A DNA stretch of 64,000 bases from Chitinophagaceae bacterium (GTDB lineage Bacteria > Bacteroidota > Bacteroidia > Chitinophagales > Chitinophagaceae), in contig JABFRU010000007.1 in NCBI GenBank assembly GCA_013140985.1, positions 62,001 through 126,000 on the forward strand, in the 5' to 3' direction. The notes under the pieces are model-generated. The model worked only from the letters and a program-made list of their open reading frames with translations, did not search any database and had not been told where the DNA came from. How positions within the stretch are numbered: the stretch's first letter is position 1; each line of letters starts with the position of its first letter. Below, in pieces: positions 1-64,000 of this stretch. The position numbers and the translations under genes were made by a program.

Positions 1-57
1 GGCTAGGTGCTATAGCATATCAATTGTATCAAAAATTTTGTAACTGTTAGACCTAAA

Positions 58-1038
58 TCACACCACCATCAAACTACACCCCCTCAGATCACTCCCATCC
101 ACTCTACCCAACACTTCAAAACTTCCATCAGCATTCAATCTTCCCACATCATCCGTAGCAATAAATGAACAGGAATAAATATTAGCAAGATCAATGATGT
201 TGATCGTACCGGAACCGGAACGGTTCACTGTAAAAGGATCTTCTTCATCCCGCATCAATATCTTCATCCAGGGCGGACAATTGAAAATGCCTTCGCCTTT
301 GGAGTAAGCCTGCGATAATAATTCTGTCATCCCATATTCAGAATGAACAGATGAAAGTTGAAATGCTTTTTTTAGAATATCATGTACTTCGGGTCGTATC
401 ATTTCTTTTCGCCGCCCTTTCATGCCCCCGGTTTCCATTACAATAGTATGTTGCAAAGGGAAGGAGAATTTTTCTGCAAAGTCAAGCAAGGCAAATGTTA
501 CACCGACCAGGAAGGTTGGTTGTTTTCTTTTGTCCAGTTCCTGCAATACAGCAGCCAATTGTTCATATTCATTCAGGTAAAATCCGCTTTGCGGATGTTC
601 ACTCAACTGCACCAGTTTATCCACCATATACACCAGCGATGAATTCTGCCTTTCTACATAAGAAGGCAATAAACCGATGATGCAATACTTATTGATTGGT
701 CCATAAAACTCTTCAAAGCCCTTCACAAAACTTTCTTCATATAACGAAAGATCCTTCACATAATGCTTGCTATTGATGCTGCCGGTGGTACCGCTGCTTT
801 CAAAAACAGCCTGCGGTTCAAACAAAGTCGTCTTTATTTGATGTGATTTGAAAAACCGAACCGGCAGAAAAGGGATGCGGGTAATATCATCAATGCCCGA
901 TGGGTCAACCTTCAATGCCTGCAGAAAATCCCTGTAAACCGGGTTGTTTTCCGCCTGGAAACGGAATATCTCCAAAGCCAGTGGCTCAATACTCTCCTCT
1001 TTTATCCCAAAAACTTTATCGTTCCATTGCAGCGGCAT
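58..1038 (-). CDS. LuxE-like acyl-protein synthetase / acyl-adenylating enzyme
   Basis: 326 residues, close to the usual length of LuxE-family (acyl-protein synthetase) enzymes, which activate an acyl group with ATP. The adenylate-forming signature SSGTTGS is at about residues 81-87. A later block HSEYGMTELLSQAY (about 232-245) resembles the YGMTE motif shared by this family and CoA ligases. No signal peptide or membrane segment is seen, so it should be cytosolic. No luciferase or acyl reductase gene is nearby, so light production is not implied; in Bacteroidota such genes usually stand apart from lux operons. The true substrate is unknown. The gene is alone on the minus strand and its ATG at 1036-1038 is followed upstream by an inverted repeat. 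Confidence 0.8.
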   Translation of the reverse strand: MPLQWNDKVFGIKEESIEPLALEIFRFQAENNPVYRDFLQALKVDPSGIDDITRIPFLPVRFFKSHQIKTTLFEPQAVFESSGTTGSINSKHYVKDLSLYEESFVKGFEEFYGPINKYCIIGLLPSYVERQNSSLVYMVDKLVQLSEHPQSGFYLNEYEQLAAVLQELDKRKQPTFLVGVTFALLDFAEKFSFPLQHTIVMETGGMKGRRKEMIRPEVHDILKKAFQLSSVHSEYGMTELLSQAYSKGEGIFNCPPWMKILMRDEEDPFTVNRSGSGTINIIDLANIYSCSFIATDDVGRLNADGSFEVLGRVDGSDLRGCSLMVV

Positions 1039-1076
1039 GGCTTGTTTGTGTTGTCTAATTCAGTAAATTTGAGATA

Positions 1077-1154
1077 TTTCCCACAAAGACACTAAGGACA
1101 CAAAGCTTGTTCTTCATTTTAATCTTTTTGTGTTCTTTGTGACCTCCGTGGGAA
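1077..1154. repeat. Imperfect inverted repeat, CACAAAG-type
   Basis: The left arm (1077-1105) begins TTTCCCAC and runs through AAAGACAC and GGACACAAAG. The right arm (1124-1154), read on the minus strand, begins TTTCCCAC and continues with GTCACAAAG and AACACAAA. It sits between two divergent genes. Sequences of this type recur in intergenic DNA of many environmental bacteria. I see it once here. Confidence 0.65.
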
Positions 1155-1207
1155 ACAAATCTTAAGCTGAAGCATTAACTAAATTTGTTTTCACCCAATT
1201 TAACCCG

Positions 1208-1672
1208 ATGAGGCTATTTGTTCCCCTGCTATCCATTCTTATTTTCATCGCAGTTGGCTGCGGCAAAGATAAGTTCCTGACAAAACCCACTATCACTATC
1301 AAAGAGATCAGCGGTAATTTCGTTCCGCTTAACGGAAGCCTGCAGGTAACACTCGAATGCACCGATAAAGAAGGCGATGTGCAAGATTCTGTTTTTGTCG
1401 TCAAGAACCGGTTGAATAAAAGGGTGGTGCCAACTATCAGGGATACGCTCCGTTATAAGTTCCCGGTATTTCCAACAAAAACCCGCACAGAAATAGTACT
1501 CACATTCGACTATCAAAGCATTTTATCTGCACAAAATCCGCCGTTCATTCCGGGTTCCAGTCCCGCACAACGGGAACTGGATACATTGGTGATAAAATTT
1601 GCAGTAAAGGATAATGCAGGGAATATCAGCGATACTGTCATTTCAAATATGATACAGGTTTTCAGGCAGTAA
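1208..1672 (+). CDS. Small lipoprotein of unknown function
   Basis: 154 residues with an N-terminal lipoprotein signal: a hydrophobic stretch followed by AVGC with Cys18. The rest is rich in beta-type sequence with alternating Asp, Thr and Val (for example ITIKEISG and KFAVKDNAG), like a single immunoglobulin-like or cadherin-like fold. The mature protein should be anchored to the outer or inner membrane and face the periplasm. It is followed after 30 nt by the UbiA-like gene on the same strand and may share its transcript. No specific role can be assigned. Confidence 0.8.
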   Translation: MRLFVPLLSILIFIAVGCGKDKFLTKPTITIKEISGNFVPLNGSLQVTLECTDKEGDVQDSVFVVKNRLNKRVVPTIRDTLRYKFPVFPTKTRTEIVLTFDYQSILSAQNPPFIPGSSPAQRELDTLVIKFAVKDNAGNISDTVISNMIQVFRQ

Positions 1673-1702
1673 ACCTGTACCGCTGGAAAGCGGGATTACC
1701 TA

Positions 1703-2554
1703 ATGTTTAAAAGACTTCTTCAATTTTATGTCTATAGCAACCTCTTCATTGCAGCCTGTGCAGTGCTGATGGTTTACCAGGCCGGTTGGCTATTGCTGGG
1801 AGAAGACCCTCCCTGTTTTCTCACAGGCTTTGTATTATTTTCTACTATTTGCAGTTATAGTTTTCATTGGTATCTCAGTTCCGGTTCTGTCATTCCATCT
1901 GAAAGGATACAGTGGTTGAAGAAATACAGGTTTATCCATATCATTCTTTTTATTACCGGCCTGGTGGGAGTTGGTTTTTTCTTTTATCATTTGCGGGAAT
2001 ATTGGTTTTGGTTATTGCTATCCGCCTTTGCTACTTTTTTATATTCTGCGCCAAAAATTCCTCATCCGTTATTTCGTTTATTAAGAAAAGTGGCGATCGG
2101 TAAAACGATCTTTCTCGCTTTTGTCTGGATGTATGTGACGAGTGTATTGCCTGTTATGGTGACCAATGCAGCATGGAACACTGGTTTTACACTATTTGCC
2201 ATCAGCCGTTTTTTTCTCATCTATGCTATTTGCATTTTGTTTGATTACCGTGACAGGCAGGATGATAAAGCGGCCGGCGTAAGAAGCCTGATCACTTATC
2301 TTGGCGAAAAGAGCATTACCGGGTTATTTTATTTTTCTATTCTTGTTTTTTTTGCTTCTACCCTTTTACTGCTTAATTATAATTATCGCCTGTTACCTGT
2401 CATTTTATTACTCATTCCGGGTGTCATCACAGCGGCCTTATATGATTATGCCAGGAAGAATTTCGGAGACATGTTCTATTATTTTGTCCTTGACGGCCTG
2501 ATGGCATTTTCGGCATTGCTTATGCTGGTATTTAGTTATTTTCGCATTTCTTAA
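1703..2554 (+). CDS. UbiA-like prenyltransferase family membrane protein
   Basis: 283 residues with about eight hydrophobic segments. The sequence DYRDRQDDKAAGVRSL at about 181-196 looks like the second Asp-rich motif of the UbiA superfamily (DxxxDxxxG..SL), which binds prenyl diphosphate through Mg2+. The first NDxxD-type motif is not seen at the expected place (near SYSFHWY, about 51-57), so the protein may be divergent or not a classical prenyltransferase. It lies 9 nt upstream of the M42 peptidase gene and probably shares its transcript. The substrate is unknown. Confidence 0.65.
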   Translation: MFKRLLQFYVYSNLFIAACAVLMVYQAGWLLLGEDPPCFLTGFVLFSTICSYSFHWYLSSGSVIPSERIQWLKKYRFIHIILFITGLVGVGFFFYHLREYWFWLLLSAFATFLYSAPKIPHPLFRLLRKVAIGKTIFLAFVWMYVTSVLPVMVTNAAWNTGFTLFAISRFFLIYAICILFDYRDRQDDKAAGVRSLITYLGEKSITGLFYFSILVFFASTLLLLNYNYRLLPVILLLIPGVITAALYDYARKNFGDMFYYFVLDGLMAFSALLMLVFSYFRIS

Positions 2555-2563
2555 AATCATTGC

Positions 2564-3670
2564 ATGGCAAAATCAACCAGGTCAAAAAAATCAATCGTTG
2601 GCGAGAAGTCATTACAGTTCTTCAGGTCCTATATCAATAATGCATCACCGGTAGGGTTTGAAACATGGGGCCAGAAACTCTGGATCGAATATTTGAAACC
2701 TTATGTGGACAGTTATTTCGTGGATCCATATGGTACAGCGGTCGGGATCATCAACCCCGATCACAAATTCAAAGTAGTAATAGAAGCTCATGCCGATGAG
2801 ATAAGCTGGTTCGTTAATTATGTAACAGCAGAAGGGCTGATCTATTTAAAGAGAAATGGTGGTGTTGATCACCAGACAGCGCCGGCCTCCCGTGTGCTTA
2901 TTCATGGAAAGAAGGGACCTGTAAAGGGAGTGTTTGGCTGGCCTGCTATTCACACAAGATTAGGATCAAGTGATAAAGAAACCAATCCGAAAACAGAAAA
3001 TCTCTGGTTGGATTGCGGCGCCCGGAACAAAAAAGAAGTGGAAGCATTGGGAATACATATCGGAGCAGTTGTTACTTACCAGGATGGTTTTGATGAGCTG
3101 GCCAATGGCAACTATGTAGGAAGAGCATTTGATAACCGTGTAGGCGGATTTATGATCGCTGAAGTAGCAAGGTTATTATCTGAAAATAAAAAGAAACTTC
3201 CCTTCGGCCTGTATGTAGTGAATGCAGTGCAGGAAGAAATTGGACTAAGAGGCGCTGAAATGATAGCAAGAAGGATCAAACCCAATATCGCCATCGTAAC
3301 CGATGTAACGCATGATACTACCACCCCCATGATCAATAAACATATTGAAGGCGATGTGAGCACAGGCAAAGGCCCTTCGCTTTCTTATGCGCCGGCTGTT
3401 CATAATAAATTATTGGCAATCGTTGAAAAAATAGCAAAAGATAAAAAGATACCTGTTCAATGGCGGGCATTGAGCCGCAGTACGGGAACAGATACCGATT
3501 CATTTGCTTATTCCAATGATGGTTGTCCTTCTGTTTTAATTTCTATTCCGCTCCGGTATATGCATACTACGGTTGAAATGCTGCATAAAGATGATATCGA
3601 TAATACGATCAGGCTGATGTATGAAACATTATTGACCTTATCGCCCAAAACCAATCTCAGTTATTTGTGA
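2564..3670 (+). CDS. M42 family aminopeptidase
   Basis: 368 residues, normal for M42 (glutamyl-aminopeptidase/deblocking aminopeptidase) metalloenzymes. Likely dinuclear metal-site residues are present in order: HAD at 76-78, D190 in FDNRVGG, the catalytic pair EE at 224-225 in QEEIG, D247 in VTDVTHD, and a late His in the MHTT block. It is cytosolic, since no signal peptide is seen, and in this family forms large tetrahedral assemblies that trim peptides. The stop overlaps the start of the next small gene (TGATG), so the two are translationally coupled. Confidence 0.9.
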   Translation: MAKSTRSKKSIVGEKSLQFFRSYINNASPVGFETWGQKLWIEYLKPYVDSYFVDPYGTAVGIINPDHKFKVVIEAHADEISWFVNYVTAEGLIYLKRNGGVDHQTAPASRVLIHGKKGPVKGVFGWPAIHTRLGSSDKETNPKTENLWLDCGARNKKEVEALGIHIGAVVTYQDGFDELANGNYVGRAFDNRVGGFMIAEVARLLSENKKKLPFGLYVVNAVQEEIGLRGAEMIARRIKPNIAIVTDVTHDTTTPMINKHIEGDVSTGKGPSLSYAPAVHNKLLAIVEKIAKDKKIPVQWRALSRSTGTDTDSFAYSNDGCPSVLISIPLRYMHTTVEMLHKDDIDNTIRLMYETLLTLSPKTNLSYL

Positions 3671-3843
3671 TGGATGAATTGCTATACATAGAACCCGGCA
3701 GCGGAAGTTATATCATACAGGTAATTGTGGCGGCTGTATTAGGCGCTGCTTTCTGGATCAGGATGTCGTGGCAACGGGTGAAAGCATTTTTTTTGGGCAG
3801 AAAATACAAACCAAAGGATAAGGAAGAAAAGAAAGCTCCTTAG
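3670..3843 (+). CDS. 57-residue membrane microprotein with a PGSGSY motif
   Basis: The ATG at 3670 shares its A with the TGA of the peptidase gene; stop TAG at 3841-3843. The protein starts MDELLYIEPGSGSY, has one membrane helix (about IIQVIVAAVLGAAFWI) and ends in a very basic, charged tail. Small proteins with a D/E-PGSGS start, one helix and a basic tail recur in bacteria, often near surface-polysaccharide or sulfatase-type genes. That recollection fits the glycan and phosphonate genes that follow, but I cannot prove the link. Its function is unknown. Confidence 0.7.
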   Translation: MDELLYIEPGSGSYIIQVIVAAVLGAAFWIRMSWQRVKAFFLGRKYKPKDKEEKKAP

Positions 3844-3981
3844 CTTTTTATTTACCCGGCAATAGTAACACAGATCATCGTCCCTTGCATTCCGCTTTTG
3901 ACGGAATTGTTGTTGATTTATCTTCCGGTGGAAGAGAAATTAGCAATCACTCTTCATCGTTCTGTTCTTTGTTCGCAAATG

Positions 3982-4050
3982 TTGCGCCCCTACGGGGCGC
4001 AAAAATCTAACCACATATCATTCTACCGATCTGTTGTCCCTACGGGACAA
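3982..4050. repeat. Pair of REP-like palindromes with CCCTACGGG cores
   Basis: The first palindrome is at 3982-4002 (TTGCGCCCC-TAC-GGGGCGCAA) and the second at 4034-4050 (TTGTCCC-TAC-GGGACAA). They share the core CCCTACGGG but differ outside it, with compensating changes that keep both stems paired. That argues for a selected structure rather than simple copying. They lie between convergent genes in a 220-bp stretch (3844-4063) with no other recognised content, and could act as transcription stops for both sides. Confidence 0.75.
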
Positions 4051-4063
4051 GAAGAACTTAATA

Positions 4064-5176
4064 TTACTTAGTTGATTTCCCAAGAATAAAATCAAGTCCT
4101 TCCTGATAAGATGCTTCGGAATTGAAAAATATTTCTTTTGCAAGCTGCTTCACCTTATCAGCAAATCCATATTGGAACAACCCCAGTTGTTTTATTTTCC
4201 CGGGAAGTTCATTTAATTTTTCCGGAAGGACGGTAATACCTAATTGACCCCTCAAACGATTTTCAACAGGTTCAATATTCAATTCTTTCCAAGCCGGGTT
4301 TGTTTCTTTCAATACAGTATCAATAAACAAAACAGGTCTTCCTGTGCCGAATGCAAATTCAAAAGCAATACCTGAACGGTCGGTGATCAGTATATCAGCC
4401 TGTGGTAAACTCTTTATTACATCCGGCTCTGTATCTATCCTCATTGAAGAATGTTTCTCCAGCATCTTTTTTATTCTCCGGAAACTCTTTTCCTTTCTTT
4501 TTTCATACTCCGGGTGAGACCGCAGCACCACATTATAAGGCAATTTTGATAGTTGATCCAATAACTCTTCAATACAGGTATCAAAGATGCAACCTTCAAA
4601 CCAGGAGGGGGCAACAAGGATCGTTGGTTTATCTTTATTATTGTTATTAGTCGCTTCATTATTCAATGCACCAATCAAAGGATAGCCGTACCCGATGAGC
4701 ACTTTTTGTTTTAATGGAATTCCCTGCTGTTCTTCTGCCTTTCTTATTTCATTGACCTGGTATTCTCCTGTGCAAAAGATCGCATCATAATTATTAAAAG
4801 CCTCCTTGCGATACTGTTGATGTGTACTTACAGCTGCATGAAACATATAAATATAAGTACCAACAGAAGGTGATCTCTTAAATAAAAAATTGCCAAGATC
4901 AGGCATGGTCATCACCATCACATCTGCCTTTATTTTTTTGAAAAGAAGTCCCAGCATCCATTTAATATAAAATACCTGCAAGTCCTTTGGAGCATCATTC
5001 AACAGCGGGTCATTGGCATCAGAAGTGATATAAGTTATTTTTACATTGTTTGCGAGCAGGTCTTTTATCAATCTTTCAAAATATTGGTAATAATGACGGC
5101 TCTCCGAATAAAATACAACCTGCATTTTCTCCTTCAGCAGCCGGTTCACTTGTTTATATTCTGAAAAAAATCCCAT
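4064..5176 (-). CDS. CDP-glycerol glycerophosphotransferase-like (TagB/TagF family) enzyme
   Basis: 370 residues. The family features are VVLRSHPE (216-223) and the TDRSGIAFEF block (265-274), which corresponds to the nucleotide-binding TDYSS/SG motif of TagB/TagF-type polymerases and phosphotransferases. Those enzymes move a phosphoglycerol or similar group from a CDP-activated donor onto a glycan or lipid carrier at the inner face of the membrane. It is the last gene of the phosphonate operon, 2 nt after the dehydrogenase gene. From this position I infer that it transfers a CMP-activated phosphonate rather than glycerol phosphate. That is inference only; the fold assignment is firmer than the substrate. 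Confidence 0.75.
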   Translation of the reverse strand: MGFFSEYKQVNRLLKEKMQVVFYSESRHYYQYFERLIKDLLANNVKITYITSDANDPLLNDAPKDLQVFYIKWMLGLLFKKIKADVMVMTMPDLGNFLFKRSPSVGTYIYMFHAAVSTHQQYRKEAFNNYDAIFCTGEYQVNEIRKAEEQQGIPLKQKVLIGYGYPLIGALNNEATNNNNKDKPTILVAPSWFEGCIFDTCIEELLDQLSKLPYNVVLRSHPEYEKRKEKSFRRIKKMLEKHSSMRIDTEPDVIKSLPQADILITDRSGIAFEFAFGTGRPVLFIDTVLKETNPAWKELNIEPVENRLRGQLGITVLPEKLNELPGKIKQLGLFQYGFADKVKQLAKEIFFNSEASYQEGLDFILGKSTK

Positions 5177-5178
5177 TG

Positions 5179-6213
5179 TTAAAGATATTCCCGTATCAGT
5201 TGTTTTAGTTTCTCCCTGTCAAACGGAGCCGGGTTGTTCGCAAAGCGTTCTTGATTCACTTCATCAAGCAGTTTATCAAGAACATTCTCTTTATCCAAAT
5301 TCAATCCGGAAAAGCTGGTCGCTAATCCCGCCTGTTCCATTATTTGCCGGATCATTTCCCTGGCCCCGGATTCATTCCTTACTTTTAATAAAGAACAAAG
5401 TTCTTCTTGCGGCGCATTATATAAAAAAAATGCCGGCAGAAATAAAGCCACTGCCTGTCCATGGGGAATATCATGATTGGTCGTCAGATAATAAGATAAT
5501 GCATGAGGGCCTGTTGTTCTTGTGATATTAATAGCCCTGCCGGCGAGGTTAGAAGCCATCAACATTTTTCTTCTTGTACCCGGCGATGGTTGCCCGACAG
5601 TTTTCAGGAAAGACTCTTCCCACCATTCAATACAGCCGGTTGCAAATCGCTTTGATTCATCTGTTGCATTTACATTCCAAAAAGATTCTATAGCCTGTGA
5701 AAAAGCATCCATGCCACTTACAGCAGTTTGATAAGGCGATACAGAATAAGTAAGCACAGGATCAAGAACAACCAGTTGCGGCAATAAGCTTTCATGAACC
5801 AGCGAATACTTTTTTTTATCCCTGTAAACTACTGCAAAATGAGTGGCTTCACTACCCGAACCTGCTGTAGTTGGAATGGCAATGAAATAAGGAACGGCCA
5901 ACCCCAACTGAATGCAACGATAAACAATGCCTTTAGCAAGATCTATTACACTTCCGCCTCCAATAGCAACGATGGCCTGCGATGTATTGTTTGAAAACTC
6001 ATTGAATGCTCTTTCTACTTCTTCTTCCTCCACAATTGCACCCGATCTTACATAATGAGTAATAGAAAGTCCTTTAAATAAACCCGGGTGATCTGCTAAC
6101 TGAAAATGCTTTCCTGTGATGAGAAATACTGATGGATACCTGTTCTTAATTGCCGCAGGCAATTGGTTTATAGAATTCTCCCCCTGTATGAGTCTTTGTG
6201 CTGCACTCATCAT
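5179..6213 (-). CDS. Iron-type alcohol dehydrogenase, probable phosphonoacetaldehyde reductase
   Basis: 344 residues of the group III (iron-containing) alcohol dehydrogenase family: GGGSVID for the nucleotide at 85-91, PTTAGSGSEAT at 114-124, and metal ligands D169, H238 (GPHALS) and H251 (IPHG). The usual third His four residues after D169 is Gln173 here. In other phosphonate pathways a member of this family (PhpC-type) reduces phosphonoacetaldehyde to 2-hydroxyethylphosphonate. The gene start overlaps the decarboxylase stop by 4 nt, which supports that role. No PhnW-type aminotransferase is seen, so hydroxyethylphosphonate is a more likely product than aminoethylphosphonate. Confidence 0.78.
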   Translation of the reverse strand: MMSAAQRLIQGENSINQLPAAIKNRYPSVFLITGKHFQLADHPGLFKGLSITHYVRSGAIVEEEEVERAFNEFSNNTSQAIVAIGGGSVIDLAKGIVYRCIQLGLAVPYFIAIPTTAGSGSEATHFAVVYRDKKKYSLVHESLLPQLVVLDPVLTYSVSPYQTAVSGMDAFSQAIESFWNVNATDESKRFATGCIEWWEESFLKTVGQPSPGTRRKMLMASNLAGRAINITRTTGPHALSYYLTTNHDIPHGQAVALFLPAFFLYNAPQEELCSLLKVRNESGAREMIRQIMEQAGLATSFSGLNLDKENVLDKLLDEVNQERFANNPAPFDREKLKQLIREYL

Positions 6214-7334
6214 TTTTTATTTAACTCATTCATCAGATCTTCTTTCCATTTTGCCGGCTGCCCCGCCGGGCGACCCAGGTTGCTGCGGCTTTCCTTGTTC
6301 GTTCTTATTTCCACAAATTGCAGTAATGAAGAATTAAGCCCATTTTGCAGCCATTCATTTAATTCATTTTCATTGTTGATACAGATCACATTTGGATAGC
6401 CGCTGGCATTTGCAATGCCACAACAATCAGCGAAAAATCCTTCTGTCGGCTGCCCCCCTACCGATTCATGACTACCATTATTGATAACGATATGAATGAA
6501 ATCATTTTTTGCATGATGGGCTATCGTTGGCAACGAGCCCATCTGCATCAGCAAGGCGCCGTCACCATCCAATACAATTATTTTTTTGTCCGACTGCATT
6601 TTCAAACCCAGTGCAACATGATTGGCATGACCCATGGCGCCGACACTCAATAAATATTTTTTTATTCTCCTGCCGGCCATTTCATTCTGCTCATAAAATT
6701 CTCTCCCGATCTTCCCAGTTGTACACACCACAAGTTCATCCCCACTTAATTTACCGATCAACGCTTTAATCACTTCTTCTCTCATCAATTCATGCTTGTT
6801 TGTTTCTTGCACACCTTCATACTTCTCAAAAATACTTTCCGGCACTATTAACGCTACGGGTCTTTGTTCTTTTTTTGCAATAACAATTGCTTCACTGATT
6901 CTTTTAAATGAAGATGTTTCGTCTGTATCCAAAGTGCAGCAGGGAATTTCCAGTGTATCCAATAACTGCATCATTATCCGGCCCATCTTTGAATGCTGCG
7001 GTTCATCTTTGGTTCCCGGCTTTCCTCTCCAACCGATCATCAGTAACATCGGCACTGCATACATTTCCTTATCTGCCAGTGATGTCAGTGGATTAATGAT
7101 ATTACCAAGACCCGAATTTTGCAAATACACTAATGGTATTTTGTTCGTCCGGAAATGATAGCCCGATGCTAATCCAATTGCTAACCCTTCGTTAGCTGTA
7201 CTAACATGTTCACCGGAAGAAGAATGGTCCTGTATATATTTCAGAAAGTCTTTCAGCAATGAATCCGGCACACCGGTATAGAAATCAATTCCCTGCCCTT
7301 TCAAAAAATTGTATAGCTTTTCAGGAAGGATCAT
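6210..7334 (-). CDS. ppd: Phosphonopyruvate decarboxylase
   Basis: 374 residues, typical for the thiamine-diphosphate phosphonopyruvate decarboxylases that pull the unfavourable PEP mutase reaction forward by making phosphonoacetaldehyde and CO2. Visible features are the cofactor-activating Glu in TANEG (E49), the diphosphate-binding [10 protein letters not shown] (GDG at 257-259) and NNGSH (285-289), the usual closing part of the ThDP motif. It is cytosolic. The start codon lies 14 nt inside the end of the PEP mutase gene, and the stop overlaps the dehydrogenase gene, so the three steps are translated together. Confidence 0.93.
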
Positions 7335-8634
7335 AATTTTTAGGAATTAATTTAAGCAGTTCGTTTACGGAGATCAATTTTTCCTCTGCCTCTTTACTGC
7401 GGTCATGCTGAAGAATGGATTGTGCTGTTGCCAGCATTGAAGGATAGGCGCTTCGCAAAAGATGATTCGCATACACCACAATATTAAACCCCGCATCCTG
7501 TAATTGCTGCCAGCTAATATCATTATAAGTAGTAGGAACAGCTACCAGCGGGGCTTTGTTTTCAAGCTGGCCATATTGCTTCGCAAATTGCAGTACTTCT
7601 GTTCCATCATTTGATTTACTATGGATCATGATGCCATCCACACCGGCTTTGATATATGCTTTTGCCCTTGTGATCGCATCGTCAACAGTTTTTCCCAGGA
7701 TCAGACTTTCTATGCGGGCAATGATCATAAAATCTTTGGTCACACAACTTTTCTTGCCAGCTTTTATCTTTTCGCAAAAAGCATCAATAGTTTCCTGCTC
7801 CTGTGTTGATTGATCTTCCAGTAAAGAATTTCTTTTCAAACCGATCTTATCTTCAATAATGATCGCTGAAACGCCCAGCCTTTCCAGTGAACGAACGGTA
7901 AAAACAAAATGCTCCGTCTTGCCGCCGGTATCGCCATCAAAGATCAGCGGCTTGGTCGTTACTTCCAGTATATCATGCAATGTTTGCAATCTTGAAGTGA
8001 TATCAACCGCCTCAATATCCGGTTTGCCTTTCATCATCGAATCAGTAAGACTGCTGATCCAGATCGCATCAAATTCATTCACTGAACCTTTGTCATTGGT
8101 GAACGAAGTGTTTTCAACAATTAATCCGCTTAATCCATTATGCGCTTCCAATACTCTCATGCAAGGTTTCACTGCCAATATTCTTTTCAATCTTTTCAAA
8201 CGGTTCTCAGGAGTAGTGCCTGCTTCTTTCAATGCTTTTTGAATAGACGTAGAACTAATACCCCCTGTATAAGGCACTTCTACCAATTCACCTCCCCACC
8301 CTTTCAAAGTATCAATTACTTTTTGCCGTGTTGCCTGCTGAACACCTGTTCTCCAGTCATCGCCATGCACCACATAGTCCGGTTTAATTTTTTGAAGATT
8401 AGCTGTGTAATCAAGTGTGTGTTGCGCCACCACTTCACTTACTCCTGCAATATTCTCAATAATGATCTTCCGCTGTTCATACGACAAATAAGGAACTCTT
8501 TTATAAGAAGCAATAGCTTCATCCGTCAGCAGGCCAATAATGACACGTCCCAATTTTTTGCCGGTAGTAATAACATTGAGGTGGCCGGGATGTACCAGGT
8601 CGGCGCTCATTCCTATATAAACTGTCTTTTCCAT
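7321..8634 (-). CDS. pepM: Cytidylyltransferase-phosphoenolpyruvate mutase fusion
   Basis: 437 residues from the ATG at 8632-8634. An in-frame extension to 8703 exists, but [18 protein letters not shown] is the natural start of the first domain. Residues 1-135 are a TagD/PCYT-like nucleotidyltransferase with HPGH (15-18) and ISSTSI (126-131). Residues from about 150 are a PEP mutase with DGDTGG (233-238) and the diagnostic EDK-x5-NS (261-270), which separates mutases from lyases. The mutase makes the C-P bond (PEP to phosphonopyruvate). The other domain can be expected to activate the final phosphonate with CTP, as the separate enzyme PntC does for aminoethylphosphonate. It is the first gene of a four-gene operon. 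Confidence 0.93.
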
Positions 8635-8720
8635 ATTAATCCGGTGCCGAAAATAAACTATTCCTGCCGCCAAAGGAAGAGTATCTTTAAATTTACGCAT
8701 CAAAAACTATTGCCTGAACA

Positions 8721-10184
8721 TTGAAGCCAATAATCAACAGACCGTTTTATCCATTCCTCCTCGTTATTTTCTTTTTCCTGCATGCATTGCTGGAAAATTA
8801 TAACCCGGTGCTGATAAAAACCGCCGGGTGGCTGATAGTAGTTTACAGTATCGCCACCATTATATTGTTAGTGTTATTCAAGCTATTGCTGAAAGACTGG
8901 CGAAAGGCTGCGTTACCCGCTTTTTCCCTGATGGCTTTCAATTTCTTTTTTGGAAGCATCTACGATCTTTTAAAAAAGAATTTTCATGATGCGTTTATTA
9001 CAAAGCTCAGTTTTATCCTTGCCCTTACATTGATCCTGCTTGTTATCCTGTTTATCTACCTGAAAAGAACAGACCGAAAACTACTGCGAACAACACACTA
9101 TTTGAACCTGCTGTTCATACTACTGATCGTTTTGGATGCAGGGGCGCTGCTGGCAAAATCTTTTAAAGGCAAAAAACAACCTGTCGCTGATCTGTCAAAG
9201 ACATTTACTGAATGTGATACTTGTGCCCGTCCTGACATATACCTTATCATCACTGATGAATATGCCGGCAATACTGAATTAAAAGAATTGTTTGCATTTG
9301 ATAATTCAGCTTTTGAAAATGAACTAAAGACAAGGGGGTTTCATATCATCAATAATTCCGTGTCTAATTATAATGCCACCGTTTACTCAATGGCCTCGAT
9401 ACTGAACATGGATCATATCAGCCATCTTAACAGGCCTTCTTTAGTCAATCATAAAGACATGTTGTTATGCCGGGGGCTTATACAAAATAATAACCTGGCC
9501 GGTTTTCTTAAAAAGAATGGTTACACCATTTATAATTATTCTTTCTTCGATATGGGCGGGAAGACCAAAGCCGTCAATAATCTTTATTTTTCATCCAATA
9601 AATTATTGCTGACAGGACAAACATTTATCCGGCGGATGATCCGCAATGCAGGCGCAAGGTTTGCTTCTAAAGAAAAGATCGATGCCATTAAAAAGAATGA
9701 CCTTTACAACGATATCAGGGTTGACAGCCTTACCCGCCAGGTCGTATTGCAGAAAAATTCCAGCCCAAAATTTGTTTATACTCACCTGAACATGCCCCAC
9801 CCTCCTTATTTCTATGATAGTTCGGGAAGAGAAATTTCGACCAGCGATCTTACTGATGAATCTGCCATGAAAAAGAATGGATACATCGAGTACCTGCATT
9901 ACACTAACAGGAAGTTGTTAAGCCTGGTAGATTTTATAAAAAAGAATTCGGTTTCGCCGCCAGTCATTTTATTGCTAGGGGATCATGGCTTCCGTCAATT
10001 ACCGGCAGGAACAGATCAAAAATATTATTTCATGAACCTGAACAGTGTTTATTTTCCCAATGGGAATTACACCGGCTTTTATGATGGCCTGTCAACTGTG
10101 AACCAGTTCCGCATCATTTTGAATACATTATTTGCCCAAAAACTATCATTAGTAAAAGACTCAACCAGCTTTTTAAAAGAATAA
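8721..10184 (+). CDS. Membrane-bound alkaline-phosphatase-superfamily (sulfatase/LTA-synthase-like) enzyme
   Basis: 487 residues. Residues 1-145 hold about five membrane helices. A CDTC pair (166-169) precedes an extracytoplasmic catalytic domain that starts PDIYLIITDEYAGN (metal-binding Asp179, likely Thr nucleophile in the following GNTEL). HLNMPHPPY and LLLGDHGF carry late metal-binding residues. The layout matches lipoteichoic-acid-synthase-like and phosphoethanolamine-transferase-like enzymes, which transfer or cleave phospho groups on surface polymers. It is divergent from pepM (86 nt apart) and heads the glycan gene set. Handling of the phosphonate-bearing polymer is a reasonable but unproven role. 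Confidence 0.75.
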   Translation: MKPIINRPFYPFLLVIFFFLHALLENYNPVLIKTAGWLIVVYSIATIILLVLFKLLLKDWRKAALPAFSLMAFNFFFGSIYDLLKKNFHDAFITKLSFILALTLILLVILFIYLKRTDRKLLRTTHYLNLLFILLIVLDAGALLAKSFKGKKQPVADLSKTFTECDTCARPDIYLIITDEYAGNTELKELFAFDNSAFENELKTRGFHIINNSVSNYNATVYSMASILNMDHISHLNRPSLVNHKDMLLCRGLIQNNNLAGFLKKNGYTIYNYSFFDMGGKTKAVNNLYFSSNKLLLTGQTFIRRMIRNAGARFASKEKIDAIKKNDLYNDIRVDSLTRQVVLQKNSSPKFVYTHLNMPHPPYFYDSSGREISTSDLTDESAMKKNGYIEYLHYTNRKLLSLVDFIKKNSVSPPVILLLGDHGFRQLPAGTDQKYYFMNLNSVYFPNGNYTGFYDGLSTVNQFRIILNTLFAQKLSLVKDSTSFLKE

Positions 10185-10201
10185 ATACAACTATTCCCTT
10201 C

Positions 10202-11824
10202 ATGCCATCAATAGTCCATACGATCAAAATTATTTTATCCGATAAAAGGACAAGTATTGCTATCATCGCATTGGCTATTGTTGCGAGGATCATCCAGCTC
10301 TTCTTTTTTTACAACATGAATGTGGATGGCATGTACCAGGTGATGGCGATGCAAAATTTTGCAGATGGGCACGGTGTCAGTGCATCAATGGTTTTACCCG
10401 CTGATCTTTCCACTATTGTTTATGAGCCACTCATCAAATGGCCGCCGGGCTATTCCCTGTTGTTATCACCTTTCTACATTTTATTTGACCATAATTATAT
10501 TATCGCATCGCTGGTACTTGATATATTGGCTGCTGTTGTTTTAATTTTTACTTGCCGTAAAATACTAAGGATACTGGATACTCCTTTATATCTTACCAAC
10601 CTGTTCACTTTGCTGACAGGTTTCTTCATCTACTTCTTTTACTTTATCAATTCATCGGATGCGATCGCTGTTACATTCTTTTTGCTGGCCATTTATTTTA
10701 CCTTGCTGATCTTAAAAAAAGACAGCTTTTCACTGAAAGCTACTATTGCTGCATGCAGTTGCCTTTTCCTTTGCGGTTTGATAAAATATCTTTTTATCCC
10801 TGTTGTGTTTATCATCCCGGCTTTTCTTTTATTGAAAGGCGTTGCTGACAAGAGCAAACACATCAAAAGGGCTGCCGCCATTTCATTTGTTTTTCTACTG
10901 ATAACAATGGCAGGGATATTAACATGGCAAAAAATTACCGGCGGTTCCGCCACTTATATCAGCGAACCAACCCGTGGATTCTTCCCGGGAAATCTTAACC
11001 AGATCCATCCGGCCATCCCCGCATCATTCATAGATACTTACAGCATCAGTCTTGTTATCCCGCCGGGCAGTTTGGTGATCAGTATTATTTTTCGCAGTAT
11101 GCAGGTGCTGCATTTTGCAATACTCTTTTTTGCTTTTGTGTATTTAGTAAGAAGAATATTGAAAAATGGTTTCAAGAAAATAACAACCACCGATAGTTTT
11201 TTTTATATCAGCTTTTTCTTATCCGTTGGTATCACAGTTGTTCTTGTTGCATTATCACTCACTGTTGGTAAAGAAGAAAACATTCCGGGGCACTGGTGGA
11301 CCTATGTGGAAGAACCCCGTTACTATGGACTGGTTAATGTTTTGACGCATTTGTCTGTATTTCTTTTATACCAATATTATCGCATCCACAGGTCAAAAAA
11401 GTTTAGGTATATAATTATTGGCCTGGTGGTGTTGCTGCTCCCGGAAACCTTTCATGGCATTCATTTTACAGTAAAGAGAATAGTGAATGTAAAAACGGAA
11501 AAATACAGCTGGCAAAAGGAATGGGAGATACAGGACTATGCAGAGCTGATGATAAAGAAGCATAAAAGACCCGGGGAACAGGTGGCAGTCACCGGTTATT
11601 CTTATTATATCAATTACCGGGTGGGCATTTATAATCATGTTCCGGTGTTACTTGATGCAGAAAGCAGCAAGGACCCATCAAAACTAAATGCAAAAAAACC
11701 AACTTTACTGTTGATAATAAACGAAACAAAGCCGGAGGAAGATGATCTTTATGAAAGCAGACCCGGGTATGCCGGCTCCTGGGAAGGTTTTGATTTCTAT
11801 GTTTTCCATGTCCAACCACATTGA
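10202..11824 (+). CDS. GT39/ArnT-like polyprenyl-phosphate glycosyltransferase
   Basis: 540 residues with 10 or more membrane helices. The first large loop after helix 1 contains NVDGMYQVMAMQNFADG and KWPPGYS, where GT-C enzymes (PMT/ArnT type) carry their catalytic acidic residue and acceptor site. A soluble C-terminal part starts at about residue 450. Such enzymes transfer a sugar from polyprenyl phosphate to a protein, lipid or glycan on the outer face of the inner membrane. The GT2 gene that overlaps its end could supply the polyprenyl-phosphate sugar donor. Confidence 0.75.
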   Translation: MPSIVHTIKIILSDKRTSIAIIALAIVARIIQLFFFYNMNVDGMYQVMAMQNFADGHGVSASMVLPADLSTIVYEPLIKWPPGYSLLLSPFYILFDHNYIIASLVLDILAAVVLIFTCRKILRILDTPLYLTNLFTLLTGFFIYFFYFINSSDAIAVTFFLLAIYFTLLILKKDSFSLKATIAACSCLFLCGLIKYLFIPVVFIIPAFLLLKGVADKSKHIKRAAAISFVFLLITMAGILTWQKITGGSATYISEPTRGFFPGNLNQIHPAIPASFIDTYSISLVIPPGSLVISIIFRSMQVLHFAILFFAFVYLVRRILKNGFKKITTTDSFFYISFFLSVGITVVLVALSLTVGKEENIPGHWWTYVEEPRYYGLVNVLTHLSVFLLYQYYRIHRSKKFRYIIIGLVVLLLPETFHGIHFTVKRIVNVKTEKYSWQKEWEIQDYAELMIKKHKRPGEQVAVTGYSYYINYRVGIYNHVPVLLDAESSKDPSKLNAKKPTLLLIINETKPEEDDLYESRPGYAGSWEGFDFYVFHVQPH

Positions 11825-12503
11825 CCATAATACAACTTATATCATTGTTCCTGCCTTTAATGAGAATACCATCATCAGGCAGGTGATAAATGATCTGCTT
11901 GCACACCGATACAGGATCATAGTGGTAGATGATGGCTCTGAAGAACCCGTTGCTGACCTGTTAAATGATCTGCCTGTTCATATTTTGCGGCACCATGTGA
12001 ATCTTGGCCAGGGTGCTGCATTACAAACTGGCATTGAGTATGCACTTTCCAATAATGCCGGATATATCGTCACTTTTGATGCAGATGGCCAGCATATCGC
12101 CACAGATATTGAACGACTGCTCCAACCTTTAGTAAGCAATGAAGCGGATATTGCATTGGGTTCAAGATTCATTGAAGGTTCAAAGCATAATATGCCGGCT
12201 GGCAGAAAAATAATTATCAAGGGAGCCCGGTGGTTAAACTATATGCTCACCGGATTATTATTAACGGATGCACATAATGGGCTCAGGGCAATGAATAAAA
12301 AAGCAGCTGCCGCCATCCAGATCACACAAAATGGAATGTCACATGCCTCCGAATTATTGACAGAAATAAAGAAAAAGAAACTGAGGCATAAGGAAGTCCC
12401 TGTGACCATCCGCTATACAGATTATTCTAAAAATAAAGGACAATCCGCCTGGAGTAGCTTCCGTATCTTTTTTGATTTACTTTTAAACAAAATTTTCAAA
12501 TGA
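11808..12503 (+). CDS. Family 2 glycosyltransferase (dolichyl/polyprenyl-phosphate sugar synthase-like)
   Basis: 231 residues from the ATG at 11808. A longer frame begins at 11742, but MSNHIDHNTTYIIVPAFNEN fits the GT2 start and leaves only a 17-nt overlap with the previous gene. Motifs: IVPAFNEN, VVDDGS for the nucleotide sugar, TFDADGQH (DxD-like metal site), and the HNGLRAM block typical of dolichol-phosphate-mannose-synthase-like enzymes. No C-terminal membrane helices are seen. It probably loads a sugar on undecaprenyl phosphate for the GT39 enzyme. Confidence 0.88.
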   Translation: MSNHIDHNTTYIIVPAFNENTIIRQVINDLLAHRYRIIVVDDGSEEPVADLLNDLPVHILRHHVNLGQGAALQTGIEYALSNNAGYIVTFDADGQHIATDIERLLQPLVSNEADIALGSRFIEGSKHNMPAGRKIIIKGARWLNYMLTGLLLTDAHNGLRAMNKKAAAAIQITQNGMSHASELLTEIKKKKLRHKEVPVTIRYTDYSKNKGQSAWSSFRIFFDLLLNKIFK

Positions 12504-12835
12504 ATGCTATACAGATCATATTGATCGGCGGCGTGGTGGCGATATTTGTTTATTATATATCCCGTTTTCGCAACGCATTCATTGACCTGCTCATATTGTT
12601 CCTTTTTTCAGGTCTTGCTATATTTTTTATTTTATTCCCTGACAAAACAAATGTTATTGCGAAAGAAGTAGGAGTTGGCCGTGGCGCCGATCTTTTATTC
12701 TATTGTTGCATCCTTTTCTTCTTATTTATACTGATCAAACTTTTTGCAAGGATAAGAAGATTAGAGAAAACATTGACCGACCTGGTCCGCAAGCAAGCCA
12801 AAGATGAAGCCCAAAAGCCGGATAAATCAAAGTAG
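12500..12835 (+). CDS. DUF2304-type membrane protein
   Basis: 111 residues with three hydrophobic helices followed by a charged tail (RIRRLEKTLTDLVRKQ) likely to form a coiled coil. The length, topology and position directly after a GT2 gene (4-nt overlap, ATGA) match DUF2304 proteins, which are commonly paired with polyprenyl-phosphate glycosyltransferases. It may anchor the soluble GT2 enzyme at the membrane. The molecular role is not established. Confidence 0.72.
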   Translation: MNAIQIILIGGVVAIFVYYISRFRNAFIDLLILFLFSGLAIFFILFPDKTNVIAKEVGVGRGADLLFYCCILFFLFILIKLFARIRRLEKTLTDLVRKQAKDEAQKPDKSK

Positions 12836-12879
12836 CATTTGCTTTGAAAGCGGCATTATATCTTTTACTTTTGTTGCTT

Positions 12880-13512
12880 ATGCCCGATCCACAAAGAATT
12901 CTTGTATTGGCGCCACATACCGATGATGGTGAATTGGGTTGTGGCGGCAGCATTGCAAAATTTTGTACAGAAGGAAAAGAAGTATTTTATGTTGCTTTCT
13001 CCCTTTGTGCAAGATCATTACCGGAAGAACTGCCGGCCGATACATTAGCTAATGAATGTAAGAAGGCAACGACCATTTTAGGTATGCCTGCATCCAATCT
13101 CATTTTTCTTGACTACCCGGTAAGAGAATTTCCTGCTGCAAGGCAAAAGATATTGGATGAACTATTACAACTCAATAAAAAAATTCAGCCTGACCTTGTG
13201 TTCCTTCCATCTGCACCTGATATCCACCAGGATCACCAGGTCATTCACCGGGAAGGGTTGAGAGCTTTTAAAAATACAAGTATCGTTGGTTATGAGTTGC
13301 CCTGGAACAACAGTTCCTTTCATACAAACTTATTTATCCGCCTTTCAAAAAAAGAAGTTGATCAGAAAATAAGTGCATTAAAAGAATACAGATCACAATC
13401 GCACCGAAATTATATGCAGGAAGATTTTATACGATCATTGGCAAAAGTGAGGGGCGTACAGTGTAATGCGGAATATGCTGAAACTTTTGAAATATACCGC
13501 TTGCTTGCATAA
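12880..13512 (+). CDS. PIG-L family N-deacetylase
   Basis: 210 residues from the ATG at 12880. A TTG at 12844 would add 12 hydrophobic residues, and the shorter form starts directly before the domain (MPDPQRILVLAPHTDDGE). APHTDDGE corresponds to the zinc-binding AHPDDE motif and PDIHQDHQ holds the later His ligands. PIG-L enzymes remove acetyl groups from GlcNAc or related amides. Placed last in the glycan set, it most likely deacetylates a sugar of the surface polymer or its lipid carrier. Confidence 0.88.
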   Translation: MPDPQRILVLAPHTDDGELGCGGSIAKFCTEGKEVFYVAFSLCARSLPEELPADTLANECKKATTILGMPASNLIFLDYPVREFPAARQKILDELLQLNKKIQPDLVFLPSAPDIHQDHQVIHREGLRAFKNTSIVGYELPWNNSSFHTNLFIRLSKKEVDQKISALKEYRSQSHRNYMQEDFIRSLAKVRGVQCNAEYAETFEIYRLLA

Positions 13513-13515
13513 AAA

Positions 13516-13539
13516 ATGATTGCCCTTGCGGGCAATCAT
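13516..13539 (-). terminator. Intrinsic terminator hairpin
   Basis: A perfect 10-bp stem (ATGATTGCCC / GGGCAATCAT) with loop TTGC. Read on the minus strand it is followed directly by a run of six T, so it ends transcription of the minus-strand Asp-box protein gene. Without a T run on the other side it is weaker for the converging plus-strand glycan operon. Confidence 0.85.
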
Positions 13540-13562
13540 CGTTGTTGTATCATATTGTATTA

Positions 13563-16538
13563 TTACAGTTTTGTAATTGCAGCGCCATTAACCCTTACCT
13601 TAACTGCAAAGGTTCCTTCGCCTGTCAATATCTTATACATCCCTTTCGTCAGTTTTTGCTGAGTCACCAATTTTTTTACTTCTCCTGTTTTGGTATTGGC
13701 CAATTCAATGTCGAGAGTAGAATTTTGCAAAAGGTTTACTTCTATGCCATCCCCCACTAATGTATAATAGGTTGTTGCTTGAAGTTTTCTTCTTGCCTGG
13801 TCTTTATCGTCATATTCAAGTATGCTCCTGTTTGGTCCTGCACCATTAGATGACCGGGCAGTTGTGGGAATACCGCCCGTACTGCATGGTCCGAGGTAAG
13901 CTTTAAAGAATGTTCCATCTTTCATTTCAAAGCCCGGCAGAAGGTCAACATAACCATTGCTTTTTACAAAAATATCTGTGCCGGCTCCCCCTTCGCTGGT
14001 GGCAGTAACATTAGCTGTAGCAGATGCTTCATAATAATGAGGCCCTGACAATGCTCCACTTACAGTGACCAATGCATCGCAAGCGGAAAATCTGTCTGCT
14101 ATCCAGACACCTCTTCCAAATGTAGAAGCATATACAAACCCGTTTTCATTGACCCATATATCTGTTACAATTGTGTTAGGCATCCCGGTATAAAATGGTG
14201 TCCAGTCGGCAGCGCCATCGGGTCTGAAGAAAACACCGATCTCAGTACCTACATAAACGCCTTCTGTAGCGACTGCACAACTATGCACAGGTACATTAGG
14301 TAAACTGCCGCTGTAATTTGTCCAGGTAGCTCCCGCATCGAAACTTCTATAAACTTTTACTCCTGCAGTATAACCACCAAAAGTGGTATATATCTCACTT
14401 GAGTTGGTGGACCAGGGTTTACAATCTGTAACAACAGGGCTTCCGGCCGGCCAGCCCGAATTACCGCTGATAGTTGTCCAACTGGCACCCCTGTCTTCAC
14501 TTATTCTTAAATTGGTAGTGCTGCTGCTGCTGCCGTATAACCTTGCATTATTACTCGGACATGTCGTTATAAAATTATTAAGATCAAATCCCAATGTGGC
14601 GTTGGTTGTAAGAAATCCATCATAGCTTCTCAATAAACTGGATGAGGCTATGTACATAGTGTCCCCGTTATCATAATCTACGGCCATGGGAGAAAAAAAA
14701 GCAATATTGCCTTTGAAATTCATCGTCACTCCCCCATCAGGCGATTGGTAATAAGGGTTATTAATATTCATTACGATCCAGTCATCATCATTACCATTTA
14801 TTACAGCGCCATACCCATCGCAGCATACAATATGCCGCCAGCTTCCGCCACTGGTTCGGTATTTGATGCCATTATCCTGTGCACCGGCTACGATCATGAT
14901 ACCATCCATATCACCATCTCCATCCTCGTCCTGCATACCCATGTGGTAAAACTGGCTACCCGCAAGCCCATCGGAAAGATCAGTCCAGGTAACACCATCA
15001 TCTGTACTGCGATAAACACCACCGTCAGTACAGGCATATAAATTATTATTGACAGGATTATATTCCACATCATGTACATCCGGATGTATATAAGCTGCTA
15101 ATGGCCCCAGGCTTTCCCGGTACGTGGTAGAATATGTCATGGTGCTGCCACCATTGGTACTTCGCCAAACACAGCACCCGGCAGTAGCAATCGTATTTAC
15201 ATTATCCGGCCGCACACATATTCCCAGGTCATATCTTGTTTGATCCGTGCTGCCGCCCCCGCCAGTTTGTGTACCAAAAATATTGGGTGTATTGGATTGT
15301 CTTGTATAAGTGGCTCCTCCATCCGTACTTAAAAATAATCCGCGATGTTGTCCGGCAGCAGTGACCTGTCCCGATAATGCATACACAAATGTGCTTTGTG
15401 CGCTAAGATTATTTTTTCTGACAGCCAGGTCTATCCGGTTGGCAGCAGGTGAAAAATCAAATGTGCTGGTAACCCATGTTCCTGATCTTCCACCATCAAT
15501 ACTATAATAAACATTGCTGGCTGTGCTTGCATAAACAACTGAATCATTATAAGGTCTGAATTCTACATCATAGTGATTGCCAGTTCTTACCTGTGTCCAT
15601 GTTGTACCTCCATCCGTAGTTCTATAAAGTCCCTGGTCTGTGGCAGCAAATAAATAATTACTGTTGTTCTCAGAGATCGCCATATTATGCCCTACCAGGT
15701 CATTAGGACCTGTGTACATATCCGTTACTTTGGTCCAGGTGGCACCCGCATCAGTACTTTTAAATACACCTCCGCTGATGGGAGAAAGATCATAACCAAA
15801 AACCAATGTGCCACTATAATGACTATCGCCATCACCGGTAAAAACATAAATGACATTTCCATTGGAACGGGCCACTTCAATACAAGCAGCGCCGCCGGGA
15901 AGACCCATCCCGATATCTGTCCATGTTGTACCGCCATTCGTAGTTTTATAAACGCCTCCACTGGGAGAGCATACATAAAATATATTTCCATTGGTGGGAT
16001 GAAAAGCGATACGGTCCATGCGACCTACGCCGTTGATGTCAATATTAGTACCACTGCCAACAACAGTACCGCCACTTGTAGGGCCAATGCTTGACCAACC
16101 TCCATAACTCCTGTTGACATTGGCCTCCCTGCTTGCAGATCGGTTTGCTGCGGAAACTCTGTCATCAAGGGGAGGCTGATTTTTAAAATATTCTTTTGCC
16201 TGTTGCAATTGCTGTCCAAACTTTGATTGCACATCCTGAAGTGCCTGGTAGTTCAGCTTTTGATAATCAGGAAGAGTTCCATCGGGGTTCACTCTTTTTT
16301 TTGCCCAATAAGCCCATTTCTTCCACCAGTGATAATCGTTGGATTCAAACTCGTCCTCATCGGGCTCTTTTGTAACCTTTCGTCCGAAATCATAATAACG
16401 ATCCACTACGTCCATTACTTCGGCTACAGTTCTTTTTCCCCTGAGTTGTTCCGCCAGGTCCTGTGGCAACCGCCGCTGAGCTCCTGATTGCAGGTAGCTG
16501 ATAGAAAAAACTATGATTAGAAAAATTATCCGTTTCAT
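13563..16538 (-). CDS. Large secreted Asp-box (BNR/sortilin-like) repeat protein
   Basis: 991 residues with a Sec signal peptide (MKRIIFLIIVFSISYLQSGAQ). From about residue 160 to 800 there are many Asp-box turns of the form S/TxDGGxTW (for example KTTNGGTTW, KSTDAGATW, RTTDGGTTW), which build a beta-propeller like sialidases, xyloglucanases and sortilin/Vps10 domains. A region near SNGYVDLLPGFEMKDGTFFKAYL resembles the three-coathanger-stack domain seen in secreted Bacteroidota proteins. The last 80 residues are beta-rich and end KVRVNGAAITKL. This may be a sorting domain for the type IX system, but it is not a textbook one. The substrate is unknown. Confidence 0.8.
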   Translation of the reverse strand: MKRIIFLIIVFSISYLQSGAQRRLPQDLAEQLRGKRTVAEVMDVVDRYYDFGRKVTKEPDEDEFESNDYHWWKKWAYWAKKRVNPDGTLPDYQKLNYQALQDVQSKFGQQLQQAKEYFKNQPPLDDRVSAANRSASREANVNRSYGGWSSIGPTSGGTVVGSGTNIDINGVGRMDRIAFHPTNGNIFYVCSPSGGVYKTTNGGTTWTDIGMGLPGGAACIEVARSNGNVIYVFTGDGDSHYSGTLVFGYDLSPISGGVFKSTDAGATWTKVTDMYTGPNDLVGHNMAISENNSNYLFAATDQGLYRTTDGGTTWTQVRTGNHYDVEFRPYNDSVVYASTASNVYYSIDGGRSGTWVTSTFDFSPAANRIDLAVRKNNLSAQSTFVYALSGQVTAAGQHRGLFLSTDGGATYTRQSNTPNIFGTQTGGGGSTDQTRYDLGICVRPDNVNTIATAGCCVWRSTNGGSTMTYSTTYRESLGPLAAYIHPDVHDVEYNPVNNNLYACTDGGVYRSTDDGVTWTDLSDGLAGSQFYHMGMQDEDGDGDMDGIMIVAGAQDNGIKYRTSGGSWRHIVCCDGYGAVINGNDDDWIVMNINNPYYQSPDGGVTMNFKGNIAFFSPMAVDYDNGDTMYIASSSLLRSYDGFLTTNATLGFDLNNFITTCPSNNARLYGSSSSTTNLRISEDRGASWTTISGNSGWPAGSPVVTDCKPWSTNSSEIYTTFGGYTAGVKVYRSFDAGATWTNYSGSLPNVPVHSCAVATEGVYVGTEIGVFFRPDGAADWTPFYTGMPNTIVTDIWVNENGFVYASTFGRGVWIADRFSACDALVTVSGALSGPHYYEASATANVTATSEGGAGTDIFVKSNGYVDLLPGFEMKDGTFFKAYLGPCSTGGIPTTARSSNGAGPNRSILEYDDKDQARRKLQATTYYTLVGDGIEVNLLQNSTLDIELANTKTGEVKKLVTQQKLTKGMYKILTGEGTFAVKVRVNGAAITKL

Positions 16539-16581
16539 GAGAAAAAATTTAAGATCAAAAGAGTTGTTTCAATGTCATGGT

Positions 16582-17853
16582 TTAATCTTTCTTCTCTTCG
16601 AGTCTTGTCATTCTTTCTGAAAGGGCTTTATTTTCTTTTTTCACCTCGATCAGGTAAAGAGTAAGCTCTTCAATTTTTTCTAATAATCTTTTATTCATAT
16701 CACCCAGGTCAAATCCTTTTTGTGCTGTTATTTCTGCTGCAGAAGGGATATTAGGAAGATGCTTATTCTGCCGGATGCTTTTTTCAAGTTCTTCGATTGG
16801 CATCAACTTGTAATTATCTCCAAATACATAATCAGGCCAGCTACCACTTAACTGTACCCGGGCTTCTTCACATATTATTTTTCCATCAACGCTTAATGAA
16901 TAACCGGTGGCTATAGTGGCCGAGTTACCACCTATAAGCATGGCGCCGTTAAGGTGAAATTTGGCATTCGGTGTGTATGTTCCTATACCTGTATTTCCCC
17001 AGGATGGCTGAAGTACGAGATAGTTATTTGCTCCGCTGTTGCTCCATATCACCAATGATGTGTCTGTGGGAAAGATTGCGCCTCCAAAAAAGGCATCATT
17101 CGTATTATAAAAATTAATCCCGCTACCGCTAAGATTTACTGTACGTCCATAAGATGCCCCGTTATACATTATGCCCATGCGTCCATCATCCCGCATACGG
17201 AGTAGTGTGTCGCCATTAGAATTCCTTAGCAAAAAAGTATTGGTTGCTGAACTTGTTCCTGACCCTATTACATCCAGCCGGCCAAGCGGTACACCTGGTC
17301 CAGAAAATCCTCCAATACCTACATTACCATTCTGGCTGAAATAATGTCGTGGAGTAATAGTAGAGCCCCCGTCTGGTGTAGTGTACCATCGTAAATCGGC
17401 ACCAGCGCCGGTGGTGGCCAGTTGCCACTCGTTGGCGCCGTTATAACCAAACCTGATTAGCCCAGAGCTTGATTGCACAAACAGGTCGCCACCATTAATA
17501 TGCAACAGGTGATTGGGTGCTGTAGTGCCTATTCCCACTTGCCCCGAACTATTGATTGTCAGTCTTGGGTTGGCCTGTATTGTTAAGTGCAATTTTCCTG
17601 CTGCATTTCCGGAACCGGTACCAATATCAATATCATCAGCAGCTCCGGCGTACGAACCCAGATAGCCCTTGTAAACACCGCCTTCAAACAATCCGATATA
17701 CATCGGGGCAATGCCATTGAACTGACCAACATAACTTGAAGTTGAATTTACATCCAGCTTGGCTGCCGGTGTTGTAGTACCAATACCAACATTCTGGGCA
17801 AATAAATTGACGGCGGTGAACAGGCCAATCAATGAGAACAATAGTTTTCTCAT
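16582..17853 (-). CDS. Secreted tail-fibre-like protein, copy 1
   Basis: 423 residues with a signal peptide (MRKLLFSLIGLFTAVNLFAQ) followed at once by NVGIGTTTPAAKLDV. This block recurs in Bacteroidota secreted proteins related to phage tail fibres and recurs internally as VGIGTTAPNHLLHI. The C-terminus holds LMPIEELEKSIRQNKHLPNI and a leucine-rich heptad region likely to form a trimeric coiled coil. Unlike classical S74 fibre proteins, the Ser-Lys self-cleaving chaperone is not evident. It is a tandem paralogue of the next gene. It is probably an extracellular fibre or adhesin. Confidence 0.72.
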   Translation of the reverse strand: MRKLLFSLIGLFTAVNLFAQNVGIGTTTPAAKLDVNSTSSYVGQFNGIAPMYIGLFEGGVYKGYLGSYAGAADDIDIGTGSGNAAGKLHLTIQANPRLTINSSGQVGIGTTAPNHLLHINGGDLFVQSSSGLIRFGYNGANEWQLATTGAGADLRWYTTPDGGSTITPRHYFSQNGNVGIGGFSGPGVPLGRLDVIGSGTSSATNTFLLRNSNGDTLLRMRDDGRMGIMYNGASYGRTVNLSGSGINFYNTNDAFFGGAIFPTDTSLVIWSNSGANNYLVLQPSWGNTGIGTYTPNAKFHLNGAMLIGGNSATIATGYSLSVDGKIICEEARVQLSGSWPDYVFGDNYKLMPIEELEKSIRQNKHLPNIPSAAEITAQKGFDLGDMNKRLLEKIEELTLYLIEVKKENKALSERMTRLEEKKD

Positions 17854-18081
17854 AAACGATAATTTAATAATGAATAAAATGAATCAGGGATTTCGAAAGG
17901 TGCGGAAAACGGTGTTATTAAGTAATGGGGCTTGTTACTCCAAAAGTAAAGGAATTCTTGATTACCATCAATACCACAAATGAGTAGTTTTATTACCTTT
18001 TTCTTACCAACCAACGGTCCTTTTAAATTATTATAGCCCGGAAAACGATTCCAGGCTATAAGGTTACACCGATTGAAGGTT

Positions 18082-19350
18082 TTAATTCAGCTTTTTATCT
18101 ATTTTTTCCCTCCAGGCTTTCAACTCATCGTTCTCTTTTTTTAGCTGGATAATATACAATGTCAGCTCTTCTACTTTTTCTAACAAGGCGCTGGCCATTT
18201 TTCCCAAATTGATCCCCTCCTTTTCAATTTCGGCGGCAGAAGGAACATTGGGCAAGTGCTTATTTTGCCTGATACTTTTTTCAAGATCTGCAATTGGCAT
18301 CAGGTTATAATTATCTTCAAATACATAATCAGGCCATGTTGTGCTGTTCATTACATCAATTTGCTCACACATGATCTTGCCATCAACGCTTAATTGATAA
18401 CCTGTAGCGATCCGGGCAGAATTACTCCCGATAAGCTGGGCACCGTTAATATGGAATTTTGCATTGGGTGTATAAGTGCCTACTCCTGTATTACCCCAGG
18501 AAGGTTGCAAAACGAGATAATTATTACTATTACTGTTTGACCATATCACTAATGAAGTGTCAGTAGGAAATACAGCGCCGCCAAAAGCAGCTTCATTGGA
18601 AGTGTAAAAGTTTATACCCGTACCTCCAAGGTTTATTGTTCTTCCGTAGCTAGATCCGTTATAACCGATTCCCATACGGCCATCATTGCGCATTCTTAAT
18701 AATGTATCGCCAAGGCTGTTTCGTAACAATAAAGTATTGGTGGAAGAGGTTGTGCCAGCACCTTTAACATCAAGGGCGCCCAATGGAACCCATGCGCCGT
18801 CAAATCCACCGATACCAACATTACCATTCTGGCTGAAATAATGCCGTGGAGTAATTGTAGTACCTCCATTGGGCGTAGTGTACCAGCGAAGATCGGCACC
18901 AGCCCCTGTAGTAGCCAATTGCCACTCATTTGCTCCTTCATAACCAAGCCGTATTAAGCCAGAACTTGATTGAACAAACAGGTCGCCGCCATTGATATGC
19001 AAAAGATGATTCGGACTGGTAGTCCCAATTCCAACCTGGCCTGCAGCGTTTACTGTCATTTTGGGAACTGCTTGTATTGTAAAATGTAATTTGCCTAAGG
19101 CGTTGCCAGAACCTGTTCCAAAATCCACATCCTCTGCAGCACCCGAATAAGAACCCAGATATCCCCGATAAACATCACTCTCAAAAATACCCATATACAT
19201 TGGTGCAATCCCGTTAAATTGGCCTACATAATTAGAGGATGATTTAACATCCAACTTTGCTGCCGGAATAGTTGTACCAATACCAACATTTTGGGAAAAC
19301 AAGCTGCTTGTTATAATAAGAGAAACCAATAAAAAAACAACTCTTCTCAT
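18082..19350 (-). CDS. Secreted tail-fibre-like protein, copy 2
   Basis: 422 residues, clearly a duplicate of the neighbouring 423-residue protein: the same order of blocks (signal peptide, NVGIGTT, KLHFTIQA, LLHINGGDLFVQSSSG, RHYFSQNGNVGIGGF, LMPIADLEKSIRQNKHLPN, coiled-coil end). The central blocks are almost identical, while the short tails and signal peptides have diverged. The 228 nt between the copies carries no gene. Divergence in the C-terminal helix could favour homotrimers over mixed fibres. Confidence 0.72.
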   Translation of the reverse strand: MRRVVFLLVSLIITSSLFSQNVGIGTTIPAAKLDVKSSSNYVGQFNGIAPMYMGIFESDVYRGYLGSYSGAAEDVDFGTGSGNALGKLHFTIQAVPKMTVNAAGQVGIGTTSPNHLLHINGGDLFVQSSSGLIRLGYEGANEWQLATTGAGADLRWYTTPNGGTTITPRHYFSQNGNVGIGGFDGAWVPLGALDVKGAGTTSSTNTLLLRNSLGDTLLRMRNDGRMGIGYNGSSYGRTINLGGTGINFYTSNEAAFGGAVFPTDTSLVIWSNSNSNNYLVLQPSWGNTGVGTYTPNAKFHINGAQLIGSNSARIATGYQLSVDGKIMCEQIDVMNSTTWPDYVFEDNYNLMPIADLEKSIRQNKHLPNVPSAAEIEKEGINLGKMASALLEKVEELTLYIIQLKKENDELKAWREKIDKKLN

Positions 19351-19496
19351 AAAAAGAAAATTTATGCATGAATAATTAAAACGTAAACATAAAAAAAGCT
19401 ACGAATAGATGATTTCTATAAACAGGGACCGCTTATTCAAAGTAAAGCAATAAATGGTTCTAATCAATCACACAAACGGTTAGTTTAGCCGATTTT

Positions 19497-20579
19497 TTAC
19501 CAGCCGATCTTTTCCCCGAATTTTCCGAGGCCGAAATACTCATTCAGCTTTACATTCAACCCTAATTGGTTATAAGCTGAACTGTTTTGATAATAAGCCC
19601 GGGCATAACGGATCTGCAATTTACCAAGTAGTACCCCTCCTCCCAGGGAAAATCCATTCAGGCCATTACCGGCGTTTCCGATATTAAGCTCTTTGCGTCT
19701 CAGGAAATTATAGCCGGCAATGACCTCTACCTTATCACCCAAATAAATGGTAGATGCGAGAACAAAATGGTTCAGTAATTTATCAAAAGAAAATTTTTTT
19801 GTACTGCCATTCTCAAAACCATTCTCATTATTAAAAATGGTATCGTTATAGCGAATATCGAATTGATGAATTCGCTGGGCCGTTAGTGAAAAACTGAAGG
19901 GAGCGCCTTTCAGTCGTTTGGTGAAACCGATCTGCAGATCGAAGGGAAGATCATCTGCACTGCTCCCGTTGTATTTTTTTAATTGAAGGCCCATATTCTT
20001 TGCAACAGCAGAGGCTGAAAATAGTCTTGCAGTGTCGGAAAATAAAAGACCAACATCTATTGCCAACCCATTGGAACGATACTGGCCATAATTGGAACTG
20101 ATGAATTTCAACGTAGCACCATAATTCCATTTCTCCAGGTAACTTCTTGAAGCTGATACCTGCATTACCCAATCTGTTGGGCGGAATTTTCCTAACACAT
20201 TTCCCGATGCATCTGTTTCGGAAATATTTCCGTAACCAAAATAGTTAAGGCCCCATGAAAAACTAGTATTGAGTTTTCGATGATGATAGCCCATTGATAA
20301 ATGATACACTTTTATTCCGCTATAAAAACTATTGAACACTGCATTCATCTGCGAATGCATGGAAGATATGAGCAAAGCAGGATTATTGAATACAAGACCA
20401 ACATCATTGGATGGCTGAGAAATATTCACGCCGCCTAATGCGGATAACTGCGGAGTATTGGATAGTTTGAGAAAATTGAATACGGAATTGCCACCTAATG
20501 TTTGGGCGAATGAGATTTTGCCCATAAGTAGAATAAATATGATGAGTTTGCTTCGCAAGATGATACGAAGATAACTCAA
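19497..20579 (-). CDS. porQ: Type IX secretion system protein PorQ
   Basis: 360 residues, a signal-peptide-bearing outer-membrane beta-barrel. After the signal come TLGGNSVFNFLKLSNTPQLSALGG and VGLVFNNPALL, the start typical of PorQ. In the type IX system PorQ sits in the outer membrane and helps hold the PorU-PorV-PorZ attachment complex. It is separated from lon by about 20 nt on the same strand. It explains how the large secreted proteins nearby could leave the cell. Confidence 0.85.
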   Translation of the reverse strand: MSYLRIILRSKLIIFILLMGKISFAQTLGGNSVFNFLKLSNTPQLSALGGVNISQPSNDVGLVFNNPALLISSMHSQMNAVFNSFYSGIKVYHLSMGYHHRKLNTSFSWGLNYFGYGNISETDASGNVLGKFRPTDWVMQVSASRSYLEKWNYGATLKFISSNYGQYRSNGLAIDVGLLFSDTARLFSASAVAKNMGLQLKKYNGSSADDLPFDLQIGFTKRLKGAPFSFSLTAQRIHQFDIRYNDTIFNNENGFENGSTKKFSFDKLLNHFVLASTIYLGDKVEVIAGYNFLRRKELNIGNAGNGLNGFSLGGGVLLGKLQIRYARAYYQNSSAYNQLGLNVKLNEYFGLGKFGEKIGW

Positions 20580-20599
20580 TGGCCAATGAACGGATATTC

Positions 20600-23002
20600 T
20601 TATATCAGCGCTAACTCCAGCACCTGGTTCATCGTTTTTACAAAATGAAACTTGATGCCTTTGATGAATTCAGTTTCGATTTCTTCGACATCCTTCTGAT
20701 TTTGCGAGCAAAGAATTATTTCTTTTAAACCGGCCCTTTTTGCAGCCAGCACTTTTTCTTTGATCCCTCCAACAGGCAACACTTGTCCTCTCAATGTTAT
20801 CTCACCCGTCATGGCGAGAAATGGTTTCACTCTTTTGCCTGTCAATGCAGATGCAATTGCGGTCATCATCGTTACACCGGCGCTTGGGCCATCTTTCGGT
20901 ACAGCTCCTTCCGGCACATGGATATGAATATTCTTTTTCTCAAATAATTTGGAGTCGATATTATATTTCTTAGCATTGGATTGCAAATAGGTCAACGCCG
21001 TGCTGGCACTTTCTTTCATCACATTACCCAAATTACCGGTCAGTTTCAATTCTCCTTTGCCATCACTGAGACTTGTTTCAATAAAAAGAATATCACCGCC
21101 AACATATGTCCATGCCAAACCAACTGCCACACCGGCCATATTTGCTGTCTTATAAATATCGTTGCTGTATTTCGGTTTGCCGATTATCTTCTCAATATCT
21201 TCAGCGGTCAGCACTGCTTTCAATTTTCCTTTAAAGGCGAGTTGCTTGGCCTGGTAACGCATAATAGAAGCCAACTGGCGATCCAGTTCTCTCACACCGC
21301 TTTCTCTTGTATAATCCTGGATAAGTTTTTCCAGCACCTTATCGCTTATTTTAAAATTGCTGCTCTTTAATCCATGCAGATCTTTTTGCTTGGGTAACAA
21401 GTGGCGTTTAGCTATTTCAATTTTTTCTTCAACAGCATAGCCGCTCAGGTCAATGATCTCCAACCGATCTCTTAATGCTGGCTGAATGTTCTGAACATTA
21501 TTCGCCGTTGCAATGAATAAAACTTTGCTCAGGTCATATTCCGACTCCAGGTAGTTATCATAGAATGTATGATTCTGTTCAGGATCCAATACTTCCAGTA
21601 ATGCGGATGAGGGATCTCCACGAAAATCATTACCCACTTTATCGATCTCATCCAATATCATCACCGGGTTGGACGATTTTACTTTGCGGATGGATTGCAA
21701 TATTCTTCCCGGCATAGCGCCGATATATGTTTTACGGTGACCTCTTATTTCGCTTTCATCATGCAGGCCACCTAAACTCAAACGAACATATTTTCTGCCG
21801 ATCGCATTGGCAATACTTCTGCCCAATGATGTTTTACCGATCCCCGGAGGACCTACAAAACAAAGTATCGGGCTTTTCATATCCCCTTTCAATTTCAGCA
21901 CAGCAAGGTATTCAACGATCCTTTCCTTTATCTTATGCATCCCATAATGATCACTGTCGAGGGTCTTCATAGCCTTCTTCAGTTCATAATGGTCTTCTGT
22001 ATAAGTTTCCCAGGGAAGTTCCAGCATCAGGTCAAGATGATTGTAGGCTACTGAATAATCCGGGGTGCTGGGATGCATCCTCTCTAATTTCTCAATCCCT
22101 TTTTTAAATAATTCTTTCGCGGCAACCGGCCATTTTTTGGCTTCGGCTTTTTTCTGCATCTCTTTTAACTCCTGCACATTGCTATCACCACCCAATTCTT
22201 CTTTGATACTCTTCATTTGCTGCTGCAGAAAATATTCCCGCTGTTGCTTATCAATTTCCGTTCTTGTCTTGGTCGTTACTTTATTCTTTAATTCGGCAAA
22301 CTGTAATTCTTTTTGGAGTAACTGCATCAACAGATCGGCTCTTTGACGGATCTGGTTCAACTCCAGCAAACGTTGCTTGTCTTTGATATCTGTATTCAGA
22401 TTACTGGAAACAAAATGTATCAGGAAAGAAGGATTCTCAATATTGCGGAGAATAATTGATGCTTCGGCCGGGATATTCGGCGAAAGCTGAACGATATCTG
22501 CTGCCAGATCCTTTATGTTGGCGACATAGGCATTAAAATCCTCATCTTTTGGATTTTCCTGCTCTTCCAGTTTTTTGATCTTTGCTTTGAAATAGGGGTC
22601 TTCTGTAAAAATTGATTCCACCAAAAAGCGGTTCTTACCCTGGATGATAATAGTGGTTCCGCCATCCGGCATTTTGATCATCTTCACAATTCTCGCAACA
22701 GTACCGACCTGCTCAAGATCAGTAATAGCAGGATCCTCGATGTTGCTGTCTTTTTGCGCTATCACGCCGATCAGTTTATCACCTTTATAGGCATCGTTGA
22801 CAGCTTTTATACTTTTATCCCTGCCCACCGTTATCGGCAGCACCACACCGGGGAATAAAACTGTATTTCTTAAGGGCAATAAAGCTATCTCAGCAGGAAC
22901 TTCTATACCATTCAGATCTTCCTGCTCACTTTCGTTCAGCGGAATAATAGGAAGAAAATCCATTTCATCTTCGGACCTCAGTAAAAATTTTTCAATACTC
23001 AT
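20600..23002 (-). CDS. lon: ATP-dependent protease Lon
   Basis: About 800 residues from the ATG at 23000-23002 ([12 protein letters not shown]). A GTG at 23026 would add 8 residues and is less likely. The layout is normal for Lon: an N-terminal substrate-recognition domain ([16 protein letters not shown]), a coiled-coil arm, an AAA+ module with Walker A GPPGIGKT and Walker [10 protein letters not shown], and a protease domain with the catalytic Ser in PKDGPSAG and Lys in KEKVLAAKR. It degrades misfolded and regulatory proteins in the cytosol. The region upstream holds an inverted heptad repeat. Confidence 0.96.
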
Positions 23003-23117
23003 AACCTGTTTTAGACAATCTGTCACTTAACGCCTTATAATAAGGGAGGGCGGTAAAAATATGACGGGAATTTAGTATTGTCAAGATTCATGCCTTAGGA
23101 AATATACTGACAGAAAG

Positions 23118-23228
23118 GCCAGTAGGGATTAGCAAGTGGCGAGTGGGGATGAAAAGCCACTAAAGTGAGTAGATTTCCTCTTTTACGCAAGCCTACTGGC
23201 TACTTCATACTTCCTACTTGCTACTTGC
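23118..23228. repeat. Inverted repeat built of 7-nt units (GCAAGTG family), no gene inside
   Basis: The left arm 23118-23152 reads as five units in exact 7-nt register: GCCAGTA, GGGATTA, GCAAGTG, GCGAGTG, GGGATGA. The right arm 23194-23228, read on the minus strand, gives GCAAGTA, GCAAGTA, GGAAGTA, TGAAGTA, GCCAGTA. The arms are separated by 41 nt. The same unit family borders the four-helix-bundle gene at 32.4-32.9 kb. Confidence 0.8.
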
Positions 23229-23229
23229 T

Positions 23230-23263
23230 AAAAAAAACCTCCCGCAATTGCAAGAGGCTTTTT
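23230..23263 (-). terminator. Terminator of the outer-membrane barrel gene
   Basis: The hairpin CCTC...GAGG (23238-23257) encloses the palindrome GCAATTGC. It is preceded by a run of A (T run on the minus strand) and followed by CTTTTT, so it can work in both directions. It lies 19 nt after the minus-strand barrel gene ends at 23283. Confidence 0.75.
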
Positions 23264-23282
23264 ATTCATCAGGTATTCGAAT

Positions 23283-23873
23283 TTATAAAGCTAATCCGGC
23301 GGATAATTGAAATCCCTGGCTCTTCCATTTGTCCTGGTTATCTATGTCATTGATGTTATTCAAACCAACCACATAGCGGCCATTCAGGCGAAAAGGACCA
23401 ATTTTAAACTGCGCCCCACCGATCATGGCAAAATCTCCCTGTTTAAAGGCATCTCCTCCATTTTGCAATAAGGTTCTGTTCTGTTTCATCAGGATACTGA
23501 ACTGTGGTCCTGCCTGCAATGAAAGGAAATTACCGATCAGTTTGTAGTTAAGGAGCAATGGTATGGATAGATAATTCAATTTGACATTGCTCTGGTAAGA
23601 TGAATTGAAAGCATTGTGATAGATATTTTCGAAGCTACTGTCAACCGTTGTTGAATACTGGTTAAAAAGAACCTCTGGCTGCACCTGGAATTTTTTTCCT
23701 AATGGAATTTCCATAAAGCCACCAATGTGATAACCATACTTGAATTCATCTTTGAAAGATTTGCCATCTACTTTGATGATATTAGCCCCGGCTTTTGCCC
23801 CAATATGAAACTGGGCTATCGAGACCTGGGTGATCAATAATGCTCCTAAAAGCGGAAAAAGTTTTGTTTTCAT
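23283..23873 (-). CDS. Outer-membrane beta-barrel protein (PorT-like / porin family)
   Basis: 196 residues with a signal peptide (MKTKLFPLLGALLITQVSIAQ) followed by FHIGAKAGANIIKVDG, the usual start of the small eight-stranded OMP_b-brl_2 barrels of Bacteroidota. Alternating strands with aromatic belts continue to the end (SQGFQLSAGLAL). The length is normal. Its function is unknown; relatives include adhesins and structural barrels. Its 263-nt upstream region to the next gene carries an inverted repeat and no gene. Confidence 0.78.
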   Translation of the reverse strand: MKTKLFPLLGALLITQVSIAQFHIGAKAGANIIKVDGKSFKDEFKYGYHIGGFMEIPLGKKFQVQPEVLFNQYSTTVDSSFENIYHNAFNSSYQSNVKLNYLSIPLLLNYKLIGNFLSLQAGPQFSILMKQNRTLLQNGGDAFKQGDFAMIGGAQFKIGPFRLNGRYVVGLNNINDIDNQDKWKSQGFQLSAGLAL

Positions 23874-23935
23874 GCGTCTGTTTTTAATTGTTTTTTGGCC
23901 ACATGGGATTCACCGTAAAAATTTTCATCGCCTTA

Positions 23936-23975
23936 ACATGAAATTGTTTGAAAATTTTCATGGCTCATTTCATGT
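23936..23975. promoter_or_regulatory. Palindromic upstream region of the barrel gene
   Basis: ACATGAAAT (23936-23944) pairs with ATTTCATGT (23967-23975) around an inner palindrome GAAAATTTTC (23950-23959). The block AAAATTTTCAT occurs twice in this stretch. It lies about 65-100 nt upstream of the barrel start and could be an operator. No known regulator is recognised. Confidence 0.4.
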
Positions 23976-24136
23976 GTTTAAATTTTGAGCTGTACTTTTT
24001 TTAGAAGGACTGTAAAAGTTTTCAAGTATAGTGCCAGTCACCCTGAGCCTTTGTTAAAAATTTCATTAACTATAGCTGTGTCAACGCTATAACAAAAAGC
24101 GTAACTTTTTATTGCAATAAAAATGTGAAAGATATT

Positions 24137-25162
24137 TTAGAACATAACGCCGGCCGTTATAGAAAACAAAGAAGTAAAATGCTTGCTCGTGGCAGGAAAA
24201 TAATAGTCCAGTGTTAATTGAGGTTGCACAAAGAATTTGCCAATTGAATATTCAGAACGGAGATATAAAGTAAGTGACTGAGGCTGAAAATTGATCTGGT
24301 CATCGAGGTAAACATCTTCGGCACTATATAGGACATTTGAACCGGTCCTTATTACTGTGGCGTATGTGCTGGCTGATTGGTTGAAACCAAATTTTTGCGT
24401 ACCACTCGTCAATGCCAATTGGGGTGTAATGCGGATATGATCATTGAATGTAAATACATCCAACCAGTAAAAATCATGTCGCACAGATGCAGTAACGGAA
24501 AAATCGCTGACAGATTCCTCAGTATTTATATAAGTAAATCCTCTTCTCCGCAGCCTCAGGTCCTGGATCACCGATTCTCTTTTTACATAATCTGTACGGC
24601 TTCCCCATCCATAACTGGCGGAAACAGATGGCCTGATCCACCATTTACGATAAGTGAAATATGCAAACAATTCATTTTGCAATGGTGTTGTGTAAAAGGG
24701 CAATGAATCTTTTGTAAAGAATTTGGTAAATGAAATGCCTGTAGCAAAATCCCTGTTTTTCAAATAATCAAACGATGGTGAAAAAGAGAACTGGTAAAAA
24801 TTCATGTTCTCTTTATCATTTACGATATACCCGATCATCGTAAGTCCTAATCCACTTTTACTATAATAACCAAGCGTAGGAGAATAAGTAAGCCTTTTGG
24901 AGCTTTCAAGCAATGTAGTACCCTTGCTTTCAAAATTGTAATATCCTTTTCCCATGGAAAGACTGGCAAGGAAATAACTATTGGGGGTTAAAATAGAATC
25001 CATGAAGGCATCAAAGTCCTGGAAAAGCTGATCATAATCTATTGTATCACTAACATCAACTTCTTTGGCTGGGGCAATAACAGAATCTGCCGAGCTATGC
25101 TGCGAGTATGCAGCACAACCCAGTGCTAAAAAGACCGGCAGTATAGCCCATTTTTTAAGCAT
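24137..25162 (-). CDS. Putative outer-membrane beta-barrel protein of unknown function
   Basis: 341 residues with a signal peptide (MLKKWAILPVFLALGCAAYSQ). The signal contains LGC, but the protein continues as a secreted, not clearly lipid-anchored, sequence. An acidic linker (about 25-55) is followed by long amphipathic strands ending in aromatic residues (SFSPSFDYL, TYRKWWIRPSVSASYGWG, PQLTLDYYF). It ends SITAGVMF with the C-terminal Phe typical of barrels that use the BAM pathway. I do not recognise the family. It is transcribed on its own from the minus strand. Confidence 0.65.
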   Translation of the reverse strand: MLKKWAILPVFLALGCAAYSQHSSADSVIAPAKEVDVSDTIDYDQLFQDFDAFMDSILTPNSYFLASLSMGKGYYNFESKGTTLLESSKRLTYSPTLGYYSKSGLGLTMIGYIVNDKENMNFYQFSFSPSFDYLKNRDFATGISFTKFFTKDSLPFYTTPLQNELFAYFTYRKWWIRPSVSASYGWGSRTDYVKRESVIQDLRLRRRGFTYINTEESVSDFSVTASVRHDFYWLDVFTFNDHIRITPQLALTSGTQKFGFNQSASTYATVIRTGSNVLYSAEDVYLDDQINFQPQSLTLYLRSEYSIGKFFVQPQLTLDYYFPATSKHFTSLFSITAGVMF

Positions 25163-25310
25163 CAGGCAGTTGTTCCGCCTCAGGCGGGATTGGCGATTTA
25201 AAGATTGATTTTTAGGACTTAAAGGTTAAAAAAAAGTTTAATAAACTGCCAATACACTCAAAAAACGAATCAGGGTCAAGAAATATTGGGAGATAATAAC
25301 GGAAAATCAC

Positions 25311-26561
25311 TCAAATAAACTCAAAAACAGTGATCTCGGGCAAAATACCCACCCGGCCTGGATAGCCGATAAAGCCGTAGCCCCGGTTTACATATAACTT
25401 TTGGGCATCCTTTTCATATAAACCCGCCCATTCTTTATAGAAATATTGAACCGGGCTCCACTTCAACCCTGGAATTTCTACACCAAACTGCATTCCATGG
25501 GTATGACCAGATAACATGAGGTCAATATCCTTGTATTCATCCAGTATTTCCGCTTTCCAGTGTGACGGATCATGGCTCATTAATATTTTAAAAGGAAATG
25601 ATTCGGATCCAGCATAGGCTTTTCTCATATCGCCATACTTAGGGAACCTGGCTTTAGCACTCCAATTCTCGATTCCGATCAACGCAATTTTATCATTGCC
25701 TCTTTCTACTATCACATGCTCATTCATCAGCAGCCGCCAGCCCAGGCCGGCATGCACTTGTTTCAATTTTTCAAGATTAGCTTTTTTATCCTCTTCGCTA
25801 TCCCAATTCACATAATCGCCATAATCATGATTACCTAAAGTGGAATATACCCCCATCGGAGCTTTTACTTTATCAAACACATCCATATAATCATTCATCT
25901 CATGTGATTCATTATTTACAAGATCGCCGGTAAAAAGTATAAGATCAGGCTTCTCATTAATAATCTTCTGCACCCCCTTCATTACCGCTTTTTTATTGGT
26001 AAGGCTGCCGGAATGTATATCAGATATCTGAACCATTTTCATTCCTTTAAAACCTGCCGGAAGATTAGAAAAAGAAAGCTTTATTCTTTTTACCTGGTAG
26101 CGATACTTATTGCCAAATCCATAGATCAATGTGCCAAATAAACCTGTGCCGGCTATCATTCCAGTCCAACTAAGAAATGCAGAACGGGAAATTCTCTCGG
26201 CCGTTTCAAAATCCTGTTCGATCTTTTTAGAAGAAGAGAACCTCCTGATCAGCCATTGCACTCCCCGGCGTATATCATCGATTAAAAAGAAGAAACAAGC
26301 AAGTAGTTTAGCAAAGAATATAGCAGCTGTTACCGAAAAAATAATTGTTTTAATGAATTTGTTCTGTTTTTCAAAGTGCAGGTAAGGCAGCATGATGAGG
26401 GTAATAATCGCCAAAGCAGACAAAACCCAATAACTGATATAAATGATCATCCGGGTTCGTCCGGGTGAGGCATGAGTAACCGTTTTGAGGGCCTGGAAAA
26501 AATAAAGGTCAACCAGCACCATGAAACCGATCAATATCCACCAAAAAGGCGAGTTGCGCAT
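25311..26561 (-). CDS. Membrane-anchored metallophosphoesterase
   Basis: 416 residues. Residues 1-170 contain about four membrane helices. The remainder is a calcineurin-like phosphoesterase: VQISDIHSGS (DxH), FTGDLVNNE (GDxxN), STLGNHDYGDY (GNHD), LMSHDP and MLSGHTHGMQFG (GHTH), which are all the dimetal ligands in order. Family members of the YkuE/YaeI type can cleave lipid-linked phosphates such as UDP-diacylglucosamine or others; the substrate here is not determinable. It is divergent from parA, with an 8-nt-unit inverted repeat between them. Confidence 0.88.
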   Translation of the reverse strand: MRNSPFWWILIGFMVLVDLYFFQALKTVTHASPGRTRMIIYISYWVLSALAIITLIMLPYLHFEKQNKFIKTIIFSVTAAIFFAKLLACFFFLIDDIRRGVQWLIRRFSSSKKIEQDFETAERISRSAFLSWTGMIAGTGLFGTLIYGFGNKYRYQVKRIKLSFSNLPAGFKGMKMVQISDIHSGSLTNKKAVMKGVQKIINEKPDLILFTGDLVNNESHEMNDYMDVFDKVKAPMGVYSTLGNHDYGDYVNWDSEEDKKANLEKLKQVHAGLGWRLLMNEHVIVERGNDKIALIGIENWSAKARFPKYGDMRKAYAGSESFPFKILMSHDPSHWKAEILDEYKDIDLMLSGHTHGMQFGVEIPGLKWSPVQYFYKEWAGLYEKDAQKLYVNRGYGFIGYPGRVGILPEITVFEFI

Positions 26562-26567
26562 AGATTA

Positions 26568-26650
26568 AAGTCAGAAAGACCGAAGTTCGTAAGACCGAAA
26601 GTACGAGTCTTATAGCTTTCTGGCTTCCTGTCTTGCTGACTTTCGGACTT
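26568..26650. repeat. Inverted repeat built of 8-nt units (AAGACCGA family)
   Basis: The left arm 26568-26606 reads AAGTCAGA, AAGACCGA, AGTTCGT (one base short), AAGACCGA, AAGTACGA. The right arm 26611-26650, read on the minus strand, gives AAGTCCGA, AAGTCAGC, AAGACAGG, AAGCCAGA, AAGCTATA in exact 8-nt register. It lies between the divergent phosphoesterase and parA genes. Confidence 0.78.
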
Positions 26651-26746
26651 ATATTTGCCCAAATGGGCAAAACTTAATTTTGTTTTCCTCTTTTCAGGCG
26701 GCAATTTTACCGGCAACATTAAAATCATTCAAGGAATTTTAGGTCA

Positions 26747-27550
26747 ATGGGAAGAATAATCGGTGTAGCAAATCAAAAAGGAGGCGTAGGAAAGACAACT
26801 ACTGCTATCAACCTGGCAGCCAGTTTTGCCGTTCTCGAATTTAAAACGCTGTTAGTAGATGGTGACCCGCAGGCCAACAGCACCACCGGTGTTGGTTTCG
26901 ACCTGCATAATATTACCCAAAGCCTGTATGACTGCATGGTGAATGAGGCAAGGGCAAAAGATGTGATACTGAAAACAGAGATACCCAATCTTGATCTTAT
27001 TCCTTCACATATTGATCTTGTCGGCGCCGAAATTGAAATGATCAACTATCCCAACCGTGAGATGGTATTGAAGAACCAACTGGAGAGTTTAAAAGATGAC
27101 TATGATTTCATTATCATTGACTGTTCCCCTTCTCTAGGTCTTATTACGGTTAATGCGTTAACAGCAGCCGATGCTGTGGTAGTGCCGGTTCAATGCGAAT
27201 TCTTTGCATTGGAAGGACTCGGAAAATTACTAAACACCATCAAGATAGTTCAGAGCCGTCTCAATACTTCATTGGTGATTGAAGGTATATTAATGACCAT
27301 GTATGACGGTCGTCTTCGCCTTTGTAATCAAGTGGTAAGTGAGGTGAGACGCCATTTTGAAGACATGGTCTTTAGTACAATCATTCATCGCAATGCCCGC
27401 CTTGCCGAAGCCCCCAGTGCCGGCAAACCTGTGATTTTATACGATGCCAATAGTAAAGGTTCAATGAATTACCTTAATCTTGCAAAAGAAATCCTCCAGA
27501 AGAATGACATGACTAAGATGAAGAACGAGGAGAAGATACTGGAGTTGTAA
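26747..27550 (+). CDS. parA: Chromosome-partitioning ATPase ParA (Soj)
   Basis: 267 residues, the small chromosomal ParA type without an N-terminal helix-turn-helix. The deviant Walker [10 protein letters not shown] is at about residues 10-18, with the ATPase block VDGDPQANS after it and IIDCSPSLG as Walker B. ATP-bound ParA binds DNA non-specifically and works with ParB bound at parS to segregate origins. parB follows on the same strand 72 nt later, with a heptad inverted repeat between them. I found no clear parS site in the window. Confidence 0.95.
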
Positions 27551-27553
27551 TCT

Positions 27554-27615
27554 GTTTAAAGTTTAAGGTTATTGTGAGCAAGGTTAACTTTAAACTTTAA
27601 CCTTAGACCGTAAAC
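27554..27615. repeat. Inverted repeat built of 7-nt units (GTTTAAG family) between parA and parB
   Basis: The left arm 27554-27574 is GTTTAAA, GTTTAAG, GTTATTG. The right arm 27581-27615, read on the minus strand, is GTTTACG, GTCTAAG, GTTAAAG, TTTAAAG, TTAACCT, all in 7-nt register. It occupies nearly the whole parA-parB spacer. Confidence 0.78.
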
Positions 27616-27622
27616 ATCAGGC

Positions 27623-28537
27623 ATGACCAATCCCAAACAAAATAAAGAGTTACTTGGTAAAGGAATCCGTTCCTTGTTACAGAGCATTGATGCAGATCTA
27701 AAAACCAGCAGCGGTACATTAAAACAAACCGTGGTTGAAAATGCTACCGGCACCAACCGCATTCCTGTTGATGATATAGAACCCAATCCCAAACAGCCCC
27801 GCCGTGATTTTGATGAGCAATCGCTGAATGATCTTGCTAATTCCATCAAGCTGCATGATATTATTCAGCCCGTTACTGTTTCAAAATTGGCGAGTGGAAA
27901 ATTTCGCCTTATTTCAGGTGAAAGAAGATTAAGGGCAGCGAAGATTGCAGGCATAAAAGATATTCCTGCATATGTAAGACAAACCAACGATGCACAATTG
28001 CTGGAACTCGCATTACTGGAAAACCTGCAGCGGGAAGATCTGAATGCAATGGAAGTTTCTTTAAGTTATAAAAGAATGATGGAAGAACTGGAGTATACGC
28101 AGGAACAAGTGGCAGAAAGAATGGGAAAGGACCGCAGCACTGTGGCCAACTTCATTCGTTTATTAAAATTGCCTCCCGATATTCAACTGGCTGTTCGAAA
28201 TGGAGAATTAAGCATGGGTCATGCAAGAGCATTGATCAATGTGGATACAATTGACAAACAACTTTATATTTTCAAAGAAATAAAAGATAAAGGATTGTCT
28301 GTACGACAAACAGAAGCCCTTGTTCGCAATTTGTACAGGCAAGGCGCTGTTAAAAAAACTTCAAAAAACACTTTACCTCCCGCATTTCAGCGGATTGAAG
28401 ATAAATTAGCATCGCATTTCAGCACCCGGGTAAAGCTCAGGCACAGCCGCAATGGAAGCGGACAGATCATCATCGAGTATTATTCGCAGGAAGAACTGAA
28501 CAAAGTACTCGGGCAAATGAATGCATCTCTTGATTAA
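27623..28537 (+). CDS. parB: Chromosome-partitioning protein ParB (Spo0J)
   Basis: 304 residues. The ParB CTPase domain has NPKQPRRDF (about 54-62) and SGERRLRAAKIAG (the GERRxRA motif). A helix-turn-helix follows (YTQEQVAERMGKDRSTVANFIRLLKLP, with recognition helix near DRSTVANFIR), and a C-terminal dimerisation part ends at LNKVLGQMNASLD. ParB binds parS and spreads as a CTP-loaded clamp. The DUF5683 gene starts shortly after its stop, as is usual in Bacteroidota. Confidence 0.95.
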   Translation: MTNPKQNKELLGKGIRSLLQSIDADLKTSSGTLKQTVVENATGTNRIPVDDIEPNPKQPRRDFDEQSLNDLANSIKLHDIIQPVTVSKLASGKFRLISGERRLRAAKIAGIKDIPAYVRQTNDAQLLELALLENLQREDLNAMEVSLSYKRMMEELEYTQEQVAERMGKDRSTVANFIRLLKLPPDIQLAVRNGELSMGHARALINVDTIDKQLYIFKEIKDKGLSVRQTEALVRNLYRQGAVKKTSKNTLPPAFQRIEDKLASHFSTRVKLRHSRNGSGQIIIEYYSQEELNKVLGQMNASLD

Positions 28538-28544
28538 ACCCCAA

Positions 28545-28556
28545 CCCCTAAAGGGG
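28545..28556. repeat. Short hairpin CCCCTAAAGGGG
   Basis: CCCC (28545-28548), loop TAAA, GGGG (28553-28556), directly after the parB stop codon and 9 nt upstream of the ATG of the DUF5683 gene. It could modulate read-through or translation start. GGGGAG at its right edge is the closest thing to a Shine-Dalgarno sequence here. Confidence 0.5.
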
Positions 28557-28565
28557 AGTAAGAAG

Positions 28566-29201
28566 ATGTTTCAAATTTTAAAAAGACATTCGGGAAAAAG
28601 CTTTCAGCTATTAGTATTATTTCTTTTTTTCTTCTCCTGCTGTTCTGCACAAAAGATCACTCCCGTGTCAACAGCAGATTCTACTCCTGTTGCTAAAAAA
28701 ACGACCACCAACAAGTATGATTCGGCTATGAAAGCACATAGTCCTAAAAAAGCAGCGATCCGTTCTGCATTGGTCCCTGGACTTGGACAGATCTACAATA
28801 AAAAATATTGGAAACTGCCGATCGTATATGGTGGACTGGGTACCTGCGCCGGCATTTTCTTTTTTAATCTCAAGAATTATAAGGAGACCCGGTTTGCCTA
28901 CAAGGTAAAATTCAATATGCGGGAATATCATACCGATTCTGCTTTGTTCTCCAGTATAAAACCTCACCTGCAACCTCTCAGCGAACAATCCTTACAATTT
29001 TACCGAAATCAGTTTCGCCGTGATATTGATTATTCTGTTTTGGTATTTATTCTTCTCTGGGGATTAAATGTTGTTGATGCTACTGTAGATGCACATTTAA
29101 AATCGTTTGATGTAAGCCCCGACCTGAGCTTTAATTTAAAAGCTGGTTACAGTGAACTTGCAAAAACGAATGGAATCAGCCTGGTTTTTTCTATTAAATA
29201 A
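28566..29201 (+). CDS. DUF5683 domain membrane protein
   Basis: 211 residues from the ATG at 28566 (MFQILKRHSGKSFQLL). An earlier in-frame start at 28521 would overlap parB and is less likely. A signal-type hydrophobic stretch ends at SCCSAQ. Then KKAAIRSALVPGLGQIYNKKYWKLPIVYGG is the characteristic start of DUF5683, with PGLGQIYN shared by other small TM2-like membrane proteins. Two or three membrane helices follow. Position between parB and dapB is common in Bacteroidota. The molecular function is unknown. Confidence 0.8.
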   Translation: MFQILKRHSGKSFQLLVLFLFFFSCCSAQKITPVSTADSTPVAKKTTTNKYDSAMKAHSPKKAAIRSALVPGLGQIYNKKYWKLPIVYGGLGTCAGIFFFNLKNYKETRFAYKVKFNMREYHTDSALFSSIKPHLQPLSEQSLQFYRNQFRRDIDYSVLVFILLWGLNVVDATVDAHLKSFDVSPDLSFNLKAGYSELAKTNGISLVFSIK

Positions 29202-29212
29202 TATTCCTGCTG

Positions 29213-29285
29213 TTTTTGATTTTTGGTTTCAGTTTTTCGATTATCCTATACCTTTGAGCTGCAATCCAAAATCAAAAATCTAAAA
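29213..29285. repeat. Inverted repeat built of 7-nt units (TTTTTGA family)
   Basis: The left arm 29213-29247 is TTTTTGA, TTTTTGG, TTTCAGT, TTTTCGA, TTATCCT. The right arm 29258-29285, read on the minus strand, is TTTTAGA, TTTTTGA, TTTTGGA, TTGCAGC, all in 7-nt register. It lies between the DUF5683 gene and dapB. Confidence 0.75.
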
Positions 29286-29291
29286 TTTATT

Positions 29292-30008
29292 TTGCGTATC
29301 GCATTGATCGGTTATGGCAAAATGGGCAAAGCTATTGAAGAAATAGCTTTGTTACGGGGGCATACGATCGTTATTACAATTGATCAGCCCAACCTCCATG
29401 AATTTACTAAAGAGAATTTGTCGAAAGCCGATGTTGCTATTGAATTCACTGGCCCGCACAGTGCATTAGAGAATGTAAAAAAATGCCTTGATTTTGGAGT
29501 GCCGATTGTTTGCGGTTCTACAGGCTGGACGGAGCAATTGGATGAAATGAAAAAACTTTGTGCTGAAAGATCGGGTGGTTTTATTTATTCAAGCAATTAC
29601 AGTGTAGGTGTAAATATTTTCTTTGAAGTAAATAAAAGACTGGCCGAATTGATGTCGGCTCATAAAGAATATGAAGTGATACTCGAGGAAACACATCATA
29701 CACAAAAAAAAGATGCCCCCAGCGGAACAGCGATCACTTTGGCTGAACAGGTTTTACAATTCATAAAAAGAAAAAAACAGTGGGTGAATGAACTCAGTGA
29801 CCACCCGGAAGACCTGGAGATCATCAGCCAGCGCATTGATCCTGCTCCGGGCACTCACAGTGTAAAATATTCTTCTGCTATTGACAATATAGAGATCATC
29901 CATACAGCACACAACCGCAAGGGTTTTGCCGGCGGCGCTGTATTGGCTGCTGAATTTTTGAAGGACAAGAAAGGATTTTTTACCATGAAAGATGTGCTGG
30001 GATTATAA
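29292..30008 (+). CDS. dapB: 4-hydroxy-tetrahydrodipicolinate reductase DapB
   Basis: 238 residues from a TTG at 29292 (read as Met; L/M-RIALIGYGKMGKAI). The frame is open further upstream, but that part is low-complexity repeat DNA and the family begins with this Rossmann block. Motifs: GYGKMGKAI for NAD(P)H, VCGSTGW, and the catalytic EETHHTQKKDAPSGTA. DapB makes tetrahydrodipicolinate on the way to lysine and diaminopimelate. It is cytosolic and slightly short, as is usual for Bacteroidota DapB. Confidence 0.92.
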   Translation: MRIALIGYGKMGKAIEEIALLRGHTIVITIDQPNLHEFTKENLSKADVAIEFTGPHSALENVKKCLDFGVPIVCGSTGWTEQLDEMKKLCAERSGGFIYSSNYSVGVNIFFEVNKRLAELMSAHKEYEVILEETHHTQKKDAPSGTAITLAEQVLQFIKRKKQWVNELSDHPEDLEIISQRIDPAPGTHSVKYSSAIDNIEIIHTAHNRKGFAGGAVLAAEFLKDKKGFFTMKDVLGL

Positions 30009-30023
30009 TACCATTTCATTCAA

Positions 30024-30569
30024 ATGAGATTCGGCAACTTTTTACTCCGTTTAATTGAGAGCAATGATGTTGAAGCATACTTCGCCTTAATCGATAATAA
30101 CCGGAAACGGTTGGAAGATTTTTTTGCCGGCACCGTGGTTAAGAATAAAACCATTGAAGACACCGGGCAATTTGTCCCGGAAGTAATAGAAAAAGCAAAC
30201 CGAAGAGCTTATTTCCCTTTTGTAATTATTGATACGACCACCAATACCATTATTGGTTATACAGATATCAAAAACATTGACTGGAATATTCCCAAAGCCG
30301 AGATCGGTTATTTTATTGATAAAGCCTATGAGAACAGGGGTGTTACCTCAAAAGCTGTGGCAAAGATCATTGCCTATTGCTTTACTGAATTAAAGTTGCA
30401 TAAAATATTTCTTCGCACACATGAATCCAATATTGGCAGCATAAAAATTGCCGAGAAAAATGGTTTTATAAAAGAAGGTATGATACGCAGCGATTATAAA
30501 ATGACTAATGGAGTTATTATTGATGTACTATATTATGGACTATTAAAACTTGAAAAGAATGAACAATAA
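30024..30569 (+). CDS. GNAT family N-acetyltransferase (RimJ/RimL-like)
   Basis: 181 residues with the RimJ/RimL-type layout: an N-terminal RLIESNDVEAYFALI, a central IGYTDIKNIDW strand, GYFIDKAYENRGVTSKAV as the acetyl-CoA loop (R/QxxGxx/A variant) and LHKIFLRTHESNIGSIKIAEKNGF as the conserved C-terminal block. Relatives acetylate ribosomal protein N-termini or small amines. It follows dapB by 15 nt and overlaps the next gene by 11 nt, so it is in an operon. The substrate is unknown. Confidence 0.88.
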   Translation: MRFGNFLLRLIESNDVEAYFALIDNNRKRLEDFFAGTVVKNKTIEDTGQFVPEVIEKANRRAYFPFVIIDTTTNTIIGYTDIKNIDWNIPKAEIGYFIDKAYENRGVTSKAVAKIIAYCFTELKLHKIFLRTHESNIGSIKIAEKNGFIKEGMIRSDYKMTNGVIIDVLYYGLLKLEKNEQ

Positions 30570-30936
30570 AAATAATTTGCCCGAGTTCCGGTTTTATTAT
30601 TTTACAAACAACTATGAGGAGACAGTGGCTTTTTATAGAGACAGGTTACAACTGGAAGTAAACCATTCATGGGACAGGGGCGAATTAGACAAGGGTGCTA
30701 TTTTCTGGTCGCCAAACAGAACAGGATTAATAGAGATTGAAAAAGGGACAGAAGCGCCTGTATTAGGTGGCGCATTGTATATTGAAGTGGAAGATGTTGA
30801 AGAGTGGTACAAAAAGATAGTAAACAAAGAGATCAAGATCATTCAACCCCTGACCGATATGTTTTATGGTCATCGTTCATTTAAATTCGAGGACCCGAAT
30901 AAACTGGTTATTGGCTTATTCAAATACCTGCGATAA
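30559..30936 (+). CDS. VOC (glyoxalase/bleomycin-resistance) family protein
   Basis: 125 residues from the ATG at 30559. A TTG at 30550 would add three residues. A single vicinal-oxygen-chelate domain: FRFYYFTNNYEETVAFYRDRLQL at the start, ALYIEVEDVEEWYKKI in the middle and FYGHRSFKFEDPNKLVIGLF at the end. Such proteins bind a metal or a small molecule, and many have no known reaction. It overlaps the acetyltransferase gene and is probably cotranscribed with it. Confidence 0.82.
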   Translation: MNNKNNLPEFRFYYFTNNYEETVAFYRDRLQLEVNHSWDRGELDKGAIFWSPNRTGLIEIEKGTEAPVLGGALYIEVEDVEEWYKKIVNKEIKIIQPLTDMFYGHRSFKFEDPNKLVIGLFKYLR

Positions 30937-30968
30937 CCTTTGTCAATTGAAATATTTCTTATGATCTG

Positions 30969-32396
30969 CTAGCACTCCGGCAAACTCAGTGGTACATTCA
31001 CAGCCAGTCCTCCATCCGCTGTCTCCTTGTATTTATGACTCATATCTATTGCCGTATCCCACATCGTTTTTATTACAGCGTCCAGCGATACTTTGGCAAA
31101 ATCAGGTGTGCTTTGCAATGCAAGTTGAGAAGCCGTAATGGCTTTTATCGCTCCCATGGTATTTCTTTCTATGCATGGCACTTGTACTAACCCCCCAATA
31201 GGATCGCAGGTCAATCCAAGATGATGCTCCATCGCTATTTCTGCCGCCATCATCACTTGTTTTTGTGTGCCGCCCATGCATTCCGTTAATCCTGCTGCCG
31301 CCATTGCTGATGATACACCGATCTCTGCCTGGCAACCGCCCATGGCAGCAGATAATGTCGCTCCTTTTTTAAAGATGCTTCCTATCTCAGCAGCTGTTAA
31401 TAAAAATTGAATGATCTTTTCCGGATCATTGCCGTCGGCAAATGCAATATAATATTGTAACACGGCTGGTATAACTCCGGCTGCTCCGTTGGTCGGCGCC
31501 GTCACTACTCTTCCGAATGAGGCATTCTCTTCATTTACTGCCAGTGCGAAACAACTGACCCAATCCAAAATATATTTAAAACTATGCCCGCCGGAACGCA
31601 TTGCAGCTAACCATGAATCATAATCGTTATAAATTTTCCCATCCAATAATTTTTTATTGAGTTCGGCAGCCCTCCGTTTTACATTCAATCCTCCCGGCAA
31701 TGTTCCTGCTGTATTGGATCCACGATAGATACATTCCTTCATTACTCTCCATATATTAAGCAATCCTTCTTTTGTTTCTTTTTCATCCCGCCATACATGT
31801 TCATTCTCCATCACTACCTCATGGATATGCAGGCCGGTTTTTATACACCAGTGTAAAATATCATCTGCTGTATTAATTGGGAAAGGAAGTTGCTTTACAT
31901 CTTTTGCCGTTCGTTCCTCTCCTTCTTTGATCACAAAACCTCCGCCAACAGAATAAAAAGTTTCGGCAAGGGACGAGCCATTCTTCATCTCTGCTAAAAA
32001 AGTCAATGCATTAGGATGATGCGGCAATGTTTCCGTAATTAAAAAATCAATATCATCGGCGGGGTCGAATTTTACCTCATGCAAACCACCCAGCACTATT
32101 CTTTTCATCGAAGCAATATCATTGATCTTTGGCTGTATCTGGTCCACAGCGAATGTTACCGGGTCATCACCACACAATCCTAATTGTACAGCCACATCGG
32201 TACCATGGCCTTTTCCTGTTTTTGCCAGGGAACCATATAATAATATTCTTACTGATGAAACATCATTAAGAATATTATTTTGCTGTAATGTTTGAACAAA
32301 TCGCCGGGCTGCCCGCCATGGCCCAAGAGTATGTGAACTGGATGGGCCCACTCCTATTTTAAAAATATCGAATACGGATATTGCTTCGTAGATCAA
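30969..32396 (-). CDS. sdaA: L-serine ammonia-lyase (single-chain, iron-sulfur type)
   Basis: 475 residues, the one-chain form with beta and alpha parts joined. The N-terminal part has [19 protein letters not shown]. The catalytic part has [13 protein letters not shown], the Fe-S region [29 protein letters not shown] and [19 protein letters not shown] with the cluster cysteines. It converts serine to pyruvate and ammonia using an oxygen-sensitive [4Fe-4S] cluster. It is transcribed alone, with its ATG 35 nt from the left arm of the repeat cassette. Confidence 0.95.
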
Positions 32397-32430
32397 GATG
32401 AGTTTATTTATGCGAAAATACTATTATAAA

Positions 32431-32921
32431 GCTAGTGGCAAGTGGGGAGTGGCGAGTGGGTAAAAAACTTTTATTTCGTTGTTTTCCTCATGGTGCGAAG
32501 GATTGGAAAGCTGAATTTGAGCAAAATCTATTTTATGCTCAATTTATCACACAAAAAACTTGATGTTTATTATATCTCTTTATATCTGCTAAAAGAAATA
32601 TATAAAACAACAACAAGTTTTCCGAAAGAGGAACGATATGTTTTGATTTCCCAGTTGCGAAGAGCGGCAATTTCCGTTTGTAGCAATATCGCAGAAGGTG
32701 CCGCACGGATATCCAGGAAAGAGAAGAAAAGGTTTTACGAGATAGCGAGAAGTTCTGTAGTAGAAATTGATACCCAGTTTGAAATAGCGACCGTTCTCGA
32801 CTACTACAAAAAAGGACAAATGAAGGAGATGGAGCAATACATGGAATCTACATTCAGAATATTATGTAAACTGATCCAAAATTTGTAACGCCCTACTAGC
32901 CACTCGCTACTTCCCACTCAC
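32431..32921 (+). mobile_element. Four-helix-bundle gene cassette bounded by heptad inverted repeats
   Basis: The left border 32431-32458 is four 7-nt units: GCTAGTG, GCAAGTG, GGGAGTG, GCGAGTG. The right border 32894-32921, read on the minus strand, is GTGAGTG, GGAAGTA, GCGAGTG, GCTAGTA. The right border starts only 5 nt after the stop of the enclosed gene, so gene and repeats fit like a unit. The same 7-nt family occurs without a gene at 23118-23228, as expected for a mobile cassette and its deleted derivative. No target-site duplication could be defined, so mobility is inferred. Confidence 0.5.
32535..32888 (+). CDS. Four-helix-bundle protein (S23/IVS, TIGR02436-like)
   Basis: 117 residues from the ATG at 32535 (MLNLSHKKLDVYYISLYLLKEIYK). 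The frame continues upstream into the repeat, but the family starts here. Hallmarks: LDVYYISLYLLKEIYKTTTSFPKEERY, LISQLRRAAISVCSNIAEGAAR and RKEKKRFYEIARSSVVEIDTQFEIA. Relatives are encoded in intervening sequences of 23S rRNA and, as Avd, in diversity-generating retroelements, where they form pentamers that bind nucleic acid. Here neither rRNA nor reverse transcriptase is present. It is a stand-alone copy between inverted repeats. Confidence 0.85.
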   Translation: MLNLSHKKLDVYYISLYLLKEIYKTTTSFPKEERYVLISQLRRAAISVCSNIAEGAARISRKEKKRFYEIARSSVVEIDTQFEIATVLDYYKKGQMKEMEQYMESTFRILCKLIQNL

Positions 32922-32924
32922 TAT

Positions 32925-32949
32925 AAAAAACCCCCAGCCAAGCCAGGGG
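32925..32949 (-). terminator. Terminator of the FKBP gene
   Basis: CCCCC...GGGG (32931-32949) preceded on the plus strand by six A. On the minus strand this is a GC-rich stem followed by TTTTTT, 26 nt after the FKBP gene ends. The stem is short (4-5 bp) with a central mismatch, so strength is uncertain. Confidence 0.6.
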
Positions 32950-32975
32950 TCAAGCAAAAAGCAGATAGTTTCAGC

Positions 32976-33452
32976 TTATTGAACATCGGTTAATTCGATC
33001 TCGAAATAAAGTATTTCGTTACCCCCCACCGTTCCAAAGCCCCTGCAGCCATATGCCATAGAAGATGGCACAATAAGTTTTATGATTCCTCCTTTTTGAA
33101 TCAGTGGAAGACCGACCTGCCATCCTAATATCAATCCACCCAAGCCGTAAGATACAGGTGTGGTTTGCTGATCAAAGACAGTCCCGTTCAGCAACTTGCC
33201 TGTATATTTTACAAAAACTCTTGAACCATTGTTAGGTGTTGGGCCGCTTCCGGGATTCATGATCTGGTAATAGACCCCTGAACTGTGTGCCGTGGCGGAA
33301 ATGCCTTGTGTCGCAGCATAATTCACAATAGTGGCTTGCTCACTTTGTACAGATTTGTCTTCGCAAACAGCTTCTTTTACACTGCAGGCATTAAAAATTG
33401 TCCCAATAGTAATCAGGATAAAAATAAACGGTAATGGGAAGATTTTTTTCAT
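32976..33452 (-). CDS. FKBP-type peptidyl-prolyl isomerase lipoprotein
   Basis: 158 residues from the ATG at 33450-33452 (MKKIFPLPFIFILITIGTIFNAC); another ATG two codons upstream and a GTG at 33485 are possible. A lipoprotein signal ends at NAC. The FKBP domain follows: GSRVFVKYTGKLLNGTVFDQ, LGGLILGWQVGLPLIQKGG, KLIVPSSMAYGCRGFG and EILYFEIELTDVQ. It should catalyse prolyl isomerisation at the cell envelope, helping exported proteins fold. The domain is complete and of normal length. Confidence 0.9.
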   Translation of the reverse strand: MKKIFPLPFIFILITIGTIFNACSVKEAVCEDKSVQSEQATIVNYAATQGISATAHSSGVYYQIMNPGSGPTPNNGSRVFVKYTGKLLNGTVFDQQTTPVSYGLGGLILGWQVGLPLIQKGGIIKLIVPSSMAYGCRGFGTVGGNEILYFEIELTDVQ

Positions 33453-33516
33453 TTGCATAATAAAACGGATGTTATAAGACCGCACAAAAAACTTATTTGC
33501 TGCAAGGATACAAAAT

Positions 33517-33834
33517 TTATTGCCGATCCTTTTTGCTCAATAACTCTTTATAGTGTTGTTCGTTCATATCCCAGCGGTGGCGGGCCGAAAAAATAACCAC
33601 AAATATGACGATCAGCAACGCTGCGGCAACCAGGACAAGGATCAGGGTCGGCGATTCCTTGCTTCTTGCCATATCGGCTCTCTGGTACCACCCGGAAAAA
33701 AAGTTGAGAAATATCGCAATTACCAGCACTACTGCCAGCGGCAGCCCCACGGCCAATTGTTTTATTACTTTTTTTTTGCGAAGCCGGTTATGCTCCCAAT
33801 ATCTTAAAAAATCCTGGTCTCTTTCGGTGATCAT
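33517..33834 (-). CDS. Small two-helix membrane protein of unknown function
   Basis: 105 residues from the ATG at 33832-33834 (MITERDQDFLRYWEHNRLRKKK). A GTG at 33843 would add three residues. A basic N-terminus is followed by helix 1 (LAVGLPLAVVLVIAIFLNFF), a short loop, helix 2 (LILVLVAAALLIVIFVVIF) and a charged tail (ARHRWDMNEQHYKELLSKKDRQ). It is divergent from the HU-CCDC81-like gene by 77 nt. I do not recognise a named function. Confidence 0.75.
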   Translation of the reverse strand: MITERDQDFLRYWEHNRLRKKKVIKQLAVGLPLAVVLVIAIFLNFFSGWYQRADMARSKESPTLILVLVAAALLIVIFVVIFSARHRWDMNEQHYKELLSKKDRQ

Positions 33835-33911
33835 AATTGACACAAAGTTAAACTACAAAGGGTTGTTCCGCTTGCATCGGCCAATCAAAATATCTATCTT
33901 ACAGGTCTCAA

Positions 33912-34814
33912 TTGATCAAGGCTTTGAAATTAGCTCCCCTGCTGGCCCAATTCTTATACTCTAATAAACGGCTCGACCTGCCGGGTATTGGCACTTTTTT
34001 ATTGGAGGGCCCCATAATTGAAGAGACGGACAGCAAACAAGGGAAGTCTTTAAAACCAGGTGATATTTCGTTTGAAAACAACCATGCGTTGAAGGAAACA
34101 CCGGATCTTGTTCAATACATCTCTTCGCAGACGGGTAAGATAAAAGCACTGGCTGCAGCCGACCTTGACTCTCATTTAAATGTTGTTCAGCAATTTCTGA
34201 ATATTGGTAAACCTTTTTTGCTGGAAGGTATTGGTAGCCTGGTAAAAATCAAATCCGGCGAATATGCTTTTTCTTCCGGGGATATTTTATCTGAAAAATT
34301 TAAAGACTATACAGCAAAAGAAATTTCCGCTACCTCTTCCATTGAAGAATCTTTTTCCGATTATAAAAAACCAATGAACACCGGCAATAGCAAGAACTGG
34401 AGAAAGCCGGCTGTGATACTACTTATTATTGCAGGTATTGGATTAGCCGTATGGGGAGGTTATACAGTTTATAAAATAACTACTGCCAAAAACAGGTCGG
34501 CAAAAAAAGAAGACATAAAGAAAGATGAAACAGTATTAGTGCCGGATACGGCGGCACAAAAAAAAGACAGTACTGCCGCTGTTGTGCAAGTTCCGACGGG
34601 AAGTTTTCGTTTTGTTCTTGAAGTAGCCAATGCCAAAAGGGCTTTTGAAAGATATAGCAGGCTAAAAGAATATCAATGGGATGTACAAATGGAGACAAAG
34701 GATTCTGTTACCTATAAACTTTTCATGGTTTTGCCTGTAGCCGTGGCTGATACCAGCCATGTCGTTGACTCACTAAGTGGAGTGAATGGAAGAAGAGTTT
34801 ATATCGAGCAATAA
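33912..34814 (+). CDS. Bacterial HU-CCDC81-type domain protein with membrane helix and SPOR-like C-terminus
   Basis: 300 residues from TTG at 33912; no good ATG is near. Residues 1-140 match the paired HU-CCDC81 bacterial domains (LAPLLAQFLYSNKRLDLPGIGTFLLEG, then HLNVVQQFLNIGKPFLLEGIGSLVKIKSGEYAF). A single membrane helix (AVILLIIAGIGLAVWGGYTVYKI, about 163-185) follows. After a charged linker, a C-terminal domain (SFRFVLEVANAKRAFERYSRLKEY) resembles SPOR domains that bind denuded peptidoglycan. A cytosolic HU-like head and a periplasmic peptidoglycan-binding tail suggest a cell-division or envelope role. This is inferred from architecture only. Confidence 0.75.
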   Translation: MIKALKLAPLLAQFLYSNKRLDLPGIGTFLLEGPIIEETDSKQGKSLKPGDISFENNHALKETPDLVQYISSQTGKIKALAAADLDSHLNVVQQFLNIGKPFLLEGIGSLVKIKSGEYAFSSGDILSEKFKDYTAKEISATSSIEESFSDYKKPMNTGNSKNWRKPAVILLIIAGIGLAVWGGYTVYKITTAKNRSAKKEDIKKDETVLVPDTAAQKKDSTAAVVQVPTGSFRFVLEVANAKRAFERYSRLKEYQWDVQMETKDSVTYKLFMVLPVAVADTSHVVDSLSGVNGRRVYIEQ

Positions 34815-34918
34815 AATTCCTATGATGAATGAAAAATGTTCATATAAGTTTCTTACGCTGTTGAAAATTTGGCGCTGGCGTAAACACTTTAGTCTGCATA
34901 TGATGGTTTAATGAACAC

Positions 34919-35686
34919 CTACAGGTCTTTCTTTTTGAATTTTCTCACCGCCAGCCATAGTGGCAAAACCATCCACAGCAGCATGATACTGGCGGTAAAT
35001 AAGATCCCGGTACCACTGCCAAAAAAATCTTTGTAGAGGGCACCGGTATATCCCATTAATGCACTGATGTCCATTTGCAGCATAATGAATATACGGCCGA
35101 GGTCAACCGGGTTAAGGGCAGAAAGCAAGAGGGTGATTTTTTCCAACGGATAATCGCTGAAATTGAAAAGTATCATTAATACAAGGCCGTCATATATCAG
35201 CGTAAAATAGAACCACAACAATAATACAAGCCCAATGCCCCTGGCCTTATCCCTTGCCATAACAGAAGCCCAAAAGGCTATAGAACTGAATACAAGAGTT
35301 AAACAGCAGCCGGTAAAAAGTAATGCAAAACCAGTGGCATCGGCAGCAAATAATATTACAGGAACTCCTGCACCGACTAAAAAAGCACTGAGCAAAGAGA
35401 TGCTTACCCCGGCGTATTCACTGAGCAGTATTTTAGTGCGGCTCATCGGTTGTGAAGCCATTAACTCAATGAACTCGTAAGAGTTATAATAGTGTATAGT
35501 TGAAAATACAAGACTAACCAACGGCAGCACGATCAATACAATATTCAGCAGGCTCAGCATAGCCCTGCTGTTATTCTCCTCCATTTGAAAAAGACTGAAG
35601 GAAATGATTAAAAGAAACAATGTATAGCCAAGGATGATCTTACTCCTGACTATATCATATAAAACATATCTTGAAAGCTTAATCAT
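34919..35686 (-). CDS. nosY: ABC-2 type permease NosY
   Basis: 255 residues with six membrane helices, the usual size of NosY. It is the permease partner of NosF, whose gene ends 2 nt upstream. The NosDFY complex remodels the periplasmic CuZ site of nitrous-oxide reductase by supplying sulfur and copper. Sequence features are those of ABC-2 permeases (SFSLFQMEENNSRAMLSLLNIVLIVLPLVSLVFS, with LMASQPMSRTKILLSEY as the coupling region). The last gene of the nos cluster. Confidence 0.85.
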   Translation of the reverse strand: MIKLSRYVLYDIVRSKIILGYTLFLLIISFSLFQMEENNSRAMLSLLNIVLIVLPLVSLVFSTIHYYNSYEFIELMASQPMSRTKILLSEYAGVSISLLSAFLVGAGVPVILFAADATGFALLFTGCCLTLVFSSIAFWASVMARDKARGIGLVLLLWFYFTLIYDGLVLMILFNFSDYPLEKITLLLSALNPVDLGRIFIMLQMDISALMGYTGALYKDFFGSGTGILFTASIMLLWMVLPLWLAVRKFKKKDL

Positions 35687-35688
35687 TT

Positions 35689-36456
35689 CTAATAAATTTT
35701 TTCGTCTTTTCTTAGTGTCATTATCTTATCAATCCAGTTATTACTGAATTGTTCCCCTTTCATGATCCTTGCAATAGCTTTTCCCAGTTTCAGCTCGCCT
35801 GTTTCTTCTTTCAGTGTATCGATATCTTTAAAGAATTGCAGTTTCCCTTCCTGTAGGTACATGATGTGGGAAGTAAGCTCATCCAGGTCACTTAGAATAT
35901 GAGAAGTAACGAGAATAAGTTTATCTTTTCTTTTTCCCTGCAAAATTTTCTCTTTTAATATTTCGGATGCCAGTGGATCCAATCCTGCTGTCGGTTCATC
36001 CAATATGAGTATAGGCGGATCAAAGAGAAAAGCAACGGCGGCACTTACTTTTTGCCTTGTACCGCCACTGAGGTTCCTCATTGGCTTTTCAAATATTTTT
36101 TCCAGTTCAAACAGGCCGATCAATTCTTTATCTGTTTTTTCATCGGATGCATTACGAATGTGCTGTAACATCCCGAACAATTGCCCAACCTTCATATTAT
36201 CAGGATAACGGCCGATCTGTGGCATATAACCAATCTTTTCACGGTAGGCCGGATCAGTGCTGATCAAATGTCCATCTACAAATATTTCCCCGCTACCGGG
36301 CCGCACCATGCCCAATATTATCTTTATCAGCGTTGTTTTCCCGGAACCATTGGGCCCGATCAATGATACTACCTGCCCGGGAATAAGTTGTGCCGAAATA
36401 GTATCCAGTACTTGCAGCCGACGGAATTTTTTTGATATGTTTTCGATCCGGATCAT
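35689..36456 (-). CDS. nosF: ABC transporter ATPase NosF
   Basis: 255 residues with all ABC ATPase motifs: Walker A GPNGSGKTT, Q-loop MPQIG, signature NLSGGTRQK, Walker B ILILDEPTAGLDP and the switch His in TSH. With NosY it drives maturation of nitrous-oxide reductase. It overlaps nosD by 4 nt and precedes nosY by 2 nt, which fixes its identity among the many similar ATPases. Confidence 0.9.
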   Translation of the reverse strand: MIRIENISKKFRRLQVLDTISAQLIPGQVVSLIGPNGSGKTTLIKIILGMVRPGSGEIFVDGHLISTDPAYREKIGYMPQIGRYPDNMKVGQLFGMLQHIRNASDEKTDKELIGLFELEKIFEKPMRNLSGGTRQKVSAAVAFLFDPPILILDEPTAGLDPLASEILKEKILQGKRKDKLILVTSHILSDLDELTSHIMYLQEGKLQFFKDIDTLKEETGELKLGKAIARIMKGEQFSNNWIDKIMTLRKDEKIY

Positions 36457-37682
36457 AATTTCAATGACTTCATCAGGGGTTTATTATCCACCAGGTTCTC
36501 TGGTGTAAGACCGGGAATTGCTTTTTCAGCTCTATCCAATAATTGAATGGTAAAACTTCTCATCAGTAATAATGCATTTGGATTTTGTTCAGTGATCATG
36601 GCATACAGGCTCACAGGATGATAAGGCACATCGCCAATCCCGTCCTTATTAATATCGTAGCCTTCATATTTATCCCAATAATTATTATCAAATTTATTCA
36701 GCATCAAAGTGCCATTTGTGGCCACATCAAAACTGTTGCCTGTAAAATTGTTATGATGAAAGTCATTATCCTCACAACTTGCCTGTACTTTCAGTGCCCA
36801 GCCATTCTCTTTAAAAATGTTTTCCTGAATATCCATTCGGCTAGTGCCTTCCAGATGAATGCCCACTGTGTTCTTTAAAAATGTATTATGTATGATATAA
36901 CTATCGGAAATATCTTTTAATAAAATACCATAAGCAGAAGGCCCCCAGTTCTTCTCAAAATGATTGGCCTCCATCCTTACTTTTTTGGAGTACATGACTG
37001 CTACCCCTGCCCCGTTGTTACGAAATGTATTGCTTGTGTAAGTGTCATCATTGGAAAACATGAAATGTAATCCATATCGGATGTTTTTTTCGCTCAGGTT
37101 CTTCTTGATAGCAGAAAAAGTGACAAACTCAAAATAAATACCGTCCCGGTGACCTTTTACCTGGTTATTTTCTATCAATGCATTATTTGATTTCCAGAGA
37201 TGAATGCCGTTGCCGGTGAGTTGCTCTGATGTGGGAGTGCCTGAGATAGTATTGTTTCTTATCACCGTAAAAGCAGAATTCGAAACATGAATAGCGAAAT
37301 AGGCATTGCTGATACTGTTATTCTCAATGGTTACTTTGTTACAATCAACCAGCTTTATCGAAGCAAAGTCATTCAGTGCAGAATATCCGGAGTTACGGAA
37401 ATGAATTCCCTTTATTGTAATATCATTCCCGCTGATCAGCAATATCTCGTATTTATTCTCTCCATCAAGCACCGGGCTGTTCTCCCCGATGATCGTAAGA
37501 GATTTAGTCAGTATAATACTTCCTTCTTTATAATTGCCTGGCTTGAGCTGGATCGTATCTCCATCCTTTGCAATGATTATCGCCTGCTTTAAAGAATGAC
37601 ATGACTCATTAGCCCCAACGATGATCGTTCTTGCATGACAAGAAAATGAAAAGAATAATACTATGAAAAAGGATATTCTCAT
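36453..37682 (-). CDS. nosD: Copper-site maturation protein NosD
   Basis: 409 residues with a signal peptide (MRISFFIVLFFSFSCHA) and a long run of right-handed beta-helix repeats (CASH type) of the form NxIxxNxxG (for example ITIKGIHFRNSG, VTIENNSISNAY, ALIENNQVKGHRDG, HNTFLKNTVGIHLEG). NosD is the periplasmic partner of NosFY and delivers material to apo-NosZ. It overlaps nosL by 4 nt. The length is normal for NosD. Confidence 0.92.
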   Translation of the reverse strand: MRISFFIVLFFSFSCHARTIIVGANESCHSLKQAIIIAKDGDTIQLKPGNYKEGSIILTKSLTIIGENSPVLDGENKYEILLISGNDITIKGIHFRNSGYSALNDFASIKLVDCNKVTIENNSISNAYFAIHVSNSAFTVIRNNTISGTPTSEQLTGNGIHLWKSNNALIENNQVKGHRDGIYFEFVTFSAIKKNLSEKNIRYGLHFMFSNDDTYTSNTFRNNGAGVAVMYSKKVRMEANHFEKNWGPSAYGILLKDISDSYIIHNTFLKNTVGIHLEGTSRMDIQENIFKENGWALKVQASCEDNDFHHNNFTGNSFDVATNGTLMLNKFDNNYWDKYEGYDINKDGIGDVPYHPVSLYAMITEQNPNALLLMRSFTIQLLDRAEKAIPGLTPENLVDNKPLMKSLKL

Positions 37683-38713
37683 TTAGTGTTCTTATATATT
37701 TCATCCCAGCTTAACAATGGGCCAGACTTATTGCCTTTTATTTTTTGGGCTGCTTCTACTGAAGAAAAAGCAGCGGTATTACTTCCCATCGGGCTCCGGA
37801 GCTCAGCACCTGACCAAAAGACCACTTTCATTACATTGATGAATTCATTTTCTTTTTCGAAATTGACAACAACTTTATGAGCTATTTCTTTTTCTTGTAC
37901 TGTGCCTGACCGGAGAAAATTAATCATGCAGACCAGGTCATCAAACTTATAGACCTTGCTTTTTTTCGTCACTACTTCCCCTCCATACTTGACATCAACG
38001 ATACCCATTTTGCAGAAGTAACAATTGTCATTCCCATAATTGAATTTTTCTGTTTTAGGAGAGCATGATGCAAACAGAAAGAAAAGCATCAGGCCAGGAA
38101 CGGCAAGAGAAGATAGCTTTGCATTCCTTTTTGTGGCTTTGCGTTGATGCCACCATTCCACAAACCAAACCGAAAAGGCAAGTGCTGCTGCTGCAATAAC
38201 TATCCATCCACCCACATCCGGGAAAGAGTAAGCATCAAAATTCAATAATCGTTTATGTCCTATCAGCGGAGGCTGATAAGAAAGTCCTTCCACTTGTATA
38301 GGGGCAGTAGGATCCAGGTTGTGGCCATAATCGTATCCCCACCTGTAAAAGTCATATAAAGCTAATGCGCCACCGATAACAGTCAATACGAGATAGATGA
38401 AAAGAAATCTTCTTTTTCCTGTTACAGCCACGATCATGCCGAGCAACATAAAAAAACCAACCACAAAAGGAAGGAATTTGAATTCAGGGAACATGCCCAC
38501 CGTAATATGCTTCATTCCTATATAATGGTTCAGGCCATTGATCACCTCTACATCCCCGGTAATATTATTGATCCAGATGTTCATGGTTAACCCTTCCGGA
38601 TATTGCGGTGCAAACAGGTCAATTCGCCAGGCAGGTAAAAAGAACACTGCGATCAATGCTCCGGAGGCAAATGCTACCAATATCCGTGAGGCTACACTTA
38701 ATTTGTTTTCCAT
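37679..38713 (-). CDS. nosL: NosL copper chaperone fused to an N-terminal polytopic membrane region
   Basis: 344 residues from the ATG at 38711-38713; a GTG at 38743 is possible but lies in the terminator hairpin. The first 220 residues carry about four membrane helices. A further hydrophobic segment ends LFFLFASC, a lipobox-like sequence, and is followed by the NosL domain with the Cu(I)-binding motif NCYFCKMG and KFDDLVCMINFL. NosL normally is a 150-200-residue lipoprotein that binds Cu(I) for NosZ. Here an apparent lipoprotein signal lies inside a longer membrane protein. Confidence 0.85.
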   Translation of the reverse strand: MENKLSVASRILVAFASGALIAVFFLPAWRIDLFAPQYPEGLTMNIWINNITGDVEVINGLNHYIGMKHITVGMFPEFKFLPFVVGFFMLLGMIVAVTGKRRFLFIYLVLTVIGGALALYDFYRWGYDYGHNLDPTAPIQVEGLSYQPPLIGHKRLLNFDAYSFPDVGGWIVIAAAALAFSVWFVEWWHQRKATKRNAKLSSLAVPGLMLFFLFASCSPKTEKFNYGNDNCYFCKMGIVDVKYGGEVVTKKSKVYKFDDLVCMINFLRSGTVQEKEIAHKVVVNFEKENEFINVMKVVFWSGAELRSPMGSNTAAFSSVEAAQKIKGNKSGPLLSWDEIYKNTK

Positions 38714-38733
38714 AACCCATGTTTTAAAAAAAT

Positions 38734-38752
38734 CCGGGGGCACAACCCCCGG
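38734..38752 (-). terminator. Strong terminator hairpin inside the nos cluster
   Basis: CCGGGGG (38734-38740) and CCCCCGG (38746-38752) with loop CACAA. Read on the minus strand the stem is followed by TTTTTTT. It lies between the fasciclin gene and nosL, so it should reduce read-through from cytochrome-nosZ-fasciclin into nosL-D-F-Y. Confidence 0.88.
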
Positions 38753-38784
38753 AAGGTGTGTATGAAAACTCTAAACCAAAAATT

Positions 38785-39345
38785 CTATTTCTTTGCCGGC
38801 GGCATCAGTACGGCATCAATAATATGAATCGTACCATTTGAGGCGGGAACAGAAGCAATTATATTAGCCGAACCGTTCAGCATAATCTTTCCATCTTTTA
38901 CAGAAATCATCACATTGTCGCCATTTACCATCCCGAGTGTCATGCCATCGGTTAGAAATTCTGCTTTTAATGATGATGTGGTGACATGATACTGTAATAT
39001 ATTTTGCAGATCCGCTTTTTTATCATCTTTCATTAATCCATCCACCGTACCTGCCGGTAGTTTTTCAAAGGCTGTGTTGGTTGGAGCAAAAACAGTGAAA
39101 GGCCCTGCATTCGATAAAGCGGTTACAAGGTCAGCTTGCTTCAAAGCTGCAACTAATGTTGTATGATCGGCGGAACCCACTGCTACTTTTACCACGTCTT
39201 TCTGTGATTCATCGTCCTTGACAGCTTCCTGTCCTCCTGTTGTAACTGCTGGATCAGTTGTGCTTGTTTCGCCTGATTTATTACTGTTATTGCAACTGCT
39301 GGATAGAATAGCTGCAACAAATAGTAGGCTGAATATTTTTTTCAT
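38785..39345 (-). CDS. Fasciclin (FAS1) domain lipoprotein
   Basis: 186 residues. Lipoprotein signal MKKIFSLLFVAAILSSSC, an Asn/Ser/Thr-rich linker, then one FAS1 domain with its two conserved blocks (TVFAPTNTAFEKLP and GTIHIIDAVLMPP). It lies 6 nt after nosZ on the same strand, so the two are cotranscribed. A FAS1 lipoprotein beside nosZ occurs in other Bacteroidota nos clusters as I recall. It may help hold NosZ or copper at the envelope, but the role is unproven. Confidence 0.88.
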   Translation of the reverse strand: MKKIFSLLFVAAILSSSCNNSNKSGETSTTDPAVTTGGQEAVKDDESQKDVVKVAVGSADHTTLVAALKQADLVTALSNAGPFTVFAPTNTAFEKLPAGTVDGLMKDDKKADLQNILQYHVTTSSLKAEFLTDGMTLGMVNGDNVMISVKDGKIMLNGSANIIASVPASNGTIHIIDAVLMPPAKK

Positions 39346-39351
39346 AACAAA

Positions 39352-41355
39352 TTATTTTCTGGTGACTGAATCTTTTTTCTCTGTAATTGCCGGCGCAGTT
39401 TTACCAGTGCTGAATGTCAACGGTACATTTGAACCTGCGGGGCTAACCCTGATATAACCCTGCATCTCCTGATGTAATGCAGAACAGAAGTCAGTACAAT
39501 ACATAGGAAATACACCAATACGATCAGGTTTCCATGCCAGTGTTTGTGTTTCACCAGGCATAATGAGCAACTCAGCATTGTTAGCCCCTTTCACTGCAAA
39601 GCCGTGCGGCACATCCCAATCCTGTTCAAGATTCGTAACATGGAAGTAAACAATATCTCCGAGCCGTACACCTTCAATATTATCAGGTGTAAAATGTGAC
39701 CGGATAGATGTAGCATAGACATGTACTTCATTACCTTTCCGTTCCACTCTTGCATAGTTATCTCCTTTAGCAGCCCATGGATTTTGATTCTCCTCAATCT
39801 TATATATCTTCTGGCTGTTCTTCATAATAAGTTCAGCAGGGATAGCTTCTGCATAGTGTGGTTCACCAATCGTTGGAAAATCAAGTAACAATTTCATTTT
39901 TTCACCGCTGATATCATACAACTGTGCACTCTGTGCAAGTTCAGGACCTGTAGGCAGGTAACGGTCTTTTGTAATTTTATTATAAGCGATCACATATTTA
40001 CCCCAGGGCTTTTTTGTAGGGCCACCGGGAATACATAAGTGACCAATTGAATAATAGGTAGGAACCCTGTCCAGAACTTTTAATGATTGTACATTCCATT
40101 TTACGATCTCTGATGATACGAAGAAGGATGTATAAGCATTTCCATTAGCATCAAACTCTGTATGCAATGGTCCAAGACCCGGCTTTTGAACTTCACCATG
40201 CAGCACTGCATCATATTTTAGTACTGGTATTCCATCATATTCACCATCAAAATTTTTTGCAGCAATAGCAGTTTGTATTTTGGTGAAAGAAAAAACAGGG
40301 ATCGTTGCTGCCAGTTTTCCGCTTCCAACTATGTATTCACCGGTAGGATCCGTATCACAACCATGTGGTGATTTGGGGCAAGGCATAAAGTACACCATTC
40401 CCGGGCAGTCTTTGGGGTCAAGCACCATTACTTCATTTTCAATAGTGGAAGTAGCCATGTGTTTGCTCTCGTCATAGGTATTGTGAGCATACTTTACTGA
40501 TTTCTTCATGGCTTTACCGGCAGCCATATATTCCTCTGCTTTCTTCCAATTCACACACATGATAAAGTCTTTGTCTTTTTGCGAGGCATTTACTTCCAGT
40601 AGTGTATTAGCTTTTTCCGAATTGTAACAACTAAAGAAAAACCATCCATGTGATTTTCCCTTACCAGCACGGGCCAGATCAAAATTGATACCCGGTGTTA
40701 ATACCTGGAAAGCAATATTCATTTTCCCAGAGGTTTTATCAACAGCAACAAAACTTACAGTTCCTTTAAAATTCTGCTTGTATGTCTCAATAGGTACATC
40801 GAGGTTATCTCCGACAGGAACACTGAAACGGGTGCCTGCTACTATGTATTCAGAGTTTTCAGTGATAAAAGGTGAAGAGTGGTTACCTGCACTATTAGGG
40901 ATCTCGAGGATCTCAGCTGTCCGGAAAGTTTTAAGATCAACTCTTGCCAAACGGGGTGTATTATTTCCATTGGCAAAAGCCCAGCGGCCATCCTGTACTC
41001 CATCTGTTTCCGATAGAGCAATATGGTGCAGATCATCCCAGGGAACAAAACCATGTGAAGTGTTCAGCATGGCTTTGGTTTCTTCACTATAACCATATCC
41101 CTTTTCAGGGTCAACTGAAAAAACGGGAATGACACGGAACAGGCGGCCGGATGGCAATCCATACACAGACATTTGCCCGCTGAATCCCCCCGAAACAAAA
41201 TTGTAGAATTCATCGTACTTACCGGGTGCCACATACACTTTAGAGGCAGCATTACCACTTACAGCTGATTGAGTTCCTTTGGGTTTGCAACTATATAAAC
41301 CTGCAACACCAACCATCGCCAGCCATAAACATTTTTGAAGATTTGATTGTTTCAT
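39352..41355 (-). CDS. nosZ: Nitrous-oxide reductase NosZ (clade II type)
   Basis: 667 residues. Reduces N2O to N2 in the periplasm with two copper centres. The C-terminal CuA domain has YCTDFCSALHQEM with ligands C620, C624, H628 and M631. The N-terminal seven-bladed propeller carries the CuZ histidines (for example DDLHHIALSETDG, HSSPF, SPHGCDTDPTG, GPLHTEFD). The N-terminus has no twin-arginine motif. It is a Sec or lipoprotein signal (GLYSC at about residues 19-23), which places it in clade II. No nitrite or NO reductase gene is in the window, so the cell could be a non-denitrifying N2O consumer. Confidence 0.96.
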   Translation of the reverse strand: MKQSNLQKCLWLAMVGVAGLYSCKPKGTQSAVSGNAASKVYVAPGKYDEFYNFVSGGFSGQMSVYGLPSGRLFRVIPVFSVDPEKGYGYSEETKAMLNTSHGFVPWDDLHHIALSETDGVQDGRWAFANGNNTPRLARVDLKTFRTAEILEIPNSAGNHSSPFITENSEYIVAGTRFSVPVGDNLDVPIETYKQNFKGTVSFVAVDKTSGKMNIAFQVLTPGINFDLARAGKGKSHGWFFFSCYNSEKANTLLEVNASQKDKDFIMCVNWKKAEEYMAAGKAMKKSVKYAHNTYDESKHMATSTIENEVMVLDPKDCPGMVYFMPCPKSPHGCDTDPTGEYIVGSGKLAATIPVFSFTKIQTAIAAKNFDGEYDGIPVLKYDAVLHGEVQKPGLGPLHTEFDANGNAYTSFFVSSEIVKWNVQSLKVLDRVPTYYSIGHLCIPGGPTKKPWGKYVIAYNKITKDRYLPTGPELAQSAQLYDISGEKMKLLLDFPTIGEPHYAEAIPAELIMKNSQKIYKIEENQNPWAAKGDNYARVERKGNEVHVYATSIRSHFTPDNIEGVRLGDIVYFHVTNLEQDWDVPHGFAVKGANNAELLIMPGETQTLAWKPDRIGVFPMYCTDFCSALHQEMQGYIRVSPAGSNVPLTFSTGKTAPAITEKKDSVTRK

Positions 41356-41411
41356 ATTAAAATATTTAGCAGTTAAAAATTAAAATCCTGACGTGGTTGA
41401 TCTGTTGGATC

Positions 41412-41882
41412 TTATTTTTCTCCATCATTGCTACGCATGTATTCCAGCACCTCTCTTGCCTGGTCTCTCGTGATATTTTGGTTGGGCATACGCACCATAC
41501 ACTGTTCCAGTAATTTCTGTGCCTCAGGATCCGTTTCCAGCATCATTTCCACATTGGTAATCATATTCATGATCCATGTGGATTGTCTGCGTTTGGTAAC
41601 ATCTTTCCAGCCCGGACCCACAAGTTTTTCTTCCGTTAAACGGTGACAGGATTGACATTTTACTTCATAGGTACTTTTACCGGCTGCAACTTTTGTCTGG
41701 TCCAAGGGTGTGCTTAAAGTGATATCGCCTTCTTTTAATTCTGTTCCATGTGTTTCAGCCTGGTCTTTTGTAAGTTCCTGCACATCCACAGGTTTTGTAT
41801 CTTTTTTGACACCTTCTTTACAACTTATAAATAACATGGATGCGATCAGTAAAACGATTGAAGAAAGTTGGTAAGATTTCAT
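41412..41882 (-). CDS. Monoheme c-type cytochrome lipoprotein of the nos cluster
   Basis: 156 residues with a lipoprotein signal ending ISC (about residue 21) and one heme motif CQSCH. A distal Met is present in the region MVRMPNQNITRDQAREVLEYM. The gene is the first of the nosZ operon. It probably carries electrons from the quinone pool side or a cytochrome c pool to the CuA centre of NosZ. Confidence 0.88.
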   Translation of the reverse strand: MKSYQLSSIVLLIASMLFISCKEGVKKDTKPVDVQELTKDQAETHGTELKEGDITLSTPLDQTKVAAGKSTYEVKCQSCHRLTEEKLVGPGWKDVTKRRQSTWIMNMITNVEMMLETDPEAQKLLEQCMVRMPNQNITRDQAREVLEYMRSNDGEK

Positions 41883-41901
41883 AACAGGAATTTTTGAGTT
41901 T

Positions 41902-41949
41902 AAGACAAACAGTAAAGTCTTTTTTTATTAAAAGACATCCTTGTCTCTT
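41902..41949 (-). promoter_or_regulatory. Cluster of AAGAC/GTCTT half-sites, candidate Rrf2 operator
   Basis: Half-sites at 41902-41906 (AAGAC), 41917-41921 (GTCTT), 41932-41936 (AAGAC) and 41942-41946 (TGTCT). They form the palindromes GTCTTTT-N6-AAAAGAC (41917-41936) and AGACA-TCCT-TGTCT (41933-41946). They lie just downstream of the predicted start of transcription (about 41950) of the nos operon, a usual position for a repressor, and next to the divergent rrf2 gene. Confidence 0.5.
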
Positions 41950-42008
41950 AAGATTCAAAAGTATCAGGGCATGATTTTTCAAAAGATGATCATCATCAAA
42001 TACCGGGA

Positions 42009-42020
42009 TGATATTAGTCA
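42009..42020. promoter_or_regulatory. FixK/FNR-like box shared by the nos operon and rrf2
   Basis: TGATATTAGTCA (TGA-N6-TCA). On the nos side a perfect -7 element TACTTTTG (complement of 41956-41963) lies 45 nt away. On the rrf2 side CAATTTTG (42044-42051), one mismatch from TAnnTTTG, lies 23 nt away and 3-6 nt before the ATG. Confidence 0.7.
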
Positions 42021-42057
42021 GTTCCTCCCTCATTGGCAGGGGACAATTTTGTAAATG

Positions 42058-42495
42058 ATGTTTTCCAAGTCATTTGGCTATGCTATCCGGAGTATTCTCT
42101 ACCTGGCGCTGATGGAAGAGGAAAAGGATAAGATACAATTAGATGAAATTTCAGAAGAACTGAATGTGCCCCGGTATTTTTTAGCCAAAGTGATGAACAA
42201 ACTGGTAAAGGAAGGGATATTGGATTCAGTAAAAGGTCATAACGGTGGATTCAGCATCAATGAAAAAACATTGTCTGTGAAACTTATCAGCATTATGTCG
42301 CTGACCGGTGAATCATCACAGTTTAGTAAATGTGTGCTTCAGTTGGGAAAGTGTAATGCCTCATATCCCTGCCCGATACATGACCGGGTAGAATTGCTGC
42401 GCCGTGAGTGGCAGGCACTATTCAAAAGTCTTACTATAGGAGACCTGTTGAAAAAGAACGAGAATAATTTTATGAAAAGTCTTATCGCTATTTAA
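42058..42495 (+). CDS. Rrf2 family iron-sulfur regulator
   Basis: About 145 residues; two adjacent ATGs at 42055 and 42058 are both possible. The N-terminal winged helix is typical (SKSFGYAIRSILYLALMEE, LDEISEELNVPRYFLAKVMNKLVKEGILDSVKG, GGFSINE). Three cysteines follow in the sensor loop (KCVLQLGKCNASYPC; C93, C100 and C106 counted from the first ATG), as in IscR/NsrR proteins that bind an Fe-S cluster and respond to NO or redox state. The divergent position suggests that it controls the nos operon. Confidence 0.88.
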   Translation: MFSKSFGYAIRSILYLALMEEEKDKIQLDEISEELNVPRYFLAKVMNKLVKEGILDSVKGHNGGFSINEKTLSVKLISIMSLTGESSQFSKCVLQLGKCNASYPCPIHDRVELLRREWQALFKSLTIGDLLKKNENNFMKSLIAI

Positions 42496-42547
42496 AAGCC
42501 ATAGCCTCTTTTCAGTCTCTTGTCAGGGACAGATTATATGATCAGGA

Positions 42548-43054
42548 TTAAATTGCATTTTTAGAAATTTTTCCCTGAATCTGTTTCATCCATAAATAGC
42601 TGTGTTCTTTTTTAGCAAGAATAACACCCATTGCTACCGCCAGTACTAAAGTACATGGAAATGCAGAGCCAACTCCGAAGGGAGCTATCGCAACAAGGAA
42701 TAGAATTCCGCCAATGGCACCCAATTTTACTAAAGGGGTCTTACCAAGCATTGCTACTGCGATCAGGGCCTGGCAACTTGCAATAAACCCGACAGCCAGA
42801 ACAATATTGCTGCTAAACCAGCCTAAAATAAATTCCCGGTAAAAATTAAAAAAAGTCAGTTCTGCCTCTCCAAGATATGCAGAAGGGTTATTTAATGCAG
42901 TTGTCCAATTGGTCCAGCCAGCCCAGGCAAATAGCATGAAAAATAATAACCGGCCAAGTCGTATATTCTTCCATGTTGCAAACAAGATCAGCAAAGCAAG
43001 ACTGTTAGAAATAATATACAGTATCAAATTGGTGGGATTTTCCAGGCCCTTCAT
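42548..43054 (-). CDS. Small polytopic membrane protein after the cco cluster
   Basis: 168 residues with about four membrane helices (SNSLALLILFATW, LLFFMLFAWAGW, FSSNIVLAVGFIASCQALIAVAML, LGAIGGILFLVAIAPFGVG). The general pattern resembles DoxX-like proteins, but I see no diagnostic motif. It follows the SafE-like gene by 9 nt on the same strand and appears to be the last gene of the cbb3 oxidase transcription unit. Its function is unknown. Confidence 0.7.
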   Translation of the reverse strand: MKGLENPTNLILYIISNSLALLILFATWKNIRLGRLLFFMLFAWAGWTNWTTALNNPSAYLGEAELTFFNFYREFILGWFSSNIVLAVGFIASCQALIAVAMLGKTPLVKLGAIGGILFLVAIAPFGVGSAFPCTLVLAVAMGVILAKKEHSYLWMKQIQGKISKNAI

Positions 43055-43063
43055 ATAATTGTA

Positions 43064-43780
43064 TTACTGATGGCATTCAATTGTTTGTCCTGGTGAATGC
43101 GGAAGCGAGGGGCTGATAAAAGGTATCCCAAGGTCAAGTCCTCTTAATATTAATATCACCCCCATTATAGAAATAAATACCGGGACCAGTTTACGCAGTT
43201 TCATTCTTTGCCTGAAAGAGATCATTGTCCCTGCATACCCCACCAGCATCATGGCAGGTAAAGTACCGGCTCCGAACATCGCCATAAAACCAACACTATG
43301 ACTTATTTCATTAAATGAAAGTGTAGTGGCCAGTGCTATATATACCATTCCACAGGGCAGCAAGCCATTGGCCATTCCCAATAAAAGAAAACTAAATGCA
43401 CCTCCCCGTGATCGTAATACCCGGCCGATCAATTTTTGCACTACTGCATATATCTTGTCAAGACCTTTTATATGAATGTTCCTGTGCCTGATGAAATACA
43501 ATGCAGCCAGTAGTAATATGAAAATACCCATTGCAATAGAAAATGATTGCTGGTAACCTGCCAGGTAGATCCTTCTTCCTGCCAAACCAAATAATAAACC
43601 GATTGACGAATAAGTAATGATCCTTCCAAACTGATATAGTAAAAGCGATGCAAATTTTTTTATGGCAGAGAATTGATGAACCGGTAATGCCAGGCTCAGG
43701 GGGCCGCACATACCGATACAATGAAGGCTGCCTGCAGCTCCGAGTGTAAATCCTGATATCATGACCGGCCAAAGCATCAT
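43064..43780 (-). CDS. TauE/SafE-like membrane protein of the cbb3 oxidase cluster
   Basis: 238 residues with six to seven helices and the conserved start GFTLGAAGSLHCIGMCGPLSLALP, where the HCxxMCGP motif marks the sulfite-exporter-like proteins found beside fixH/ccoH. These are thought to act in copper handling or cytochrome assembly rather than in sulfite export. The start overlaps the ccoH stop by 4 nt. Confidence 0.88.
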   Translation of the reverse strand: MMLWPVMISGFTLGAAGSLHCIGMCGPLSLALPVHQFSAIKKFASLLLYQFGRIITYSSIGLLFGLAGRRIYLAGYQQSFSIAMGIFILLLAALYFIRHRNIHIKGLDKIYAVVQKLIGRVLRSRGGAFSFLLLGMANGLLPCGMVYIALATTLSFNEISHSVGFMAMFGAGTLPAMMLVGYAGTMISFRQRMKLRKLVPVFISIMGVILILRGLDLGIPFISPSLPHSPGQTIECHQ

Positions 43781-44214
43781 ACTATGGTCAGCATTTTTTC
43801 TGTGAAATAATTTTTCCCGCCCTTATTCCAGCTGATCTTAACGGTATAATTCCCTGCGGGGATATCAACAGGGCTAAATAATTGTTTTCCCTCTTTATCC
43901 GGGCCCAGAGAAAATTTTCTGTCTTTCTTTGCATCATAAGAGCAATAGAACCAGACATTACCTGATATAACTTCATTCCTCATTTCATCCGGTAATGATA
44001 AAAGAATTCCTGTGGCAGTTTGCTCTAACCGGACTGAACTATTTAATTGATTCGCCCTGTTGGTGCCGTCAATAACCTGCTGGTAGGCGATCTCACTTTT
44101 ATAATAATCTTTTTCTACCAACTCATAATTTGTTTTAACCGAGCGAACAACCAGGTAGATCATACCCCCGCCAAAAACAAGAAAAGCCAGTAATAATTTA
44201 TTTCCCCAATTCAT
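43777..44214 (-). CDS. ccoH: cbb3 oxidase assembly protein CcoH/FixH
   Basis: 145 residues: one N-terminal membrane helix (MNWGNKLLLAFLVFGGGMIYLV) and a periplasmic beta domain with DYYKSEIAYQQVIDGTNRAN, the conserved FixH block, and GNYTVKISW near the end. CcoH interacts with the oxidase subunits during assembly. It is placed between ccoG (17 nt upstream) and the SafE-like gene. Confidence 0.9.
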   Translation of the reverse strand: MNWGNKLLLAFLVFGGGMIYLVVRSVKTNYELVEKDYYKSEIAYQQVIDGTNRANQLNSSVRLEQTATGILLSLPDEMRNEVISGNVWFYCSYDAKKDRKFSLGPDKEGKQLFSPVDIPAGNYTVKISWNKGGKNYFTEKMLTIV

Positions 44215-44231
44215 AGAAAAAAATTTATTTA

Positions 44232-45674
44232 TTAAAATTTACCAAACGGGCCTGCAAAATTTGTACTAAGTGTAGTTATCCGTTTATCTCCTTCGTACAA
44301 ACCTATCTGTAGTTTCATTTTCCGTGCAGTTACAAATTTTCTTGGCAGCACTATGAAAAATGAACCTGATGCCTGGTCCTCCTGTTTCAAATGAATATCA
44401 GTAGCGCCTACCAACTCAATTTTTCCCTCTTCTTTTGCACTGCCTTCAAGACGCAGTGTTACGGGAATATTTTTGAGTGTTTTATTAATTACTTTGATAT
44501 TAAAAAGGTTGGCAAGACTATCTGTTCCCCGTTCAATATACAATGTGCCCCTGGTACGGATGATCGTCCCGTCAATATCTTTACGGCTTATCAGTAATAA
44601 TGTGAGGATCCCTGTAAGAATGATCAATATTACCGTATAGAATTTCATCCGGCCTGTATAGCGTAATTTTTTCCCCTCAGAGATTCCATTCTCAGATGCA
44701 TAACGGATAAGACCTGTGGGACGGTGCACTGCTTCCATCATTTTATTGCAGGCATCAATGCAGGCAGTACAACCAACACATTCCATTTGTGTACCATTAC
44801 GGATATCAATACCGGTAGGACAAACTTTCACACACTGAAAGCAATCGATGCAGTCACCGGTATTTATTTCGGCAGTACCTGCTTTTTTATACTTGTCACG
44901 GGGCTCGCCTCTTTTATGATCATACGCAACGATCATAGAGTTCCTGTCGAGTAATACGCCTTGCAAACGTCCATATGGACATATCACAGTACAGACCTGT
45001 TCCCGGAAATAAGCATAAACGCCATAGAAGACTGCTGAAAAAATAATGATGGCCAGGAAGCCTACGATATGTTCACTTACCGGTTCGCTGATGATCTTTT
45101 TTAATTCATCCATTCCAATGATATAGGAAAGAAAAAAATTGGCGATAATAAACGATAAAAGAAAAAAAGAGAGATGCTTGGTTGTTTTTTTAATGACCTT
45201 CTCAGTATTCCAGGGGGCATTTTTCAATAATTTTTGTTTGGCTGCATCGCCTTCTATCAGGTATTCCACTTTCCGGAAAAGCATTTCCATGAAAATAGTT
45301 TGCGGGCAAACCCATCCGCAAAACAAACGACCGAATGCCGCCGTGAAAAGAACAATAAAGACAATAAAAGTCACCATTGTCAACCCGAAGATGAAAAAAT
45401 CCTGCGGCCAGAATATTTTACCAAAGATGATGAACTTACTTTCAGTGATATTGAAGAGGAACAAGGGCCTTCCATTCATCTTGATAAAAGGAAGAGTAAA
45501 GAACAATGCAAAAAAACCCCAACTGACCCAGGTACGGATATTATAAAAACGACCTTTGGGTTTTTGTGCAAATATCCAATTCCTTTTTCCTTTTGCATCA
45601 ACAGTGGCAATCCTGTCACGGAACGATTCTGCTACATCATCCTGTGTTTTCTTATCTGTGGGGGCTGGATTCAC
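44232..45674 (-). CDS. ccoG: Cytochrome c oxidase accessory protein CcoG (FixG/RdxA)
   Basis: 480 residues. Membrane helices in the first half carry GRLFCGWVCPQTIFMEMLFRKVE, and VCTVICPYGRLQG follows. The central polyferredoxin holds two [4Fe-4S] motifs (CIDCFQCVKVCPTGID and CVGCTACIDACN). A C-terminal immunoglobulin-like domain ends the protein. CcoG is a copper reductase used in building the CuB site of cbb3 oxidase. The length is normal. Confidence 0.93.
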   Translation of the reverse strand: MNPAPTDKKTQDDVAESFRDRIATVDAKGKRNWIFAQKPKGRFYNIRTWVSWGFFALFFTLPFIKMNGRPLFLFNITESKFIIFGKIFWPQDFFIFGLTMVTFIVFIVLFTAAFGRLFCGWVCPQTIFMEMLFRKVEYLIEGDAAKQKLLKNAPWNTEKVIKKTTKHLSFFLLSFIIANFFLSYIIGMDELKKIISEPVSEHIVGFLAIIIFSAVFYGVYAYFREQVCTVICPYGRLQGVLLDRNSMIVAYDHKRGEPRDKYKKAGTAEINTGDCIDCFQCVKVCPTGIDIRNGTQMECVGCTACIDACNKMMEAVHRPTGLIRYASENGISEGKKLRYTGRMKFYTVILIILTGILTLLLISRKDIDGTIIRTRGTLYIERGTDSLANLFNIKVINKTLKNIPVTLRLEGSAKEEGKIELVGATDIHLKQEDQASGSFFIVLPRKFVTARKMKLQIGLYEGDKRITTLSTNFAGPFGKF

Positions 45675-45690
45675 TTTGCGTTTTATTATT

Positions 45691-46866
45691 TCATGGCTGT
45701 AGTTTGCCAGCTGTAGTTTTTACAGTATCCGTAACTGGCTTTACAGGATTAGCTTCTTCTTTATACAACTCGCCCTGCGGGTCCCGGGGGTTGGCCGGTT
45801 TGGTCCCCTGCAGCGATCTCACATAACTTGTTAGCTGTGCCATCTGTTTGGGAGACAGATCATCTTTCCAGCTTCTCATTCCTTTACTGGTTCCGTATTT
45901 TATAGTCTTAAAAATATCTTTTATGCCGCCGCCATATAACCAATATTCATCAGTGAGATTTGGGCCTACTGCATTACCACCACCATCAGCACCGTGACAA
46001 GCCGTGCATTTTGAAGGGTCTGTGAAGATAGCCTTGCCTGCATTGATATCATCGGCGCTGGTCAGCAGTGTAACTGTATTTTCATCAACCGCTTCTCCTT
46101 TTCTCTTAAGGTACTCTTTGACTCTTATTTCTGCATTTGCTACAGATGTTTCGTATTCCTGTTTGCTTGAAGGACCTGTATGCGATACATGGAAACGCCA
46201 TAGATAGATCACTGCAAAGATTATAGTAACATAAAAACCATATAACCACCATGGCGGAAGACGGTTGTTCAATTCACGGATACCATCATAATCATGCCCA
46301 AGATCAAGATCTGCTTCCTGGCTCACAGGACGAAGTTTATTGAACCTGTCCCACCAGCTAAGACGATCGGCCCTGGCTATCTTTATTTCTTCAGGAGTCG
46401 CTGTTGCTGTAATTAATTTCTCTTTTTCCGTTCTTAATAAGAATTTAATATTGATAAGCATTGCTATGATAACAAGCAACTCAAGAAAAAGAATAACAGC
46501 CATCAGGTAAAATGTGGAGGAGTTCATACCCCCGATGGTCTTTGCAGTTGTAGCTGCCGTTTGAACTGTTTGATCCTGCGCTATTACAGCAGGAGCAATC
46601 AACATTGATAAAATGACCATTACACCGGCGGCCATCCCGCTATCCTTTGCTTTCTTCTTTTTTAGTTTTATTTCTGCAGCGCCGATTAGAATATTCGCCA
46701 ATATGCCTATGACTATCAGCAGCAATATCATTAGTACAATGAGCACAACTGCCAATGGGTTGCTGAATAACGAAGGTGAAGGTGGCCCCGCAGCAAACGC
46801 CGGTTGCAAAGCAAACAACAAAAATAAAACTACAAAGCTTATTATATATCTCATTTTATTTCGCAT
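45691..46866 (-). CDS. ccoP: cbb3 oxidase subunit III CcoP (single-heme form)
   Basis: 391 residues. Several N-terminal helices precede the CcoP helix (LPPWWLYGFYVTIIFAVIYLW, about 203-223). One cytochrome c domain follows with CTACH (287-291) and a later Met ligand. Proteobacterial CcoP has two hemes; the single-heme form with an extended N-terminal membrane part is the Bacteroidota version. It relays electrons to CcoO. An extra N-terminal hydrophobic region (about 37-95) may be a fused assembly helix pair. Confidence 0.92.
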   Translation of the reverse strand: MRNKMRYIISFVVLFLLFALQPAFAAGPPSPSLFSNPLAVVLIVLMILLLIVIGILANILIGAAEIKLKKKKAKDSGMAAGVMVILSMLIAPAVIAQDQTVQTAATTAKTIGGMNSSTFYLMAVILFLELLVIIAMLINIKFLLRTEKEKLITATATPEEIKIARADRLSWWDRFNKLRPVSQEADLDLGHDYDGIRELNNRLPPWWLYGFYVTIIFAVIYLWRFHVSHTGPSSKQEYETSVANAEIRVKEYLKRKGEAVDENTVTLLTSADDINAGKAIFTDPSKCTACHGADGGGNAVGPNLTDEYWLYGGGIKDIFKTIKYGTSKGMRSWKDDLSPKQMAQLTSYVRSLQGTKPANPRDPQGELYKEEANPVKPVTDTVKTTAGKLQP

Positions 46867-46892
46867 ACGAAAGAGTATTAACGTAGTTAGTT

Positions 46893-47054
46893 TTAATTAT
46901 CCAAAGGAATTTGACTTATTTTTTTAAAGTCTTTCTTTTTGGTTTTGAATACCCATGTCAGCATTACTAAAAAGAAAAGAAAGAAGATGGTCAGCGATAT
47001 CAATCCATAAATATCAACACCACTTACTTTTTCCAGGTAATTAATAAATTTCAT
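46893..47054 (-). CDS. ccoQ: CcoQ-like small subunit
   Basis: 53 residues from the ATG at 47052-47054 (MKFINYLEKVSGVDIYGLIS). One membrane helix (about LISLTIFFLFFLVMLTWVF) and a basic tail. The size, single helix and position between ccoNO (7 nt upstream) and ccoP identify it as the CcoQ-type stabilising subunit, though the sequence itself is not distinctive. Confidence 0.8.
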   Translation of the reverse strand: MKFINYLEKVSGVDIYGLISLTIFFLFFLVMLTWVFKTKKKDFKKISQIPLDN

Positions 47055-47061
47055 TTTTGGC

Positions 47062-49224
47062 TTATTTATTATTATCAGCAATTGGTTTTTGTTCCGCCTG
47101 AATATCCCTTCCTAAACGTTGCAGGTAAGCGATCAGTGCTATTATTTCTCTGTCTGAATTAGTTTCAATTTTATCTTTCTTCAGGTTGGCAGCAATTGAG
47201 TCTGCTTGCCTGGCAAGATCTGCATTGGCCATTTTATCATATCCTTTTGGATAAGGCACTCCTAATTTTTGCATAGCCCTGATCTTGGCCGGAGTAGTAG
47301 AAATATCAAGCTTGTCATCCAGCAACCAAATATATCTTGGCATGATAGAGCCGGGAGAAGTTAGCCGGGGATCATACATATGTGTATAATGCCATGAATC
47401 CGGTCTTTTATTTTTATCGGCGCCTTCTCGTGCCAGGTCGGGCCCGGTTCGCTTACTTCCCCATTGAAAAGGGTGATCATAAACAAACTCACCGGCTTTG
47501 GAATACTCACCATATCTCGCTACTTCATCCCTGAAAGGACGAATCATTTGCGAGTGACAGGTGTAGCAACCCTCTCTTACATAAATATCTCTTCCCTGCA
47601 ATTCAAGCGGTGTGTAAGGTTTTACACTGGCGATCGTTGGTACATTTGATTTTACAAGAAACGTCGGTATCATTTGCACCAAACCACCAATAGAAACAAG
47701 GATCAGGCTGGCTACCAGCATGGTTACCGGTTTTCTTTCAAGTATCCTGTGCCAATATTCCTTTTTAGCAGACGCTTGTTTTACCAAAGCAGGCGCTTCC
47801 GCTGCTTCATTAGGAATGAATTTCCCTTTTACAATTGTTTTGTAAATATTATACACCATGATTAATGCGCCGGTGAGATACAATGCACCACCAACGCTGC
47901 GGGCCACATACATGAACTTGATGTTGGTAACAGTCTGCATAAAATCAAACTTTAACACTCCTTCGGGAGTAAACTGTTTCCACATGATGCTTTGTTCAAA
48001 CCCTGCCCAGTACATCGGTACTGCATAAATAACAATACCGATTGTACCCAGCCAAAAGTGTGTAGTGGCTAATTTTTTTGAATATAGGTTTGTTCCCCAC
48101 ATCTTAGGGATCATATAATACAGGATAGCAAAGGCAAGGAAACCATTCCAGCCAAGGCCGCCGATATGAACATGCCCGATGGTCCAATCACTGAAGTGCG
48201 AAATAGCATTCACACTTTTTAAACTGAGTAATGGTCCCTCGAACGTAGCCATACCATAACAGGTAATGGCAACCACCATGAATTTTAAAACAGGATCCTC
48301 TCTTACCCTGTCCCATGCACCACGAAGTGTAAATAAACCATTCAGCATTCCACCCCAACTGGGAGCGATAAGCATAATAGAGAAAACAACACCGAGTGAT
48401 TGGGCCCAATCGGGCAATGCAGTATATAATAAATGGTGTGGGCCCGCCCATATATAGATAAATATCAACGCCCAAAAGTGAATGATGGAAAGTTTGTAAG
48501 AATAGATCGGCCTGTTGGCAGCTTTAGGAAGAAAATAGTACATCAATCCTAATACTGGTGTTGTAAGGAAGAATGCAACAGCATTATGCCCATACCACCA
48601 TTGCACCAGGGCATCCTGTACTCCTGCAAACCAACTGTAGCTGCCTGTAGCAGAATACGGTATTTCAATTGAACGAACAATATGCAACAAAGCTACTGTG
48701 ACCCATGTGGCGATATAAAACCAGATAGCAACGTATAAATGTTTTTCTCTTCTTTTGAGGATAGTGCCAAACATGTTAATGCCGAAAATTATCCATACCA
48801 GTGCAATAGCTATATCTATGGGCCATATCAGCTCGGCATACTCGGCGCCATTGGAAAGACCAAGTGGTAAAGTGATAGCTGCAGCGACAATGATGAGTTG
48901 CCATCCCCAGAAATGGATCCAGCTAAGCTTGTCACTGAACATTCTTGCTTTGCAAAGGCGTTGCAACGAATAATAGATGCCGGCAAATGAAGCATTCCCT
49001 ACAAATGCGAAAATGATCGCATTGGTGTGCAAGGGACGTAAGCGGCCAAAAGTAGTGGCGGCAAAATTCAAACTTGATTCAGGATAATAGATCTGTATTG
49101 CTACCCACAAACCCACGAGCATACCAACAATACCAAAAATGATTGTGGCATAACCAAAAGCCTTAACGATCTTATTATCGTAGTAAAATTTTTCAACTTG
49201 AACACCCGGAGCTGTTTCTTGCAT
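47062..49224 (-). CDS. ccoNO: cbb3 oxidase CcoN-CcoO fusion
   Basis: 720 residues. Residues 1-480 are the 12-helix catalytic subunit with conserved His blocks (RPLHTNAI, WYGHNAVAFFL, WAGPHHLLYTALPDW, IGHVHIGGLGWNGF) for the two b hemes and CuB. From about 500 a new helix starts CcoO, with the heme c motif CYTCHSQMIRPF and the conserved RTGPDLAREG and HYTHMYDPR blocks. The fusion of CcoN and CcoO is usual in Bacteroidota. It reduces O2 at low concentration and pumps protons. Confidence 0.96.
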   Translation of the reverse strand: MQETAPGVQVEKFYYDNKIVKAFGYATIIFGIVGMLVGLWVAIQIYYPESSLNFAATTFGRLRPLHTNAIIFAFVGNASFAGIYYSLQRLCKARMFSDKLSWIHFWGWQLIIVAAAITLPLGLSNGAEYAELIWPIDIAIALVWIIFGINMFGTILKRREKHLYVAIWFYIATWVTVALLHIVRSIEIPYSATGSYSWFAGVQDALVQWWYGHNAVAFFLTTPVLGLMYYFLPKAANRPIYSYKLSIIHFWALIFIYIWAGPHHLLYTALPDWAQSLGVVFSIMLIAPSWGGMLNGLFTLRGAWDRVREDPVLKFMVVAITCYGMATFEGPLLSLKSVNAISHFSDWTIGHVHIGGLGWNGFLAFAILYYMIPKMWGTNLYSKKLATTHFWLGTIGIVIYAVPMYWAGFEQSIMWKQFTPEGVLKFDFMQTVTNIKFMYVARSVGGALYLTGALIMVYNIYKTIVKGKFIPNEAAEAPALVKQASAKKEYWHRILERKPVTMLVASLILVSIGGLVQMIPTFLVKSNVPTIASVKPYTPLELQGRDIYVREGCYTCHSQMIRPFRDEVARYGEYSKAGEFVYDHPFQWGSKRTGPDLAREGADKNKRPDSWHYTHMYDPRLTSPGSIMPRYIWLLDDKLDISTTPAKIRAMQKLGVPYPKGYDKMANADLARQADSIAANLKKDKIETNSDREIIALIAYLQRLGRDIQAEQKPIADNNK

Positions 49225-49226
49225 AA

Positions 49227-49394
49227 TTATTTTTTTGTTGGAGTGGATTGAGTTGGTTTATCATCGAAAAGTATTCTTGAAGCCGGTGAGTAGTCATCTT
49301 CGAACTGGCCTGACTTAACACCCCACAGGAAGGCTGCCAGGAAAAGTGCAGCTACAGAAATACTTGCTGCTAATAGAATGATGATCACACTCAT
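49227..49394 (-). CDS. ccoS: cbb3 oxidase assembly protein CcoS
   Basis: 55 residues from the ATG at 49392-49394 (MSVIIILLAASISVAALFLAAF). A start at 49430 would add 12 residues but would overlap the predicted promoter. A single helix is followed by GVKSGQFEDDYSPASRILFD, the signature of CcoS, which is needed for cofactor insertion in CcoN. It lies 2 nt upstream of ccoNO, making it the first gene of the oxidase operon. Confidence 0.92.
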   Translation of the reverse strand: MSVIIILLAASISVAALFLAAFLWGVKSGQFEDDYSPASRILFDDKPTQSTPTKK

Positions 49395-49464
49395 ATCTTC
49401 AATTATGGCGGTAAAAATATTCCCGGGCAAATGGCCAGAAGATAACAGGCATCAAGCCAAAAAC

Positions 49465-49476
49465 TGATTTTAATCA
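49465..49476 (-). promoter_or_regulatory. FixK/FNR-like box of the ccoS-ccoNOQP operon
   Basis: TGATTTTAATCA inside an 18-bp perfect palindrome (49462-49479, AACTGATT-TT-AATCAGTT). The -7-like element TATTTTTA (complement of 49412-49419), one mismatch, lies exactly 45 nt downstream on the minus strand, 17 nt before the ccoS ATG. Confidence 0.8.
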
Positions 49477-49490
49477 GTTGGAAAACAATT

Positions 49491-51884
49491 CTAAAGTTTT
49501 AGCCTGCGGGCCAGCAGGTTACTGCTGCCGAAAGTTATCACCAGGATGCTGAGGGAACTGGCGGGCATCAGGATGGCAGCTATAAGAGGAGACAATGCTC
49601 CCTGTACAGCAAAATACAATCCTATAATATTATATACAATGGATAATACGAAACTGGTGGTAACAATATTTTTGTTAGCGCTGCAAAGCCGGATGAATTT
49701 TGTAAGTCGTGGCAATTGTTTCGCCTCAATGATAGCATCACTGGCGGGTGTGAAATTATTGGTTTGCTCAGCAACGGCAATACCGATATCGCTTTGCTTT
49801 AATGCTCCTGCATCATTGAGTCCGTCGCCGATCATCATCACCTTGTTTCCTTTTTGCTGCAAATACTGAATATATCTCAGTTTATCTTCAGGCTTTTGAT
49901 AAAACCGGAGTGTAACATTGTTACCCATCATTTTTTTAAGATTTTCCTTTTCCGCTTCGTTATCGCCTGATAGAACAGATAAATGATAATTGTTCTTCAA
50001 CCCGGATAATAATGTTGTTATATCATCCCGGTAATGATTCTTAAAAAGAAAAAAACCCTGTGTCTTATTTTCAAAGCTGACAAAAATAGCGGTCCCTAAC
50101 CGGCGATCTACCTGGCCGGTCACAAAATGATAAGAGCCTATTTTCAGCAGATCCTCTCCTGCAAAACCTTCGATACCCTCCCCTGCTGTTTCCTTAAACC
50201 CGATAACATCTAATTTTTTTGTTTGCCCAATATGCCGGCTCAGTGCTTTACTGAGCGGATGAGAAGAACAGGCGGCCAAAGCGGCCACCTGTTGAAGTTG
50301 ATAAGCAGTAAGCATGGTTCCGCTATAGGATATATCCTGGAACTGGGTGCTGGTCAATGTACCCGTTTTGTCAAAGACAATATGTGTTGTGCCGGCAATA
50401 TCTTCGATCGTTTGTGCATTGCGCAGGTAAAATTTGTTACGGCTGAGTATCTGTAAAATGTTTCCATTGGTAAATGTGTTGGACAACAATAAAGCACAGG
50501 GACAAGCAATGATAAAAATAGCTGTGACGGCGGGCCATAATCTTTCCTGGTCATGAACCATCCAATATATAGCAGTGCCGGCCGCAATGGCAAAAACAAT
50601 ATAGGTGAAATAACGGCTTAACAAATGAACGAAAGAGGTATTTGATTTTTCCTTTTTATTTTTCAACTCTTCCCTGTTCCATAATTGTGTAAGATAACTT
50701 TGTGCCACTTCTTTTACCACCAGTATCTCAATATTGCCTTCGGTTTGTTTGCCCCCTGCATAGACCAGTTCGCCCACTTCTTTTAGTATGGGAACAGATT
50801 CGCCGGTAACAAAACTATAATCAATAAATGCTTTGCCTCTTGTCAATATTCCGTCGGCGGGGATCAACTCTTCATTATGAATAAGCAACGTGTTGCCGGG
50901 CTTAATATCCGGCAAGGCAGTTGGGATCTCTTTTCCCTCAGTAAGAACAGAAACAGCCACCGGGAAATAAGAAGTATAATCTCTTTCAAAAGAAAGCTGG
51001 CGGTATGTTTTGTCCTGCAATATTCTTCCTGCCAGCATAAAAAAAACAATGCCTGTCATTGAATCAAAATAACCCCCGCCGGAGCCATCTATCACTTCCC
51101 ATGCGCTGCGGATAAATGTAATAATGATAGCCAAAGCAATGGGCGCATCTATATTCAGGAATTTATGTTTCAGGCTTTTCCAGGATGATTCATAAAATGG
51201 CTGAGCAGAGTAAAGCAATACAGGGATTGCCAGCAAAAAATTGATCCAGCGAAAACTATTACGAAGCGCTGTTTCGGTAGCATCGATACCCAGGTATTCC
51301 GGAAAACTCATCAGCATGATATTTCCAAAACAAAAGCCTGCAATACCCAGTTTGAATACCATTCCCTTATTGATAGCCGGTCTTTTTTGATCAAGATCAT
51401 TGAGACTGATATATGGCTCATACCCAATACTGGCAAGCGTTTCAACCACATCCTGGAGCGATATTTTTTGCACTGAATAAACAACAGCCACTTCTTTGCG
51501 GATAAAATTCACTTTACTGGAAATGATATTTTCATCAAGACGGTGGAGATTTTCAAGGAGGTAAAGACAGGAACTGCAATGCATCTGCGGCAGGTAAAAA
51601 GTAACATGGGCCTGTACTTCGTCCTGGAAACTGATAAGCCGGGATTGTATCTTTTTATCTGACAGGAAATCAAATTTTCCCTTTCTTATTTTACTTCGCT
51701 GATTGATCCCCGGGTTTTTATTCAGGTCGTAGTAATCGCACAACTCATTTTGATCCAGTATCTGGAACACCATTTTGCAACCTTCGCAGCAAAATTTTTT
51801 CTTGCCAATCGCTATATTATTATCGGGGCAGTTCTCCCCGCAATGATAGCAATGGGTCGCTTCAGCGATTGATGGTGCATTCAT
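49491..51884 (-). CDS. ccoI: Copper-translocating P-type ATPase CcoI (FixI)
   Basis: 797 residues. The N-terminal Cys-rich motif (CYHCGENC and CCEGC, residues 12-36) typical of CcoI/FixI is followed by a heavy-metal domain with HCSSC. The ATPase core has the membrane CPC in IIACPCALLLS, phosphorylation site DKTGTLT, TGES in the actuator and MIGDGLNDAGAL. It exports Cu(I) towards the periplasmic side for CuB assembly in cbb3 oxidase. It is transcribed from its own promoter 96 nt before ccoS. Confidence 0.94.
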   Translation of the reverse strand: MNAPSIAEATHCYHCGENCPDNNIAIGKKKFCCEGCKMVFQILDQNELCDYYDLNKNPGINQRSKIRKGKFDFLSDKKIQSRLISFQDEVQAHVTFYLPQMHCSSCLYLLENLHRLDENIISSKVNFIRKEVAVVYSVQKISLQDVVETLASIGYEPYISLNDLDQKRPAINKGMVFKLGIAGFCFGNIMLMSFPEYLGIDATETALRNSFRWINFLLAIPVLLYSAQPFYESSWKSLKHKFLNIDAPIALAIIITFIRSAWEVIDGSGGGYFDSMTGIVFFMLAGRILQDKTYRQLSFERDYTSYFPVAVSVLTEGKEIPTALPDIKPGNTLLIHNEELIPADGILTRGKAFIDYSFVTGESVPILKEVGELVYAGGKQTEGNIEILVVKEVAQSYLTQLWNREELKNKKEKSNTSFVHLLSRYFTYIVFAIAAGTAIYWMVHDQERLWPAVTAIFIIACPCALLLSNTFTNGNILQILSRNKFYLRNAQTIEDIAGTTHIVFDKTGTLTSTQFQDISYSGTMLTAYQLQQVAALAACSSHPLSKALSRHIGQTKKLDVIGFKETAGEGIEGFAGEDLLKIGSYHFVTGQVDRRLGTAIFVSFENKTQGFFLFKNHYRDDITTLLSGLKNNYHLSVLSGDNEAEKENLKKMMGNNVTLRFYQKPEDKLRYIQYLQQKGNKVMMIGDGLNDAGALKQSDIGIAVAEQTNNFTPASDAIIEAKQLPRLTKFIRLCSANKNIVTTSFVLSIVYNIIGLYFAVQGALSPLIAAILMPASSLSILVITFGSSNLLARRLKL

Positions 51885-51897
51885 TAGCTGCTAAAAT

Positions 51898-51919
51898 AGC
51901 CCGGCAAAACCGCCGGGCT
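51898..51919 (-). promoter_or_regulatory. GC-rich perfect hairpin just before ccoI
   Basis: AGCCCGGC (51898-51905) and GCCGGGCT (51912-51919), an 8-bp perfect stem with a 6-nt loop. It ends 13 nt from the ccoI ATG. It lies between the FixK-like box and the predicted -7 element, so it may be DNA structure rather than a leader RNA. If transcription starts further upstream it could block translation or end transcription. Confidence 0.5.
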
Positions 51920-51943
51920 GGTGACCATTCTCAAAGAAAAATG

Positions 51944-51955
51944 TGATTAAAGTCA
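51944..51955 (-). promoter_or_regulatory. FixK/FNR-like box of ccoI
   Basis: TGATTAAAGTCA. The -7-like element TATTTTAG (complement of 51891-51898), one mismatch, lies exactly 45 nt downstream on the minus strand and only 6 nt before the ccoI ATG, which predicts an almost leaderless mRNA. Confidence 0.65.
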
Positions 51956-52002
51956 TCCCCCGGAGAAAAGTTTTTACCCGTATTGAATATTATCTCCACA
52001 AC

Positions 52003-52014
52003 TGATCTTAATCA
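52003..52014 (+). promoter_or_regulatory. FixK/FNR-like box of ric
   Basis: TGATCTTAATCA (half-sites TGAT and ATCA perfect). A -7-like element TTTCTTTG (52038-52045), one mismatch, lies exactly 23 nt downstream, 30-33 nt before the ric start. Confidence 0.7.
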
Positions 52015-52078
52015 TCTTTTTTTATTGGCCATCTCCTTTTCTTTGAAACTTAGAATAATAAAATGCTTTTTTTAAATG

Positions 52079-52810
52079 ATGATTGATAGAAAATCGTTCG
52101 TATCTGATATTGTAGCACAGGATTACCGCACAGCAGATGTTTTTCGCCGGCATGATATCACTTATTGTTGCGGGGGTAAATGGCCATTGGATATGGCTTG
52201 TGAGCTGCGGGGATTAGATGCCGATAAAATAAAAACCGAGCTTGAAGCGGCTACCCGGACTATTACGATCCCTCATTTGATCGACTTTAATAACTGGAAT
52301 ATTGATTTTCTCACCAATTATATTGTTGAGATACATCACAACTATTTAAAGACATCGTTACCGCTGACACACAAAATGCTGGAAGAGTTTGTAGAAGAGC
52401 ATCGGAAAAAATTTTCTCATCTTGATGAACTGGAGCTCAAGTTTACCGCTCTTGTCAAGCAGCTTCATTCTTCCATTTCAAAGGAAGAAGAAACATTGTT
52501 TCCATATATAAGGCAGATCGTACATGCACAAAATGCTAAGGAGCCCTATGCTGCCCTGCTGGTACGTACCCTTCGCAAACCGGTTGAAGGAGTAATGAGC
52601 AATGGTCATAACAGGATCAATGATCTTATCATGGAGATCCGGCACCTGACCAATTCGTATAATCCACCGGAAAATGTTTGCACCAGCCATAAGGTGGTGA
52701 TAGCAAAATTGAAAGAATTAGACAATGACCTTGTACAACATTTATATCTTGAACAATCAGTTCTATTTCCCAGGGTGTCGGCTATCGAGAAAGAATTACT
52801 TGGTTACTAA
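52079..52810 (+). CDS. ric: Di-iron iron-sulfur-cluster repair protein RIC (ScdA/YtfE)
   Basis: About 243 residues; ATGs at 52076 and 52079 are adjacent. The N-terminal DUF542 region has RRHDITYCCGGKWPLD (the CCGG block). A hemerythrin-like four-helix domain has ligands in VEIHHNYLKTSLP, HSSISKEEETLFPYI, GHNRINDLI and YLEQSVLFPRV. RIC proteins repair Fe-S clusters damaged by NO or oxidants. This fits a cell that handles N2O and runs Fe-S enzymes such as the nearby serine lyase. Confidence 0.92.
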   Translation: MIDRKSFVSDIVAQDYRTADVFRRHDITYCCGGKWPLDMACELRGLDADKIKTELEAATRTITIPHLIDFNNWNIDFLTNYIVEIHHNYLKTSLPLTHKMLEEFVEEHRKKFSHLDELELKFTALVKQLHSSISKEEETLFPYIRQIVHAQNAKEPYAALLVRTLRKPVEGVMSNGHNRINDLIMEIRHLTNSYNPPENVCTSHKVVIAKLKELDNDLVQHLYLEQSVLFPRVSAIEKELLGY

Positions 52811-52941
52811 AAAATTTCTGCATGAAAACGACAAAGGCCTGGGCTATTTACTGAAAACATATATGCTTCCTGTTTTTGTCACAGGAACCCGGAAAGTGAT
52901 AGGCTATTTTAAAGGCATATCGGGCATTTAAAATAAAAATC

Positions 52942-53415
52942 ATGTTTGGGAAACTGAATAAAGAAGAAATTGAAGAAGTCATCAAACGCCAGTTATTCGG
53001 GCGAATAGGCTGCTATACTGATGGGCTTGTATATGTCGTACCCGTTAGTTATGCCTATGAAGACCCTTATATTTACGGATACACTTTTGAAGGAATGAAA
53101 ATAGATATGCTCCGGAAAAATCCATCTATCTGCTTCCAGATAGATGACACAAAGAATTTAGCCAATTGGAAAAGCATTATAGCATGGGGAGAATTTGAAG
53201 AGTTGGTTGATACGACAGGTCGTAACCATGCTTTGCAAAAACTGGAGGAACGGGTACTCCCGATCATTAACAGCGAAACCATGCATGTCTCACCGATCTG
53301 GCCTTTTTCCACCAACAACCCGGATGCTTTAAAAGGGATCGTTTTTCGTATCCGTTTAAAAGAGAAAACAGGCCGGTTTGAAAAAAGCCCAGATAGTATT
53401 TTTTATGCGACCTGA
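52942..53415 (+). CDS. Pyridoxamine-5'-phosphate-oxidase-like flavin protein, copy 1
   Basis: 157 residues with the split-barrel flavin fold of the Pyridox_ox_2/NimA group: LFGRIGCYTDGLVYVVPVSYAYEDPYIYGYTFEGMKIDMLRKNPSICFQID. It is cytosolic and probably binds FMN or F420/heme. The sequence is paralogous to the gene at 54296-54751. The 131 nt between ric and this gene contains no convincing gene. Its start is 131 nt after the ric stop, so it may be read from the ric promoter. Confidence 0.82.
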   Translation: MFGKLNKEEIEEVIKRQLFGRIGCYTDGLVYVVPVSYAYEDPYIYGYTFEGMKIDMLRKNPSICFQIDDTKNLANWKSIIAWGEFEELVDTTGRNHALQKLEERVLPIINSETMHVSPIWPFSTNNPDALKGIVFRIRLKEKTGRFEKSPDSIFYAT

Positions 53416-53427
53416 CACCGATACTTA

Positions 53428-54264
53428 TCATTTAACAGAGCTTATTGGCGGATGAATAAAATTGTTTCTTATTGTTTGCAACAGCGATTGCTTCCGTGCA
53501 ATCTTATCTTTTATCCATTCCTTCTTAATTCGTTCTAACTGGGTTTTATTATAATTACCCGACTTGATCAGCCAATATGCTTTTAACAAAGCAACAGAAT
53601 TACAACGGTCCTGGAAACTACCCAATTCCATTAATAGTTTATCAAACCAGGCTTCATCCCTTTCTTTCCAAACTAAGACTGATAACCTCTCCTGTCGCAG
53701 GCCAGTATATTGTTTCACATTATAATACAGGTCTTTTAAATTTTTTCGTATGATATGAATATTGCTATCACTAAAATTTCCGCTGGCAAGTATTGCATAG
53801 ATGAGTTCCCATTTTTCCTGTACATATTGCCTGAAGCTGCTTAGCAAAAACTTTGAAGGCAGCAGCCTGCCGGTTTTGCGCCGGCTTTTTTCTATGGAGT
53901 TACCGGAAAGTATTTCTATTAATTCGGGTTGCAGTTTATCAATCTTTTCTTGCACTAAATTAAGATAGGTTCTTGGCTTCTTACTATCCCGGAGGGTAGC
54001 CTTTAATACCCTTCGCTCCTGCAATTGAAGATCCCGGATGCTTCCTGCAATTGTATATGCATTTTTGAGTTCTTTCTGAATTCGGATCCTTTTTACACCT
54101 GGCTCTGCTATTGACAACATCCGGAAAAAGGCCCTTAGTTTTTTATATTCCACTCTGAACCGGTGTATTGTTGCCTGGTTAATGCCCTTCAACAGGCCTG
54201 ATACGATCCCGGCCATTTTATCATAGTGATCATTACTTATTTTCTCAAGTAATTTTCTGTTCAT
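53428..54264 (-). CDS. CHAD domain protein
   Basis: 278 residues, one all-helical CHAD domain rich in conserved His, Arg and Lys: HRFRVEYKKLRAFFRML near the start, AYTIAGSIRDLQLQERR, HIIRKNLKDLYYNVKQY, and LGSFQDRCNSVALLKAYW. CHAD domains bind inorganic polyphosphate and are often found near polyphosphate or phosphate-transport genes. Here a Na/Pi-type transporter is 2 kb away. It is the last gene of the usp operon on the minus strand and ends converging with the previous gene. Confidence 0.82.
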   Translation of the reverse strand: MNRKLLEKISNDHYDKMAGIVSGLLKGINQATIHRFRVEYKKLRAFFRMLSIAEPGVKRIRIQKELKNAYTIAGSIRDLQLQERRVLKATLRDSKKPRTYLNLVQEKIDKLQPELIEILSGNSIEKSRRKTGRLLPSKFLLSSFRQYVQEKWELIYAILASGNFSDSNIHIIRKNLKDLYYNVKQYTGLRQERLSVLVWKERDEAWFDKLLMELGSFQDRCNSVALLKAYWLIKSGNYNKTQLERIKKEWIKDKIARKQSLLQTIRNNFIHPPISSVK

Positions 54265-54295
54265 TGCTTATTATTAATACCTTGTCATCATAGTG

Positions 54296-54751
54296 TTAAC
54301 TTTTTTCATAACGCCCCGTCCTTTCTTTAATGACTATCCGGTAAATAACAGGTTTGATATTGCCCGGTGAGCGGGGATGCACCCTGTCAGCCGATATTTC
54401 AGGAGGCACGGCAGTCTCACTGATCTTCATTCGCATCATCCTGTCAACAAAAAATTTCATCGCTGCCAGTTTTTCTTTTTCATCTTTTATCTCCTCGTAT
54501 TCTCCCCACAAGATCACAGTTTTCCAGCCAGAAAAACTCTTTACTTCCTCTACTTCAAAACACACTTCGGGATTTTTCCTCATCATCCTGATCTTCATTC
54601 CTGCCACAGAATGCCCGATGATATGCTGGCCATCATATACATAGTTGATAGGAACGACATAATTCTTCCAGCCGTCATTGCAACCAATTCGTCCCAATAC
54701 ATTTGAGAGCAGGACTTCTTCGATCTGTTCTCCTGATAATTGCCCGATCAT
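54296..54751 (-). CDS. Pyridoxamine-5'-phosphate-oxidase-like flavin protein, copy 2
   Basis: 151 residues, similar over its whole length to the plus-strand paralogue at 52942-53415 (shared blocks: LGRIGC, YVVPINYVYD, GMKIRMMRKNPEVCFEVEEVKSFSGWKTVILWGEYEEI, KERTGRYEKS). It sits between the DUF1003 gene (20 nt) and the CHAD gene in the usp operon. A flavin-reductase or detoxification role is likely, but its substrate is unknown. Confidence 0.82.
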   Translation of the reverse strand: MIGQLSGEQIEEVLLSNVLGRIGCNDGWKNYVVPINYVYDGQHIIGHSVAGMKIRMMRKNPEVCFEVEEVKSFSGWKTVILWGEYEEIKDEKEKLAAMKFFVDRMMRMKISETAVPPEISADRVHPRSPGNIKPVIYRIVIKERTGRYEKS

Positions 54752-54771
54752 ACAAATCTTTTTTAAGTGTT

Positions 54772-55335
54772 CTATTCTTGTTTACCTGCTTTTAAAAATT
54801 GCAGATTAATCAATGATTTTATTTCTTCCATTAATTCTACCTGGGTATGCTGGATGGTAAATAATGTTTGCATCTGTTCTGTCATCAGCAGATCTACCTT
54901 GCGATGAAGATTCCTGACCTCGATCTCAGCCTTTAAATTGATCATATAATCATTTACTGCCCGTTGCCGGTCTTTTTGCTCTTTTCGATTCTGGCTCATC
55001 ATGATAACCGGAGCCTGCAAAGCCGCAATAGTTGATAGCAGCAGGTTCAACAGAATAAAAGGAAAAGGATCAAATGTTTTTTTCAGCAAATAAATATTCA
55101 TTATCATCCACAATAACATAAAAAGCAGGAAAACGATAATGAACTTCCAGCTTCCTCCAAAAGAGGTTACCTTATCAGCCAGCTTACTGGAAAACGGAAG
55201 GTTTTTGTCTTCAAACTCGAGCAACTTATCTGATAGTACTTTTTCTTCTTCAATAGCTGTGTGAACGATTTGGTTCAGCTTATTGAGTTGCTCATTTCCC
55301 GATGAAAAAAGTTGTTCAATTTTTAGCTTTGCCAT
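54772..55335 (-). CDS. DUF1003 membrane protein
   Basis: 187 residues. A soluble N-terminal part (about 1-55) is followed by two membrane helices (WKFIIVFLLFMLLWMIMNIYLL and FPFILLNLLLSTIAALQAPVIMM) and QNRKEQKDRQRAVNDYMINLKAEIEVRNLHRKVD, the conserved DUF1003 tail with a coiled coil. The family is widespread and poorly understood. It is 19 nt after the usp gene in the same operon. Confidence 0.88.
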   Translation of the reverse strand: MAKLKIEQLFSSGNEQLNKLNQIVHTAIEEEKVLSDKLLEFEDKNLPFSSKLADKVTSFGGSWKFIIVFLLFMLLWMIMNIYLLKKTFDPFPFILLNLLLSTIAALQAPVIMMSQNRKEQKDRQRAVNDYMINLKAEIEVRNLHRKVDLLMTEQMQTLFTIQHTQVELMEEIKSLINLQFLKAGKQE

Positions 55336-55354
55336 TGTTCTGTTTTTAAAACCC

Positions 55355-56185
55355 TCATTCGTGGATGCACATTACCGGCACCTGTGATTGAAAGACCAGT
55401 TGTTTTGTGCTGCTGGGGCTGAAAATGCCTTCAATCAGTTTGTGTTTTTTGGGAATGGCGATAACCAGGTCCAGGTCATTAGATCTTGCAAATTCAAGAA
55501 TTCCGTCTTCCACATCAGGATGGTTTATAAAATGATATTGAGGATGCATATCGTCGAAAATACTATGCAGGTAAAATAACTCCCCGGGAGTATCGGGCTT
55601 GAAATGTTTGTCTTTATAATCAATGTTTAAAATATGCAACTCGGCAGAAAACGTCTTTATTATTTCTTTGATAGAACCAACCGGCGTAGTTGCCGCTACC
55701 TGCTTAAAATCGCAGGCAAATCCTATTTTCCTGATACCTTCTCCATATTGTTTCCCGGCTGGTATTGCAATGACAGGCCAGGCCAGGTGACGGATGGCAC
55801 CGAGTGTGGTACTTCCAAAGACGATTTTTTCAAGCCCTGTTTTTCCTTTGGCTCCCATAACTACAATAAAGGGTTTGACTTCGTTAGATAATTTTTCTAA
55901 CTGGTCGATCGTATCTCCCAACACTGCACATGTCAGCACTTTGACCTTTTTGGAACTGCGGGACTCTATCTTTTGTTTTACTATATCCAACTGCGTCTCA
56001 CTGTCTTTTCTCAATTCATCTACTGAAACAAGTGCCAATGGTATTTCTGATGCATAGGCCAACGGAACCTGGTAAATATTGACTAATAAGATCTCTGCGT
56101 TTATAGCTAAAGCCATATCAACTGCAAAATTTGCGGCGTTAATAGAAACCGGCGAAAAATCGGTTGGCACCAATATCGTTTTCAT
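55355..56185 (-). CDS. Tandem universal stress protein
   Basis: 276 residues made of two UspA domains. The first (about 1-150) begins KTILVPTDFSPVSINAANFAVDMA and has the ATP-binding MGAKGKTGLEKIVFGSTTLGAI motif (G2xG9GST). The second half starts KIGFACDFKQVA and ends KKHKLIEGIFSPSSTKQLVFQSQVPVMCIHE, and has lost the strict nucleotide motif. Usp proteins support survival during energy and oxygen stress. It is the first gene of an operon with DUF1003, a flavin protein and CHAD, and carries a FixK-like box upstream. Confidence 0.92.
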   Translation of the reverse strand: MKTILVPTDFSPVSINAANFAVDMALAINAEILLVNIYQVPLAYASEIPLALVSVDELRKDSETQLDIVKQKIESRSSKKVKVLTCAVLGDTIDQLEKLSNEVKPFIVVMGAKGKTGLEKIVFGSTTLGAIRHLAWPVIAIPAGKQYGEGIRKIGFACDFKQVAATTPVGSIKEIIKTFSAELHILNIDYKDKHFKPDTPGELFYLHSIFDDMHPQYHFINHPDVEDGILEFARSNDLDLVIAIPKKHKLIEGIFSPSSTKQLVFQSQVPVMCIHE

Positions 56186-56236
56186 GGTTGTTTTATTTTC
56201 AGGTATAAATATAGACGACAGGTTTTCCTATGCAGC

Positions 56237-56248
56237 TGATTATTGTCA
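56237..56248 (-). promoter_or_regulatory. FixK/FNR-like box of the usp operon
   Basis: TGATTATTGTCA, extended to the palindrome GCTGA-N6-TCAGC. The -7-like element TATATTTA (complement of 56206-56213), one mismatch, lies exactly 23 nt downstream on the minus strand, 20 nt before the usp ATG. Confidence 0.72.
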
Positions 56249-56342
56249 GCAAAGAGGATGATTATCTTACGTTCAAAATGGGGCAGGTAAAATCTAATTT
56301 GGCAGCCATAATAGAGAATCACATATTACATCCTGTTTTCTG

Positions 56343-58007
56343 ATGATCACATCTTTTGATATATGGAAAGTGCTGGCAGGGATAGCTATTTTTTTGCTCG
56401 GCATCCGCTTCCTGGAAGAATCGCTGCAACAACTATCCGGCAGGAGATTCAAACTCTTCCTGAAAAAGCAAACTTCCAATAAACTAAGGGCAATTGGAGG
56501 CGGAGCAATTGTTACAGGTGTTTTACAAAGCAGCTCACTCGTTAGCCTGATGGTGCTTGCATTCGTAGGAGCTTCAGTTATTCCAATGGAAAATGCATTG
56601 GCTGTTATTTTAGGTGCAAACCTGGGCACTACACTTGACAGTTGGATCGTCGCAGTTGCAGGGTTCAAATTAAATATTGAAAATATTGCATTACCGGTGG
56701 CTGGCCTGGCAGGAATAGGCTATGCCGTTTTTAATAAGGAATCGAAACTCTATAACTGGTGCAGGTTCTTACTGGGATTTGGTTTCCTTTTTGTCGGCCT
56801 TGGTTATATGAAAACAGGAATGGAAGGCCTGGTACTGAGTACTGACTTCAGTCAATTTAAGGAATCCCCGATCCTCATATTCTTTATCATTGGCTTTATC
56901 ATTACCACATTGATCCAAAGCAGTTCGGCCACTATTGCTATTACGTTAAGTGCTTTGAATGCCGGCGCAGTTGCATTAGTGCCTGCCATGGCAATAGTGC
57001 TCGGCTCTGAAGTCGGCACTACTATCAAATTGTTTGTAGCAGGGCTGAAAGGTGTAGCAAATAAAAAAAGAGTAGCGCTGGGAAACTTCATATTCAATGC
57101 GATCAATGTACTCCTGATCCTCATTTTCCTGCATCCTTTGAATAAATTTATAACAGAAGTGATCGGCATAAAGAACAACCTTTATGCATTGGTTTTTTTT
57201 CAAACACTGGTAAACATTCTCGGCATTATTCTTTTTTATCCTTTCCTTGGCAGGATGACAAGATTCCTGGAAAAGCAATTCAGGGACAGTGATAGTGAAA
57301 GTCTTTTTATTCATAAAGTTTCCCCTCTTGAAACTTCTACTGCTCTCCTCGCTATGGAAAAGGAAAACAGGCATTTCCTTAACGCAGTCATTACTTATTC
57401 GCTGAGTTGCTTTGAAAAAAACAACGAGCATCCCGCTTCCGGTACATTTCAAAAAAAATTCTTATCCGGTACAATTGCCGAAAAATATGCCTACTTAAAA
57501 TATCTGTATGGAGAGATCCATAGCTTTTATATACAGGTGCAAAAAAATTGTACCGACAGTGAAGACATCGATCAATTGGAACGTTTCATGTCTTCTGTGC
57601 GAAATGCCATGTATGCCGCAAAAAGTATCAAGGATGCTATAGCTGACATAGAACAGCTCCGGAATTCTTCCAATGACGTTAAATATGATTTTTACCTGAA
57701 GACCAGGCAATCGGTGGAAGACTTTTGCAAAGAGACCAATGGTCTTTTAAATGAAACTGTAGCCGATCGGTTTGAAAAACTTACAGGCTCATATCATATC
57801 GTTACTGAAAAATATACTGTCACATTACAACAATTATATAAAGAAAGCATTGCCGGCCATGTGAGTGAAACGGAAATAAGTACCCTGCTTAATTTCAACC
57901 GGGAGATATTTACTTTTTTCAAATCCCTGCTTTTCGGCGCAAAAGATCACCTGTTCGACAGGGAACAATCCAAATATTTTGAAGATTTGCCTGGCTTTAT
58001 AAGATAG
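56343..58007 (+). CDS. Na/Pi-cotransporter family protein with PhoU-like tail
   Basis: 554 residues. The membrane half has the two inverted repeats with the QSSS signatures: GVLQSSSLVSLMVLAFVGAS (about 58-77) and TTLIQSSSATIAITLSAL (about 184-201). The C-terminal 200 residues are helical and PhoU-like (SCFEKNNEHP, LERFMSSVRNAMYAAKSIKDAIADIEQL). Relatives (NptA, YjbB) move phosphate with Na+, often outwards. It is divergent from usp, with no convincing FixK-type promoter on its own side. It lies near CHAD, a polyphosphate-binding family. Confidence 0.88.
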   Translation: MITSFDIWKVLAGIAIFLLGIRFLEESLQQLSGRRFKLFLKKQTSNKLRAIGGGAIVTGVLQSSSLVSLMVLAFVGASVIPMENALAVILGANLGTTLDSWIVAVAGFKLNIENIALPVAGLAGIGYAVFNKESKLYNWCRFLLGFGFLFVGLGYMKTGMEGLVLSTDFSQFKESPILIFFIIGFIITTLIQSSSATIAITLSALNAGAVALVPAMAIVLGSEVGTTIKLFVAGLKGVANKKRVALGNFIFNAINVLLILIFLHPLNKFITEVIGIKNNLYALVFFQTLVNILGIILFYPFLGRMTRFLEKQFRDSDSESLFIHKVSPLETSTALLAMEKENRHFLNAVITYSLSCFEKNNEHPASGTFQKKFLSGTIAEKYAYLKYLYGEIHSFYIQVQKNCTDSEDIDQLERFMSSVRNAMYAAKSIKDAIADIEQLRNSSNDVKYDFYLKTRQSVEDFCKETNGLLNETVADRFEKLTGSYHIVTEKYTVTLQQLYKESIAGHVSETEISTLLNFNREIFTFFKSLLFGAKDHLFDREQSKYFEDLPGFIR

Positions 58008-58009
58008 AA

Positions 58010-58043
58010 TGATCTTTGTCATAGCAGTTATTGATGTTATTCA
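58010..58043 (+). promoter_or_regulatory. Tandem FixK/FNR-like boxes of the L,D-transpeptidase gene
   Basis: Box 1 TGATCTTTGTCA (58010-58021) and box 2 TGATGTTATTCA (58032-58043) are 22 bp apart centre to centre. The -7-like element CATTTTTG (58067-58074), one mismatch, is 45 nt from box 1 and 23 nt from box 2, and 4 nt before the ATG. Both activator positions seem occupied at one promoter. Confidence 0.68.
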
Positions 58044-58078
58044 TAAACTGAAAATATTTTATTGGACATTTTTGTTTT

Positions 58079-59386
58079 ATGAAGTACCTGTTCTTATCAA
58101 TTTTTACAATTGCCTGCTTGTGTCATCCTGCCAATGGTCAAAACCAACCCGGGACATTACTACCAGGCCAAAAAGAAAAACTATTGTATCCCTCTCTTGT
58201 CAACAGGTTCTACTTACTGAAAAATAATAAACCATGCTGGATGGGAGCAGGCAATGAAAGTTTTTTATTACGCCAACAGCTTATAATCGCAGTTGACAGC
58301 GCTTATTATTGGGGATTTGCAGAAAACAAATATCATACTGAAGAATTATCCTACTATGTAAATAATAATATTTCAGATACTGTCTTGCTCCGGCAGGCTG
58401 ATCGTCTCTTCACAGATGCCGCAATTGCTTTATGTAAAGACCTGTACCATGGTTATAAAATGCATCCCTGGGTTGGCTATGACCAGCTTTCCGGCAAATA
58501 TGAAGATGGAAACAATGAATATTTGCTCCGGCGTTTACTTACTGTTTCAACAGCTGAACAATTCCAGCTACTCATCGCTGCATTAGAACCGGCACAGAAA
58601 GAATACTTACTACTAAAGAATGCATTGCGGGAACACAAAGAAAAAGAGCATAAGGATACAGTAACCATGATCCGGTTATCAATGAATTATTTCCGCTGGA
58701 TACATCATTTTAGTTTTGAACAACTCATTGTTATTAATCTCCCCGAAGCAAGGATGCGGTATTATGAAAAAGACAGTATCATTTTCAATATGAAAGTAGT
58801 GGTGGGGAAAACGTCAACCCCCACTCCACGATTTGCCACCGTATGCGACCAGGTAATTTTGTACCCCTACTGGTATGTTCCCCGCAGCATCACTTTCAAT
58901 GAATACTTACCAAAGATCAAAAGAAATCCTTCCTGGATAGATGCTAACAATATGCAGGTGATCGATGGTTCGGGCAAAGTGATGGATCATTTGAATATGG
59001 ATTGGAGTTCCTTTCATAGCGGCTACTTCCCTTATATAATACGCCAGTCAACCGGATGTGATAATGCATTAGGCGTTATTAAATTCAATATTGTTACACC
59101 CTATGGTGTTTATATGCATGATACCAATAATAAAACGGTTTTTTTATCAGGTCTCCGTTATTTTAGCCATGGATGTATCCGGCTGGAAGAGCCTCTTGAA
59201 TTAGGGAACAGGTTATTAGCGGGCAGGCTGGATACGGCTTATTTGCAATCCTGCTTTAAAGAACAAAAACCAAAGTTCATGCAGCTGGAAAAAACTATAC
59301 CTGTTTTTTCTGTTTATATGCCCGCTGCTGCCACAGCAGAAGGTACTATCCGCTACTATAAAGACATTTACAAATTATTGCGATAG
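58079..59386 (+). CDS. L,D-transpeptidase with scaffold domain (YkuD/YcbB type)
   Basis: 435 residues with a signal peptide (MKYLFLSIFTIACLCHPANG). A helical scaffold region (about 35-215) precedes the YkuD catalytic domain, which has MKVVVGKTSTPTPRF, the MHDTNNK block and the active-site motif FSHGCIRLEEP with catalytic Cys. This is the YcbB/LdtD-like layout, which makes 3-3 crosslinks in peptidoglycan or attaches lipoproteins, in the periplasm. Control by oxygen-response boxes would tie cell-wall crosslinking to low oxygen. Confidence 0.92.
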   Translation: MKYLFLSIFTIACLCHPANGQNQPGTLLPGQKEKLLYPSLVNRFYLLKNNKPCWMGAGNESFLLRQQLIIAVDSAYYWGFAENKYHTEELSYYVNNNISDTVLLRQADRLFTDAAIALCKDLYHGYKMHPWVGYDQLSGKYEDGNNEYLLRRLLTVSTAEQFQLLIAALEPAQKEYLLLKNALREHKEKEHKDTVTMIRLSMNYFRWIHHFSFEQLIVINLPEARMRYYEKDSIIFNMKVVVGKTSTPTPRFATVCDQVILYPYWYVPRSITFNEYLPKIKRNPSWIDANNMQVIDGSGKVMDHLNMDWSSFHSGYFPYIIRQSTGCDNALGVIKFNIVTPYGVYMHDTNNKTVFLSGLRYFSHGCIRLEEPLELGNRLLAGRLDTAYLQSCFKEQKPKFMQLEKTIPVFSVYMPAAATAEGTIRYYKDIYKLLR

Positions 59387-59407
59387 TTCAGGATGCAGAA
59401 AGTGGGT

Positions 59408-59543
59408 AATGACTCAGTTTGAAATCTGCACTTGTAATATGACCACAGAGTTACACAGAGATATTGAGAACCACAGAGCAATTCTCTGCGTAACTCTTAT
59501 CCTCTGCGGTTCTCTGTGGGCCAATTTTTCAAAGTGAGTCACT
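59408..59543. repeat. Nested inverted repeat (MITE-like), CACAGAG type
   Basis: Outer arms TGACTCAGTTTGAAA (59410-59424) and TTTCAAAGTGAGTCA (59527-59541) match at 14 of 15 positions. Inner arms begin CCACAGAGTTACACAGAG (59443-59460) and end with CTCTGCGGTTCTCTGTGGG (59502-59520). The two-layer structure of about 136 bp without a gene suggests a small non-autonomous element. It occupies most of the 241-nt gap before the histidine kinase gene. Confidence 0.7.
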
Positions 59544-59627
59544 ATAAGAAAGTGCTTTTCTCCTTTTTCCCTCAATTAATAGTAACATTGTATCCTGTAA
59601 GACTCACCCCAAACATTCCTGGTATAT

Positions 59628-60854
59628 ATGCTTGATCAGGCACACATGACCTCGCTTTTTGAAAATGCAACGGAAGGCATTATTCTTACAAAGGGGGATG
59701 GTATCATTGTAATGATCAACCCCGCAGCAGAAAAAATGTTTAATTATACTTCGGATGAATTGGTCGGACGATCTATCGATATCCTCATTCCTGACCAGTA
59801 TAAACCCCATCATCATCAATTAAGAGAAGGATTTAATAAGCATCCTTCGAACCGGTCAATGGGTAGCGGCCGGGATCTGAATGGCAGAAAAAAAGATGGC
59901 AGTAATATGCCGGTGGAGGTCAGCCTTAGTCATTACCGGCGGGATGACGAGCTGTTTGTGATTGCATTTATTGTTAACATTACACAGCGAAAAAAGATCG
60001 AGCAAAGCATGTTAGAGCAAAAAGCTGAACTTGAAAAGATCACTGATAAAATAAGACAACTAAATGCAGAACTTGAAATAAAAGTAGAAGAACGAACCCT
60101 CATTTTAAAAGAAGCTTTGCAAAAGCTCGAAGAATCCCAACAGGAACTAAGCGAAGCTTTGGATAAAGAACGACAGTTGAATGAGATCAAAAGCAGGTTT
60201 GTATCCATGGCTTCTCATGAATTCCGCACACCATTGACCACCGTACTCTCTTCCGCCTCTCTTATTTCAAAATATAATGGCGCCAATGACCAGGAAAAAA
60301 GAGAAAAGCATATTGACAGGATCAGGAACTCAGTCAATAACCTGAATGAGGTCCTTGAAGATTTTCTTTCTCTTGGTAAATTGAATGAAGGAAGAGTGAC
60401 AACAAAGATCGAAGAAGTTAATGTAAACGAGGCTGTCGGGGAAACCATTGAGGATATGAAACCTTTACTGAAAAAAGGACAGCATTTTATGTTGCAGACT
60501 GAGACCGGTTGCATGGCTAATACAGACAAAAAATTATTGCATAATATACTGGTCAACCTTTTAAGCAATGCGACAAAATTTTCGGAAGAAAATAAACCTA
60601 TCATTATTTCTACAAAAAGCGAGAAAGATAGAATTATCATTGCTGTAGCTGATGAAGGCATTGGCATCAGCGTCAATGACCAGGAACATTTATTTGCCAG
60701 TTTTTTCCGGGCTGCCAATGCCGGAAATATCCAGGGAACAGGTCTTGGTCTCCATATCGTAAAAAGATATGTGGATATTTTAGGTGGAGAAGTGCAGCTG
60801 CAAAGTGAGCTCAATAAGGGAACGACTATTCAATTCACCATTCCGTGTAATTAA
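59628..60854 (+). CDS. PAS-domain histidine kinase with FixL-like heme-pocket residues
   Basis: 408 residues, no membrane segment. A PAS domain (about 1-125) is followed by a coiled coil (125-190), the phosphoacceptor domain with H197 in SMASHEFRTPLT, and the ATPase domain (NILVNLLSNATKF, ADEGIGIS, GTGLGLHIV). The PAS block YKPHHHQL...SMGSGRDLNGRKKDG aligns with the FixL heme pocket: His62 sits at the proximal His position (Bradyrhizobium FixL His200) and Arg82 at the distal Arg position (Arg220), the same 20 residues apart. The regulator gene follows after 10 nt. Oxygen sensing is likely but not certain, since similar PAS domains without heme exist. Confidence 0.88.
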   Translation: MLDQAHMTSLFENATEGIILTKGDGIIVMINPAAEKMFNYTSDELVGRSIDILIPDQYKPHHHQLREGFNKHPSNRSMGSGRDLNGRKKDGSNMPVEVSLSHYRRDDELFVIAFIVNITQRKKIEQSMLEQKAELEKITDKIRQLNAELEIKVEERTLILKEALQKLEESQQELSEALDKERQLNEIKSRFVSMASHEFRTPLTTVLSSASLISKYNGANDQEKREKHIDRIRNSVNNLNEVLEDFLSLGKLNEGRVTTKIEEVNVNEAVGETIEDMKPLLKKGQHFMLQTETGCMANTDKKLLHNILVNLLSNATKFSEENKPIIISTKSEKDRIIIAVADEGIGISVNDQEHLFASFFRAANAGNIQGTGLGLHIVKRYVDILGGEVQLQSELNKGTTIQFTIPCN

Positions 60855-60864
60855 AACTACTACT

Positions 60865-61920
60865 ATGAAATCTGTTTTAGTAATTGAAGATAATGCCGAC
60901 ATCAGGGAAAATACGGCCGAGATCATGGAATTAGCAGGTTACAAAACTTTTACTGCCGAGAACGGCAAAAAAGGAGTGGAAGTTGCACAACGGGAAAAAC
61001 CTGATATCATAGTTTGTGATATCATGATGCCAGAGTTGGATGGTTATGGTGTGTTGCATTTACTCAAAAAAAATCCTGAGACGGAGCATATTCCTTTTGT
61101 TTTTCTTACGGCCAAAACAGAACGGAGTGATTTCAGGAAGGGGATGGAAATGGGAGCGGATGATTATATCACTAAACCTTTTGAAGAGATAGAATTGTTG
61201 AATGCCGTTGAAATAAGACTAAAAAAAGCAGCAGTACTGGATGCAAAATATACTCCATCGCAGCAAGGGATCAATCAATTTTTGCAAGATGCAAAGAATG
61301 CAGGCCTGATCACTAAATTATCAGAGCAATACAATACCGAGAATTATCCCAAAAAGCAGGTACTCTACCAGGAAGGTAAACGACCGAGAAATCTGTTCCT
61401 GCTCGTAAAAGGCAAAGTAAAAGGAGTTAAAACCAATGAGGATGGCAAAGAATATATTACAGACCTGTTCAGTGATGGTGATTTTATAGGGTATCCTGCA
61501 CTTATAGAAGACAAAAACTATGATGACTCTGCTATTGTGCTTGAAGAAGCCGAGGTTATGCAAATACCCAAAGAAGATTTTATGCAGATGATATACGGGA
61601 ATATGGATGTTGCCATTAAATTCATCCGTATCATTACACAAAACGTAAAAGAAAAAGAAGAAAGATTATTGAACCTCGCTTATAGTTCTCTCCGTAAACG
61701 GGTAGCCAAAGCACTGGTGGATATACATTCAAAATTCAATACAGGTAACGAAAACAAACCGCTGGAGATCTCAAGGGAAGATTTTGCACATTATGTAGGC
61801 ACAGCCACTGAATCTTTGATACGGACATTGAGCGATTTTAAATCAGAGAAACTCATTGAAATCAAAGAAGGAAAAATAGCTGTGGTAAATACGGAAAAAC
61901 TCAAAAATCTTTTGTATTAA
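60865..61920 (+). CDS. Response regulator with receiver fused to CRP/FNR transcription factor
   Basis: 351 residues from the ATG at 60865. A start at 60784 would overlap the kinase gene. Residues 1-120 are a receiver (phospho-acceptor D52 in CDIMMPELDG, Lys104 in DDYITKPF). Residues about 145-270 are a cyclic-nucleotide-type beta-roll (LYQEGKRPRNLFLLVKGKVKG). The C-terminal winged helix has recognition helix TATESLIRTL with E316 and R320 at the CRP/FNR DNA-reading positions. Only one Cys (C51) exists, so no FNR cluster. It is paired with the kinase and probably binds the TGA-N6-TCA boxes of this region. Confidence 0.92.
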   Translation: MKSVLVIEDNADIRENTAEIMELAGYKTFTAENGKKGVEVAQREKPDIIVCDIMMPELDGYGVLHLLKKNPETEHIPFVFLTAKTERSDFRKGMEMGADDYITKPFEEIELLNAVEIRLKKAAVLDAKYTPSQQGINQFLQDAKNAGLITKLSEQYNTENYPKKQVLYQEGKRPRNLFLLVKGKVKGVKTNEDGKEYITDLFSDGDFIGYPALIEDKNYDDSAIVLEEAEVMQIPKEDFMQMIYGNMDVAIKFIRIITQNVKEKEERLLNLAYSSLRKRVAKALVDIHSKFNTGNENKPLEISREDFAHYVGTATESLIRTLSDFKSEKLIEIKEGKIAVVNTEKLKNLLY

Positions 61921-62336
61921 TGATCAGCATCCCGGCTCAGATCAAAGTCTTCCGCCTCTGTGTTTTTGATTATCCCTGTTGATATTTCTTTTCCATGATT
62001 ATTTTGCTGATCCAGTGTCCAGTTATCTGTCATTGTTGTTTCCAGCCATAAATTGCCTGATCTGCGGAATACCTGCGCTGCCAAACTAAATTTGTCTTTC
62101 AGTATTCTTTCCAGTTCATTAACTTTCATTTCTCCCTGGATAGTGATATTTCCATCTGTCACCACCTTTTGGATATCTCCAATCTTTCTGCTGGACGGCA
62201 CCATCTGAGCAGCAGAATAATCCGCATTCGAAAGCGATCTTTTATTAAAAAACTCAAGTTTTAAAAAAGGAAACTCTCTGTTGAATTCTTGCTGGATCTC
62301 GCTAATAAACCGGTTAGGTACGATATTCAGGTGCAT
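61917..62336 (-). CDS. Conserved hypothetical cytosolic protein, about 139 residues
   Basis: Start at ATG 62334-62336 (MHLNIVPNRFISEIQQEFNREFPFLKLEFF), where the folded domain seems to begin. Earlier in-frame starts (62402, 62408, TTG 62417) would add a basic stretch. The sequence is mixed alpha/beta, with KIGDIQKVVTDGNITIQGEMKVNELERILKDKFSLAAQVFRRSGNLWLETTMTDNWTLDQQN in the centre, and a charged acidic tail. No signal peptide is seen. I do not recognise a named family. It converges on the regulator gene with a 4-nt overlap of ends, and has a FixK-like box far upstream. Confidence 0.72.
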   Translation of the reverse strand: MHLNIVPNRFISEIQQEFNREFPFLKLEFFNKRSLSNADYSAAQMVPSSRKIGDIQKVVTDGNITIQGEMKVNELERILKDKFSLAAQVFRRSGNLWLETTMTDNWTLDQQNNHGKEISTGIIKNTEAEDFDLSRDADH

Positions 62337-62542
62337 GATGATAGTTTTAATATTCTGAAGTATTTTTTGGAGACATCCAGGCAGAACCATCTGTTTCTTC
62401 ATTGTCATTAAATGCAATCGCTTGTACTTTTTTTGGTTTTATCTTTTTGAATGATGCTGCCTCCGGATATATACTTTTAAATTATCGGATAAAATTAGGG
62501 GAACGCTGCCTCCACCAGGATGATGTATCACAGTTGCCTCTA

Positions 62543-62554
62543 TGATTATAATCA
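62543..62554 (-). promoter_or_regulatory. FixK/FNR-like box upstream of the hypothetical gene
   Basis: TGATTATAATCA, a perfect palindrome. The -7-like element TAATTTTA (complement of 62490-62497), one mismatch, lies exactly 45 nt downstream on the minus strand. The predicted transcript start near 62485 gives a leader of about 150 nt to the ATG at 62336, or about 70-80 nt to the upstream starts. Confidence 0.7.
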
Positions 62555-62597
62555 AGTAACCTCTTTACATTAGGGATATTCTTTGTGAAAAAATAAA

Positions 62598-62638
62598 GAC
62601 CGGAAATGCTTTAGAAACTGTCCAGGTCTCTATATTAA
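62598..62638 (-). terminator. Probable terminator of the lipoprotein gene
   Basis: GACCGGA (62598-62604) pairs with TCC-A-GGTC (62631-62638) with one bulged base and a 26-nt loop. On the minus strand it is followed by TTTATTTTTT. It lies 13 nt after the lipoprotein gene ends. The loop is large, so confidence is moderate. Confidence 0.5.
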
Positions 62639-62650
62639 ACTTTTACCTTC

Positions 62651-63307
62651 TTACATAGGCTTTAACACAGGTGCCTTTTGATCGCTGATCACATAGTTCT
62701 TTTTCATATCCTTTACGATCATTTGACCATACTCGTGGCTCAGCCTTTGTGAAGAAGCAGGATCAAAGGACTGGCTTTGGGATGAATAAAGTAATTGGCC
62801 CGATGTCATTTCATAAAAATTACTTTCCCAGAAATACTTTGTATTCTCAACAAAATAACCCGGGGTATAGACTCGTTCGAAGGTTGTCCGGTAATAATTG
62901 TAAAAATTGGGGTACTCGTTATAAGGCGCATACTCAAATCTACCCTTCACATAATATTTTTCCTTTGCCTTATCAAGCAGGGTAACAGTAAGAACGGCAT
63001 CAACGCCGGAATTGCGAAGTTTGGCAATAGCATCTTTTTCACTCATGTTTTCAAAGGCTTTCGGGTTATACTCTTCGCAGGAACAAACCGCATTATAACC
63101 AAGCTCTTTGAGGTCATCAACAATATGCTGCTCCATTTTTTCCCGAAGGGTTTTGTCTGCATCACGGATAAGGCCCAGCACAACGATTTTTTTATACTCT
63201 TTGGGCTGAACATCCACAGCCCTCCACGAACTGGTTATATGAGAGGTAGTACCACAACCGGTCATAAAGAAAAGAGATAACAAGGCTAACTTTGTAAAGT
63301 GTTTCAT
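62651..63307 (-). CDS. Lipoprotein of unknown function
   Basis: 218 residues from the ATG at 63305-63307 (MKHFTKLALLSLFFMTGC). An upstream in-frame start at 63373 would overlap the bacterioferritin gene. Lipobox MTGC with Cys18, followed by GTTSHITSSWRAVD, the start typical of DUF4136-like and related envelope lipoproteins. A Rossmann-like block (KKIVVLGLIRDADKTLREKMEQHIVDDL) and GVDAVLTVTLLDK follow, resembling CsgG/TolB N-terminal folds. It lies 19 nt after bacterioferritin on the same strand and so may share its promoter. Confidence 0.78.
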   Translation of the reverse strand: MKHFTKLALLSLFFMTGCGTTSHITSSWRAVDVQPKEYKKIVVLGLIRDADKTLREKMEQHIVDDLKELGYNAVCSCEEYNPKAFENMSEKDAIAKLRNSGVDAVLTVTLLDKAKEKYYVKGRFEYAPYNEYPNFYNYYRTTFERVYTPGYFVENTKYFWESNFYEMTSGQLLYSSQSQSFDPASSQRLSHEYGQMIVKDMKKNYVISDQKAPVLKPM

Positions 63308-63326
63308 AAAAAAAGTTTTTAAATAT

Positions 63327-63794
63327 TTAATGCAATTGTTCCACCAGGTAATTTTTGATACCGATCTTTCCAATCAGGTCTATTTGTGTTTCCAGCCAGT
63401 CAAGATGTTTTTCTTCGTCTGTTAAGATGGACCGGAGAAGCTCCACTGAACCATTATCACCCTCATCATAGCAAAGAGAAATTCCTTTATTATAGGCGCT
63501 GTTGGCTGATTCTTCGGCATCACGGTCATTTTTAAATTGATGCTCAAGATCATTCCCTATCACTACTTTTTCCATAGAGCTTACATCGGGAATACCTTCA
63601 AGAAAAAGGATCCTTTCTATTAATTTTTCTGCATGCTTCATTTCTTCAATAGCCCTTTTTTTAATGATATCGTGGAGTTTGACGTAACCCCAGTTTGCAC
63701 ACATTTCGGAATGAACCATGTATTGCCCGATAGCACTTAACTCATCTGCCAGCAGCATGTTCAGCGTTTTGATCACTTTTTCATTTCCTTTCAT
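63327..63794 (-). CDS. bfr: Bacterioferritin
   Basis: 155 residues, normal for bacterioferritin. Ferroxidase and heme features: LNMLLADELSAIGQYMVHSEM, KKRAIEEMKHAEKLIERILFLEG (E and H ligands of the di-iron site) and LTDEEKHLDWLETQIDLI (second EExxH). Met48 or a nearby residue could be the heme ligand between subunits, but I cannot assign it surely. It stores iron and removes Fe(II) and peroxide in the cytosol. A FixK-like box and a perfect -7 element lie upstream. Confidence 0.93.
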   Translation of the reverse strand: MKGNEKVIKTLNMLLADELSAIGQYMVHSEMCANWGYVKLHDIIKKRAIEEMKHAEKLIERILFLEGIPDVSSMEKVVIGNDLEHQFKNDRDAEESANSAYNKGISLCYDEGDNGSVELLRSILTDEEKHLDWLETQIDLIGKIGIKNYLVEQLH

Positions 63795-63884
63795 GACTAT
63801 TTTATTTAAGGGGTGATTAAGAATTTCAGATCAAATGTATCTCTGCCAGCCATTGATCCTGCTGACCATCATCACTGCCTATGA

Positions 63885-63896
63885 TGATACTTGTCA
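63885..63896 (-). promoter_or_regulatory. FixK/FNR-like box of bfr
   Basis: TGATACTTGTCA. The -7 element TACATTTG (complement of 63832-63839), a perfect TAnnTTTG match, lies exactly 45 nt downstream on the minus strand, 37 nt before the bfr ATG. Beyond it to the window end there is no gene, only a 16-bp palindrome at 63911-63926 (AAAACAAG-CTTGTTTT). Confidence 0.75.
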
Positions 63897-64000
63897 TTGC
63901 GAAACGATTTAAAACAAGCTTGTTTTGAAATGATAAAAATGGAAAATGCAGCAGTCATTTGTTAACCGTTATATGAGGCAGGCGGGTACGATGATCATAT

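What the first reader, a model, noticed from the sequence alone, without database searches (positions are those of the whole stretch)
42009..63896. A compact oxygen-type regulon: nine TGA-N6-TCA boxes locked at 45 or 23 nt from a Bacteroidota -7 element
Boxes at 42009, 49465, 51944, 52003, 56237, 58010, 58032, 62543 and 63885 (12 bp each). Class-I-like spacing of exactly 45 nt to a TAnnTTTG-like element is seen for nos, ccoS, ccoI, L,D-transpeptidase box 1, the 62336 gene and bfr. Class-II-like spacing of exactly 23 nt is seen for rrf2, ric, usp and L,D-transpeptidase box 2. The two spacings differ by 22 nt, two DNA turns, as for CRP/FNR activators at about -61.5 and -41.5. Two elements are perfect and the others have one mismatch. 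The target genes (N2O reductase, cbb3 oxidase and its copper pump, Fe-S repair, stress protein, iron storage) form a sensible low-oxygen/NO set. The 12-mer alone would occur by chance many times in 64 kb, so the constant spacing is the real evidence.
Basis: partly seen in the sequence, partly recalled or inferred. Interest (0 to 1): 0.9.

Follow-up and report, generated by a model that had tools for sequence, protein, structure and literature searches.

The report
Tandem low-oxygen switch boxes in Bacteroidota
A set of respiration and stress genes in this bacterium share a precise DNA switch, usually two copies of a short palindrome 22 letters apart at a fixed distance from the start signal, apparently read by a neighbouring two-part system that pairs a FixL-like oxygen sensor with an FNR-like activator.

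Summary
The spacing is real. In 80 loci of related genomes, TGA-N6-TCA precedes a perfect TAnnTTTG at 45 nt 77 times and at 23 nt 60 times; no other spacing exceeds 6, also after removing similar sequences. The split into class I and class II promoters is mostly wrong: promoters usually carry BOTH boxes, 22 nt apart (98 pairs; next best 11). In the window 6 of 10 promoters have two perfect boxes, 2 have a 5/6 second box, usp keeps a half-site, ric is single. With the -7 element at -12 to -5 (PMC9723704) the boxes centre at -41.5 and -63.5. Likely reader: the REC-cNMP-HTH_Crp protein at 60865-61920, beside a kinase whose PAS domain best matches FixL/DosP haem sensors. Tandem sites track this regulator in 73 genomes of the class (mean 3.58 versus 0.63); in another genus 17 of 22 sites lie within 13 kb of it. 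Against: this genome alone gives a weak spacing test (perfect element: 4 at 23 nt, 5 at 22 nt), and the 23-nt box also goes with REC-less FNR relatives. Binding, oxygen sensing and transcript starts are inferred.

The parts
41987..41998 (.). perfect box; 23-nt box for nos, 45-nt box for rrf2
42009..42020 (.). perfect box; 45-nt box for nos, 23-nt box for rrf2
41956..41963 (-). -7 element TACTTTTG of the cytochrome c / nos genes (41412-41882, 39352-41355)
   Evidence: model R1 37.1 bits, best hit in the genome
42044..42051 (+). -7 element CAATTTTG of rrf2 (42055-42495); start codon within 1 nt of the inferred +1
   Evidence: R1 30.1 bits
49443..49454 (-). proximal box TGATGCCTGTTA, 5/6
49412..49419 (-). 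-7 element TATTTTTA, one mismatch
51944..51955 (.). perfect distal box of the P-type ATPase gene (49491-51884, ccoI type)
51922..51933 (.). perfect proximal box of the same gene
51891..51898 (-). -7 element TATTTTAG, one mismatch; start codon 2 nt from the inferred +1
52003..52014 (.). single 23-nt box of ric (52076-52810, ScdA_N + hemerythrin); place at 45 nt matches 3 of 6; weakest member (R1 8.9 bits, E 0.14)
52038..52045 (+). -7 element TTTCTTTG of ric, one mismatch
56237..56248 (.). 23-nt box of usp (55355-56185)
56259..56270 (-). 45-nt place of usp: downstream half TCA kept (GTAAGATAATCA)
56206..56213 (-). -7 element TATATTTA of usp, one mismatch
58010..58021 (.). perfect distal box of the L,D-transpeptidase gene (58079-59386)
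58032..58043 (.). perfect proximal box of the same gene
58067..58074 (+). -7 element CATTTTTG, one mismatch; inferred +1 falls on the ATG at 58079
62543..62554 (.). perfect distal box of the 166-aa orphan gene (61917-62417)
62521..62532 (-). proximal box TGTGATACATCA, 5/6
62490..62497 (-). -7 element TAATTTTA, one mismatch
63885..63896 (.). perfect box; 45-nt for the ferritin-like gene (63327-63794), 23-nt for the AI-2E transporter
63863..63874 (.). perfect box; 23-nt for the ferritin-like gene, 45-nt for the AI-2E transporter
63832..63839 (-). -7 element TACATTTG of the ferritin-like gene, perfect
63920..63927 (+). -7 element TTGTTTTG facing the AI-2E transporter gene (from 63946), one mismatch
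59628..60854 (+). sensor histidine kinase, PAS + HisKA + HATPase; PAS like FixL/DosP, haem-ligand His and distal Arg aligned
60865..61920 (+). response regulator REC + cNMP_binding + HTH_Crp, likely reader of the boxes (opens the frame at GTG 60784; Met at 60865 directly precedes REC)

Best explanation
These are activator sites of one regulon read by a phosphorylation-controlled FNR-type protein. A FixL-like PAS kinase (59628-60854) would sense low O2 through haem and phosphorylate the REC domain of its neighbour (60865-61920), whose CRP/FNR-type half then binds TGA-N6-TCA. The proximal dimer sits at -41.5 against RNA polymerase at promoters without a clear -33 element; in most targets a second dimer binds two helical turns upstream at -63.5, on the same face. 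Targets are a micro-oxic respiratory set (cbb3 oxidase, a P-type ATPase, N2O-reductase genes) plus iron, NO/Fe-S and stress genes. Shown here by computation: the box, the 22-nt tandem, the locked spacing in relatives, co-occurrence and closeness to the regulator gene, and PAS similarity to haem sensors. Inferred: binding, phosphorelay, haem and O2 sensing, activation rather than repression, both dimers bound at once.
For: Spacing at 23 and 45 nt in relatives, also after removing similar sequences; box-to-box 22 nt, 98 pairs. Target clusters in relatives (167 strict promoters): P-type ATPase 33, cbb3 subunit I 31, cytochrome c 22, rrf2 21, ric 13, Hsp20-like 9, the orphan's family 9, fewer of USP and hemN (cytochrome c, rrf2, ric and USP named by likeness to window genes). 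A promoter model from 90 relatives' promoters, none from this genome, gives 12 hits at E <= 0.01 in this genome: 7 in the window, 1 just beyond, 4 elsewhere. Kinase PAS: 13 of 14 solved matches at E <= 1e-6 are FixL or DosP-type haem PAS, 1s66 (yddU) counted as DosP from memory; ligand His kept in 52 of 52 near and 28 of 31 far kinases aligned, Arg in 51 of 52 and 24 of 31. Tandem counts: 43 class genomes with the regulator mean 3.58, 30 without 0.63, p = 6e-6 uncorrected for kinship. Another genus: 2 or more sites in 7 of 20 genomes with it versus 3 of 130 without, p = 2.5e-5; 17 of the 22 sites in the 20 lie within 13 kb of the regulator gene, 9 of them within 0.2 kb (hand count). In this genome the REC-less FNR relative of G150 matches only the regulator's own CRP part at E <= 1e-20.
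Against: No binding, expression or transcript-start data. In this genome alone, with a perfect element, 22 nt (5) is as common as 23 nt (4). Eleven of 43 genomes with the regulator have no tandem site; eight of 30 without it have one or more (G150 6, G273 4, G017 3, G111 2, four with 1). The perfect 23-nt promoter is more common with the REC-less FNR alone (mean 7.84) than with the REC form alone (4.89), so proximal boxes are not specific to this regulator. Loci of families f7, f8 and f9 (6 loci) show no box at either spacing with a perfect element. This genome has two more HTH_Crp proteins over the cut-off. In 28 of 80 relatives' loci no kinase met my criterion (16 of these had partial matches from residue 68 on, possibly cut by the locus end, 12 had none), and in 3 more it lies about 9 kb away.
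Confidence: 0.66

Rival explanations
1. One reading: two separate promoter classes, class I with one box at 45 nt and class II with one at 23 nt.
For: ric in the window has only the 23-nt box; 16 loci of the f5 family have almost only 23 nt (<=1 mismatch: 92 versus 9 at 45 nt; perfect: 22 versus 4).
Against: 103 of 226 promoters in relatives have both boxes perfect, and where one is imperfect that place is still enriched exactly in register. In the window 6 of 10 have both perfect.
Confidence: 0.07
2. The boxes are read by an FNR-type protein that senses O2 itself through N-terminal cysteines; the REC protein is a side player.
For: Genomes with only the REC-less relative also have the 23-nt promoters, and a few have tandem arrays; the recognition helix is nearly the same.
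Against: No such gene found in this genome at E <= 1e-20; tandem arrays follow the REC form within one genus and sit near its gene. It may hold in other genomes.
Confidence: 0.12
3. The kinase senses something other than O2 (NO, redox or a metabolite) and the regulon answers to that.
For: Targets include ric, hemerythrin-type and nos genes, which fit NO as well; haem PAS domains can bind NO and CO (recalled).
Against: Closest solved PAS domains are the O2 sensors FixL and DosP; cbb3 oxidase and its ATPase are classic micro-oxic targets (recalled).
Confidence: 0.2
4. Chance palindromes plus a loose promoter pattern.
For: TGA-N6-TCA alone is common, and this genome's own perfect-element scan is not sharp.
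Against: Sharp spacing in independent genomes with flat controls.
Confidence: 0.01

Closest known systems
FixL-FixJ-FixK cascade of rhizobia (recalled)
   Same: FixL-like haem-PAS kinase by sequence, a receiver, and a CRP/FNR-type output near cbb3 oxidase genes; the FixK box TTGA-N6-TCAA (recalled) contains this box.
   Different: Receiver and CRP/FNR output are one protein here, so no separate FixJ or transcription of fixK is needed; tandem boxes; Bacteroidota -7 element.
E. coli FNR/CRP class II promoters (recalled)
   Same: Box centre at -41.5, with the same 23-nt gap from the core box to the first base of the -10/-7 element.
   Different: A second box at -63.5 in most targets; no Fe-S cysteines and no CRP-type Arg in the recognition helix.
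R. leguminosarum hFixL-FxkR-FixK (PMC7888657; only the abstract start seen in listings)
   Same: FixL-type sensor leading to a CRP/FNR-type activator.
   Different: [quoted passage not shown] here the activator itself carries the receiver.

Membership tests
FNR (Fe-S O2 sensor) | CRP/FNR fold: cNMP domain + HTH_Crp | tested here: met
FNR (Fe-S O2 sensor) | N-terminal cysteine cluster for the Fe-S centre | tested here: not met
   sequence: no Cys in the CRP part, one in REC. Of six REC-less relatives, L208, L211 and L212 show C-x2-C-x8-C, L209 C-x2-C-x11-C, L210 and L213 only C-x2-C in the stretch shown
CRP (cAMP) | Arg at CRP position 180 in the recognition helix, reading TGTGA (recalled) | tested here: not met
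   helix TATESLIR has Thr there; logos show no TGTGA extension
CRP (cAMP) | cAMP binding | not tested
   cNMP domain present, ligand residues not examined
FixL-type haem kinase | haem PAS with proximal His and distal Arg | tested here: met
   by sequence only; the His and Arg roles are recalled
FixL-type haem kinase | haem binding and O2-controlled kinase activity | not testable with these tools
   needs protein
FixJ | REC + LuxR-type HTH (recalled) | tested here: not met
   REC + cNMP + HTH_Crp
Bacteroidota sigma-A promoter | TAnnTTTG -7 element | tested here: met
   in the window 2 of 10 elements are perfect, 8 have one mismatch
Bacteroidota sigma-A promoter | -33 TTG element (recalled) | tested here: not met
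   no clear TTG columns 18-24 nt upstream of the -7 element in either logo
class II CRP/FNR promoter | activator centred at -41.5 | tested here: inconclusive
   met if the -7 box lies at -12 to -5 as mapped in F. psychrophilum (PMC9723704, passages); no start mapped in this organism

The most novel reading that the evidence does not exclude
A one-step oxygen circuit of this class: a haem FixL-type kinase phosphorylates an FNR-type activator directly, and phosphorylation makes two dimers assemble cooperatively 22 bp apart (-63.5/-41.5), a sharper switch than single-site FNR/FixK promoters; the tandem array is the mark of the REC-fused form, the lone -41.5 box that of FNR-type activators in general.
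Probability: 0.35. Interest if true: 0.78.

Novelty: new variant of a known kind. Interest (0 to 1): 0.64.

Why it matters
It offers a genome-readable rule for predicting low-oxygen control in a large group of Bacteroidota, including genes for N2O reductase, the N2O-consuming enzyme. It also suggests that the rhizobial FixL-FixJ-FixK cascade has a shortened counterpart with receiver and FixK-like activator in one protein, testable by deleting or rephasing boxes. I made no dedicated literature search on nos control in Bacteroidota.

Tried and rejected
Separate class I/II promoters: rejected, see rivals. 'The only CRP/FNR protein of the genome': rejected, one search finds three over the cut-off, though the other two helices (TAREVITR, SSREVISR) carry Arg at the CRP-180 place. 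'REC replaced the Cys sensor in one lineage': the tree does not settle it; REC and FNR sets each need 2 changes and one origin is neither shown nor excluded; its bootstrap had not settled. Third in-register box: no triple 22-nt arrays of perfect boxes in the 80 loci, but one each in G150 and G007 (overlapping hits). Box pairs at 24 nt (11): some resemble one another, some look like coding sequence; not pursued.

Limits: my REC/noREC label is wrong for many rows (pattern too narrow); one search used protein length (over 330 aa) instead. One search scored 150 of 2038 first-look candidates; one search scored 6 and one search scored 13 candidates per genome at most, so some regulators may be missed. 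The 226 promoters are a loose set (one element mismatch, one perfect box); the 167 are stricter. One search aligned 90 of the 131 sequences listed, thinned by eye. Downstream genes are the longest frame opening within 300 or 400 nt. Of the ten own-genome loci given to the script, L152, L156, L166 and L167 gave no promoter over its threshold; other weak model hits were not followed. 45 nt was not searched over whole genomes.

Papers: searches returned nothing (all terms required); two searches listed papers that look unrelated; some searches listed neighbouring topics. Of PMC9723704 and PMC8510549 I saw passages; the latter predicts CRP/FNR regulons in a wastewater community and has no occurrence of 'receiver', 'tandem' or 'Chitinophag'. 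The library is open-licence papers only, so 'not in print' is not claimed.
Full report
OBSERVATION. The nine boxes exist where stated. With up to one element mismatch the window has 9 box-element pairs at 23 nt and 8 at 45 nt, the other 108 spacings averaging 0.53, largest 3. With a perfect TAnnTTTG, TGA-N6-TCA stands 45 nt upstream 77 times (55 loci) and 23 nt upstream 60 times (40 loci); no other spacing from 0 to 109 exceeds 6, and five control patterns give 0-1 there. After dropping pairs 55% or more identical the counts are 52 and 38; spacings outside 22-24 and 44-46 average 0.72, largest 6.

A RESULT AGAINST. Only 2 of the 10 window promoters have a perfect element, so the perfect-element scan has little power here; the 22-nt hits may be chance or a variant (in relatives 22 nt has 3).

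THE TANDEM. Box-to-box start distances in the 80 loci peak at exactly 22 nt: 98 pairs, 11 at 24, at most 5 at any other distance up to 80. Of 226 loosely defined promoters 103 have both boxes perfect, 86 only the 45-nt one, 37 only the 23-nt one. In the 29 '45-only' promoters with a perfect element the 23-nt place is still enriched in register (19 of 29 match 4 or 5 of 6 bases; at any other shift within 6 nt at most 3 do), chiefly by its downstream TCA (T 100%, C 93%, A 97%). In the strict set the downstream half is perfect in 30 of 51 and the upstream half in 20 of 51; for 13 promoters with an imperfect 45-nt box the figures are 12 and 1 (these sets were chosen by total match, which favours partial second boxes). 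So 23 and 45 are usually two places in one array. In the window: both perfect for nos, rrf2, the P-type ATPase, L,D-transpeptidase, the ferritin-like gene and the AI-2E transporter; 5/6 second boxes for the cbb3 genes and the 166-aa orphan; a half-site for usp; ric single and weak (8.9 bits, E 0.14). Two arrays serve divergent genes. The exact two-box pattern occurs 5 times in 3.86 Mb, 4 of them here.

GEOMETRY. In Flavobacterium psychrophilum the -7 box lies at -12 to -5 (PMC9723704, passages). On that scale the boxes span -47 to -36 and -69 to -58, centres -41.5 and -63.5. No clear -33 TTG appears in the logos. In 167 promoters of relatives, ATG codons opening 60 aa or more occur once at 0-2 nt after the -7 element and 15 times at 3-5 nt, with a broader peak near 18-22 nt, in keeping with a start about 4-5 nt downstream and some leaderless messages; in the window rrf2, the ATPase and the transpeptidase fit within 0-2 nt.

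TARGETS. Strict promoters in relatives lead to the P-type ATPase (33), cbb3 subunit I (31), cytochrome c (22), rrf2 (21), ric (13), Hsp20-like (9), the orphan's family (9), and in ones to threes USP, hemN, nos and others, including the regulator gene itself in L120. The sequence-only model of 90 relatives' promoters has 12 hits at E <= 0.01 in this genome: 7 in the window, one before a USP gene just beyond it, and 4 elsewhere, before an acetyl-CoA hydrolase/transferase, a beta-eliminating lyase (tryptophanase type from memory), a WD40-like repeat protein and a 138-aa unknown.

REGULATOR. 60865-61920 is REC + cNMP_binding + HTH_Crp. Its recognition helix TATESLIR has the Glu and Arg that read the TGA core but neither CRP Arg180 nor FNR Ser212 (positions recalled), in keeping with a site without conserved outer bases. 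It has no FNR cysteine cluster. The PAS domain of the kinase in front matches 14 solved sequences at E <= 1e-6, 13 of them FixL or DosP-type haem sensors, aligned without gaps through the haem-ligand His (kept in 52 of 52 near and 28 of 31 far kinases) and the distal Arg (51 of 52, 24 of 31). Such a kinase was found in 52 of 80 relatives' loci (49 next to the regulator) and in 31 of 40 further loci; it was picked by likeness to this kinase, which favours conservation.

WHO READS THE BOXES. Of 296 genomes of the phylum 43 have the REC form, all in this class. In the 73 class genomes the exact tandem averages 3.58 with it and 0.63 without (non-zero in 32 of 43 and 8 of 30); by content: REC only 4.48 (27), both 2.06 (16), REC-less FNR only 0.72 (25), neither 0.20 (5). 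The p value 6e-6 ignores kinship, so I repeated it in one other genus: 22 sites in 20 genomes with the REC form, 36 in 130 without; 17 of the 22 lie within 13 kb of the regulator gene, 9 of these within 0.2 kb. Against: 11 of 43 have none, and four class genomes without it have 2-6. The perfect 23-nt promoter follows the FNR family more broadly: 7.84 per genome with REC-less FNR only, 4.89 with REC only, 12.12 with both, reversed-pattern control 0.75-0.89. Loci around the REC form outside this family: 22 loci outside f5 give 9 at 45 nt and 7 at 23 nt against a mean of 0.35 and 23 tandem pairs, though f7, f8 and f9 give none at either spacing; 16 f5 loci show almost only the 23-nt box. I read the -41.5 box as general to FNR-type activators in this class and the tandem as tied mainly to the REC form.

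MECHANISM AND LIMITS. Best reading: low O2, haem kinase, phosphorylated REC-FNR activator, dimers at -63.5 and -41.5, activation. Shown: sites, spacing, co-occurrence, closeness, domain make-up. Inferred: every biochemical step. The tree of CRP parts does not settle whether the REC form arose once. The searches listed in Tried and rejected showed no description of this circuit in the held library, which lacks most subscription papers.

Noticed in passing
42055, 51884, 58079: Start codons lie within 0-2 nt of the inferred transcript start: rrf2, the P-type ATPase and the L,D-transpeptidase look leaderless; relatives show ATG 3-5 nt after the -7 element 15 times and at 0-2 nt once.
   Followed up: partly
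63946 to beyond 64000: AI-2E-family transporter gene faces away from the ferritin-like gene and shares its tandem array; a USP gene with its own array follows just outside the window (L146).
   Followed up: partly
61917-62417: 166-aa orphan with no Pfam match; relatives with a regulon-type promoter in 9 of the 80 loci.
   Followed up: no
L149 and L143: A beta-eliminating lyase (tryptophanase-like) and an acetyl-CoA hydrolase/transferase elsewhere in the genome carry regulon-type promoters, hinting at amino-acid or fermentative metabolism under the same control.
   Followed up: partly
L212, L208, L211: REC-less FNR-type proteins with C-x2-C-x8-C and nearly the same recognition helix; in G150 a tandem array lies about 40 bp from the 3' end of the gene, between it and the next gene.
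   Followed up: partly
G150:C5:324937-324992 and G007:C2:2518584-2518639: Three in-register boxes 22 nt apart.
   Followed up: no
L043 12121, L044 12185, L047 12164: Box pairs spaced 24 rather than 22 nt downstream of the regulator gene in some relatives; meaning unknown.
   Followed up: no
G000: C34:34204, C38:14144, C48:1489, C65:49921, C69:24225: Five box-element pairs at 22 nt with a perfect element in the own genome, as many as at 23 nt; variant or chance.
   Followed up: no
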